Assembly: GCA_021790995.1 (NCBI GenBank)
Contig: JAJYFA010000017.1
Location: forward strand, 1-39,684
Reading direction: 5' to 3'
Length of the DNA stretch: 39,684 nucleotides
Source of the DNA: Acidobacteriota bacterium
GTDB taxonomy: Bacteria; Acidobacteriota; Terriglobia; Terriglobales; Acidobacteriaceae
Of this stretch, positions 1 to 39,684 are shown piece after piece (the stretch's first letter is position 1; each line of letters starts with the position of its first letter). The translations under genes and the position numbers were made by a program. A model generated the notes under the pieces. That model was given only the letters and a program-made list of their open reading frames with translations, was not told the origin of the DNA and made no database searches.

Positions 1-2
1 GC

Positions 3-110
3 AAGGGCAGCTACCGCATGGAGATGGACCACTACGACTTCGTGCCGCAGCCAGTCGCCGAGAAGATTCTGGCCAACGCCAAGCGGCCGGTAGAGGAAGA
101 GGAAGAGTAG
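3..110 (+). CDS. C-terminal end of an unrecognised protein (partial)
   Basis: An open frame entering from the left edge encodes the last 35 residues of a protein and stops with TAG at 108-110. The visible part contains YRMEMDHYDFVPQP and ends in a run of five glutamates (VEEEEE). I do not recognise the family, and the fragment is too short to assign a function. The frame is supported by its good codon use and by the absence of a competing frame. The next gene on this strand starts about 290 nt downstream, with its own apparent promoter. Confidence 0.5.
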   Translation, partial: KGSYRMEMDHYDFVPQPVAEKILANAKRPVEEEEE

Positions 111-401
111 CTGCAACCGCAACGCATTGTTCAACCGTAGCGCCGGTTTCCTCACCGGCTGGAGCGCGGGCTACCCGGTCCGCGGTCTACGGGCCCGAGG
201 TCGCTGCTCGGGCACTCTATCCGATCAAACTCGCCAGGGATTTCACGAGTGCACGGCTCCTCAGGGCAGGATGGGGCTATCGGTTTCCCGCTTCTCCAAA
301 TGACTCTTGGCTCCGTGTATTCGCTGGCGCGCAAGCCACTGCTCAACACCGCGTGAAAGTGCTATCCTGTCGCGTCATCGCAAATACACCAGGAGGATTC
401 C
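111..401. other. Intergenic region upstream of the lipoprotein gene
   Basis: About 290 nt without a convincing gene. The 65-codon reading frame on the minus strand here has no family resemblance or ribosome-binding site. The right end carries an extended -10 element (360-368) and a strong Shine-Dalgarno sequence (391-396) for the lipoprotein gene. Nothing else was recognised. Confidence 0.5.
360..368 (+). promoter_or_regulatory. Extended -10 promoter element for the lipoprotein gene
   Basis: TGCTATCCT is a TGn extended -10 element (TATCCT, 363-368) lying 33 nt before the ATG at 402. The -35 position (340-345) is a poor match, which is usual for extended -10 promoters. Similar TGn-type elements precede infC, the NiCoT gene and the upxY gene. 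This is pattern recognition only. Confidence 0.45.
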
Positions 402-920
402 ATGAAAACTGCCATCATTGCCTTGTCTGCGGCGCTGTTGCTCGTTGCCGGCTGCCAAAACAAGTCTGCTGAGATTCAGATCCCGCCCAAGTGGCAGGGA
501 GCAGCCTATCACCTTTCTTTTGGCCCGGCGCCGGCCAAGGCGAACCCGTCTGGCCTGACGATTCCGCAGATCAAGTACGATGCCGATCCGGAACAGTTTG
601 AAAGCCGCGTTGACCTGGTCGTTCAATTCGATTCCGCGGCCGCCAAGGTCAAGGGCACGGTGATGAACCAGATGGCCATGGCCGCGGTGACGATTACCGG
701 CCCCAAGGGCGCGCTGCCGGACGATTACGTGGAAAGAGCCAGCACCGACCTCGGCAAGATGCTTGAGGCTTACAACGTTAACGGCAAAGTCAAGATCTCG
801 GTGGCGCTCACCCGTTCGTCGCTGGAGATGAACCCCAGCACGGACCAGATCGACGCCAAGCGTCTGTCCGACTGGACACCCATCGAACTCGACTTCAAGA
901 ATCCGCACCATAAGCGATAG
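402..920 (+). CDS. Small hypothetical lipoprotein
   Basis: A 172-residue protein with an N-terminal signal peptide ending in the lipobox LVAGC (Cys18), so it is probably exported, lipidated and anchored in a membrane facing the periplasm. The mature part is short, soluble and without transmembrane segments. I do not recognise a domain; it holds stretches such as DLVVQFDSAAAKVKGTV that suggest a small beta-rich fold. The start is well supported: AGGAGG at 391-396 sits 5 nt before the ATG. It is monocistronic, facing obgE across a hairpin-containing gap, and probably has its own extended -10 promoter. No function can be assigned. Confidence 0.8.
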   Translation: MKTAIIALSAALLLVAGCQNKSAEIQIPPKWQGAAYHLSFGPAPAKANPSGLTIPQIKYDADPEQFESRVDLVVQFDSAAAKVKGTVMNQMAMAAVTITGPKGALPDDYVERASTDLGKMLEAYNVNGKVKISVALTRSSLEMNPSTDQIDAKRLSDWTPIELDFKNPHHKR

Positions 921-950
921 AGGGTGCATCGGCCAAGCCAGACCTTCTTG

Positions 951-994
951 TAGACAGCAGACAGCAAACAGTAGACAGATGCAACTGTTTGCTG
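951..994. terminator. Hairpin made of heptad repeats between convergent genes
   Basis: Between the converging lipoprotein and obgE genes lie two arms, CAGCAAACAGT at 962-972 and ACTGTTTGCTG at 984-994, forming a perfect 11-bp stem with an 11-nt loop. A short T-run follows at 1011-1014, inside the end of obgE. The left side is itself a tandem of four 7-nt units (TAGACAG, CAGACAG, CAAACAG, TAGACAG; 951-978), and the right arm continues in similar units in inverse orientation. Its position suggests a bidirectional terminator; the repeat character suggests a dispersed intergenic repeat. Confidence 0.5.
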
Positions 995-1005
995 CTTGCT
1001 GTTCG

Positions 1006-2031
1006 CTAGCTTTTCTCTGGTTGCACGCGCCGCGCGAGCGCCCACTTCAGCTCGTCGATGCCTTCGCCGGTGACGGCCGAGACGGCGTGGAACTCCAGCT
1101 TGCGGCGCTTGGCATGCGCGGCGAGCTTCTTGAGCTTCACGGGATTGGCGGAGTCGATCTTGGTGGCGACCACGATCATGGGCTTTTGGGCCAGCGGAAA
1201 TTCGCTGCCGCCGGTGAAGTTCGCCAGCTCGTTGTTGATGACGCGGAAATCCTCGACGGGATCGGGACGGCCCGATGCGTCGGAGACATCGACCAGATGG
1301 GCCAGGACGCGCGTGCGCTCGATGTGGCGCAGAAACTGCGCGCCGAGTCCCGCGCCCAGGTGCGCGCCTTCGATCAGTCCCGGAACGTCGGCGACTACGA
1401 ATGACTGCTGCTCCGGTTCCTCGCCGACGGTGACCACGCCGAGATTGGGCTCAAGCGTTGTGAAGGGGTAGTCGGCAATCTTGGGCCGCGCCGCCGAGAT
1501 GCGCGAGATGAGCGTGGACTTGCCGGCGTTGGGGTAGCCAACGAGGCCCACGTCTGCCAGCAGTTTGAGTTCGAGGCGGTAGGCGCGCTCCTCGCCCGGC
1601 CGTCCCAGTTCGTGCTCGCGCGGAGCCTGATGCGTGCTGGTGGCGAAGTGCTGGTTGCCGCGTCCTCCGCGTCCGCCGCGGGCGACGACGATGCGCTCGT
1701 CCGGCTCTTTAAAGTCGTGGACCAGCTCGCCGGTCTCTGCGTCGTAGAGCGCGGTGCCGACGGGAACCTGCAGAACGATGGCGCGGCCGTCCTGGCCGGT
1801 GCAGTTCGAACCCATGCCGTGCTCGCCGCGCTGCGCCTTGTGCTCGGGGTTGTAGCGGAAGTGGATGAGCGTGTTGTGACGCTGGGTGGACTCCATGAAG
1901 ACGTCGCCGCCGCGGCCGCCGTCGCCGCCGGACGGGCCGCCGCGGGGGACAAACTTCTCCCGCCGGAATGCCATGCAGCCGTTGCCGCCGTCGCCGGCTT
2001 TGACGCGAATTTTGGCTTCGTCGATGAACAC
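1006..2031 (-). CDS. obgE: GTPase ObgE/CgtA, ribosome-assembly GTPase
   Basis: Essential GTPase of the Obg family that binds the 50S subunit and couples late ribosome assembly to nucleotide state and stress signalling. At 341 residues it has the glycine-rich Obg fold (about 1-158, with the GDGGxGGDV-type repeats) followed by the G domain. G1 is GYPNAGKST (165-173), the G2 threonines are at 191-192, G3 is DVPGL (215-219), G4 is TKID (290-293, where NKxD is usual) and G5 is SAVTG (318-322). It lacks the C-terminal OCT or acidic extension found in some Obg proteins. The start MFIDEAKI is the family's typical N-terminus. It is transcribed divergently from infC. Confidence 0.97.
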
Positions 2032-2209
2032 AGTGGTCAGGGTTCAGGCGCCAGGGGTCAACGCTCTTTCGCGCGGGTGCTCTAGCGCCTGTATATTCAG
2101 TGTATCGAATCGGTTCCGGGTGGGCGTGGGGGCGAAGCCGGGCTTAGGCCAACGAGGGTGAAAACTGCACCGGGAGGCGGCTCCGGAGCAAAATCGAACC
2201 CTAACTCCT

Positions 2210-2240
2210 TTGTTCACTCGCGCCAAGCCAATGCTATACT
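2210..2240 (+). promoter_or_regulatory. Candidate infC promoter
   Basis: TATACT at 2235-2240 is preceded by TGC, giving an extended -10 element (TGCTATACT, 2232-2240). A weak -35 candidate, TTGTTC, lies at 2210-2215 with a long 19-bp spacing; TTCACT at 2213-2218 would give 16 bp. The element lies about 75 nt before the proposed AUC start of infC. This argues against the much longer reading frame that opens with GTG at 2158, upstream of the promoter. Confidence 0.45.
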
Positions 2241-2302
2241 CAACTTGCACTTGCGCCGTTCCGGACCATGGGCGCCCTGCCCGGCCTGTGCGGCGCAGGC
2301 AC

Positions 2303-2316
2303 GGAGGAGTACCATC
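2303..2316 (+). promoter_or_regulatory. Shine-Dalgarno sequence and AUC start of infC
   Basis: GGAGG at 2303-2307 is followed by 6 nt and the codon ATC at 2314-2316, in frame with the conserved IF3 sequence. No ATG, and no GTG after 2158, lies in this frame upstream of the conserved domain. The family is known for non-canonical AUU/AUC/AUA starts that allow IF3 to repress its own translation, so this site probably decides both the start and the regulation. Confidence 0.7.
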
Positions 2317-2892
2317 GCATTCGATAAACGTTCGACCAAGTCTTTTATTCGAATCAACGACCGGATCCGCGCGCGCGAAGTCCGCGTGATCGACGAAGCC
2401 GGTGAACAATTAGGAATCTTCCCGCCCTACGAAGCGATCCGCATGGCCCGCGAGCGCGGCCTCGATCTGGTAGAGGTTTCGCCCAACGCCGTCCCGCCCG
2501 TGTGCCGCATTCAGGATTACGGCCGCTTCCTCTACGAGAAGGAAAAGAGCGAGCGGGCCGCGCGCAAGCGCCAGAAGGTGTTCACCATCAAGGAAGTCAA
2601 GTTCTCAGTGACGGTGGATGAGCACGACTACCAGACCAAGAAGAATCAGGTGGTTCGCTTCCTCGACGAGGGAGACAAGGTGAAGGCGAGCCTGCGCTTC
2701 CGTGGCCGCCAGATGTCGCACCGCGAGCTGGGTTACAACATCATCAACCGGCTCATCATGGATATTGGCGACTCCGGCGTCGTGGAGTTCATGCCGCGCA
2801 TGGAAGGCACGATTCTTCATGCCATTCTGGCTCCCGGCAAAAAGGAAGCGCCGAAGCCGAAGCCGGCTCAGACGGTGCAGGCACAGGCGTAG
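2314..2892 (+). CDS. infC: Translation initiation factor IF-3
   Basis: IF-3 binds the 30S subunit, keeps it apart from 50S and proofreads initiator tRNA and start-codon selection. The 192-residue product has the N-terminal domain (about 12-80, INDRIRAREVRVIDEAGEQL), a linker, and the C-terminal domain (about 90-175, with KEVKFSVTVDEHDY and FRGRQMSHRELG). A Lys/Pro/Ala/Gln-rich tail follows. I start it at the ATC at 2314, because a GGAGG site is correctly spaced and no in-frame ATG exists; the GTG at 2158 lies before the promoter. Unlike the common infC-rpmI-rplT order, no L35 or L20 gene follows. Two hairpins lie just downstream. Confidence 0.95.
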   Translation: MAFDKRSTKSFIRINDRIRAREVRVIDEAGEQLGIFPPYEAIRMARERGLDLVEVSPNAVPPVCRIQDYGRFLYEKEKSERAARKRQKVFTIKEVKFSVTVDEHDYQTKKNQVVRFLDEGDKVKASLRFRGRQMSHRELGYNIINRLIMDIGDSGVVEFMPRMEGTILHAILAPGKKEAPKPKPAQTVQAQA

Positions 2893-2920
2893 CGGTTCCC
2901 TGCCAGAGCTGGATTCCATG

Positions 2921-2955
2921 GTTTGCGGGCGTATCGCAAACGGGCTGTGGCCCGT
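2921..2955 (+). terminator. Tandem hairpins after infC
   Basis: GTTTGCG (2921-2927) pairs with CGCAAAC (2935-2941) around a 7-nt loop. Immediately after, ACGGGC (2940-2945) pairs with GCCCGT (2950-2955) around TGTG. The two stems share two bases, so they could also be alternatives. No U-run follows, so classic intrinsic termination is uncertain; the position 29 nt after the infC stop suggests 3'-end formation or mRNA protection. Confidence 0.4.
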
Positions 2956-3126
2956 CCCATATATTTACCGAGTAGTAACTAGAGAGTGGATGACCAGCAA
3001 TCGGGAAGCTGCGAACAGCAACCGTAGCACCCTCGTCTGCGCTCCCTGATGGCAGCGGCTTTTGCGCTGGACGCGGGGAGTTGCGAAGAAGAGACTGCGC
3101 GCCGCGCTTGCAGGGCCGGTCATTGT

Positions 3127-3156
3127 TTGATAGCACGATTTTCAGAATGGTAATAT
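3127..3156 (+). promoter_or_regulatory. Candidate promoter of the nickel/cobalt permease gene
   Basis: TTGATA (3127-3132, 5 of 6 to the -35 consensus) and TAATAT (3151-3156) are separated by 18 bp. TG at 3148-3149 makes the latter an extended -10. Transcription would begin near 3163, about 57 nt before the GTG start. No nickel- or cobalt-responsive operator or riboswitch was recognised in this short leader. Confidence 0.5.
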
Positions 3157-3219
3157 TGGTTCATTCCTCATCTTGTCCAATCCGGCACGAAGGCTGACCG
3201 GGAGCGCAAGGATTCCCGG

Positions 3220-4275
3220 GTGGCGGCCGTTTTGTGGCGGCTGTGCGACGATGCTCCTGCCAATCTGCGCAGCAAAGTTGTTGGTATCTACAGCATTCTC
3301 TTTGTATTCAACGCGGCGGCCTGGCTGTGGGCGATTGTGGCGTTTCGCCATTTTCCGCTGCTGCTCGGGACGGCGCTGCTCGCTTACAGTTTCGGTTTGC
3401 GTCACGCCGTTGACGCCGATCACATCGCCGCCATCGACAACGTGACGCGCAAGCTGATGCAGGAGGGCAAGCGCCCGGTTAGTGTCGGTTTCCTGTTTTC
3501 GCTTGGTCACTCGACGGTGGTGGTCGTGGGTTCAGCGGCCATTGCCGCGACCGCTCTTGCGCTGCAGCATCGCATGGACGGGGCGCGCGCCGTGGGCGGC
3601 GTGGTGGGCACGCTGGTTTCGGCGCTGTTTCTGTTCGGGATCGCCGCCGTCAACCTGGCGGTGATGGTCTCGATCTATCGCGCGTTTGAGCGCGTGCGCA
3701 ACGGTGCGCCGTATGTCGACGAGGACTTCGACATGCTGCTGGCGAGCCGCGGTTTTCTGGCGCGGCTATTCCGGCCCATGTTCGCGATGATCCGGCGCAG
3801 TTGGCACATGTATCCGCTGGGCGTGCTCTTCGGGCTAGGCTTCGACACGGCGACCGAGATCGGGCTTTTGGGCATTTCTGCGGCTGAGGCATCGAAGGGA
3901 CTGCCGCTTGTGTCGATCATGGTGTTTCCGGCGCTGTTCGCCGCGGGCATGTCGCTGATCGACACCACGGACAACATTCTCATGCTGGGAGCTTATGGCT
4001 GGGCCTTCGTCAAGCCGGTACGCAAGCTCTACTACAACCTGACGATCACGTTTGTCTCAGTGGTGGTGGCGCTGGTGGTGGGCGGCATTGAGGCGCTGGG
4101 GTTGCTGGCCGGGAAGTTTCACTTAAGCGGCGTCTTCTGGGACGCGGTGCTGAAGCTGAATGGCAACTTCGGTGTTCTGGGCTACTGCATCGTCGGGATC
4201 TTTGCGCTGAGCTGGATTCTCTCGATCGTCATCTACAAATGGCGGCGGTTTGACGAGATGGAATTTGGCGATTGA
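3220..4275 (+). CDS. NiCoT-family nickel/cobalt transporter (HoxN/NixA type)
   Basis: Integral inner-membrane permease importing Ni2+ and/or Co2+. The signature HX4DH motif is present as HAVDADH (residues 62-68) in an early membrane segment. The other family hallmarks follow: LGFDTATEIGLL, and FAAGMSLIDTTDN near the middle. The 351-residue length and seven to eight hydrophobic segments match the family. I use the GTG at 3220, preceded by AAGGA about 7 nt upstream. Metal preference cannot be read from the sequence. The neighbours do not suggest a urease or hydrogenase partner, so the imported metal may serve enzymes encoded elsewhere. Confidence 0.93.
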   Translation: MAAVLWRLCDDAPANLRSKVVGIYSILFVFNAAAWLWAIVAFRHFPLLLGTALLAYSFGLRHAVDADHIAAIDNVTRKLMQEGKRPVSVGFLFSLGHSTVVVVGSAAIAATALALQHRMDGARAVGGVVGTLVSALFLFGIAAVNLAVMVSIYRAFERVRNGAPYVDEDFDMLLASRGFLARLFRPMFAMIRRSWHMYPLGVLFGLGFDTATEIGLLGISAAEASKGLPLVSIMVFPALFAAGMSLIDTTDNILMLGAYGWAFVKPVRKLYYNLTITFVSVVVALVVGGIEALGLLAGKFHLSGVFWDAVLKLNGNFGVLGYCIVGIFALSWILSIVIYKWRRFDEMEFGD

Positions 4276-4364
4276 ACGGGCGAACAGCGACGGCGGACCT
4301 CCATCGCAGCCAGTGCGGTGAATCCCAAGCTCGGAAAAGACAACCGCGGATACTTCGACTTCGA

Positions 4365-4384
4365 CCGCCCGCCATAGCGGGCGG
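4365..4384. terminator. Perfect 8-bp hairpin between convergent genes
   Basis: CCGCCCGC (4365-4372), loop CATA, GCGGGCGG (4377-4384). It lies between the end of the NiCoT gene and the end of the CDGSH gene on the opposite strand, where a bidirectional terminator is expected. The sequence directly after it (CTTCGCTCAGAATGAC, 4386-4401) looks like a dispersed intergenic repeat common in related genomes. That is recollection, not a search. Confidence 0.45.
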
Positions 4385-4433
4385 CCTTCGCTCAGAATGA
4401 CTATGCAGTTGTGATGCGGGCCTGATGGTGGCC

Positions 4434-4673
4434 TTACAGGTTCTTGTGGGTTCCGTCGCACAAAGGTGCGTTGGCTGTGTGCTTGCATCCGCAGAGATAG
4501 ACGGTCTTTGATTCCGTAGGCTCGTATTTCGTGGGCGTGAATTCGGTTCCCTTGTGGCTTCCGTCGCAGAAGGGCTGGTTGGCGCTGCGTCCGCAGGCGC
4601 ACCAGTAGTACGCTTTGCCTGCTTCGACGGCAACGGGATAAGGACTCTTCTGGGCAACAAATGGCTCTGACAT
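4434..4673 (-). CDS. CDGSH-type iron-sulfur protein with two motifs
   Basis: A 79-residue protein with two complete CDGSH motifs. The first has C25, C27, C36 and H40 (WCACGRSANQPFCDGSH); the second has C61, C63, C72 and H76 (CGCKHTANAPLCDGTH). Each 3Cys-1His set binds a redox-active 2Fe-2S cluster, so this is a tandem one-chain version of the mitoNEET fold, as known for bacterial dual-CDGSH proteins. Role: electron transfer or Fe-S/redox sensing; the exact partner is unknown. I start at ATG 4671-4673, which follows AAGGAG with 8-nt spacing; a 26-residue upstream extension of the frame lacks any support. It lies 80 nt downstream of the LacI-type gene on the same strand. Confidence 0.9.
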   Translation of the reverse strand: MSEPFVAQKSPYPVAVEAGKAYYWCACGRSANQPFCDGSHKGTEFTPTKYEPTESKTVYLCGCKHTANAPLCDGTHKNL

Positions 4674-4753
4674 GATGGAGACTCCTTGAGTGGGAAGATG
4701 AGATGTTCCTGAACTGGAATATACCTGATCGAGGGCCAGGCGCCTCAAAGCGG

Positions 4754-5779
4754 CTACGATTGCCCGGCGCGCAGGCTCGACGCGCGGACGACGAGGTGAG
4801 GCGCCACCAGCGCCTTCTTGAGAGGGACTGGCGTTTTGCTCTCGGCCAGCTTCATCGCTTGCGTGGCGGCGATCTTGCCGATCATCTTGCTGTTCTGGTC
4901 GACCGACGTGAGCGGCACGCGGAGAAAATCGGAATAGGAAAGGTTGCCGCAGCCCACCACGGCGATATCCTCGGGAACACGCAGGCCGGCATCGAAGATG
5001 GCGCGCATGGCGCCGAGCGCGATCGGATCGTTAAAGCAGAAGATGCCGTCGGGGCGCGTCTTGTTGGCCAGCAGTTTGACGGCGGCGGCGTAGCCGGCCT
5101 TGTCGCCCGTGTGATCGCCCGAGGGACCGATGGAGATTATATGGCCGGCCAGCGCCGCCAACCGGCGCGAGGCTAAGGCCTGTTTGTATCCGTCGAGACG
5201 CCCGAGGGCCGTGCTGACCTCCGGGCCGCGGATGTGCGCGATGCGCCGGCAGCCCTGTTCGGCGAGGTGCGTGGTGGCCAGCTCTCCGACTGCCTGATCG
5301 TCCACGCCCACGAAGTTCGATTCGAAGTCGCGAAACTGCCGGTCAAGCAGAATGCAGGGGATCTTGTGCTCTTCGATTTGCCGGAGGCTTTCCGCGGTCA
5401 ATTGAGAGGAAGCGATCAGCAGCGCGTCCACGCGCCGTGCCGTCAGTTGAGCAATCTCCTGCTGCTCCAGAGCAGGATCTTCGTCCGACGAGGAGATGAA
5501 CAGGCTGTAGCCCTTCTTGCGCACTTCGAGAGAGATGGCTTTGGCGATTTGCGCGAAGAAGGGATGAAGCAGGTCGGGCACTACGAGACCGATGGTCCAG
5601 GTGCGGCCGGTGATGAGCGAGCGTGCGGCGAAGTTGGGCTGGTAGTTCAGCTCTTTCATGCGCTTGAGCACGCGATTGCGGGTCGCTTCGCCGATGTCAG
5701 GATGATTGCGCAGAACCTTGGAGATGGTCACCACCGAGAGACCCAGATCCTGTGCGATGTCTTTCAGCCGCGCAACCAT
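4754..5779 (-). CDS. LacI-family transcriptional regulator
   Basis: A 341-residue sugar-responsive repressor. The N-terminal helix-turn-helix and hinge region (LKDIAQDLGLSVVTISKVL, about 5-23, then NHPDIGEATR) is followed by a periplasmic-binding-protein-like effector domain (about 60-335). That domain includes WTIGLVVPDLLHPFFAQI and the conserved IAVVGCGNLSYSDFLRVPLTSV. I start at ATG 5777-5779, with GGAGG about 10 nt upstream; a longer frame adds 44 residues without family resemblance. It is divergent from the CE15-GH106 pair, which it most likely controls in response to a sugar released from the substrate. The effector is unknown. Confidence 0.93.
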   Translation of the reverse strand: MVARLKDIAQDLGLSVVTISKVLRNHPDIGEATRNRVLKRMKELNYQPNFAARSLITGRTWTIGLVVPDLLHPFFAQIAKAISLEVRKKGYSLFISSSDEDPALEQQEIAQLTARRVDALLIASSQLTAESLRQIEEHKIPCILLDRQFRDFESNFVGVDDQAVGELATTHLAEQGCRRIAHIRGPEVSTALGRLDGYKQALASRRLAALAGHIISIGPSGDHTGDKAGYAAAVKLLANKTRPDGIFCFNDPIALGAMRAIFDAGLRVPEDIAVVGCGNLSYSDFLRVPLTSVDQNSKMIGKIAATQAMKLAESKTPVPLKKALVAPHLVVRASSLRAGQS

Positions 5780-5964
5780 CCGTCGAACGCCTCCGCGCAT
5801 TCTTTCGTATAACCAAGAAACACCGAACGCTTCAGTGTACACGGTGGAGGACCGCGTGGAATCCGGCGCTTGACAGCGGCGATGGGGGGCTTCTACCGTT
5901 TCATGCTGCAATTTAGTTCATAAGCAAATGGCTGCATGCATCCGCGGTCACAGGAGGCAATTCC
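5780..5964. promoter_or_regulatory. Divergent control region between LacI gene and CE15 gene
   Basis: The 185 nt between the two divergent starts should hold both promoters and the LacI-family operator. Two short perfect palindromes are visible: GTGTACAC (5835-5842) and TGCATGCA (5933-5940). The typical LacI-family operator has a central CG, which neither has, so neither is assigned. The SD AGGAGG for the CE15 gene is at 5952-5957. Confidence 0.35.
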
Positions 5965-7353
5965 ATGCAAGTGAAGAGAATTCTGATCGTTAGCGGGCTG
6001 TTTGCGGCTCTTGGTTTTCAGGCCCAGACGCCGGCTACGCTCCATGCGCAAGCGCAGACGGCGCCGCCCACGCCGGCAGCGCCTGTAACCCCCGGTACGC
6101 ATGGCGCGCAGCGAACTCCGCAGCCGCCACCGGCTGTGGTGGCCGGGATTCCAGTGAACTACGACGAGGCGAAGGTGGGCACCTATACGCTGCCCGATCC
6201 GCTGGTGCTGGCAAACGGCAAGCGGGTGAAAGATGCGAAGACGTGGTGGACAAAGCGGCGGCCGGAGATCGAAGAGATCTTTGAAACGCAGCAGTTCGGG
6301 CGCGATCCGGGCCGGCCCGCGGAGGAGAGCTTCGACGTGACCGACAAGGGCACGCCGGCGCTGGGCGGCAAGGCGATCCGCAAGCAGGTGACGATTTCGT
6401 TCTCGAAAGATCCGGCGTGGCCGAGGATTCACCTGCTGATTTATCTGCCGGCCGCGGCGAAGAAGCCTGTTCCGATGTTTTTCACCATCAACTTTGGGGC
6501 GATCCAGAACGCTGTGGACGATCCTGGCATCACGCCCATCGAGGTGTGGAATCCGCGGACTGGCGAGAAGATGATGCCGCCGCCGGGGCGCGGATTTGGG
6601 CGCATCAATGTGGAACCGCTGCTCGATGCGGGGTTTGGCGTTGCAACGTATTACTACGGCGATGTGGATCCGGATTTTCTCAAGGGATTCCCGAACGGGA
6701 TTCGCGCGAAATACCTGAAGCCGGGACAGATCGAGCGCGCTCCCGGCGACTGGGGCGCGATTGCTGCGTGGGCGTGGGGCATGAGTCGCGTGGAGGATTA
6801 CTTCGAGACTGACAAGGCGATCGACGCGAAACGCGTGGCGATTCACGGCGTGTCGCGGTTGGGCAAGACCGTAATGTGGGCTGGCGCGCACGATCGGCGC
6901 TTCGCTCTGGTGATTGCCAGTTGCTCAGGCGAGGGCGGCGCGGCGCTGAGCCATCGCGACTACGGCGAAACGATTGCGCACCTGACCGCGCCCACACGCT
7001 ATCCCTACCAGTTCGCGGCGAATTATGCGAAGTGGGCGGGCTTTCCCGACAAGGCGCCGATGGATGCGCACATGCTGGTGGCGCTGATTGCGCCGCGGCC
7101 GCTGCTGCTGCAGACGGGCGACAAGGATTACTGGTCCGATCCCAAGGGCGAGTTCCTGGCCGAGGTGGCGGCAGCTCCGGTGTACAAACTGCTCGGCAAA
7201 GATCCGCTCGATACGGACGCGTGGCCCGCGGCCAAGACGCCGATTCTGCACGATATTGGCTATTACATGCACGACGGCGGGCATGGGATGGTGCCAACGG
7301 ACTGGGACATCTATATCGAGTTTATGAAGATGCACCTGCATCCGGAGCAGTAG
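5965..7353 (+). CDS. Secreted CE15 glucuronoyl esterase
   Basis: A 462-residue secreted alpha/beta-hydrolase of carbohydrate esterase family 15. The family cleaves ester bonds between 4-O-methyl-glucuronic acid on xylan and lignin alcohols, or methyl esters. A signal peptide (about 1-30) is followed by a Pro/Ala/Thr-rich linker (about 31-58). The nucleophile motif is GVSRLGK (295-301, Ser297, with the family's Arg298), and HDGGHGM supplies the likely catalytic His440. The catalytic acid was not assigned. Start: ATG 5965 after AGGAGG. The GH106 gene follows after 2 nt, implying translational coupling. Some databases would call this an acetylxylan esterase, but the SRxGK context favours CE15. 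Confidence 0.85.
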   Translation: MQVKRILIVSGLFAALGFQAQTPATLHAQAQTAPPTPAAPVTPGTHGAQRTPQPPPAVVAGIPVNYDEAKVGTYTLPDPLVLANGKRVKDAKTWWTKRRPEIEEIFETQQFGRDPGRPAEESFDVTDKGTPALGGKAIRKQVTISFSKDPAWPRIHLLIYLPAAAKKPVPMFFTINFGAIQNAVDDPGITPIEVWNPRTGEKMMPPPGRGFGRINVEPLLDAGFGVATYYYGDVDPDFLKGFPNGIRAKYLKPGQIERAPGDWGAIAAWAWGMSRVEDYFETDKAIDAKRVAIHGVSRLGKTVMWAGAHDRRFALVIASCSGEGGAALSHRDYGETIAHLTAPTRYPYQFAANYAKWAGFPDKAPMDAHMLVALIAPRPLLLQTGDKDYWSDPKGEFLAEVAAAPVYKLLGKDPLDTDAWPAAKTPILHDIGYYMHDGGHGMVPTDWDIYIEFMKMHLHPEQ

Positions 7354-7355
7354 CG

Positions 7356-10300
7356 ATGCGCAAGTTAAGAAGTGCGGGATTTTTGTCGGTTGCCGCGTTC
7401 GTGCTGGGATGCGTGGGCACGATGTTCGCGCAGAGCGCCACGGACGCGCTGGAGCAGGGATTCAAGACTCCGCCGAACTCGGCCAAGCCGCGCACGTGGT
7501 GGCATTGGACGAATGGCAACGTGACGGAGGCGGGAATCACCAAGGATCTCGAATGGATGCAGCGCGTGGGTATTGGTGGGTTCCAGCTTGCGGATGTGGC
7601 GGCGGGTTCCGGGCAGGTGGTGGAGAAGAAGATCAATTTCGGAACGCCGGAGTGGTATCACGCGGTGCGCCACGCGGCCGAAGAGGCGCAAAGGCTGGGG
7701 CTCGAGATGTCCATCTTCAGCTCGCCCGGCTGGAGCGAGGCTGGAGGGCCCTGGGTCAAACCTGAACAGGCGATGAAGAAGCTCGTGTGGAGCGAGACGC
7801 GCGTCGAGGGACAGCGGAAGTTTGACGAGAAGCTGCCGGAGCCGCCGTCGAACGAGGGGCCGGTGCGCGATCTGAGCGCGGGTGCGCGGCCCGATGCGCC
7901 GAAGTTTTATCGCGACAGTGTAGTGATCGCCTATCGCACGCCGGCCGATGCGAAGGAGATGGCCGCGCTGCACCCGAAGGCGACGACCAACAACGGGCCG
8001 ATCGATGCCGGGCCACTTCTGGACGACAGCCTGAACACTTCAGTGAATCTTGTTGCGCCGCGGGACGGCAGCCCGGCGTGGTTGCAATATGAGTTCGACC
8101 AGCCGTTCACCGCCCGTGCGCTGTCGCTTGGCTGCCGCAGCCGCATTCCTGTGGGGCGCGTACTGGCGAGCGACGACGGCGAGCACTTCCGCACGATCGT
8201 CGTGATGCCGGGGCCGCAGGGCTATCACGGAGCGGCGATCCGGACGTTTGCCTTTGCCGCCGTGACGGCGAAATTTTTTCGCATAGAGATCGACGGCGCC
8301 GGTCTGCTGCCCGCGGCGGTAATTCACGGTGGCACGGCGATTCCCGCGAAGCAATACACGCTTAGCGAAGCCATCTTCTACTCCGATGCGCGCGTGAATC
8401 GATGGGAGGACAAGGGCGCCTTTGGCAGCCTGATGGATCGGTATGACGTCGTGCCGACGCTTTATGCGCCGGAGTCGGCCGTGATTGACATCAACACCGT
8501 GCAAGACCTGACCAGCAAACTGGACAAGGACGGCACGTTGCATTGGGAGGTTCCCGAGGGGAATTGGACGATTCTGCGCATGGGGTACTCGCTGACAGGC
8601 GCGATGAACCGGCCGGCGACCGCGGCGGGCAGCGGCTTTGAGGTGGACAAGCTCAACGCGAAGTATGTCGCGCAATATTTTCACGGGTACATGGATCCAA
8701 TCCACGAGGCGCTTGGCGATCTGACTGGAAGATCTCTGCGCTACATGACCATGGACAGTTGGGAAGCGGGGATGCAGAACTGGACCGACGATATGATCGC
8801 CCAGTTCAAGGCGCGGCGCGGATACAGCCCCGTGAAGTGGCTTCCGGTGCTGGCGGGGCGGGTTGTCGTGGGCGGGCCCGCGGCCGACCGATTCCTCTGG
8901 GACTTCAGGCGCACGCTGGCCGATTTGTATGCCGACAGCTACTACGGCACCATGGAGAGTGAACTGCGGAAACTCAACATGGGCAGTTATGCCGAGGCCT
9001 CCGGCGTGGCCCTCGAAATCCCCGAAGATACGCTGCTCAACAAGAGCTACATCGATGTGCCGATGGGAGAGTTCTGGGTCCACGCCCTGCATCCGGAGTC
9101 GATGTACCTGGTGGATGTGCGCGGGGCGGCTTCGGCGGCCCACGTTTATGGCAAGCCGATCGTGGCGACGGAGTCGTTTACCGGCGGCGGCTACGAGGCG
9201 CCGTACACGCTCAAGAAGATTGCCGATTTCTGGTTCACTCAGGGTGTGAACCGGCTGGTGTTTCACACCTCGGCCGAGCAGCCGCTCGACACCAAGCCTG
9301 GCAATACGATGGTGGGCACGCACATCAACCGCAACATCACGTGGGCCGACGAGGCTGGGCCGGTGATGACCTATTTTGCGCGCGTAAGTTACATGCTCGA
9401 GCAGGGAAGTTCCGTAGCCGACCTGGCGTACCTGTTGCCAGAGGGCGCGCCGTCGACGATGCCGTTCTGGGGCGCAGGCCTCGCACCGGCGCCGCCAGCG
9501 GGATACGACTACGACTATCTGAACACCGACATACTGCTGCATCACACCAGCGTGGCCGGCGATGGGCGGATTCATGTGGATGGCTCGAGCGCGATGCCGG
9601 AGGGGATGACGTATCGCGTGCTGGTTCTGCCGCTGACGTGCGAGATGCCCCTCGATGTTCTAACGAAGCTGCACGCTCTGGTTGCGGAGGGAGCGACGAT
9701 CGTGGGACCGCGGCCGTGCAACTCCGCGAGCATGAGATTCAATTCCGTCGATTACGCGGCGCTCGCCACCGATCTCTGGGGCGATACGGACGGAGTGACC
9801 GACATTCAGCACGCGTTCGGTAAGGGCATGACGTATAGGGGCCTGACGCTCGACGAGGTGTTGGGCCGCCTCAACGATGCGCCCGATTTTGCTTCGAGCG
9901 GGAGCCTCGAAAGCCCGCCGGCATGGGTGCATCGGCGCACGAAGGATGCCGACATCTATTTTGTGGTGAACCAGGCCGATGCGCCGGAACACATCGATGT
10001 GCGCGTGCGGGCCGGCGGAAAGGATGTGCAGATCTGGAGGCCGATGGATGGCGTGATTGAGGAGGCCGCAGGAAGTGCCACTGGATCGGCCGCGTGGTTG
10101 CCGGATCGCAGCGGTAATCGACAGCCGGGGATCGAGCCCGCGGCTTACGTGGAGCGGACAGGGTTCACTACGGTTTCACTGGATCTTGCCGAGCGGGAAT
10201 CGGTCTTTGTGGTTCTTCGCGATAGAGCGCCCGTACCACAGGTGGCGCAGGCTGCGGCGCCGGGGGCGGAAACAGCGCTGGCCACGGTCAATGGGCCGTG

Positions 10301-10796
10301 GACGTTGAGTTTTCCGCCGCACTGGGGCGCTCCGCCGAGCATTCAATTGCAGGCGCTGGTTTCGTGGACTGAGAACGCCGATCCGGGCGTCAAGTATTTT
10401 TCCGGTACTGCGACTTACAGCACGAAGATCCATGCCTCGCGCTCGTGGTTCCATCAGGGGCAACAGGTTTTTCTGGTTTTAGATAAGGTTCGCGATCTTG
10501 CCGAGATCAGCGTGAATGGGAAGCCGGTTGGCATGTTGTGGGCGCCGCCCTACCGGCTCAATGTGACCTCCGCCCTGAAGCACGGCGCGAACAAGATCGA
10601 GATCAAGGTGACGAACGAGTGGACCAACCGAATTGTTGGAGACCGGCTTTTGCCTACGGAGAAGCGGATTCTGTCCCAGCCCGAGCCGGCGCGGCGCGGT
10701 GGAGGAATGTTTTTCGGTCCCAAGGAGCCGGTGGAATCGGGCCTGATCGGCAGCGTGAAGCTTGTTGCCGAGCGCGCGCAACCGGCAAAGCACTGA
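7356..10796 (+). CDS. Secreted GH106-family glycoside hydrolase (probable alpha-L-rhamnosidase)
   Basis: An 1146-residue secreted enzyme. After a signal peptide (about 1-25) comes the GH106 signature PRTWWHWTNGN (W48, W49, H50, W51) and the catalytic (beta/alpha)8 region. A C-terminal jelly-roll sugar-binding region follows (about 970-1135, with GPWTLSFPP and VFLVLDKVRDLAEISVNGKP). Characterised GH106 enzymes remove alpha-L-rhamnose from pectin (RG-I, RG-II) and similar glycans; the precise linkage cannot be read here. The ATG at 7356 lies 2 nt after the CE15 stop. The open frame continues upstream to 6876, but that part overlaps the CE15 gene out of frame and is not coding. With the LacI-type regulator it forms a compact utilisation unit. 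Confidence 0.88.
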   Translation: MRKLRSAGFLSVAAFVLGCVGTMFAQSATDALEQGFKTPPNSAKPRTWWHWTNGNVTEAGITKDLEWMQRVGIGGFQLADVAAGSGQVVEKKINFGTPEWYHAVRHAAEEAQRLGLEMSIFSSPGWSEAGGPWVKPEQAMKKLVWSETRVEGQRKFDEKLPEPPSNEGPVRDLSAGARPDAPKFYRDSVVIAYRTPADAKEMAALHPKATTNNGPIDAGPLLDDSLNTSVNLVAPRDGSPAWLQYEFDQPFTARALSLGCRSRIPVGRVLASDDGEHFRTIVVMPGPQGYHGAAIRTFAFAAVTAKFFRIEIDGAGLLPAAVIHGGTAIPAKQYTLSEAIFYSDARVNRWEDKGAFGSLMDRYDVVPTLYAPESAVIDINTVQDLTSKLDKDGTLHWEVPEGNWTILRMGYSLTGAMNRPATAAGSGFEVDKLNAKYVAQYFHGYMDPIHEALGDLTGRSLRYMTMDSWEAGMQNWTDDMIAQFKARRGYSPVKWLPVLAGRVVVGGPAADRFLWDFRRTLADLYADSYYGTMESELRKLNMGSYAEASGVALEIPEDTLLNKSYIDVPMGEFWVHALHPESMYLVDVRGAASAAHVYGKPIVATESFTGGGYEAPYTLKKIADFWFTQGVNRLVFHTSAEQPLDTKPGNTMVGTHINRNITWADEAGPVMTYFARVSYMLEQGSSVADLAYLLPEGAPSTMPFWGAGLAPAPPAGYDYDYLNTDILLHHTSVAGDGRIHVDGSSAMPEGMTYRVLVLPLTCEMPLDVLTKLHALVAEGATIVGPRPCNSASMRFNSVDYAALATDLWGDTDGVTDIQHAFGKGMTYRGLTLDEVLGRLNDAPDFASSGSLESPPAWVHRRTKDADIYFVVNQADAPEHIDVRVRAGGKDVQIWRPMDGVIEEAAGSATGSAAWLPDRSGNRQPGIEPAAYVERTGFTTVSLDLAERESVFVVLRDRAPVPQVAQAAAPGAETALATVNGPWTLSFPPHWGAPPSIQLQALVSWTENADPGVKYFSGTATYSTKIHASRSWFHQGQQVFLVLDKVRDLAEISVNGKPVGMLWAPPYRLNVTSALKHGANKIEIKVTNEWTNRIVGDRLLPTEKRILSQPEPARRGGGMFFGPKEPVESGLIGSVKLVAERAQPAKH

Positions 10797-10904
10797 GGAG
10801 GCGCCAAATTAGGAAGAATGACGCGACAGGAGTAAGCAGTTGTTGTCATTAAAAATGCGCCAGAGACGAAAGGCCCAGGGCCGAGCCGATTCAAAGAGCA
10901 AGAC

Positions 10905-10913
10905 TGGTATAGT
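10905..10913 (+). promoter_or_regulatory. Extended -10 promoter element of the exopolysaccharide cluster
   Basis: TGGTATAGT is a TGn extended -10 with hexamer TATAGT (10908-10913). No good -35 hexamer lies 16-18 bp upstream. Transcription would start near 10920, leaving a leader of about 200 nt before the upxY ATG at 11119. Confidence 0.45.
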
Positions 10914-10930
10914 TGATTCATTGATTTACC

Positions 10931-10944
10931 TCGACTTGAGTCGA
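10931..10944. promoter_or_regulatory. Inverted repeat near the cluster promoter
   Basis: TCGACT-TG-AGTCGA is a 6-bp inverted repeat with a 2-nt centre, about 18 nt downstream of the extended -10 hexamer. Its spacing and position would suit a repressor operator; no binding family was recognised. Confidence 0.3.
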
Positions 10945-11091
10945 AGGAAATGATTACAGGTTGTTGAAAGCATCCTCTAGTGTGCTTCGCGGGAACGATC
11001 GCTCGCGGGCACTTTCAACTGCTTTCAGCTTGGGACCATGCGGCCTACGGGGCGCGCTATTTTTGTCCTGCTGAAATGGCTGTGGAAAACA

Positions 11092-11107
11092 CCTCACCCA
11101 AGTGAGG
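11092..11107 (+). promoter_or_regulatory. Hairpin overlapping the upxY ribosome-binding site
   Basis: CCTCAC (11092-11097), loop CCAA, GTGAGG (11102-11107) form a perfect 6-bp stem. The 3' arm supplies the AGG that begins the purine-rich Shine-Dalgarno stretch AGGAAGG (11105-11111) before the ATG at 11119. Folding could partly hide the ribosome-binding site. Confidence 0.4.
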
Positions 11108-11118
11108 AAGGCGGAGCC

Positions 11119-11721
11119 ATGCGAGAAATCGGACATTCGCCGGTTCGGATTGCGCATAAAATACTGCCGGCTCTCTGTTGCGATCCGCCCCAGCCGTGCC
11201 GGTGGTATGCCCTCTATACGGCATCGCGGCACGAGAAGCGAGTGGCCCAGCATTTGCGTCAGCGCGAGATTGAGTTTTTTCTTCCGCTTTACAAGGCGCA
11301 ACGCAGATGGAGCGATGGGTCAAGGGTAACGCTGGATCTGCCGCTCTTTCCGGGGTACCTGTTCATTCATATTCGCCGTGGCGAGCGCGGCCGCGTGCTG
11401 AGCGTGCCGGGAGCATTGACGGTTGTGGGCGGCAATGGAGGCGATTCTGCCTGGGTGCCTGACGCTACGATCGATGCGCTGCGCACCGGGCTGGAAACGA
11501 GCCAGGTGCGGCCGCATCCCCTGCTCACGACCGGCCAGCGCGTGCGCATCCGGTCCGGGGCATTGGAAGGTTTTGAAGGCATCGTGGTGCGTAACAAGAG
11601 CAGTTGCCGTGTCGTGCTGACGGTGGAGCACATCATGCAAAGCTACGCTGTTGAGGTGGCTGTGGACGATCTGGAGCCACTGACGCACGGAGTGCCGCAG
11701 CGCGACGGTTATCGGTATTGA
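11119..11721 (+). CDS. NusG-like transcription antiterminator (UpxY/RfaH type)
   Basis: A 200-residue NusG paralogue that likely rides on RNA polymerase and allows read-through of this long polysaccharide operon. The NGN domain spans about 28-130 (WYALYTASRHEKRVAQHL at 29-46 and LFPGYLFIHI at 76-85). The KOW domain is at about 139-157 (GQRVRIRSGALEGFEGIVV). First-gene position in an exopolysaccharide cluster is the classical setting for UpxY-type factors of Bacteroidetes and for similar proteins in acidobacteria. I chose ATG 11119, preceded by AGGAAGG with about 7-nt spacing; ATG 11038 is an in-frame alternative. Which leader sequence it recognises is not evident. Confidence 0.9.
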   Translation: MREIGHSPVRIAHKILPALCCDPPQPCRWYALYTASRHEKRVAQHLRQREIEFFLPLYKAQRRWSDGSRVTLDLPLFPGYLFIHIRRGERGRVLSVPGALTVVGGNGGDSAWVPDATIDALRTGLETSQVRPHPLLTTGQRVRIRSGALEGFEGIVVRNKSSCRVVLTVEHIMQSYAVEVAVDDLEPLTHGVPQRDGYRY

Positions 11722-11878
11722 GTGGATCCGGCCGGCGGGCGTGTCCTAATCGACGGCGACCTTCCGCATGAGGTTCTGGAGGTCATTATGTTCATGGTTC
11801 CAGCGGTCACCGTCTTCCACATGCGCCTCCGCTCCGCCATGCATGAAATGTGTTTGCCGTTTCGAGGCGGTTTGGCTC

Positions 11879-11915
11879 AGCTAACCCGGCTGGCGCCGCT
11901 AGCTCCGCTGTTTTT
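11879..11915 (+). terminator. Possible weak terminator after upxY
   Basis: AGCTA (11879-11883) can pair with TAGCT (11900-11904), with a GC-rich interior containing the palindrome GGCGCC. TTTTT follows at 11911-11915. The stem is short and the spacing to the T-run is imperfect. If real, it sits where an antiterminator encoded by the preceding gene would act. The rest of the 11722-11947 gap holds nothing recognised. Confidence 0.2.
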
Positions 11916-11947
11916 CCGAGTCTGCTGAAATTCTGGTGCGGGTTGCG

Positions 11948-13102
11948 ATGCGAATCCTGCATGTGATCGACAGTTTTTCTCCCGCGAGCGGCGGCCCTCC
12001 AGAGGCGGTTCGGCAACTGGTGAGGGCCTCGCGAGCGGCGGGCGCGCAGGTTGAGGCGGTTTGTCTCGACCGGCCGCAGGTGGAGTTTCTGAGCGATGTT
12101 GGCTGCCCTGTACACGCCCTCGGCCAGTCGTTTGTGGGCGGGTATGCATTTTCTCCGCGTCTGTGGCGCTGGCTCCGTGCCAATGCCGGGCGCTTCGACG
12201 GCATGGTGATGCACGGCGCGTGGACGTTTCCGGGCTCAGCCCTGCGCTCGGCGGCGCGCTGCGCGCATCGGCCGTATGGAATCTTCGTTCACGGCGCGCT
12301 GGATCCCTGGTTCAAGCGGCAGTATCCGCTGAAACACGCAAAGAAGCTGCTTTACTGGCCCATGCAGTATGCGGTTCTTCGCGATGCCGCGGCGGTTTTT
12401 TTTACCACCCCGGCCGAGCGCGATCAGGCGCGGACGAGTTTCCGGCCGAACGATTGGAAGAGCGTGGTGGCGCCGCTGGGAATCATGGAGGAGGAACTTG
12501 CAGGGCACGATCCCGCCAGGCAGGTGGAGGAGTTTTATTGGGCACTGCCGGCGTTGCGCGGCCGGCGCTTTCTGCTGTTTCTGGGGCGCATTCATGAGAA
12601 GAAGGGCTGCGATCTGCTGATCGAGGCGTTTGCGCGCGTGGCTCCGGCGGCGCCGGATGTGCATCTTGTGATGGCTGGACCGGACCAGGCCGGTTTGGGA
12701 GCAAAGCTCGAAATGAGAGCGGGGCAGCTAGGCGTTCGAGAGAAAGTGCATTGGCCCGGAATGATCGGCGGCCCTGTGAAGTGGGGCGCGTTGCGGGCGT
12801 GCGATGCGTTTGTGCTGCCGTCGCACCAGGAGAATTTTGGCGTTTCTGTGGCAGAGGCGCTTGCTGCCGGGCGACCCGTGCTTCTGAGCCGCGCGGTCAA
12901 CATCTGGCCGGAGATTGCGAACGACGGCGTGGGTCTGGCGGAAGAGGACACGCTCGACGGCGTGGTGCGCTTGCTCGAACGATGGTTTGGTTTGCCGCCG
13001 GCAGAGCGGGCCGCGATGGCGGCGCGCGCGCGGTCCTGCTACTTCAAGCGGTTTTCGATGGGAAGGACCGTGGCGGTCATCAATGAGGCTTTCGGCGGGT
13101 GA
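11948..13102 (+). CDS. GT4-family glycosyltransferase
   Basis: A 384-residue GT-B-fold retaining glycosyltransferase, acting on the cytoplasmic face of the inner membrane and adding a sugar from a nucleotide donor to the lipid-linked repeat unit. It begins MRILHVIDSFSPASGGPPEA, the usual N-terminal Rossmann start with a glycine loop. The C-terminal donor site has LGRIHEKKG and the E-x7-E motif (E295 and E303, in HQENFGVSVAEALAAG). The upstream GTG at 11936 would add four residues. It lies between the antiterminator and the BY-kinase genes. The sugar cannot be inferred. Confidence 0.88.
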   Translation: MRILHVIDSFSPASGGPPEAVRQLVRASRAAGAQVEAVCLDRPQVEFLSDVGCPVHALGQSFVGGYAFSPRLWRWLRANAGRFDGMVMHGAWTFPGSALRSAARCAHRPYGIFVHGALDPWFKRQYPLKHAKKLLYWPMQYAVLRDAAAVFFTTPAERDQARTSFRPNDWKSVVAPLGIMEEELAGHDPARQVEEFYWALPALRGRRFLLFLGRIHEKKGCDLLIEAFARVAPAAPDVHLVMAGPDQAGLGAKLEMRAGQLGVREKVHWPGMIGGPVKWGALRACDAFVLPSHQENFGVSVAEALAAGRPVLLSRAVNIWPEIANDGVGLAEEDTLDGVVRLLERWFGLPPAERAAMAARARSCYFKRFSMGRTVAVINEAFGG

Positions 13103-13163
13103 TGGCAGGATGTGCAATAGTTGCAGCCAGCATGGATCCGGCGTGATCAACCGCGGCAATTGA

Positions 13164-13179
13164 TGCGCTGTACAGCGCA
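13164..13179. promoter_or_regulatory. Perfect 16-bp palindrome upstream of the BY-kinase gene
   Basis: TGCGCTGTACAGCGCA is identical to its reverse complement. It lies in the 126-nt gap before the BY-kinase gene, 50 nt upstream of the ATG at 13229. This gap is one of the longer ones in the cluster and could hold an internal promoter, though no good -35/-10 pair was found. A dimeric regulator site is the simplest reading; an RNA hairpin is also possible. Confidence 0.45.
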
Positions 13180-13228
13180 AGACGCCGCGCAGCAATTTAT
13201 CTTGAATGGAGCAAGGGGCTAGCCTTCT

Positions 13229-15487
13229 ATGTCTGTCGAACCGCAGGCGGGACCGCAATCGGGTCTGCCAGTTGAAAGCCAATCGAGAATTTTCGCGATA
13301 GGCGAACGATCCCTTATGGATGTGTGGCGCGTGCTCATCAAGCGGCGTTATACCGTCCTTACGGTGACGATTCTCTGCCTTGCCTTTGCCGTTTGGCACG
13401 CGTATCGCACCCCGCCGGTTTACGAGACATCATCGACAATTGAAATCAAGCCGAGCGCGCTGAGTGGTGGTTCTGCGGAAATTCAGGCGGTGGAAGATAC
13501 CGTCGCATTGCAGACTGAAGTGGAAGTGATTCAGAGCGACTCTGTACTTTTTCAGGCGGCACGGAGCATTGGTCTTCTCAGTGCAATTCGCGGCAACCAT
13601 GGCAGGAATGCGGCTGCCGGAGCGGCGTCTTCGGCTCCCATCACGCCCCTTGAACGCTACGCAATGATCCGGATGATGAAAGGGGGGCTGTCGATCAACA
13701 TCATCCCCAACACACGGATTCTCGAGATTCGTTATCAGGGAACCAATCCGCAACTGGCCGCGAAGATTGTCAACGGGCTGGTGGAAACCTATTCCGATGA
13801 GGGGATGCGGATCAGCTTCGAGCGCACGACGCATGTTTCCGACTGGCTGGAGCGGCAAATCAACAGTTTGAAGCAGGATGCGGCCGATGCGCAGCGCAAG
13901 CTGGCCGATTATCAACGGGCGCACAACATCGTCGGGACGGATGAAAACTCGAATCTCACTCTGCAAACGCTGGAGAAACTCAGCAACGAACTGGATGACG
14001 CCGAGGCGGACCGGATCATGAAGGAAGCGCGAACGCGCGACTTCAGCACGATGAAGCCGGACGTTCTGGCGCTGTCGAGCGACGACCCGGTGCTGGCGAC
14101 GCTTTACCAGCAACTCTCGGATCTTGAAGATCAGCGCGCGCAGATGGCGACAAAGCTTGGGCCCAAGCATCCCGCGATGCAGCAGATCGATTTTCAGATC
14201 GGCAAGGTCAAGGCAAAGATCGACAAGGAAGTGGGACTGGCGCGGCGCCAGGTGCAGGATGAATACCAGACCGCGGCTCACCTGGAAAGTTCGCTGCGCG
14301 GCCGTCTCGGAGCGCAGGAGGAAGCGGCCTACAAGCTCAACGAGGATGTGGCGCAATACTCCATGCTGCGCCATCAGGCTGAACTGACGCGCACTTTGTT
14401 CGATACATTGCAGACCAACCTGAAGGAAGCGACCATCAATGCGGGAATGTCGGCGGCCAACATCACGGTGATCGATCCCGCCGAAGTTCCGCTTTCGCCG
14501 ATCTCGCCACGCCCCAGCAAAACCGCGTTTCTAGGGCTGATTGCGGGGCTGGTCATTGGATGCGTTCTGGCTTTTGTGATTGAATCGATCGACGACAGGC
14601 TGCGCACCTCCGAAGAGGTCGAGAACGCATCGATGCTGCCGTCGCTGGCGGCCATTCCACGCATCGTAAACGGTGCGGTGCGGAAAAAGATCGAGGGCAA
14701 GGACGAGGCAGTCCCCGGATTCCCGCAGGCACAGCAGCAGTTGATTGCTTTGCGGGATCCGCAATCGAATGGCGCGGAGGCTTACCGCAGCATGCGCAGT
14801 GCCCTGCTGCTCTCCTCGATTGACAGCCCGCCGCGGGTGATTGTCGTGACGAGTTCATTTCCGTCGGAGGGCAAGACGACGACGGCGCTGAATCTTGCGA
14901 TCGTGCTTGCGCAGCGAGGCGAGCGCGTTCTGCTGGTGGATGCCGATCTGCGCCGGGGCAGCCTGTATCGCGTCTTCGGGCTGCCGAGCCAGGGATTTGG
15001 ACTCTCCACTGTGCTCACGCACAAAGGCGAGCATCCGGAGCTGCTGGCGCCGCTGCATGAGTTGCCAACGCTGCACGTTCTGCCGACCGGTCCCCGGCCT
15101 CCGAACCCGGCGGAGATGCTTTCCTCCAAACGCATGGAGGAGCAGATGCACGCGTGGGCGCAGCAGTTCGACAGAGTCGTGCTCGACACCGCGCCGCTGC
15201 TTGCGGTTTCAGATACGCAGGCGCTGGCGGTACGCGCCGATGCCGTGGTCCTGGTGGCGCGGGCCGGCGTGACGCGCAAACGCGCACTGCTTCGGGCGCG
15301 CGATCAGCTATGGCGCGTCAATGCGCCTGTGGCTGGCGTAGTGGTCAACGATGTCGATCTGCGGCTGGAGAATTTCTACACTTACCGGTATGGGATGTCT
15401 GCCAGGGATTATTGGTATGGAACTCGACCGGATGCAACGTCATCAAGCCGGGCCTACGGATATGAAGATGAGAAAAAAGGGGAATAA
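13229..15487 (+). CDS. Polysaccharide co-polymerase with BY-kinase domain (Wzc/GumC type)
   Basis: A 752-residue inner-membrane protein controlling chain length and export. A Wzz domain with a first membrane segment (about 36-56) is followed by a long periplasmic coiled-coil region with the GNVR-type region (about 190-420). A second membrane segment lies at about 430-452. The cytoplasmic tyrosine-kinase domain has Walker A (SSFPSEGKTTT, Lys549), Walker A' (LLVDADLRRGS, about 569-579) and Walker B (VVLDTAPLL, about 650-658). The tail is tyrosine-rich, with Y717, Y719, Y721, Y728, Y730, Y743 and Y745, as expected for autophosphorylation. It is followed after 1 nt by the Wza-type exporter. No cognate phosphatase gene was found in the window. 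Confidence 0.95.
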   Translation: MSVEPQAGPQSGLPVESQSRIFAIGERSLMDVWRVLIKRRYTVLTVTILCLAFAVWHAYRTPPVYETSSTIEIKPSALSGGSAEIQAVEDTVALQTEVEVIQSDSVLFQAARSIGLLSAIRGNHGRNAAAGAASSAPITPLERYAMIRMMKGGLSINIIPNTRILEIRYQGTNPQLAAKIVNGLVETYSDEGMRISFERTTHVSDWLERQINSLKQDAADAQRKLADYQRAHNIVGTDENSNLTLQTLEKLSNELDDAEADRIMKEARTRDFSTMKPDVLALSSDDPVLATLYQQLSDLEDQRAQMATKLGPKHPAMQQIDFQIGKVKAKIDKEVGLARRQVQDEYQTAAHLESSLRGRLGAQEEAAYKLNEDVAQYSMLRHQAELTRTLFDTLQTNLKEATINAGMSAANITVIDPAEVPLSPISPRPSKTAFLGLIAGLVIGCVLAFVIESIDDRLRTSEEVENASMLPSLAAIPRIVNGAVRKKIEGKDEAVPGFPQAQQQLIALRDPQSNGAEAYRSMRSALLLSSIDSPPRVIVVTSSFPSEGKTTTALNLAIVLAQRGERVLLVDADLRRGSLYRVFGLPSQGFGLSTVLTHKGEHPELLAPLHELPTLHVLPTGPRPPNPAEMLSSKRMEEQMHAWAQQFDRVVLDTAPLLAVSDTQALAVRADAVVLVARAGVTRKRALLRARDQLWRVNAPVAGVVVNDVDLRLENFYTYRYGMSARDYWYGTRPDATSSSRAYGYEDEKKGE

Positions 15488-15488
15488 T

Positions 15489-16427
15489 ATGGCGAAGAGA
15501 TTGGCGCTCGCGATGACCTTTGCGTGCCTGATGTTCGCGCATCTGGCGGCGGGAATCGCCCAGCAGGCTGGCGCTTCTTCAAAAGTTGCCGCGCCCCCGT
15601 TGAAGATCGGCCCGGGAGACCTGATTGAAGTCACGATATTTGAGAGCCCGGATCTGTCGGGCCGGTATCGCGTCGATCAGAACGGAGATATCGAGGTCTC
15701 ACTGATCGGCCACCTGCATGTAGCAGGTTTGACGGCCGATCAGGCGGCGGCGGCGATCGCAAAGAGCTATGTGAAGGATCAGATCCTGCAGCCGGCCGCC
15801 GCGCACGCTACTGTGTTCATTGCCGAGTACGCTTCGCAGGGCATTACGGTGAATGGGGAAGTGAAGACGCCAGGCGTATATCCCGCGTTAGGCATTCGAA
15901 AGCTGAACGACGTGATTGTTGCAGCCGGCGGCGTGACGCAACTGGCGTCGTCGAAGGTCATCATTACGCGCAAGGACGATCCCAAAGATCCAATCACGGT
16001 GGAGTACAATCCCGAGGCTCTCAAGCCGGTCATCACCGACATTCAGATCTTTCCCGGGGATTCGATTCTGGTCCCTCGCGCGGGCATCGTTTATGTTGTC
16101 GGGGACGTTCAAAAATCGGGAGGGTTTGTGTTGGATGGCCGCAACCAGTTGACTGTCGAGGAGGCGCTGGCGCTTGCCGGCGGCGGCAACCATTCTCCGA
16201 ATTTGAGACACGTGCAATTAGTGCGAACCCTCGATGACGGCAGGAAAGAAACCGTCACGATCCCCGTGGATCGGATTCTCAAGGGCAAGGCTCCCGACGT
16301 GGCGCTGAAGGATGGAGATATTGTGTACGTGCCCCAGAACAATATGAGAGAGGTAACGATTCAGGCGATCAACGATATGGTGGGCATCGGATCGGGACTG
16401 ATCCTCTACCGCGCCACGACGTATTGA
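15489..16427 (+). CDS. Wza-type polysaccharide export protein
   Basis: A 312-residue periplasmic/outer-membrane export protein with a signal peptide (about 1-23, ending before QQAGASSK). It has a polysaccharide-export domain (IGPGDLIEVTIFESPDLSGRYRVDQNGD) and two SLBB-like segments (ITVNGEVKTPGVYP and VYVVGDVQKSGGFVL). It has no lipobox cysteine, so it differs from E. coli Wza lipoprotein. The ATG at 15489 begins 1 nt after the BY-kinase stop and follows GGGGA at good distance; the frame extends upstream into the kinase gene, but that part is not coding. Together with the kinase it forms the export channel. Confidence 0.93.
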   Translation: MAKRLALAMTFACLMFAHLAAGIAQQAGASSKVAAPPLKIGPGDLIEVTIFESPDLSGRYRVDQNGDIEVSLIGHLHVAGLTADQAAAAIAKSYVKDQILQPAAAHATVFIAEYASQGITVNGEVKTPGVYPALGIRKLNDVIVAAGGVTQLASSKVIITRKDDPKDPITVEYNPEALKPVITDIQIFPGDSILVPRAGIVYVVGDVQKSGGFVLDGRNQLTVEEALALAGGGNHSPNLRHVQLVRTLDDGRKETVTIPVDRILKGKAPDVALKDGDIVYVPQNNMREVTIQAINDMVGIGSGLILYRATTY

Positions 16428-16450
16428 TCCTGCGCAAGGCGCCAAAATCT

Positions 16451-17374
16451 ATGGAAGACAAACCAGCTTCGACGCCCCGGCGGGGTATTTATCTGGTCGC
16501 AAACCGGCGGAGCGAGGCGGAATCGAACAACCTGATCGATTCGATCCGCCGCTGCGGGTGCCGTCTGCCGATTCGTGTCATTCCTTTCGATGACACCCCG
16601 GCGATTCTCGACAAACGGTGGGATGAAGTCGAACCGTTGTTGATAGGCGATTTTCCAGCCGACGGGCTGGCATTTTTCCGGGAGTTGACCGAGCGGCATC
16701 GCGGCTGCCATCCCGGTCTTCTGCGCAGGTTTCTCTGCTGGTTTGGCGAGTTCGACGAGTTTCTTTACTCAGATAATGACGTTGTCGCGCTGATGAACTG
16801 GGAGGAGCTGTTCCCCTGGCTCGAAAATTGCGACGTGGTGCACGCCGACACCGAATACAAGACCGGCGGAAGATTCAATCTGCGCGAGCCGCGCAGGTTC
16901 GAAGATCTGATGGGCGCCGGGTCGCTTGAGGCCGCGCTTACTTCAGGACATTTCTTATGCCGCAGGTCGCCCACGCATGTTGCCGACCTGCTGGCAGGGC
17001 TCTCGTGGATGGAGGCGCATCGCGACCTGCTCATCTGGCAGGACCAGGTGCTTCTGCACGTCACGCTTCTTGTGGCGAAGTGGCGCGTCTTGAACCTTTG
17101 CAAGCCGCCCTACGACTGGGCGTCGTCGTGGGCTGGCGACTACAAGGACGTTCTTGAGTTGGTGCGCACGATTCAAGTGGAGCGCAGGCCCATCAGCCAC
17201 ATACATTACTCGGGCAGGATCGGAACCGGCCTGCGGCCGATCGACGAGCTGATCTATTCGAGCCTGACGATCCCGGAACGAAATCGGAAGCTCTTGTGGG
17301 CGCTCCTGAGGCAGGCAGTGGGCATTGAGGCCGCGGAGCGGCAGTTCGCTCGCGTGCTGCGCAAGATCGAATAG
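16451..17374 (+). CDS. Putative GT-A glycosyltransferase of unassigned family (DND motif)
   Basis: A 307-residue cytosolic protein without signal peptide or membrane segments. It shows the marks of a metal-dependent GT-A enzyme: a DxD-type motif (FLYSDNDVVAL, D108-D110), a TSG stretch (164-166), WQDQ (196-199) and a late histidine motif HIHYSG (250-255). These occur in the order seen in GT8-like transferases. I do not recognise a named family. Two other proteins in this cluster (34400-35329 and 35380-36345) share the same motif order. Start ATG 16451; a TTG overlapping the previous stop (16424) is an alternative. The C-terminus carries one copy of a 16-bp direct repeat. Confidence 0.6.
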   Translation: MEDKPASTPRRGIYLVANRRSEAESNNLIDSIRRCGCRLPIRVIPFDDTPAILDKRWDEVEPLLIGDFPADGLAFFRELTERHRGCHPGLLRRFLCWFGEFDEFLYSDNDVVALMNWEELFPWLENCDVVHADTEYKTGGRFNLREPRRFEDLMGAGSLEAALTSGHFLCRRSPTHVADLLAGLSWMEAHRDLLIWQDQVLLHVTLLVAKWRVLNLCKPPYDWASSWAGDYKDVLELVRTIQVERRPISHIHYSGRIGTGLRPIDELIYSSLTIPERNRKLLWALLRQAVGIEAAERQFARVLRKIE

Positions 17375-17458
17375 CTTGCCGTGCGCTCGCAACAGCCTGA
17401 TGGACTGGGAGCGGACGCGGGATGATTTGCGCGAGCTGCTTTCGTGCTGCGCAAGATC
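17353..17458 (+). repeat. 16-bp direct repeat pair flanking a gene junction
   Basis: CGTGCTGCGCAAGATC occurs at 17353-17368 (end of the preceding gene) and again at 17443-17458 (start of the next). The copies are exactly 90 nt apart. Both encode LRKI in the local reading frame. It may be a remnant of a local duplication. Confidence 0.6.
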
Positions 17459-17470
17459 AACAGATTTCTC

Positions 17471-18574
17471 ATGAACAAGGGCGGAGATCGTCAACTCATC
17501 CAGGTTGTACCCCGCATGACGCCGGCGCTGTGCGGCGTGAGCGACGGAGCGCTGCTGTTGGCGGCGGAATTGAAAGCCGCGTTTGGCATTGAGACGGCGA
17601 TTGTGGTCGTGAACTCGCAGGAGAGATGCGACGTTGAGTTTCCGATCGAATATGGTGAGCCGGCCCAGTTGCTTGATGCGTGCCTCTCTTTGACCGGCGG
17701 TCGGCCGGGGAATCTACTGGTGCATCTCAGCGGCTACGGCTACTCGCCGGATGGAGCGCCGGCGCTTGTTGCCGATGCGCTCGAAAGCGTGAAGACGGAC
17801 GGACGCTTTCGCATTGCGGTGTTCTTTCATGAGTTGTATGCGAGTGGACCGCCTTGGACCTCGGCCTTCTGGTATGCGCGACGCCAGAAGCGCGCATATC
17901 GCAGGATTGCCAAGGTGTGCGATCTTGCCGTCACGAATGCGCGCGTCTTTGCGGATTGGCTCGAACGGCAAACCGCGTCACCGATCGAATGTATGCCGGT
18001 GTTCTCGCAGGTTGGAGAGGCGCGCGATCGCCTTTCATTTGCCGAGCGAGACCGGACGGTGTTGGTTTTCGGGCTCGCGGGCACGAGACGGAGAGTCTAC
18101 CGGGAACTCATCATGCCGAGCGATGTTCTGGAGCGGCTGGGAGTCGAGGAGATTCTCGACATCGGACCCGATTGCGATGCACCGCGCGCCGTGAATGGGA
18201 TTCGCGTGAGATCAATGGGAGTGCTTGCCGCAGCGGAGGTCGGCCGCTTGTTTACGCGCGCTGCTTTTGGCTATCTCGCGTATCCGCCGAATTGCCTGGC
18301 AAAGTCGGGAGTGTTCGCCGCATATAGCGCGCATGGAGTGGTTCCGATGATTGCCGAAGCCTTTCGCGGAGAGTTCGACGGGCTGAAAGATGGAGAGCAG
18401 GTTTTGAGTCGCGAAACCGCGAAGGGGATGGATCCTGCAGCGCTGGAGCGGTGTTCACTCGCGGCCTGGCGCTGGTACGCGGGGCACAGTCTGCGCCATC
18501 ACGCGGCCATCTACGATCGATGGCTGCCTCCGTCCGGCGCGGCAGCAAAGAGCATAGAACAGAAAAATGGATAA
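17471..18574 (+). CDS. Divergent glycosyltransferase, GT-B-like
   Basis: A protein of 367 residues from ATG 17471 (376 from the GTG at 17444; neither start has a clear ribosome-binding site). The pattern is that of a GT-B glycosyltransferase: an N-terminal half ending in VFFHELYASGPPW, then VLVFGLAGTRRRVYRELI opening the second Rossmann domain. A donor-site-like segment NCLAKSGVFAAYSAHG stands where GT4 enzymes have E-x7-E, so the classical glutamate pair is missing. No membrane segments. It overlaps the next gene by 8 nt, implying coupled translation. The function in repeat-unit assembly is inferred. Confidence 0.6.
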   Translation: MNKGGDRQLIQVVPRMTPALCGVSDGALLLAAELKAAFGIETAIVVVNSQERCDVEFPIEYGEPAQLLDACLSLTGGRPGNLLVHLSGYGYSPDGAPALVADALESVKTDGRFRIAVFFHELYASGPPWTSAFWYARRQKRAYRRIAKVCDLAVTNARVFADWLERQTASPIECMPVFSQVGEARDRLSFAERDRTVLVFGLAGTRRRVYRELIMPSDVLERLGVEEILDIGPDCDAPRAVNGIRVRSMGVLAAAEVGRLFTRAAFGYLAYPPNCLAKSGVFAAYSAHGVVPMIAEAFRGEFDGLKDGEQVLSRETAKGMDPAALERCSLAAWRWYAGHSLRHHAAIYDRWLPPSGAAAKSIEQKNG

Positions 18575-19811
18575 GCCGCGGGTTCTTCTCTCCCATCCCA
18601 CGGGCAATCAAAATGTCCGCAACGCCCTTGTGAGTCTTGCCGAGCGAAAGATGCTGGCGGAGTTCTGGACGACAATTGCCTGGGATGCGCGGTCGACGTG
18701 GAACTGGCTGCTGCCTCGCGGGGTGCGAACGCTGCTGGAACGGCGCGCGTATCCGGATGTGCCGCGAGACCGTGTGCGAAGTGTTCCGTGGCGAGAGGCG
18801 ATTCGCCTCGGCGTCGGGTCGACGCCGGTGAATCATCTTTTGACCTCGGGAGAGCGGCCGTTCTCGATCATCGGCGTCTACCGGCACCTCGACGGCAAGG
18901 TAGCGCGGCGCGTGGGCAGCTTGCGTCCCGATGCCGTGTACGCCTACGAAGGCGGTGCGCTCGAGACCTTCCGCGAGGCAAAACGGTTGGGCATCCGGAC
19001 GATTTACGAGCTCCCAAGCCCCAATTGGTACTGGGTGCGCGATCTGCTTGAGCAGGAGGCCGGGCGCAATCCAGCCTTCGCCGGAATTCTTCCCAACCTC
19101 GCGGACTCGGCGAAGCACTTGCGATGGAAGGATGAAGAACTTTCTCTGGCGGACTATGTGTTTGTCCCCAGCGAGCATGTGCGGAGGACGCTGGCAGGCG
19201 TAGTTGCCGATGAAAGAATCCGCGTGGTGCATTATGGAGCCCCGGCAATCCGTCCGAGGGGGCGGGTTGCAAGCGACCCCATGCGGCCGTTGCGAGTGCT
19301 GTTTGTTGGCGTGCTGACGCAGCACAAGGGCATCGGCTACCTGCTGGACGCCATCGACTGGCTTGGGTTCCGGGTGGAACTTACGCTGGTGGGACGCCGG
19401 CTCCTGCCGAACGCGCGCGTAGACGAGGCATGCAGCCGCTGGCGCTGGTTCGAGACCTTGCCGCACGGCAGGGTGCTGGACGTGATGATGGAATCGGACG
19501 TTCTGGTGCTGCCCTCGCTCCGCGAAGGCTTCGGCCTGGTGGTCACCGAGGCGCTGGCCTGCGGCCTGCCAGTGATTGTGACTCAAAATGTCGGAGCTGG
19601 CGATCTGATCCGCGACGGCAGGGAGGGATTTGTCGTGCCCATCTGCTCCGCAGATGCCATCGCCGAGCAACTGGTGATTCTCTACCGCGATCGGGAGTTG
19701 CTCGCAGCAATGTCACGTGAGGCGCAGAAAACAGCCGCACGGGAGTCCTGGGTAAGTTATCGCGCCAGATTCGCGGATGCACTGGAGGCCGTCGCGGCGT
19801 GCCGGCAATGA
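18567..19811 (+). CDS. GT4-family glycosyltransferase
   Basis: A 414-residue GT-B enzyme. The C-terminal domain has LFVGVLTQHKGIGYLLDA (opening of the donor-binding Rossmann fold) and the E-x7-E motif in LREGFGLVVTEALACGLPVI. The N-terminal half is long (YELPSPNWYWVRDLLEQE), as in other exopolysaccharide GT4 enzymes. It overlaps the upstream gene by 8 nt and the downstream polymerase gene by 4 nt (ATGA), so the three are almost certainly cotranscribed and translationally coupled. The sugar specificity is not visible. Confidence 0.88.
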   Translation: MDKPRVLLSHPTGNQNVRNALVSLAERKMLAEFWTTIAWDARSTWNWLLPRGVRTLLERRAYPDVPRDRVRSVPWREAIRLGVGSTPVNHLLTSGERPFSIIGVYRHLDGKVARRVGSLRPDAVYAYEGGALETFREAKRLGIRTIYELPSPNWYWVRDLLEQEAGRNPAFAGILPNLADSAKHLRWKDEELSLADYVFVPSEHVRRTLAGVVADERIRVVHYGAPAIRPRGRVASDPMRPLRVLFVGVLTQHKGIGYLLDAIDWLGFRVELTLVGRRLLPNARVDEACSRWRWFETLPHGRVLDVMMESDVLVLPSLREGFGLVVTEALACGLPVIVTQNVGAGDLIRDGREGFVVPICSADAIAEQLVILYRDRELLAAMSREAQKTAARESWVSYRARFADALEAVAACRQ

Positions 19812-21163
19812 GACAAAATCCGGCAGGCCCGAGCGGCAAAATGCCCTTGCTCAAGAAGCTCTTCTGGGCCTATTTTCTGCTGCTGATCTTCGAGGGCGCG
19901 CTGCGCAAGTGGGTTGTGCCACAGCTTTCCGCGCCCCTGCTGCTGGTCCGCGATCCGGTGGGACTACTGATTCTGCTGGAGGCATTCCGCACCAACCGGT
20001 GGCCGCGCAGATGGTCGGGAGTAGCCGGTATTCTTGCCGTCGGGTTCCTGATTCTCAGCACGATCCAGATCATTGTCGTGAACAACCCGTTGATCGCCGT
20101 GCTCTACGGATTGCGTTCCTACCTGCTTCCCTTTCCGGTGGCCTTTGTCATGGGAGAGAACCTGACCGCCGAGGACCTTCGCAGCTTCGGCCGATGGACG
20201 CTTTGGATTCTTCTGCCAATGACCGCGCTTGAGATTGCGCAGTACATGGCGCCTCCTGGTTCGTTTCTTAACAGAGGCGCTTATGAAGGCGCTAAACAGC
20301 TTTACTATGTTGGCTCTCATGTAAGAGCGTCAGGAACCTTCAGCTTTGTGGCCGGAGCAGTGAGTTATTCGCCGCTTGCGGGGGCATTTATCTTGTACGG
20401 ACTGCTAAACAACAATTTCGTCCGGAAGTGGCTGTTGTGGGCGGCGGCCGGAGCGGTGATCCTTTCCATTCCGATGATCGGCGCCCGCACCGTGGTCTTC
20501 GAACTGACGGGTGTTGTCGCCTGCATGGGAGTTGCGACGCTCCTGGGAGCTTCGCAGCTCGGCAAGATCTTCAAGATCGCGGCTCCCATCGTGGCGGTAT
20601 TTTTGTTGATTTCGCTGTTGCCGGTCTTCTCGAAGGCAACGCGTTCGTTTGAGACGCGCTACACCGAGGCCAACCGGATTGAGGGCGGAAGTGTGCAGAG
20701 AGCCGTGGCGAACCGCGCTCTGCTACCCCAGTTCTATCAGCTTGAAACGGCTGACTACACCAAGAATCCGATCGGAATTGGAATGGGGCAAGGTGCTGCG
20801 GCCGTCGCAAAGCTCGCAACGGGAAGGGTAACGTTTATTACCGGAGAAGGCGAACTTGGCCGGGTGATGACTGAACTCGGGCCGATTACCGGCGTAGCAT
20901 TTATGCTCTTCCGGCTGATTCTTGCCCTCCTGTTCCTGACGCAGGCCCTGGCCGAGGCGCGCAAAATGGAACCCCTCGCCTTGCTTCTGGCTCCTTTGAC
21001 TGCGATTGCATTGATATACAACGTTTGCGAGCAGCCCGCCGAGCAGGGATTTATGGTGATCGGTGTGGCCTTTACTCTGGCGGCGTTGAAACTTTCCGGA
21101 GAGCGGCCCGTGGCTGTGTACGCGAGGAGCAGTCAGCGCGCTCCTGTCCGCTACAGCGCGTGA
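19808..21163 (+). CDS. O-antigen ligase/polymerase-like membrane protein (Wzy candidate)
   Basis: A 451-residue protein with about ten to twelve hydrophobic segments. A long hydrophilic loop lies in the second half (about 275-330, beginning SFETRYTEANRIEGG), the typical arrangement of Wzy polymerases and WaaL/O-antigen ligases with a large periplasmic loop. FPVAFVMGENLTAEDL and GARTVVFELTG are in keeping with this family. It likely polymerises repeat units on the periplasmic side. The start ATG 19808 overlaps the previous stop (ATGA); a GTG three codons earlier is less likely. Wzy proteins diverge strongly, so ligase versus polymerase is decided only by the cluster context. Confidence 0.75.
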   Translation: MRQNPAGPSGKMPLLKKLFWAYFLLLIFEGALRKWVVPQLSAPLLLVRDPVGLLILLEAFRTNRWPRRWSGVAGILAVGFLILSTIQIIVVNNPLIAVLYGLRSYLLPFPVAFVMGENLTAEDLRSFGRWTLWILLPMTALEIAQYMAPPGSFLNRGAYEGAKQLYYVGSHVRASGTFSFVAGAVSYSPLAGAFILYGLLNNNFVRKWLLWAAAGAVILSIPMIGARTVVFELTGVVACMGVATLLGASQLGKIFKIAAPIVAVFLLISLLPVFSKATRSFETRYTEANRIEGGSVQRAVANRALLPQFYQLETADYTKNPIGIGMGQGAAAVAKLATGRVTFITGEGELGRVMTELGPITGVAFMLFRLILALLFLTQALAEARKMEPLALLLAPLTAIALIYNVCEQPAEQGFMVIGVAFTLAALKLSGERPVAVYARSSQRAPVRYSA

Positions 21164-21234
21164 CAAATTGCGCGGCCCGTTGCGGGTCCAGCTTTTGCAG
21201 TTTGAAGGCCCCTGGTCTTGCGAGGACATCTCAA

Positions 21235-22152
21235 ATGAGCGTCGAGAACAATGCGCCGGTTCGAGAGCATGAACTCTCTGTCGGAGTTCTGGTGTTGAAC
21301 TACAACACGTGGGATCTCGCGCTCCGGGCACTCGATGCGGCGATTCGTCTCGAAACAGGCAATGTGAAGGAGTATGTACTGTTCGACGATGGATCTGCGA
21401 GCGCGCCTCCGGAGAAGATCGACAGCCGCATTGCCATTCTTCGCGGAGATACCAATCGCGGATTTGGCCGCGCTCTATGCGAGGCGTTCGCGGCCATGAA
21501 AAGCGACATCGTGGTGCTCTTCGACTCCGATGCGGTTCCGCTGACACCGTTTGCGGATAAGGTGCGCGAACACTTTGAGCGGGATGCGCGTCTGGGGCAG
21601 CTAGGGTTTCGCGCCCAGGACGCAAACGGGGCGCAAACAGAGTCGTTCTTCAACGAGCCGACACAGTGGAGTTTGATCCTGGGGCAGGCGCTCGATGCGC
21701 GCATGAAAAAGGAATCGCCGCGGCCCGACCGGCTGTGTGTGATTACCGGCTGCATGGCGACCCGCGCCGAGGCATATCGCCAGGTGGGAGGATTCGACGG
21801 GGAGTTCGACTTTCTGGATGTCGACGTGGACTATAGCATGAGACTGCGCCGAAGCGGATGGAAGGTCGAAGTCGATCCTTTGATTGAGGTTTTTCATGTG
21901 GGCGGCGGGACGCTGCAACTGATGCGCAATCGCGTTCTCCATTTCTACAAAAGCCGGTGGCGCCTGCTGCGCAAGCATGGATTGATGCCGAGTCCGCGCC
22001 TGGCCCGGGCTGTCATTCTCGCGCGGCTTGTGTGCGAACGGGTGATCCTGCAGGTCTTCGGCCGCATTCTGTTTCCCGCTCCCGAGGTTCTCAACGACAA
22101 GATTCTCGGGCGCAAAGATCTGCTGGCTTACTGCCGGGCCAGCTTCCATTAA
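21235..22152 (+). CDS. GT2-family glycosyltransferase
   Basis: A 305-residue GT-A inverting glycosyltransferase. It opens with VGVLVLNYNTWDLALRALDA, has the DDGSASAP nucleotide-binding segment, and the metal-binding DxD as LFDSDAVPL. The GGFDGEFDFLDVDVDYSMRL segment is the acceptor/catalytic base region typical of rhamnosyltransferase-like GT2 enzymes. I start at ATG 21235, preceded by CGAGGA; the frame continues upstream to 21025 inside the preceding gene, which is not coding. It follows the polymerase gene by 71 nt. Confidence 0.9.
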   Translation: MSVENNAPVREHELSVGVLVLNYNTWDLALRALDAAIRLETGNVKEYVLFDDGSASAPPEKIDSRIAILRGDTNRGFGRALCEAFAAMKSDIVVLFDSDAVPLTPFADKVREHFERDARLGQLGFRAQDANGAQTESFFNEPTQWSLILGQALDARMKKESPRPDRLCVITGCMATRAEAYRQVGGFDGEFDFLDVDVDYSMRLRRSGWKVEVDPLIEVFHVGGGTLQLMRNRVLHFYKSRWRLLRKHGLMPSPRLARAVILARLVCERVILQVFGRILFPAPEVLNDKILGRKDLLAYCRASFH

Positions 22153-22230
22153 GATGAACCGCATTCCAGGCGACTGCGAACGGCGTTCGCGTTATTTCGA
22201 GCATCGAAGGAGATTGCTGGAGCAAAGACG

Positions 22231-23076
22231 ATGATTCGCAAATTGAAACAGGGTGTCAAGAAGGTACTTCCACCCCGAATCCTTGCCCGCATCAGCGCCG
22301 ATCGCTGGTGGAGGTTCCTTTGGATTGCCTGTGAGCGCAATGGCATGCACGAATTTTGCCGGAAGTTAGTATCAAAAAATGGCCTGGTCGTGCGCTGGGG
22401 CCCATTTGCCGGTTTAAGACTTCCGCCAGAAGCAGTCCTGGCCAGCAGCAACTGCGCCGCGTTGGTAGGAACATATGAGATGGAACTGCATCCGTGGCTT
22501 CGCCAGCTTGTTCCCGGCAAATACGAACGGCTCATCGACATTGGTTCCGCAGAGGGATATTACGCAATAGGAATGGCGCTGCGCACCGGTTCCCGGGTGG
22601 ATGCTTTCGACACAGCCTCGATAGCGCGGCGTCTGAGCCGCTCAACGGCCCGGCTGAACGGGGTGTCCCATCTGGTGCGCATGCATTCCTTTTGCTCGCG
22701 ACGGGCACTTCTGCGATTCTCCGGGCTGCGATGCTTTATTCTTAGCGACTGCGAAGGATACGAGACACTGCTGTTTTCGACAGACCTGATTCGCGCACTT
22801 ATCCGCTCGGACTTCGTTATCGAGCTTCATGACGGCTCCGCACCGGCAGGATCGGCACGGGAGATTTTGAAAGATAGATTCAGGGAAACGCATTGTGTTC
22901 AAGTTGTGCAGTTTCGGTGGCGCAGCCTATCGGATTTTCCGGACCCTGCGCTGGCTGAGATGCTCGGCGCGGATGCAATTCGTGCGATCAGCGAGGAGGG
23001 GCGGCTTCCAGATCAGGAGTGGCTGATTGCGACCGCGCGGAATGAGCCGTCTACCGGTAACAGCGCTGGTGCATAA
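22231..23076 (+). CDS. FkbM-like SAM-dependent methyltransferase
   Basis: A 281-residue class I methyltransferase. Motif I is LIDIGSAEGYYAIG (101-114) and a later SDCEGYETLL (172-181) matches the D-x-E-G-x-E segment of the FkbM family. It probably O-methylates a sugar of the repeat unit, or a lipid-linked intermediate, using S-adenosylmethionine. GGAG lies about 8 nt before the ATG. It has no membrane segment, so it would act in the cytosol before flipping. The N-terminal region (1-95) is basic and aromatic and not recognised. Confidence 0.7.
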   Translation: MIRKLKQGVKKVLPPRILARISADRWWRFLWIACERNGMHEFCRKLVSKNGLVVRWGPFAGLRLPPEAVLASSNCAALVGTYEMELHPWLRQLVPGKYERLIDIGSAEGYYAIGMALRTGSRVDAFDTASIARRLSRSTARLNGVSHLVRMHSFCSRRALLRFSGLRCFILSDCEGYETLLFSTDLIRALIRSDFVIELHDGSAPAGSAREILKDRFRETHCVQVVQFRWRSLSDFPDPALAEMLGADAIRAISEEGRLPDQEWLIATARNEPSTGNSAGA

Positions 23077-23121
23077 GGTCGTCATGTCGATTCAAGCAAC
23101 CGTTTGCAATAAGCAGCTCCG

Positions 23122-24168
23122 ATGAGAATTCTCCTCTGTTCCCACGTTTTCCCTCCCAGCATCGGGGGGATTGAAACCGTTTCACGTATTCTGGCCGAGG
23201 AATTCTGCCGCCTGGGCGCGGCCGTTACGGTGGTTACGCACACGCCGGGCGAGAAGATCAACCAACCGTACAAGGTGGTAAGGCGCCCTTCCATCGGAAA
23301 GCTGCTTGACCTGGCTCGCAGCTCGGAGATTATTTTTCAGAGCAATATTTCGCTGAAGACGCTTCTTCCGCTCTTCTTCCTGCAGAAGCCGATCGCGATT
23401 GCGCACCACGGGCGCATCGCACGGGTCGACGGCAGGCGTGGGTGGCAGGATCATCTGAAGCGTGCGCTGCTATTCCGATGCTCCAATATTGCTGTCAGCC
23501 GGATGGTTGCCGCGGATCTGCCCATAGAATCGAAAGTGATTGCGGACCCGTTTGAGGCAGGTGAGTTTACGGATTCGGGAACAGGTGTGCGCGACAAGGA
23601 CTTTGTATTTCTGGGGCGGCTGGTTTCAGACAAAGGCTGCGACCTGGCTCTTCGCGCGCTGGCTTTATTGAAGCAGGAAGGGCTTCGACCCTCCTTCACG
23701 GTGATTGGAGACGGGCCGGAGATGCCGGCTCTGAAAAGATTGACAGCAGAACTTGGCCTGATGGAGCAAGTGGATTTTCTGGGCGCTCTTTGCGAGGGCA
23801 GAGGCCGGATTGTGGCTTGCCACCGAATCATGGTTGTGCCGTCTATCTGGCAGGAGCCGTTCGGCGTGGTTGCTCTCGAAGGAATCGCGGCGGGCTGTGC
23901 AGTGGTTGCTTCGCAGGGCGGGGGACTGCCGGAGGCTGTGGGTCCGTGCGGGATTCTATTTCCGAATGGCGACGTGGCGGCGCTGGCCTTCGCAATGAAG
24001 AGACTCCTGACGAATCCAACCTTGCGGGAGCAATTGATCGCGAGGAGAAGCCAGCACCTGGAAGAATTTCAGCCGGAGGTTGTTGCGAAGCGTTACCTGG
24101 AGGTCTTTGAGTCGGCGCTGCAAAAGCCAAAAAGAGCACGACAGAAGATCCGCAATGGCGAAGCATGA
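23122..24168 (+). CDS. GT4-family glycosyltransferase
   Basis: A 348-residue GT-B glycosyltransferase. It starts MRILLCSHVFPPSIGGIETV, the standard N-terminal strand and glycine-rich loop. FVFLGRLVSDKGCDLALRAL opens the donor domain, and the E-x7-E motif is in WQEPFGVVALEGIAAGCAVV. The acceptor domain is somewhat short compared with other GT4 enzymes in the cluster. The C-terminal basic tail (KPKRARQKIRNGEA) overlaps the possible upstream start of the next gene. Role: addition of one sugar to the lipid-linked repeat unit. Confidence 0.9.
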   Translation: MRILLCSHVFPPSIGGIETVSRILAEEFCRLGAAVTVVTHTPGEKINQPYKVVRRPSIGKLLDLARSSEIIFQSNISLKTLLPLFFLQKPIAIAHHGRIARVDGRRGWQDHLKRALLFRCSNIAVSRMVAADLPIESKVIADPFEAGEFTDSGTGVRDKDFVFLGRLVSDKGCDLALRALALLKQEGLRPSFTVIGDGPEMPALKRLTAELGLMEQVDFLGALCEGRGRIVACHRIMVVPSIWQEPFGVVALEGIAAGCAVVASQGGGLPEAVGPCGILFPNGDVAALAFAMKRLLTNPTLREQLIARRSQHLEEFQPEVVAKRYLEVFESALQKPKRARQKIRNGEA

Positions 24169-24181
24169 CGAAGAGTGGTGG

Positions 24182-25438
24182 ATGAGAGTTCTTATTCTGA
24201 GCATCAATTACTGGCCCGAGGTTACGGGCATCGGCGCGTTCACAACGTACCGCGCGGAGCATCTTGCCGCCGCGGGGCACGATGTGGAGGTGTGCACTAC
24301 ATTTCCCTACTATCCGGACTGGAGAGTGCCGCAGAAATATGCCGGAAAGTTTGGGCTGACGGAGGAGCGCAACGGAGTTCGCATTGTCCGCTGTCGCGCC
24401 TATGTTCCGAATCCTGTGACGCCCATCAAGCGCATACTCCACGAGGCCAGCTTTATTGCCGCACTGACATTACGTGCGCTGCCGCGCAAGCGTCCGGATG
24501 TTCTGCTCGTGGTTTCTCCGCCGCTTGGCCTGATGGCGCCGGCAATCCTGCTCAGCCGTCTGTGGGGCGTTCCCTATATCTTTGACGTGGAAGACTTGCA
24601 GCCCGATTCGGCCGCGGACCTTGGCATGCTTCCGAAGTGGGCCGTGAAGCTTCTCTATAGAGTCGAGAGCACGGCCTATCGCCATGCGCGCCTGGTTACG
24701 ACGCTCACTCCCACCATGAGGAAGCGAATCATTGAGAAAGGGGTTGCGGAAGACAAGGTGGGGCTGATTGAGCCGCGGATGGATGAATCGTTGATCGATT
24801 TGCTGCCTGAGGAAGGCCGCGCGTTTCGTCGTCGCTACAACCTGGGCGAGAAGTTTCTGGTCACGCACAGCGGCAACATGGGTGTGAAGCAGGGCCTCGA
24901 TGTGATTGTTGATGCTGCAGCGCGGCTCCGCGACGATGACTCCATGCTCTTGCTGTGTGTGGGGAACGGCGCGGAGTGCGAAAGAATCAAGCGCCGTGCC
25001 GCTGAGATGCAACTCGACAATTTGCGGTTTCTGCCGCTGCTTGACGAAGCGGACTTTCGTGGACTGATGGCAGCAAGCGACGTGTGCCTGGTGACGCAGC
25101 AGCGTTCGGTCTCTGAGATTGTGTTTCCTTCGAAGATTGTGACCTATCTTGCCGCGGGATGTCCTGTGATTGCTTCAGTCAATCCCGAGTGCGAAGTTGC
25201 GCAGATATTGCATGAAGCGGGAGCAGGAACAGTCGTGGCGGCGGAAGATCCAACAGCACTCGTAGTTGCCCTTAGCGCGCTGCGGCGAAGCGATATGCGC
25301 AAGGCGGGTGAAAATGCGCGCAAGTATGCGAGTGAGCGATGGCCGTCCGCGCGCGTTTTGGGCGAATTGGAGCGAAGCCTTGCGTCTGCTGCTGGGCAAG
25401 CTATGCGATCGCTGGCATGGAAAGGATCTAAACCATGA
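24182..25438 (+). CDS. GT4 glycosyltransferase, WcaI/WbuB-like
   Basis: A 418-residue GT-B enzyme resembling the colanic-acid transferase WcaI and WbuB. It begins MRVLILSINYWPEVTGIG and contains HDVEVCTTFPYYPDW and YIFDVEDLQPDSAADLGML. Its donor-site segment FPSKIVTYLAAGCPVIAS replaces the usual E-x7-E form, as is typical of this subfamily. E. coli WcaI is about 407 residues, so the length fits. With gmd and fcl in the same cluster, a fucose-related role is possible but inferred. The start could also be ATG 24155, which overlaps the previous gene by 14 nt. It overlaps the following gene by 4 nt (ATGA). Confidence 0.85.
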   Translation: MRVLILSINYWPEVTGIGAFTTYRAEHLAAAGHDVEVCTTFPYYPDWRVPQKYAGKFGLTEERNGVRIVRCRAYVPNPVTPIKRILHEASFIAALTLRALPRKRPDVLLVVSPPLGLMAPAILLSRLWGVPYIFDVEDLQPDSAADLGMLPKWAVKLLYRVESTAYRHARLVTTLTPTMRKRIIEKGVAEDKVGLIEPRMDESLIDLLPEEGRAFRRRYNLGEKFLVTHSGNMGVKQGLDVIVDAAARLRDDDSMLLLCVGNGAECERIKRRAAEMQLDNLRFLPLLDEADFRGLMAASDVCLVTQQRSVSEIVFPSKIVTYLAAGCPVIASVNPECEVAQILHEAGAGTVVAAEDPTALVVALSALRRSDMRKAGENARKYASERWPSARVLGELERSLASAAGQAMRSLAWKGSKP

Positions 25439-26247
25439 ACGGTTCCTTGCTGAGATGGATGATTCCCGTCGCGGCCCTGGCCGTTGTGGTTCTCCCCTGC
25501 TGCGGGAAGGCGCAGACGCAGCAGACCGAAAACCGGCAAGCCGGCACTCAACAGACCGGAGTTGTGCAACCTGTCGGCGCAATCTCCTCGCGTTCCAGTT
25601 CAACGGCAAAGAGTACTGCAACGAGATCGCCTGGCGCGATCTCTGGAGCGTCGAGTTGGTCGGCGGGGCAGAGAAGTTTTGGGACTACCGGCGCAATGCC
25701 TGCGGCGACTAGAGGCGCGGCGGGCAATGCAGGACAATCGAGTTGGGTTGCAGGAGGCGGCAGCTTTGGATCGACGGTGCAGCACGGGGGGATCTGGCGG
25801 GATAGTGCGGGGCCATCAGAAACTTCAAGCAGCGCGTCCACCAAAAAGCCTGCTAATGGAACAGTTTTTTCGTTCGCGATGCCGGGCTCCACGAGCACTC
25901 ACTCCGCATTTACCACGAAGCCCGTGAGCGCAGCGGGCGATCATGCCACATTCCCTCGCACATTGAACCGCCCGCATGTCGGCGGCGGATTGCGGCCTGG
26001 CGGTTCGAACAGGTTCTTGGAAGGCTCTCATCTGCGAGAGACAGGACGCACGCGCACTGGCCTGGGCCAGAGAGACTTCCGCAACCGTTCTGGTAGCGGG
26101 GATAGAGGCAAATCGGGCATGGGCTGGGGGCAAAAGTCTTCAGGGTACGATTCGACGGCGCAAACCCCATTCGGCTTCACGCCATTTGACGCCAAGCCGG
26201 GCCGGGACACAACCAGCAAAGGGTCTGCGTCGACGCCACCACAGTAA
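25435..26247 (+). CDS. Unrecognised secreted Ser/Thr/Gly-rich protein
   Basis: A 270-residue protein with an N-terminal signal peptide (about 1-26: hydrophobic VAALAVVVLPCCGKAQ). Cys22 and Cys23 are near a lipobox position, but the L-P-C context is a poor match, so lipidation is uncertain. The mature part is low-complexity: rich in Ser, Thr, Gly and Ala, with a basic, Arg/Gly-rich C-terminal half. An internal repeat is visible: SSWSAGQRSFGTT (73-85) and SSWVAGGGSFGST (102-114). No known domain. The ATG overlaps the stop of the WcaI-like gene (ATGA), so it is translated with the polysaccharide genes. A surface or matrix-associated protein is possible, but function is unknown. Confidence 0.65.
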   Translation: MNGSLLRWMIPVAALAVVVLPCCGKAQTQQTENRQAGTQQTGVVQPVGAISSRSSSTAKSTATRSPGAISGASSWSAGQRSFGTTGAMPAATRGAAGNAGQSSWVAGGGSFGSTVQHGGIWRDSAGPSETSSSASTKKPANGTVFSFAMPGSTSTHSAFTTKPVSAAGDHATFPRTLNRPHVGGGLRPGGSNRFLEGSHLRETGRTRTGLGQRDFRNRSGSGDRGKSGMGWGQKSSGYDSTAQTPFGFTPFDAKPGRDTTSKGSASTPPQ

Positions 26248-26337
26248 CTCAGAGCGCATGCATTGGCCTGAAGATGCGCGCAATAGTAATTGGGAAGGCT
26301 TCGTACGAAAAGCGCACTTACCTGGTCCCTTCCCGAC

Positions 26338-27198
26338 TCATTTCCGCATGGAGTTGTTCGTGCTGTCTTGCACTTGGCCTGCTGCGCGGCGCTTTTCCCA
26401 GATCTTGGCGTCCACGAGAAAGCGGAACCAGAAGGTTTGTAGTACCCAGAAGATAAGTCCTTCAGTTCCGTCGAGGAAGCCGAGCCGGAAGAAGTAGCGA
26501 TAGACTAACAACGCAAAGGGGCGCACGAAGAGCGGCATGCGATAGTACTTCTGTCGTAGGTATCGCTTGCGCTCGGCGGGATTTCCGCCAGCATTGGGTC
26601 TGATTCGTCCGGAAGTTTCTTTGCTGTTGAATTCGGCCGCTTCCGCGTCGGCCCAGCGATTGTGCCGCGCAATCCACTCCGTAAGCGGCATGCGAATGTC
26701 GTCGATCATGGCGCCCTGTAACTGGCCTGTGATGCCATCCGATAGCAGGAAATGCTGATCGTATCTGCGGTCTTCGCAGCGCCCGATGCCGGTGCGAAAT
26801 AAGCGCAGATGCCAGGTCGGGCTCATGCCGCCGTGACGCAGAACGCGGCCAAGGAAGCACAGATAGCGGGGCAGAAAGTATCCCGCGTGCTCAGGCTCTT
26901 CAGGAAGCGCCAGGATTGCGGCAACCAGCTTGTCGTCCATCCACTCATCGGCGTCCAGATGCAACTGCCAGCGCCCTGTGATAGGCAAGTTGTCGATGGC
27001 CCAGTTACGCTGCGCGCCGTAGTGTTCGAAAGGGTGCTGCACGACAGTGGCTCCAAAACTGCGCGCGACCTCAACGGTGCCGTCATCGCTGAAGGAGTCA
27101 ACGACGAAGATCTCATCGGCAACCCGCCTGGCACTGGCGAGCGTCGCGCCGAGCGTGTCCTCTGAGTTGTAGGACAAAAGAATAACGGTTGGCCGCAT
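26338..27198 (-). CDS. GT2-family glycosyltransferase, WaaE/KdtX-like
   Basis: A 286-residue GT-A glycosyltransferase, the only cluster gene on the minus strand. It starts MRPTVILLSYNSEDTLGATL, has the nucleotide-binding VDSFSDDGTVEVA and the metal site LDADEWMDD. The C-terminal region has MPLTEWIARHNRWADAEA, characteristic of the WaaE/KdtX group of core-oligosaccharide glucosyltransferases. A hydrophobic aromatic tail (about 235-270) suggests membrane association. No clear ribosome-binding site precedes the ATG. It converges with the secreted-protein gene and diverges from the next GT4 gene, so it must have its own promoter in 27199-27295. Confidence 0.87.
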   Translation of the reverse strand: MRPTVILLSYNSEDTLGATLASARRVADEIFVVDSFSDDGTVEVARSFGATVVQHPFEHYGAQRNWAIDNLPITGRWQLHLDADEWMDDKLVAAILALPEEPEHAGYFLPRYLCFLGRVLRHGGMSPTWHLRLFRTGIGRCEDRRYDQHFLLSDGITGQLQGAMIDDIRMPLTEWIARHNRWADAEAAEFNSKETSGRIRPNAGGNPAERKRYLRQKYYRMPLFVRPFALLVYRYFFRLGFLDGTEGLIFWVLQTFWFRFLVDAKIWEKRRAAGQVQDSTNNSMRK

Positions 27199-27295
27199 AA
27201 CAACGATGGTAGCGCAGCGGGGTTCCGGCAGTGCCGCATGGTTGCAACCGGTACTCTAGGCTTTTCAGGCAGGATCGGCACAGCGCGGGAGCCCG

Positions 27296-28435
27296 ATGAA
27301 AGTCTTGTTGGTGGGGAACTACGAATTTGACGGCTCAACCAGCATGAGGATCTGGGCTGCCACTCTGCTGCGCGAACTTTCTCGAGTGGGGATTGATGTT
27401 CGGATCATTTCTCCGCGGCCGTTGTTTGGGAGGCTAAGGCCCTCTGCGAGCGGAGTCGGGAAGTGGCTGGGATACATTGATCGATTTGTGGTTTTCCCTC
27501 GGAAGTTGCGCGCTGCAGCCGCCGGGACAGACATCGTACACATTTGCGATCACGGCGGCGCGATGTATGCACCAATGATAGGCGCCAAGCCGGTCGTCGT
27601 TACGTGCCATGACATGATCGCGGTTCAAGCTGCGCGCGGAGAATTGCCGCAGCTGCGGTCTTCGCCTTTAGGTAAGATTCTGCAGCGTTGGATTTGTCAT
27701 GGGCTGCGCAGGGCTGCGCGCGTCGCCTGTGTTTCCCGGGCGACCTTCGACGATGCGCACAGGCTTCTGAAATCGAGCAAGAACCTTTGCGTCATTCTGA
27801 ACGGTCTGAATGATTCGTATCAGTTTCTCGCTCGGAGTGAGGTAAATCGGCGGCTCGCGCGTGTGCCCGAAATTCAAACGCCTTTCGTTCTTCACCTGGG
27901 TTCGAACTTGCCGTATAAGAATCGCGAGGGCGTGCTCAGAATCTTCGCTAAGGTTTCGAGGGAGATTAACCTGCGACTAGTAATTGCCGGCGAAGCTTTG
28001 AATGGGAACCTCAGCTGGCTTGCAAGCAAGTTGCAGATCGAAGAGCGCGTGGTTCAGGTCGCCAAGCCGGATCGAGCTTTGGTCGAGGCGCTCTACAATC
28101 GAGCCGTCTGCCTGCTCTTTCCGTCGCGGTATGAGGGTTTTGGATGGCCGCCTATCGAAGCCCAGGTGTGTGGCTGTCCTGTAGTGGCCAGCAATATTGC
28201 TCCCTTCGCCGAAATCCTTGGAGATACGGCGATTCTTGCGCCGGTTGAGGATGAAATGGGAATGGCTGATGCGATCCAGAGGCTCGCTTCCGACCAGGAA
28301 TTCCGCGAGCAGCTTCGCCAACGCGGATTCGAGAATGTTCGCGCTAGGTTTCTAACTTCGCGCATGATCGCAGATTATGTATCGCTATACCGGGAACTCA
28401 TCGGTGAGCAAGAAAGCCGTGCGGCGAGGAGCTGA
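27296..28435 (+). CDS. GT4-family glycosyltransferase
   Basis: A 379-residue GT-B glycosyltransferase. Its N-terminal domain contains VVTCHDMIAVQAARGELP, and the C-terminal domain has FVLHLGSNLPYKNREGVL and the E-x7-E motif in YEGFGWPPIEAQVCGCPVV. This wording is typical of mannosyltransferase-like GT4 enzymes. GGGAG lies about 5 nt before the ATG. It opens a second plus-strand run of genes after the inverted GT2 gene and is followed 6 nt later by the exostosin-like gene. Base composition from here on is lower in GC than in the first part of the cluster. Confidence 0.9.
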   Translation: MKVLLVGNYEFDGSTSMRIWAATLLRELSRVGIDVRIISPRPLFGRLRPSASGVGKWLGYIDRFVVFPRKLRAAAAGTDIVHICDHGGAMYAPMIGAKPVVVTCHDMIAVQAARGELPQLRSSPLGKILQRWICHGLRRAARVACVSRATFDDAHRLLKSSKNLCVILNGLNDSYQFLARSEVNRRLARVPEIQTPFVLHLGSNLPYKNREGVLRIFAKVSREINLRLVIAGEALNGNLSWLASKLQIEERVVQVAKPDRALVEALYNRAVCLLFPSRYEGFGWPPIEAQVCGCPVVASNIAPFAEILGDTAILAPVEDEMGMADAIQRLASDQEFREQLRQRGFENVRARFLTSRMIADYVSLYRELIGEQESRAARS

Positions 28436-28441
28436 TAAGTA

Positions 28442-29461
28442 ATGAAAGTCTATCTCGCGGCAGTTCAAGAGACGGATCAGGTTGAGATCCTCACGGGTCA
28501 CGCAGCATTCTCGAAGAAGCACCAGATTGTTACCGCTCCATCCGCGGCCGATTTGATCCTGATTTTCGGCGTATCTGCTTTGGAACCTCGGCAGGTACTT
28601 GACCACGAAATATACCGAACTTATCCGGAGCGTTGTGCGATCTACACTGAAGAAGATCATTACCTGCCCTTGCTACCGACAGTTCACACGAATGCGCGGC
28701 GCGGATTGCATACGCGTATCGGCCGTGTCTATAACTATGCGCATATCTCACGCAATGGGCGGCATCAGAACCATTTTGTCGGTGAAACTGCCTCCTCCGA
28801 ACCTATCGGAATGACCGCTCCAAAGCGCTACTTGTTCAGCTTTCTGGGTGGCTCAACATCGATCCTGCGCAAACGGCTCTTCAATCTGAAGTTCAATCGC
28901 AGCGATGTGTTGATCGAGAACACATCGGCCTATTGGCATTGGGATAACTCTCAGCCCGACCGTCAAGAGCGCCAGCGCCGCTATGCCGAAGTTCTCGCTG
29001 CATCCCATTTTGTACTGTGTCCCCGCGGCGCGGGCGCGGGCAGTAGCCGCTTTTTCGAGGTGATGGCAGCCGGCGTAGCTCCAGTTCTTCTCTCGGACGG
29101 ATACGAGCTGACGCCGGGGCCGGCATGGGACCAATTCCTCATCCGCGTGCGTGAGAGCGATATTGCACGGCTTCCGGAGATTCTCGAGCCGTATCTCGGT
29201 AGCGCGGCCGAGCGAGGACGATTAGCGCGTCGCGCATACGATGAGCATTTTGCCATCGACCGCGAGTTCGATTGCCTGGTCGACCTTGCCGCCCGCACAT
29301 TACAGCACTCGCCGCCGTCGGAAGATTACTTCCGCAGGAGGCAGATGACGATGTTTCACCAGTATCATCGCAAGGTAAAAATTCGCATGATGCTGCGCTC
29401 GCTGGTGCTGGGGACGTTGAAAATTCTGCACCTGAAGAATCCTTATCAGATGAACCGATAG
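28442..29461 (+). CDS. Exostosin-like glycosyltransferase (GT47-type)
   Basis: A 339-residue protein whose C-terminal half carries the exostosin signature CPRGAGAGSSRFFEVMAAG followed by VAPVLLSD (about 193-221). This is the donor-binding region of GT47 enzymes. The N-terminal half is less conserved (VYLAAVQETDQVEIL, ERCAIYTEEDHYLPLLPT). Unlike animal exostosins it has no signal anchor, so it would work in the cytosol. The family transfers sugars such as glucuronic acid, galactose or xylose; the bacterial members are mostly uncharacterised. It is closely spaced with its neighbours. Confidence 0.82.
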   Translation: MKVYLAAVQETDQVEILTGHAAFSKKHQIVTAPSAADLILIFGVSALEPRQVLDHEIYRTYPERCAIYTEEDHYLPLLPTVHTNARRGLHTRIGRVYNYAHISRNGRHQNHFVGETASSEPIGMTAPKRYLFSFLGGSTSILRKRLFNLKFNRSDVLIENTSAYWHWDNSQPDRQERQRRYAEVLAASHFVLCPRGAGAGSSRFFEVMAAGVAPVLLSDGYELTPGPAWDQFLIRVRESDIARLPEILEPYLGSAAERGRLARRAYDEHFAIDREFDCLVDLAARTLQHSPPSEDYFRRRQMTMFHQYHRKVKIRMMLRSLVLGTLKILHLKNPYQMNR

Positions 29462-29488
29462 ACGCGCGAGAAGAGTTACGAACATCGC

Positions 29489-30415
29489 GTGAAAGATGCA
29501 AATGTGAGTACGGAATTGCCGGTGAAACAAGCTCTGCACATGCCAGCAGTGTCGATCGTTACGACGACATTCAATCGGACTGAATATCTGAAGGAGGCGA
29601 TACAGTCAGCTGTCTCGCAGACTTTTGGCGATTTTGAGCTACTGGTGTGCGATGATGGCGGACTCGATGCAACGAGGCGGCTTTGCGAGAGCTTTCACGA
29701 CAATCGCATTGTCCACGTCGCAAATCCTGCACGATTGGGCATTGCCAGGAATACCTATGCCGGCATTATGCGAGCCCGGTCCAATGTGATTGCGTTTCTC
29801 AACGACGACGATCGCTGGACCCGCGACTTTCTGGCGCAGTGTGCCGTACCTCTTCTTGAAGACTCCGATGCAGTGCTCGCCTTCAGCGATCATTGGCTGA
29901 TTGACTCCAAAGGAGTGCGACTCCTCGACGCAACGGACGCTAACACGCGCGAGTATGGCCGCGACGTTCTCACGGCCGGTAAGGTCGATTGTCCGGCACG
30001 GCTGATGGTCCGGCTTTCGGTTCCCATGGCCATGGCCGCAGTGTTTCGCCGGTCGAAGGTCGATTGGGATAACTATTCGGAGAAGGTCGAGGGAGCATAC
30101 GACAGTTACATTGCATATTCGCTTCTGCGAAACAAAGGTAAGGTGATCTATATTCCGCGGAGGCTAACAGAATACAGAACTCACAGCGGCGCGGCGAGCG
30201 CAGAATTCCATCGCGACACAACAGAGGGCCTAGCGCATGTTTACGGCCTGATTCTTAAGGATCCAACCTACAGGATCGTCGCAGAGGAAATTCGTAAAAA
30301 ATATATTGCCTTTGAAAGGCATCTGGTAAAGCTCAGTCTTGCCGAGCAGGATTTCCGGTCGACAATGGCGCATTGCGCGCGGCTGATATATACAGAAATC
30401 TTCTCAGCTGGTTGA
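29489..30415 (+). CDS. GT2-family glycosyltransferase
   Basis: A 308-residue GT-A enzyme. It carries VSIVTTTFNRTEYLKEAIQS (about 21-40), CDDGGLDATRRL and the metal-binding segment FLNDDDRWTRDF. MAAVFRRSKVDWDNYSEKVEGAYDSYI is the acceptor-side region (given as two motifs: MAAVFRRSKVDW and EGAYDSYIAYSLL). The GTG at 29489 is used as start; ATG 29540 is a shorter alternative without a ribosome-binding site. The flippase gene begins 1 nt after its stop, which points to coupled translation. Confidence 0.88.
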   Translation: MKDANVSTELPVKQALHMPAVSIVTTTFNRTEYLKEAIQSAVSQTFGDFELLVCDDGGLDATRRLCESFHDNRIVHVANPARLGIARNTYAGIMRARSNVIAFLNDDDRWTRDFLAQCAVPLLEDSDAVLAFSDHWLIDSKGVRLLDATDANTREYGRDVLTAGKVDCPARLMVRLSVPMAMAAVFRRSKVDWDNYSEKVEGAYDSYIAYSLLRNKGKVIYIPRRLTEYRTHSGAASAEFHRDTTEGLAHVYGLILKDPTYRIVAEEIRKKYIAFERHLVKLSLAEQDFRSTMAHCARLIYTEIFSAG

Positions 30416-30416
30416 A

Positions 30417-31763
30417 ATGACTGCATTTTCAGGAGGATCTATCCGGATTCGACCGCACATCGTATCCTCGAGGGCTTTTTTTTTACCGAAGCTTCGCCGC
30501 ATCGCGGAATTTCTGGTATCTCAGGGAATTACTACTGCAGGGAATGTCATATATGGCCTGCTGTGTGTTCGATTGCTGCCTATTGGGGAGTATGCGAAGT
30601 TTGTTGTAGTGTTCTCTGTCCAGGCATCGCTCATGATTCTTCTGGATGTTGGTATCTCGGGAAGTTTTATTCCCTTGATAGGTGAACGAGTCGACGACTC
30701 GAAGTTGATTGCCGACTATCTGGCGTCCTTAAGACAGATAGCGCACTGGCTCTTTGCCGTTGCCGTGCCGGCCACGATCTTTGCTTATCCTCTTATGGTG
30801 CGCAACCGCCATTGGAGCTGGCAGATCGTCACCGCAATGGTGGCTATTGTGCTGGTCTCAGCATGGTTTGCGCGCGTAGGGGCGGCATACGGCTCAGTCC
30901 TCATCCTGAAGCGCGATCGGCAGCGCTGGTACAGAGCGCAGATGTTTACGAGCTTTGGGGCTGTTGGTTTGATTGGCGTCTTTGCCTTCCTTCACTGGCT
31001 CGGTGCCTTTGTGGCCATACTGATCAGCGTGGGGCGGGGCATCGCGATTGCAGCGATCTATTATTCACGAGCGGGTACCCTGCTTGGAGTGAAAGGCAAT
31101 CCTTCCAGAAATAAGCGGAAGGCAATCGTTCATCTTACATTGCCGGCTATTCCGAGCGTTATCTATTACGCCCTCGGCGGGCAAATCTCGGTGTTCCTGA
31201 TTACGATTTTTGGGCATACTGCCGCTGTGGCTTCAATAGGCGCATTGACCCGGCTGGGCCAAATCTTTGCTCTCGTGCAGCCGATCAATGGAATCCTGAT
31301 TGAGCCCTACTTTGCGCGATTACCGAGGGCGCAACTCCGGAGCCATTATCTGATGGCTGTAGCGGGCGCGGCTGTTTGCGGCGCTGCTCTTGTAGCCCTG
31401 GCACGAGCTGTTCCGGAGCTGTTTCTGTGGGTCCTCGGCCCGCAATATGCGAGATTGCAAACCGAGGTCGTGCTCGTAATCCTTTCAGGAGCGATTGGAC
31501 TTATCACCGGCGTGATGGCGTCGATCAACGGCTCGCGGCGATTTATCTATTATTCGTTCGTCCTGACAGATATTATCCTCACCCTCATCCTGCAGGCAGT
31601 CTACATTTGGAAATTCGATTTGAGCACAGTGAAGGCGGTTCTGTGGTTCAACATCGTTACGATGATTCCGACTGTTTCTGTCGCTATCCTCACGGCACTT
31701 TACGGCTTTGCGCGGGGTGGACGCCGCATCGTGGAAACTGCGTATGCTTCAGAGCGCACGTAA
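30417..31763 (+). CDS. Wzx-like polysaccharide flippase
   Basis: A 448-residue polytopic membrane protein with about twelve hydrophobic segments, starting near residue 32 (FLVSQGITTAGNVIYGLLCV). It contains the MOP-superfamily pattern of repeated helices with charged loops such as ILKRDRQRWYRAQMF and SRNKRKAIVHLTLPAIP. It most likely flips undecaprenyl-linked repeat units across the inner membrane, delivering them to the Wzy-like polymerase at 19808-21163. It begins 1 nt after the GT2 gene. In this cluster it lies far from the polymerase gene. Confidence 0.82.
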   Translation: MTAFSGGSIRIRPHIVSSRAFFLPKLRRIAEFLVSQGITTAGNVIYGLLCVRLLPIGEYAKFVVVFSVQASLMILLDVGISGSFIPLIGERVDDSKLIADYLASLRQIAHWLFAVAVPATIFAYPLMVRNRHWSWQIVTAMVAIVLVSAWFARVGAAYGSVLILKRDRQRWYRAQMFTSFGAVGLIGVFAFLHWLGAFVAILISVGRGIAIAAIYYSRAGTLLGVKGNPSRNKRKAIVHLTLPAIPSVIYYALGGQISVFLITIFGHTAAVASIGALTRLGQIFALVQPINGILIEPYFARLPRAQLRSHYLMAVAGAAVCGAALVALARAVPELFLWVLGPQYARLQTEVVLVILSGAIGLITGVMASINGSRRFIYYSFVLTDIILTLILQAVYIWKFDLSTVKAVLWFNIVTMIPTVSVAILTALYGFARGGRRIVETAYASERT

Positions 31764-31846
31764 GCGCCGGCGTCCCGGCTGAAGCTGAAGATATGAGGAA
31801 AGGCAGGGCGTGTCTGATTCTTTCGTGAACCTCCAATACACAGAAA

Positions 31847-33334
31847 ATGGCAATGATGACATTTCTCCGGACGCTCGGTGACTATCTGCACAGACGGAGC
31901 TTCTGGTTGCGGTTGGGCGCGGCTGTGCTTGCTTTTGTCGTGATTACCCATGTTTTGGTTCTTACTCTTCACGACATGGAAACCTATCCCGGTGTCGATC
32001 TGCGCGCTAAGGTCGTGGGCGCCAGATTGATACTTCGTGGGATGAATCCTTATTACGATTACCGCCAAGAGGTTCTCCCAGATCATCTCCGGATGTTGCA
32101 GGCGGACACTTACTCTCCGGTATTATTGCTCATTTATGCTCCTCTATGCGAACTCGACTGGAAGGTGCAGCGCGCCGTCTACTTTCTTATCGATTGGTCC
32201 GCATTGCTGCTCTGTTACGTGATTCTGTCACGTGCCTTCCCAAAGCACGCATCACGCACTGCGCTTTGGATCGGCTTTGTTTTGCTCTTTGTCGCGGACT
32301 TTGGCTTCCGATTCCATCTGGAACGCGGGCAATATTACGTTGAGGTGGCCCTCCTGACAAGTCTGGTGGCGATTGCCCTGTTTCGGAGATCCGGCTCGTG
32401 GCCTGGTGCGCTTCCGCTGGCGCTTCTGGTGCTTGTGAGGCCAACATTTGTAATCTGTTTCGCCTGCGTTCTATTTTTGCGGCAGTTTCGGCACGCCACG
32501 AAAGCAATAGTGCTATGCGGGCTACTGTTCGCAGCATCGCTTCCGATTGTTGGCTTGAAAGACTGGAAAAACTATGTCGCCACGGTCCGCGCAAATCAAA
32601 GTGAGATGCTGGCTGATGCCTACGCGCAAGGCTCGCAACCGGCTACGAGTTCAAGCAAAGTGCTTGAAGGGGTTGATTTCTCCAGGTCGCTCTCGGGGCC
32701 TGGCTATCTGGCGGATCGCACGCTCATTGGAGTGGCGCGAGGTTCGGTGAGCCCCGTGCTCGCGGGACTTGTGCATCGCGTGGCGCCATCAGCACGGTCG
32801 CTGCAACGAATGAATGCGCTGTGCTTGCTGCTTGCGCTGTGCTTCGACCTGGCGGTGATGTACTTTTTATCGCGCGGCCAGAGACCGAACTTGATTTCAA
32901 TTGCATTCGTCTTTCTTGCCCCGCTCAACGTGGAGATCTTTGCGCCGCAGCATTTTGGATATTGCGATGTGATGATTTGTGTCCCGCTCTTGCTGGTCAT
33001 GGCAGTATATCTGGAGAAAGCTAATCTGGGTGGATGGAGTTTCTATGTCACGATTCTTCTTATAGGAGCTGGGATTCCATGGCTGGCATTCCATTTCGAC
33101 AAGCATGTTCCGCTGGTTAGTTTCTCGAAGTATGTTGCGATTCTTGCAGTTCTCAATGGCGCCTGTTTGAAGGAAGGTTGGCAGCGTCGTCAATGGCTGA
33201 GAAAGTGCGGCCCTGAACTTACGATAGAGATGGATAGGAAAGTTCCATCGTTGGAGCATCCCCGGACGGAGAGTTGCGATGTTGATTGTGGCAGACGAGA
33301 GAGTTGGTGTTGCTGGGCGGTAAGAGAGCAGTGA
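31847..33334 (+). CDS. GT-C-type polytopic glycosyltransferase (GT87/DUF2029-like)
   Basis: A 495-residue protein with about ten membrane segments. The first periplasmic loop contains YPGVDLRAKVVGARLILRGM followed by NPYY (about 47-70). This is the aspartate-bearing motif of GT87-like GT-C enzymes, which use polyprenyl-phosphate sugars on the periplasmic face. It might add a side-branch sugar after flipping. The start ATG 31847 lies 83 nt after the flippase stop. The last ~40 residues are hydrophilic with four cysteines and look unlike the rest, possibly read-through into non-conserved sequence. Confidence 0.7.
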   Translation: MAMMTFLRTLGDYLHRRSFWLRLGAAVLAFVVITHVLVLTLHDMETYPGVDLRAKVVGARLILRGMNPYYDYRQEVLPDHLRMLQADTYSPVLLLIYAPLCELDWKVQRAVYFLIDWSALLLCYVILSRAFPKHASRTALWIGFVLLFVADFGFRFHLERGQYYVEVALLTSLVAIALFRRSGSWPGALPLALLVLVRPTFVICFACVLFLRQFRHATKAIVLCGLLFAASLPIVGLKDWKNYVATVRANQSEMLADAYAQGSQPATSSSKVLEGVDFSRSLSGPGYLADRTLIGVARGSVSPVLAGLVHRVAPSARSLQRMNALCLLLALCFDLAVMYFLSRGQRPNLISIAFVFLAPLNVEIFAPQHFGYCDVMICVPLLLVMAVYLEKANLGGWSFYVTILLIGAGIPWLAFHFDKHVPLVSFSKYVAILAVLNGACLKEGWQRRQWLRKCGPELTIEMDRKVPSLEHPRTESCDVDCGRRESWCCWAVREQ

Positions 33335-33356
33335 GAGCAGGACGGAAGGCGGAAGG

Positions 33357-34277
33357 ATGCGGTGCCCAACAATAGCAGAACTGCCAAAGCCGCCGGCTGA
33401 TAAGGCCGGCTGGCCGTGGACGGAAGAGTCGGAACGTCTGCCCGATGCCATGCCCAATGGACGCGCATGGCCGAAGATCAGTATCGTGACTCCGCTGCTC
33501 AACCAGCGGCCATTTATCGAAGAGACAATTCGCTCAATTCTGCTGCAAGGCTATCCTGATATTGAGTACCTTATCGTCGATGGGGGATCGACGGACGGCA
33601 GTTTGGAGCTAATCGAGAAGTATGCGGCCTGGGTTAAGTGCGCCGTTCGCATTGGGGAAGGGCAATCCGCTGCGGTGAACCACGGATTTAGAGCGGCTGC
33701 AGGAGAGTTGATCGGCTGGCAGAATTCAGACGATTTCTATGCGCAGGATAGCTTTGGTTCCGCGGCGCTAGCCGCGGCCGCGCACCCTGATTACGACATT
33801 CTGAATGGAATGGTCCGCGGCTTTCAAGGGCAGGACAGCAGGCCACCGTGGCTCTTTGAGAATTGCAATGAGTTTTCGCAGGAGAAGCTGCTCGAAGAAG
33901 TTTGCGTGATGAATCAGAGCATGTTCTTCCGCCAGAGGATTTTTGAGCAAGGAGTATGGCTCCGCGAAGATCTGCATTTTGCGATGGACATTGAGTTTTT
34001 TTGGCGCCTGTCGCTCGAGGGGTTTCGTTATCATCTGGTGCCCTCGATGATCGGATATTACCGTCAACATGAGAATGCCAAGAGCACGCAATACGACGTG
34101 CGCAGCGATCTGGAGCCCTATGCGATTCTCAGGGGACTCTGTCGAGACAGAAGACTAGATCGGCGCTTGCGCCTTATGGCGCGTCGGCAGCTACGGATGA
34201 GATTCCTGCGATCCTTCTTCCATGCGCGGCGAACGATTCTCAAGAAGCTTGCCCCTGAGCTTATCCTGCCTGTGTAG
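33357..34277 (+). CDS. GT2-family glycosyltransferase
   Basis: A 306-residue GT-A enzyme with a proline-rich N-terminal extension (about 1-38), then ISIVTPLLNQRPFIEETIRS. The nucleotide-binding segment is IVDGGSTDGSLELI and the metal region WQNSDDFYAQDSF. The acceptor/catalytic part is MNQSMFFRQRIFE and DIEFFWRLSLEGFRY. The family transfers hexoses to lipid-linked intermediates. Ribosome-binding support is modest (GGAAGG close to the ATG), so the first residues are uncertain. It is separated from its neighbours by 22 nt upstream and 122 nt downstream. Confidence 0.9.
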   Translation: MRCPTIAELPKPPADKAGWPWTEESERLPDAMPNGRAWPKISIVTPLLNQRPFIEETIRSILLQGYPDIEYLIVDGGSTDGSLELIEKYAAWVKCAVRIGEGQSAAVNHGFRAAAGELIGWQNSDDFYAQDSFGSAALAAAAHPDYDILNGMVRGFQGQDSRPPWLFENCNEFSQEKLLEEVCVMNQSMFFRQRIFEQGVWLREDLHFAMDIEFFWRLSLEGFRYHLVPSMIGYYRQHENAKSTQYDVRSDLEPYAILRGLCRDRRLDRRLRLMARRQLRMRFLRSFFHARRTILKKLAPELILPV

Positions 34278-34284
34278 AGATGTT

Positions 34285-34316
34285 CGCGGCTTTGCCGCGG
34301 CTGTGCGCGAAGCACA
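34285..34316 (+). terminator. Two tandem hairpins in a cluster gap
   Basis: CGCGGC-TTT-GCCGCG (34285-34299) is followed by TGTGC-GCGAA-GCACA (34302-34316), within the 122-nt gap after the GT2 gene. No U-run follows, so they may stabilise or process the mRNA rather than end it. The rest of the gap shows no promoter I would defend. Confidence 0.35.
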
Positions 34317-34399
34317 TCGAGCGGTGGGACGGCGTTTCACCTGATAAGTCAGGCGGAGCTGTTTTCTAATAGTGTCGAAGGACCGAGGTTAGTGCGAGT

Positions 34400-35329
34400 G
34401 TGAATCGCATCTTGAGCAAGCTCACGACGAAGCCCATCTGGTGGTGGGAGCGCAAACGCAGATATCCTATTCGATTGCGTTTCAATCGGTTGCCTTCTTT
34501 GCCGGCGAAGACCGGGAGAACACGTTTTGTGGTGCTTGCGACTCCAGAAACGCTGTGCGATGCGTTTTGGGCGGCGTGGAGCTGGTATCGCTTTCTGCGC
34601 GACGAAGATTGCAGGTTGCAAATCGCGGTCGATGGGGCCGTCTCAGAGTTAGACAGGGCCGCTGCATCCGAACTGTTTCCTGGTGTTTTAATCGAGTCGA
34701 CCGAGTGGGCATGTAACTATGTGCGTCAGCGAGTTCCCGGCATTCAGAGTTTTTTTGACACGCATCCGATGGGCAGGAAGCTGGCGCTGATTCTCGCTCT
34801 GTCCGATCTGGGCCCGCTGGTTTATTCGGACCAAGATGTGCTTGCGTTTCAGCGACCCGATGAGGTTATTGCTGCAATCGGAGGGGGGATTCCACGCTAT
34901 TTTGCCGAAGAGGTGGACGGCGCACGTGACGCGCAGATTATGCAAAGGGCGAAGCAACTCGACCTAGATTACCTGCCCCGGTTCAACAGCGGATTTTTAT
35001 ATATTCCACAGGGCGCACTTTCGAGTCGCCTGGCCGCACAGATTCTCACGTCCTGGCGTGCGCGTGGCGAGTTATGGTTCACCGAGCAGACTGTGCTGAG
35101 TTTCATGCTGCAACGACTTGGCGCCGAAGCGCTTCCGGAAAGCCGTTATGTAATTAGCAACCGAAGGCAATTCTATTGGGAAGAGGATGTCGATTACTCG
35201 GCGATTACGGCGCGACACTTTACGGGGACAGTCCGGCATGTGATGTATAAATACGGCCTGCCGATGATTATAAAGCAAAGCAAAGATCATTGTGGCGCTG
35301 AACAGGCGGAATCCGCGGAGAGTATGTAA
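34400..35329 (+). CDS. Putative GT-A glycosyltransferase of unassigned family (DQD motif)
   Basis: A 309-residue cytosolic protein. A basic N-terminus is followed by FVVLATPETLCDAFWAAW, then VYSDQDVLAF with a DxD motif (D144-D146). FNSGFLYIP (195-203), EQTVL (229-233) and RHFTG (272-276) come next. The order DxD, N-S-G, Glu-Gln, late His-x-x-Gly resembles GT8-like retaining transferases. I cannot name a family. It shares this layout with the proteins at 16451-17374 and 35380-36345. The GTG at 34400 is the likely start; the spacing from GAGG is long. Confidence 0.6.
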   Translation: MNRILSKLTTKPIWWWERKRRYPIRLRFNRLPSLPAKTGRTRFVVLATPETLCDAFWAAWSWYRFLRDEDCRLQIAVDGAVSELDRAAASELFPGVLIESTEWACNYVRQRVPGIQSFFDTHPMGRKLALILALSDLGPLVYSDQDVLAFQRPDEVIAAIGGGIPRYFAEEVDGARDAQIMQRAKQLDLDYLPRFNSGFLYIPQGALSSRLAAQILTSWRARGELWFTEQTVLSFMLQRLGAEALPESRYVISNRRQFYWEEDVDYSAITARHFTGTVRHVMYKYGLPMIIKQSKDHCGAEQAESAESM

Positions 35330-35379
35330 CGAAATCGTTGCAGGTTGCGAGTGTAGTGAAGATAGCAAGGACAAGGGAT

Positions 35380-36345
35380 ATGAATGAGAGCGCGACTCCG
35401 TCTTCTGTAAATGATGTTGGTATCTGCACGCTATTCGAGGGTGATTACCATCTGGGCCTTGCCGCCTTCGTCAATTCACTGGCACACGCTGGATACCGCG
35501 GAACTGTATGGGCGGGGTATCGCGGCGCTCTGCCGCCTTGGGTCGATCAGCTTGAGCGGGTCCAGGGACAAGAGGCGGATGAGTTCCGTGTAGAAGGCCT
35601 GATCAAACTGGCTTTTCTGAAGCTCGATACAGCGATCCATCTTACGAATTACAAGCCGGAGTTTATGCTGAGGCTTCTGGCCGATAAGGCGAGAGAGTGC
35701 AAATATCTCTGGTACTTCGATCCCGATATCTTTGTGCTGGCGAACTGGACGTACTTTGAGAAATGGCAGAGATGCGGAGTCGCATTGTGTCAGGAAATTG
35801 TCGATAACATCTTTCCCGCTGATGCGCCGTTGCGGCAAGAGTGGATGAGGCTTGCTACAGGCGCCGGTTTCATTGCTCCGCGACAGGTCAATCACTATTA
35901 CAATGCGGGCATGGTCGGGGTTCCGGTGGAGCATAAAGGATTTCTTGAGGAATGGGAAAGGCTCATTCGACTAGCCGAGTCACTTGGCTACAACATGAAC
36001 GTGATGGCGCGCGGTAGCCGTGATATGCCTTTCAATATGCGCGATCAGGATGCATTGAATGTTGCTGTTATGTACACGAAAGCCCCGCTCAGCACTCTGG
36101 GGCCGCAGGGGATGGGTTTTATTTATGGGGCATCGACCGTGGTGTACCACGCCGTCGGGCCGAAACCGTGGAGAGGCTCAATCCTTCTGCGTGCGCTCAA
36201 AGGATTGCCACCGTCCGGGGCGACGAAGTGTTTTTTCGCCCAGGTTGGCGGACCCATTCGCGTATACTCGCCTGTGCGTTTACGAGCAAAGCGCCTGGCG
36301 TGCTCCCTGGCAGCATTTATAGGGCGTTTTTACCGTCGCTATTGA
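35380..36345 (+). CDS. Putative GT8-like glycosyltransferase (DPD motif)
   Basis: A 321-residue protein. [20 protein letters not shown] opens a GT-A-like fold; the metal site is [14 protein letters not shown] (D114-D116). [10 protein letters not shown] (173-182), DQDALN (222-227) and YHAVGPKPW (256-264) follow. The last is close to the H-x-x-G-x-KPW motif that closes the active site in GT8 enzymes, making this the clearest of the three related proteins. Start ATG 35380, with AAGGA about 8 nt upstream; the frame continues to 35338 without support. It is followed by gmd after 22 nt. Confidence 0.68.
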
Positions 36346-36367
36346 GAATTCAAGTAGGGTGCAATTT

Positions 36368-37435
36368 ATGACGAAGGGCGCATTAATCACGGGCGTTACT
36401 GGACAGGACGGAGCGTATCTGGCTGAACTTCTGTTAAGCAAGGGTTATACAGTGCATGGCATCAAGCGGCGTTCGTCGTCATTCAATTCGGCGCGCATCG
36501 ATCATATGTATCAGGATCCTCACACTCCAGGTGCGCGCTTTCAGATTCATTACGGAGATATGACGGACTCTACGAATCTGATCCGCATTATCCAATCGGT
36601 GCAGCCGGACGAGATCTATAATCTGGCCGCGCAGAGCCATGTGCAGGTGAGCTTTGAGACTCCAGAGTATACAGCGAATGCAGATGCGACGGGGGCATTG
36701 CGGATTCTGGAGGCAATCCGTATTCTGGGCCTGACCAAGAAGACGCGGTTCTACCAGGCGTCGACCTCGGAGCTTTTTGGAAAGGCGCGGGAGGTTCCGC
36801 AGAAGGAAACCACACCGTTCTATCCGCGGAGCCCATACGGCGTGGCCAAGCTCTACGCTTACTGGATCACGGTGAATTACCGCGAGGCTTACGGGATTCA
36901 TGCGTCGAATGGGATTCTCTTCAACCACGAGAGCCCGATCCGCGGCGAGACGTTCGTGACGCGCAAGATTACGCGGGCCGTAGCAGCGATTCACCTGGGA
37001 GTGCAGGATCTGCTGTACATCGGCAATCTGGATGCACGGCGCGACTGGGGACATGCGCGGGACTATGTGGAAGGCATGTGGCGGATTGTGCAGCAGCCGG
37101 AACCTGACGATTTTGTTTTGGCTACGGGCGAGACGCACAGTGTGCGGGAGCTGGTGGAGCTGGCCTTCTCGAAGGTAGGCCGCAGGATAGAGTGGCGCGG
37201 CAAAGGGGTAGACGAGATTGGCGTCGACGCAGCCAGAGGCGAGACGCTGGTGAAGATTGACAAGCGTTACTTCAGGCCGACCGAGGTGGACCTGCTGCAG
37301 GGCGATCCCTCCAAGGCGCGTCGCGTGCTGGGCTGGCAGCACAAAGTAACTTTCCAGGAACTTGTCTCCGAGATGATGGAGTCCGATCTAAAGGTCGTCG
37401 CGCGGGAAACGCATAGAGGGCACGGCCATGAGTAG
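36368..37435 (+). CDS. gmd: GDP-mannose 4,6-dehydratase
   Basis: Converts GDP-D-mannose to GDP-4-keto-6-deoxy-D-mannose, the first step towards GDP-L-fucose. The 355-residue protein is an extended SDR enzyme with an NADP-binding [10 protein letters not shown] loop (9-18). The catalytic set is T133 and E135 (in STSELFG), Y157 and K161 (YGVAK). [16 protein letters not shown] and [19 protein letters not shown] are family hallmarks. Length and residues match E. coli Gmd. Start ATG 36368 with AGGGTG upstream; an in-frame GTG at 36359 is less likely. It overlaps fcl by 8 nt. Confidence 0.97.
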
Positions 37436-38378
37436 CTTCGACCTTACCGGCAGGCGCGTCTGGGTGGCCGGGCATCGCGGAATGGCTGGGGCGGCGATTG
37501 TGCGCAGGCTTCAGCGCGAGCAATGCCAGATTGTCACCGCGTCGCGCGGCGAACTCGATCTTTTACGGCAGGCCGATGTTCATACGTGGGTGACGGACCA
37601 GAGGATCGACGCCATCTTTCTGGCCGCGGCGACCGTGGGTGGCATCATGGCGAACTCGAGGCGGCCCGCAGAGTTTCTTTACGAAAACCTGGTGATTGAG
37701 ACGAACGTGATCCATGCGGCGAAGTGCGCAGGCGTGAAGAAGCTGCTGTTTCTGGGATCATCGTGCATCTATCCGCGGATGGCCGAGCAGCCCATGAAGG
37801 AAGAGGCGCTTTTGACCGGTGCCCTTGAACCCACAAACGAGTGGTACGCGATCGCCAAGATCGCCGGAATCAAATTGTGCGCGGCATTTCGCCGGCAATA
37901 CGGGTGCGATTTTATTTCAGTCATGCCGACGAATCTTTATGGTCCCGGAGATCGCTACGATGCCGAGAACGGACATGTTGTGGCCGCACTGATCATGAAG
38001 GTTCACGCCGCGAAGATGGCGAACAGCGCCACGGTGGAGTTGTGGGGCAGCGGAACTGCCAGGCGAGAGTTTCTGTTCACAGAGGATCTGGCTGACGCCT
38101 GCGTTTTCGTGATGAAGAACTACTCCGGCGAGATGTTTCTGAATGTCGGCACCGGGCGCGACATGACAATTCTGGAGTTGGCCGAGAGCATTGCTCGAGT
38201 GGCGGGATGGAAGGGCACATTTACGTTCGATCGGTCGAAGCCGGACGGCATGCCGCGCAAGGTGATGGACGTGAGCCGGCTGACGGCGTTGGGGTGGAGC
38301 GCGCAATCCACATTCGATGAGGGGATCAAGCAGGCTTACGACTGGTATGTAGCGAACATGGCCAATCTTGCGGCCTGA
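37428..38378 (+). CDS. fcl: GDP-L-fucose synthase
   Basis: Epimerase-reductase (also WcaG) that turns GDP-4-keto-6-deoxy-D-mannose into GDP-L-fucose with NADPH. It has 316 residues, the nucleotide-binding GHRGMAG (15-21), the catalytic GSSC (110-113) and the Y140/K144 pair (YAIAK). The family segments [12 protein letters not shown] and [19 protein letters not shown] are present. Translation is coupled to gmd by the 8-nt overlap. Together they show that fucose, or a derivative, is part of the product. Confidence 0.97.
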
Positions 38379-38449
38379 ACCTTTGGTTCGACATCTGCGG
38401 GGTTTCGCGGAGATTTGTCGGGAAAGCAGCTTTGCGAAATAATCCACGT

Positions 38450-39064
38450 ATGAGCCCATCGGCTTCGCAGCGAGAGCGCACGGTACACCATATCGCCGGC
38501 GCTGAGGAGAATCCGTATCATCGTCCATCGTTTCGCTTGAAGGACCGGCTGATGCGTTTGCTGTGGCAAGTGGTGTATGTACTGCTCTACCGCACATCGC
38601 CGCCGCCGCTGCATGCCTGGCGGTCGATGCTGCTGCGGCTCTTTGGCGCAAAGGTGGGCCCCGGCTGCCATTTTTATCCCAGTGGAAAGGTATGGGCGCC
38701 CTGGAATCTGATCTGCGAAGACTGTTGCACGCTTGCCGATCATGCCGAAATCTACAATCCCTCCCAGATCTACTTAGAGTCTCACTGCATCGTTTCGCAG
38801 CACGCCTATATCTGCGGGGCGACGCACGATTACAACCATCCCGATTTCCCCATGATCTCGTACAGTATGCGATTTGGCGCTTTTTCGTGGATCTGTGCGC
38901 GGGCATCGGTATCGCCGGGCGTGAATGTAGGAGAAGGAGCCGTACTGGGCCTGGGATCGGTAGCCAACCGGGATCTGGAGCCATGGACGGTTTACAGCGG
39001 AGTGCCGGCGGTTGCGGTAAAGACACGCGTGAGGAACGTTTGCGCCTCCCGCACCGAAGCCTGA
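38450..39064 (+). CDS. WcaF-like sugar O-acetyltransferase
   Basis: A 204-residue left-handed beta-helix acyltransferase resembling colanic-acid WcaF. The hexapeptide-repeat region runs from about LFGAKVGPGCHFYPSGKVWA to VGEGAVLGLGSVANRD. The catalytic-type segment is CGATHDYNHPDFPM, and the C-terminal YSGVPAVAVKTR is typical. It would acetylate a sugar of the repeat unit from acetyl-CoA. Adjacent to gmd and fcl, as in the colanic acid locus, where wcaF also neighbours these genes. Start ATG 38450; TTG 38432 is an alternative. There is no strong ribosome-binding site. Confidence 0.85.
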   Translation: MSPSASQRERTVHHIAGAEENPYHRPSFRLKDRLMRLLWQVVYVLLYRTSPPPLHAWRSMLLRLFGAKVGPGCHFYPSGKVWAPWNLICEDCCTLADHAEIYNPSQIYLESHCIVSQHAYICGATHDYNHPDFPMISYSMRFGAFSWICARASVSPGVNVGEGAVLGLGSVANRDLEPWTVYSGVPAVAVKTRVRNVCASRTEA

Positions 39065-39105
39065 TTGCGACCACGAACAGTACCACTAAATTGAATGAGG
39101 AGACG

Positions 39106-39684
39106 ATGACGAAGAAGAGACGGTTGATTGCTGCGCTTGCATCATGTATGTGGGCGATGGTGCTCGTCATGCCTGGCGCGACATTGCAGCTGGCGGCAGA
39201 GCAGCCCGGCGCGGCACAAGCGGGTGGGGACGCCACCGACAGTCCTTGCGAGCCTTCCAGCCTGGGTTCGCCATATATTCCCGTCGATAGTTGGGTGTAC
39301 CCGGCCATGTTGCGGCTTTATTCGCTTGGATATGTCGACCATATGTTTCTCGGGTTGCGGCCATGGACACGAGCAAGCGTAATCAACATGCTCGAGAACG
39401 CGGACGACCTGATCTCGGAGGACGAGGATAAAGACCAACCTGCTGTGGCCGAGGCGCGTGCGATCTACAACGCGGTCAGCTACGAACTGCGTGACGATAT
39501 GGAGGGCCCCTGCGGACAGCACCGGGGCAGCGCGCGCATTGAGTCGATGTACTCGATTTCCCGAGGTATCAGCGGTACGCCGCTCGACGACAGCTACCAT
39601 CTTGGGCAGACCATCGTGAATGACTACGGCCGTCCCTATGAGCACGGCTTTAACAGCTACTCCGGCATCAGCGGCTATGCGACG
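39106..39684 (+). CDS. Wzi-family capsule assembly protein (partial, runs off the end)
   Basis: The first 193 residues of a protein that continues beyond the window. A signal peptide (about 1-32) is followed by SPYIPVDSWVYPAMLRLYSL, GYVDHMFLGLRPWTRASV and an acidic stretch (ISEDEDKDQP). This is the usual N-terminal pattern of the Wzi-family outer-membrane beta-barrels found in acidobacterial capsule loci. Such proteins help attach polysaccharide to the cell surface. AGGAG lies 3 nt before the ATG; short spacing, but the signal peptide and family start support it. It has no stop within the window. Confidence 0.82.
   Translation, partial: MTKKRRLIAALASCMWAMVLVMPGATLQLAAEQPGAAQAGGDATDSPCEPSSLGSPYIPVDSWVYPAMLRLYSLGYVDHMFLGLRPWTRASVINMLENADDLISEDEDKDQPAVAEARAIYNAVSYELRDDMEGPCGQHRGSARIESMYSISRGISGTPLDDSYHLGQTIVNDYGRPYEHGFNSYSGISGYAT

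Follow-up and report, generated by a model that had tools for sequence, protein, structure and literature searches.

Three strongly diverged proteins of an acidobacterial exopolysaccharide cluster as probable GT8-clade glycosyltransferases

A window of 39,684 nt from an Acidobacteriota bacterium (the whole stretch of DNA that was analysed) carries three genes for proteins of similar length and similar motif content, which raises the question of what these proteins are and whether they are related to each other. They are P0001 (16451..17374, 307 aa), P0002 (34400..35329, 309 aa, GTG start) and P0003 (35380..36345, 321 aa), all encoded on the + strand, and the three reading frames were confirmed to be open at these coordinates. 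They probably represent three separate, strongly diverged GT-A transferases of the GT8 clade that assemble one exopolysaccharide repeat unit. The GT8-clade assignment is based on the motifs, the similarity of P0002 and P0003 to a GT8 profile, the GT-A fold model of P0002 and the cluster context.

The motifs occur in the same order in each protein, namely DxD, [NST]-x-G, [DE]Q and a late His: LYSDND (residues 105-110), TSG (164-166), DQ (198-199) and HYSG (252-255) in P0001; VYSDQD (141-146), NSG (196-198), EQ (229-230) and HFTG (273-276) in P0002; and WYFDPD (111-116), NAG (175-177), DQ (222-223) and HAVGPKPW (257-264) in P0003. When the order and spacing of the motifs were written as a regular expression, post hoc from the three proteins themselves, it matched 11, 3 and 4 shuffled sequences in 20,000 for P0001, P0002 and P0003, respectively, and none of the 29 other open reading frames of the window taken as genes, confirming the common layout described in a sequence-only reading of this DNA. 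It also matched six of ten reference GT8 proteins (WaaO, WaaJ and eight WaaO relatives), and is loosely kept within the respective families (P0001, 2/2; P0002, 2/5 in the close and 3/8 in a widened set; P0003, 7/11). GT-A families have a common core of DxD, G-loop, xED and C-His (PMC7185993). The layout is largely this generic core and so, taken alone, defines no new family. The shared core, together with the lack of a KPW motif in P0001 and P0002, would also fit GT-A transferases that belong outside the GT8 clade, to other families or to new ones, with nothing but the core in common, an alternative that is unlikely given the profile comparisons.

Profiles of the three families were compared with those of GT8 (ten members including E. 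coli WaaO and WaaJ, representing the WaaO branch only), GT2, GT4 and an epimerase, the last three derived from sequences of the cluster and of its relatives. The GT2, GT4 and epimerase profiles gave less than 1% against P0001, P0002, P0003 and GT8, so that GT2, likewise a GT-A family, fails to match where GT8 does, which, within this comparison, argues against placing the three outside the GT8 clade. Reversed profiles gave at most 3.1%, and none of 150 column-permuted profiles reached the observed GT8 score in the case of P0001, the close P0002 set, the widened P0002 set or P0003. Judged from the alignments, the motifs of the three proteins coincide with GT8 signature positions.

The P0003 family (n = 11) matched the GT8 profile by hhalign at 96.5% (E 9.3e-10) over 224 columns with four motifs in register: YFDPD with YLDAD, YYNAG with YFNSG, DQDALN with DQDVMN, and the His-KPW motif. 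This alignment of all four motifs, KPW included, again speaks against a family outside GT8, and P0003 is best described as a divergent GT8-type transferase with a KPW motif. Residues D114, D116, D222, D224, H257, K262, P263 and W264 are invariant in the ten aligned members, while Q223 is replaced by Glu in two members from Comamonadaceae. Its late motif, HAVGPKPW, is one residue shorter than HxxGxxKPW in the stretch from Gly to Lys, and the exact form is found in two relatives (L006, L007). P0003 had no Pfam match, and PF01501 matched none of ten family members at E up to 10; a distant relative (L044) reached 17 bits, below the cut-off of 24.3, and a protein of an adjoining group (L057) matched NF045582 weakly (E 3.9e-4). 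Neither a single-sequence search of the PDB at E up to 10 nor a profile search with the family (glycosyltransferases) gave a match, and the AF2 model, made with three close relatives, was poor (pLDDT 43.6; best Z 6.1, within noise).

For P0002, the AF2 model had a mean pLDDT of 71.3, with ten-residue means of 77-93 across residues 31-250 except at 171-180 (60) and 221-230 (58); it is weak at the EQ stretch, which lies in the latter segment, and poor at the late-His stretch. The best Foldseek match was glycogenin (E 4.3e-8), with LgtC at E 9.7e-8, and the 50 matches listed were all entries for glycogenin, XXYLT1, LgtC, LARGE1, WbbM and COLGALT1. By VIA, the 50 matches listed ranged from Z 13.7 to 11.6, headed by WbbM (Z 13.7, 212 residues at 3.4 A), glycogenin (13.6) and LARGE1 (13.5), and these three and LgtC spanned Z 12.6-13.7. 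Among the matches listed were also mannosylglycerate synthase, UGGT, Kre2 and alpha-1,3-galactosyltransferase at Z of about 11.6-12, a point in favour of a family outside GT8. The model thus predicts a GT-A fold, with WbbM, glycogenin, LARGE1 and LgtC as its neighbours; both lists end at the matches given, and families beyond them may fit as well.

The widened P0002 family (n = 8) matched the GT8 profile by hhalign at 94.7% across 199 columns, where YSDQD, NSG and EQT occupy corresponding positions; this value hinges on the three added distant relatives (20-24% identity for the two measured) because the close set (P0002 and four relatives) alone gave 44.6% over 96 columns. D144 and D146 are invariant in seven of seven sequences; His-x-x-Gly and EQ are each incomplete in two of five. 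At the place of HxxGxxKPW the protein has ARHFTGTVRHVMYKYG, with no KPW. PF01501 did not match P0002 itself and matched one of six family members at E 0.3; a distant relative (L046) gave 14.6 bits against PF01501 (cut-off 24.3) and a weak match to NF045582 (E 8.8e-4). A scan of genome contigs with the P0002 family pattern matched 28 stretches, of which four were confirmed.

The PDB matches of P0002 in a single-sequence search were chains of LptC (five) and an IspD/IspF enzyme (E 0.075), and a profile search with the family returned no glycosyltransferase. The phmmer match to LptC (6mit_C, E 1.3e-4, residues 190-272) would make P0002 a relative of this lipopolysaccharide transport protein and no transferase. 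That is hardly credible: the family profile weakens the match to E 0.0073, the modelled GT-A fold spans most of residues 190-272, and the DxD is invariant. An LptC relation of P0002 was rejected on these grounds.

P0001, a putative GT8-like GT-A transferase, is the weakest case of the three. Residues 84-255 matched NCBIfam NF045582 at E 1.7e-19 (70.5 bits, below the cut-off of 250). NF045582 is the Npun_R2821/Npun_R2822 family, and its description gives no function. Against Pfam PF11051 (putative mannosyltransferases), P0001 scored 20 bits and a relative of 80% identity 20.3, both below the cut-off of 22; for P0001, this near miss leans towards a family outside GT8. The sequence-only reading had found no nameable family for any of the three, which holds insofar as no curated family is above cut-off but overlooks these two sub-threshold matches. 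By hhalign, the P0001 family, only two sequences, gave 14% against GT8 over 124 columns, and three motifs were in register, among them the DxD (YSDND, 106-110) aligned with GT8 YLDAD. The region of HxxGxxKPW reads HIHYSGRIGTG, with no KPW; PF01501 did not match at E up to 1, nor did any PDB entry in a single-sequence search at E up to 10. Beyond the weak in-register similarity to GT8, all that is proposed here for P0001 is inferred.

None of P0001, P0002 and P0003 reached the PF01501 cut-off. The proposal that they are GT8-like GT-A transferases nevertheless gains profile support for two of the three (P0002 and P0003) and support from a structure model for P0002; the one usable model, that of P0002, showed a GT-A fold, and confident matches to known families were not found for all three.

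Similar lengths and motif spacing within one cluster could indicate recent paralogues that form one new family, as could a match of P0001 to the widened P0002 profile at 66.3%, which covers only 31 columns around the DxD. Such an origin is very improbable. BLASTP among the three gave best pieces of only 17, 25 and 16 residues (E 0.17, 0.039 and 24), direct profile comparison gave at most 5%, and P0002 and P0003 each have their own relatives elsewhere. A single paralogous family was therefore rejected, being largely refuted at the sequence level, and with it the narrow sense in which the three had been called a related set. Compared directly, they are separate families; GT8, and more weakly NF045582, links them at the level of the superfamily. 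Tentatively, and with the odds against it, P0002 and P0003 may each found a subfamily outside the Pfam and NCBIfam models searched. The P0002 type, with no KPW but with the GT8 fold and DQ region, would on this view form a branch of its own, represented in Acidobacteriota and cyanobacteria, and would differ from known GT8 enzymes in how it binds its donor and in the sugar that it takes.

All three genes lie within an exopolysaccharide cluster of the Wzx/Wzy type that also carries GDP-L-fucose genes; the features listed here are all on the + strand. At its head is an UpxY/RfaH-type antiterminator (11038..11721; NF033644, 113.7 bits, cut-off 100), followed by a Wzz/tyrosine autokinase resembling Wzc (13229..15487; PF02706, PF13614; TIGR01007, 148.3 bits, cut-off 108) and a Wza-like export protein (15351..16427; PF02563, PF10531), with the P0001 gene directly 3′ of the latter. 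Two polytopic membrane proteins with no family above cut-off are a putative Wzy-like polymerase (19799..21163, seven TM-like segments by hydropathy) and a putative Wzx-like flippase (30417..31763, ten such segments); a homologue of the latter directly precedes the P0003 gene in three relatives (L029, L031, L032). Downstream of P0003 are genes for GDP-mannose 4,6-dehydratase (gmd, 36359..37435; TIGR01472, 606 bits, cut-off 415), GDP-L-fucose synthase (fcl, 37428..38378; NF047922, 502 bits, cut-off 500) and a WcaF-like O-acetyltransferase (38432..39064; NF007797, 157 bits, below the cut-off of 192). The window contains many further transferases; no initiating sugar transferase was found among the genes scanned.

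In this setting P0001, P0002 and P0003 would act as cytoplasmic enzymes of repeat-unit assembly. Binding of a divalent metal and of the nucleotide sugar would fall to the DxD, together with the late His where retained. The DQD motif of GT8 enzymes lines the donor pocket, and the [DE]Q region may do the same here, while the lysine of the P0003 KPW may bind the donor phosphate. Each transferase would extend a lipid-linked oligosaccharide by one sugar, with a UDP-sugar as the probable donor and the anomeric configuration probably retained; the oligosaccharide would then be flipped (by the product of 30417), polymerised (19799) and exported (Wzc/Wza). For all three we infer metal use, retention, donor, acceptor, anomer and order of addition.

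The two genes directly 3′ of P0003 suggest another donor, GDP-L-fucose, which would make P0003 a fucosyltransferase; this is compatible with a GT8-type fold and differs from the preferred explanation in the donor. In its favour, gmd is no more than about 5 kb away from P0003 in the window and in three relatives (L025, L028, L030), the distance to fcl is at most about 6 kb in these and also in L034, and on contig C227 a decayed P0003-like copy is followed by the start of gmd. Against it, the GT8 enzymes known to us use UDP-sugars, no gmd match was found (E 1e-15, half the query) in L026, L033 or the short contigs L029, L031 and L032, and many other transferases of the window could take GDP-fucose. 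A fucosyltransferase is accordingly a rather improbable reading of P0003, and a GT8-type enzyme using a UDP-sugar is preferred.

The three proteins had also been thought typical of this lineage, a view rejected on their patchy occurrence. Counting the genome of origin, P0001 was found in 2/44, P0002 in 5/80 and P0003 in 10/80 genomes of the genus. In the phylum samples, single-protein searches found each in its own genome only (1/149), and the two profile searches found the own genome and one distant match each, that is, at least 2/396, these counts being lower bounds because scoring was limited to five first-look candidates per genome listed. P0003 has relatives of about 35% identity in a betaproteobacterium. 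NF045582 matched in 2/60 relatives and in the own genome only (1/396) of the phylum sample, and GT8 is rare among relatives (PF01501 at E 0.001 in 2/99). No viral contig was confirmed in scans with P0003, the P0003 family or the P0001 family. Among plasmids, P0001 had no match at 1e-3 (one at E 8 when allowing E up to 10), P0002 had none, and P0003 matched two records from one strain.

Bacterial polysaccharide clusters frequently contain 'hypothetical' genes, and pooling distant relatives makes three of them assignable to the GT8 clade, two firmly, an assignment that single-sequence Pfam searches miss. Relatives of P0003 in Comamonadaceae are annotated 'hypothetical protein', and a P0003 family model would therefore name them. 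The chemistry is likely to be ordinary, in a poorly studied phylum, with no new mechanism. Literature searches found nothing on Npun_R2821 and nothing joining Acidobacteria, exopolysaccharide, glycosyltransferase and GDP-L-fucose; a query on novel GT families had no match, and absence in print is not claimed beyond this.

Among known systems, the bacterial lipopolysaccharide branch of CAZy GT8/PF01501 (E. coli WaaO and WaaJ; LgtC) shares with the three proteins the GT-A fold (P0002 model), the DxD, N-x-G, DQ region and late His, the KPW in P0003, and the setting in an envelope polysaccharide cluster. They differ from it in their sub-cut-off scores, in the missing KPW of P0001 and P0002, and in the residue by which P0003 falls short of HxxGxxKPW. 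Two solved structures, glycogenin and that half of WbbM which was matched, its GT8 domain, head the structural comparison with the P0002 model (Z 13.6-13.7, LARGE1 tied at 13.5), yet identity is 12-16% and their roles are not implied for P0002. NF045582 is matched by residues 84-255 of P0001, though far below its cut-off (70.5 against 250 bits). Colanic-acid-type (Wzx/Wzy) clusters have in common with the window the Wzc- and Wza-like genes, gmd, fcl, and WcaF-like and WcaI-like genes; the window differs in lacking an initiating sugar transferase among the scanned genes, and in having an UpxY-type antiterminator and three GT8-like transferases of separate families.

The three proteins are encoded on the plus strand at 16451–17374 (P0001), 34400–35329 (P0002, with a GTG start) and 35380–36345 (P0003), and the reading frame is open at each place. 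All three show a hydrophobic strand ending in a DxD motif, followed at similar spacing by an [NST]-x-G segment, a [DE]Q segment and a late histidine, so the shared layout described in the sequence-only reading is sound. The pattern was composed with the three proteins already in view, and is therefore post hoc; it occurred in 11, 3 and 4 of 20,000 shuffles of P0001, P0002 and P0003, respectively, and in none of the 29 other window ORFs taken as genes. Six of ten reference GT8 proteins carry it. Within the families the layout is loose, being found in both members for P0001 (2/2), in two of five close and three of eight widened members for P0002 (the widened family adding distant relatives), and in seven of 11 for P0003.

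None of the three proteins matched Pfam above a curated cut-off. One of six P0002-family members gave weak matches to PF01501, the Pfam model of GT8 (E 0.3), and PF03407 (E 0.27), while among ten aligned P0003-family members no glycosyltransferase family was listed in Pfam at E values up to 10. P0001 scored 70.5 bits against NCBIfam NF045582 (cut-off 250) and 20 bits against PF11051 (cut-off 22). The earlier statement that no family could be named thus stands for P0002 and P0003, and nearly so for P0001, given these sub-threshold matches. Besides its strong match to P0001, NF045582 weakly hits one relative of P0002, L046, at E 8.8e-4, and L057, a protein of the P0004 type, at E 3.9e-4. Kinship of P0002 with LptC (phmmer E 1.3e-4, residues 190–272, window 34967–35215) was rejected as chance, the family profile giving a weaker match (E 0.0073).

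Profiles were compared with one for GT8 built from WaaO and WaaJ of Escherichia coli together with eight WaaO relatives encoded on plasmids, six annotated as family 8. The P0003 family (n = 11) aligned with it across 224 columns at an hhalign probability of 96.5%; the widened P0002 family (n = 8) did so across 199 columns at 94.7%. For the five close P0002 members alone the value was 44.6%, and for P0001 plus its single relative it was 14%. The guess of a GT8-like family was roughly right. In the alignments, P0003 motifs were set on those of GT8 as YFDPD/YLDAD, YYNAG/YFNSG, DQDALN/DQDVMN and HAVG-PKPW/HYTGATKPW, as were YSDQD, NSG and EQT of P0002, and YSDND, TSG and DQ of P0001. Control profiles for GT2, GT4 and epimerases, taken from the cluster and its relatives, scored below 1%, reversed profiles reached 3.1% at most, and in each of four comparisons none of 150 column-permuted profiles attained the observed score. 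We assign P0002 and P0003 to the GT8 clade with high confidence, and P0001 with low to moderate confidence; they are new, diverged members of an already known enzyme kind. In profile comparison the P0004 group is a neighbour of P0003 (95.5%, 167 columns). A larger group labelled 'glycosyltransferase' or 'hypothetical' (L044:1276–2493 and L056–L061; KPTFM, YLDPDI, NLGF, DQ and HFSG in L044) matches the GT8 profile at 95.9% and is, GT8 aside, the closest to P0003 among the groups compared.

The P0002 model, built from six sequences, had a mean pLDDT of 71.3. Across residues 31–250 the ten-residue means were 77–93 except at 171–180 (60) and 221–230 (58), the latter holding the EQ; both ends and residues 254–281 were poor, leaving the late histidine without a reliable position. 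The top PDB matches among those listed by Foldseek were glycogenin (E 4.3e-8), XXYLT1 and LgtC. By VIA, where Z scores within 1 of each other are ties, the best match listed was WbbM (Z 13.7, 212 residues at 3.4 Å), with glycogenin at 13.6, LARGE1 at 13.5, YeGT at 12.8 and LgtC at 12.6; UGGT, Kre2, mannosylglycerate synthase and alpha-1,3-galactosyltransferase lay at 11.6–12. The P0003 model (its own sequence and three close relatives, n = 4) was poor, with a pLDDT of 43.6; its best Z was 6.1, for bovine alpha-1,3-galactosyltransferase and for LARGE1, a value that falls in the noise range.

The narrower idea of one related set fails. BLASTP among the three returned short pieces only (best E 0.17, 0.039 and 24), and hhalign between the families gave 0.2, 3.6 and 5.0%. 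P0001 reached 66.3% with the widened P0002 family, yet over just 31 columns around the DxD. By sequence, they are three families, which meet further out.

Nor are they typical of the lineage. Counting their own genome, P0001 occurs in 2 of 44 genomes searched in the genus; for the other two proteins, with 80 genomes searched for each, the counts are five for P0002, one of these at 25% identity, and ten for P0003. In phylum samples, single-protein searches found the own genome alone (1/149 for each protein), and profile searches, with at most five candidates scored per genome listed, added one distant protein each (2/396). Because many genomes are drafts, all these counts are lower bounds. Named relatives are from Acidobacteriaceae and other Acidobacteria MAGs; P0003 relatives at about 35% identity occur on two plasmids of a single Comamonadaceae strain, one of them within a polysaccharide cluster, and Gloeothece has a protein of the P0002 type encoded within a transferase cluster. 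This patchy occurrence, with relatives so placed, marks the three as scattered accessory genes.

Extra copies were also seen. Contig C227 of genome G000 (1–530; L036:1–530, minus strand) carries a decayed second copy of the P0003 end, with two in-frame TAG stops and gaps (76% DNA identity to window 35978–36525 over the aligned stretch), and then, where the contig ends, the beginning of a second gmd. In another genome (G227), L026:14544–16457 holds a tandem pair of P0002 genes; the copy at 14544–15485 has lost the late histidine (RYFTG) and the EQ (AR), which suggests that it is decaying or has taken on a new role.

Genes in the window encode an UpxY-type antiterminator, proteins resembling Wzc and Wza, transferases of families GT4 and GT2, one GT47-like and one GT87-like protein, and a WcaF-like acetyltransferase; gmd and fcl are present as well. 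From hydropathy and context, the polytopic proteins at 19799 and 30417 are putatively Wzy and Wzx. Between 11038 and 39064, 23 of 25 genes have homologues in the same order in a relative (G167; L024, L025), those of genes 22231 and 25435 not being found there at the threshold used. P0002 and P0003 genes adjoin in all four genomes with a close P0002. Each enzyme would likely move single sugars, with retention, onto a lipid-linked repeat unit, by analogy with GT8 and from the cluster. Mid-cluster, 25435–26247 encodes a 270-residue protein rich in Ser, Thr and Gly, which begins with a signal-like stretch and matches no family above cut-off. Beside the cluster, 4754–10796 carries genes of glucuronoyl-esterase-like and GH106 rhamnosidase type, accompanied by a LacI-type regulator; a locus for degradation here borders one for synthesis.

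Passages of PMC7185993 take DxD, the G-loop, xED and C-His as the defining elements of the GT-A core and state that C-His coordinates the metal in LgtC; on that description the layout is mostly general GT-A core. The same source describes the KPW lysine, which coordinates the donor phosphate, as common to the clade containing GT8, and HxxGxxKPW is given as a GT8 motif in passages of PMC5751367 and PMC3522684. KPW is thus the clade-specific part of the P0003 motif set, and is absent from P0001 and P0002. Compared with HxxGxxKPW, the HAVGPKPW of P0003 is one residue shorter, and the exact form is present in two P0003 relatives.
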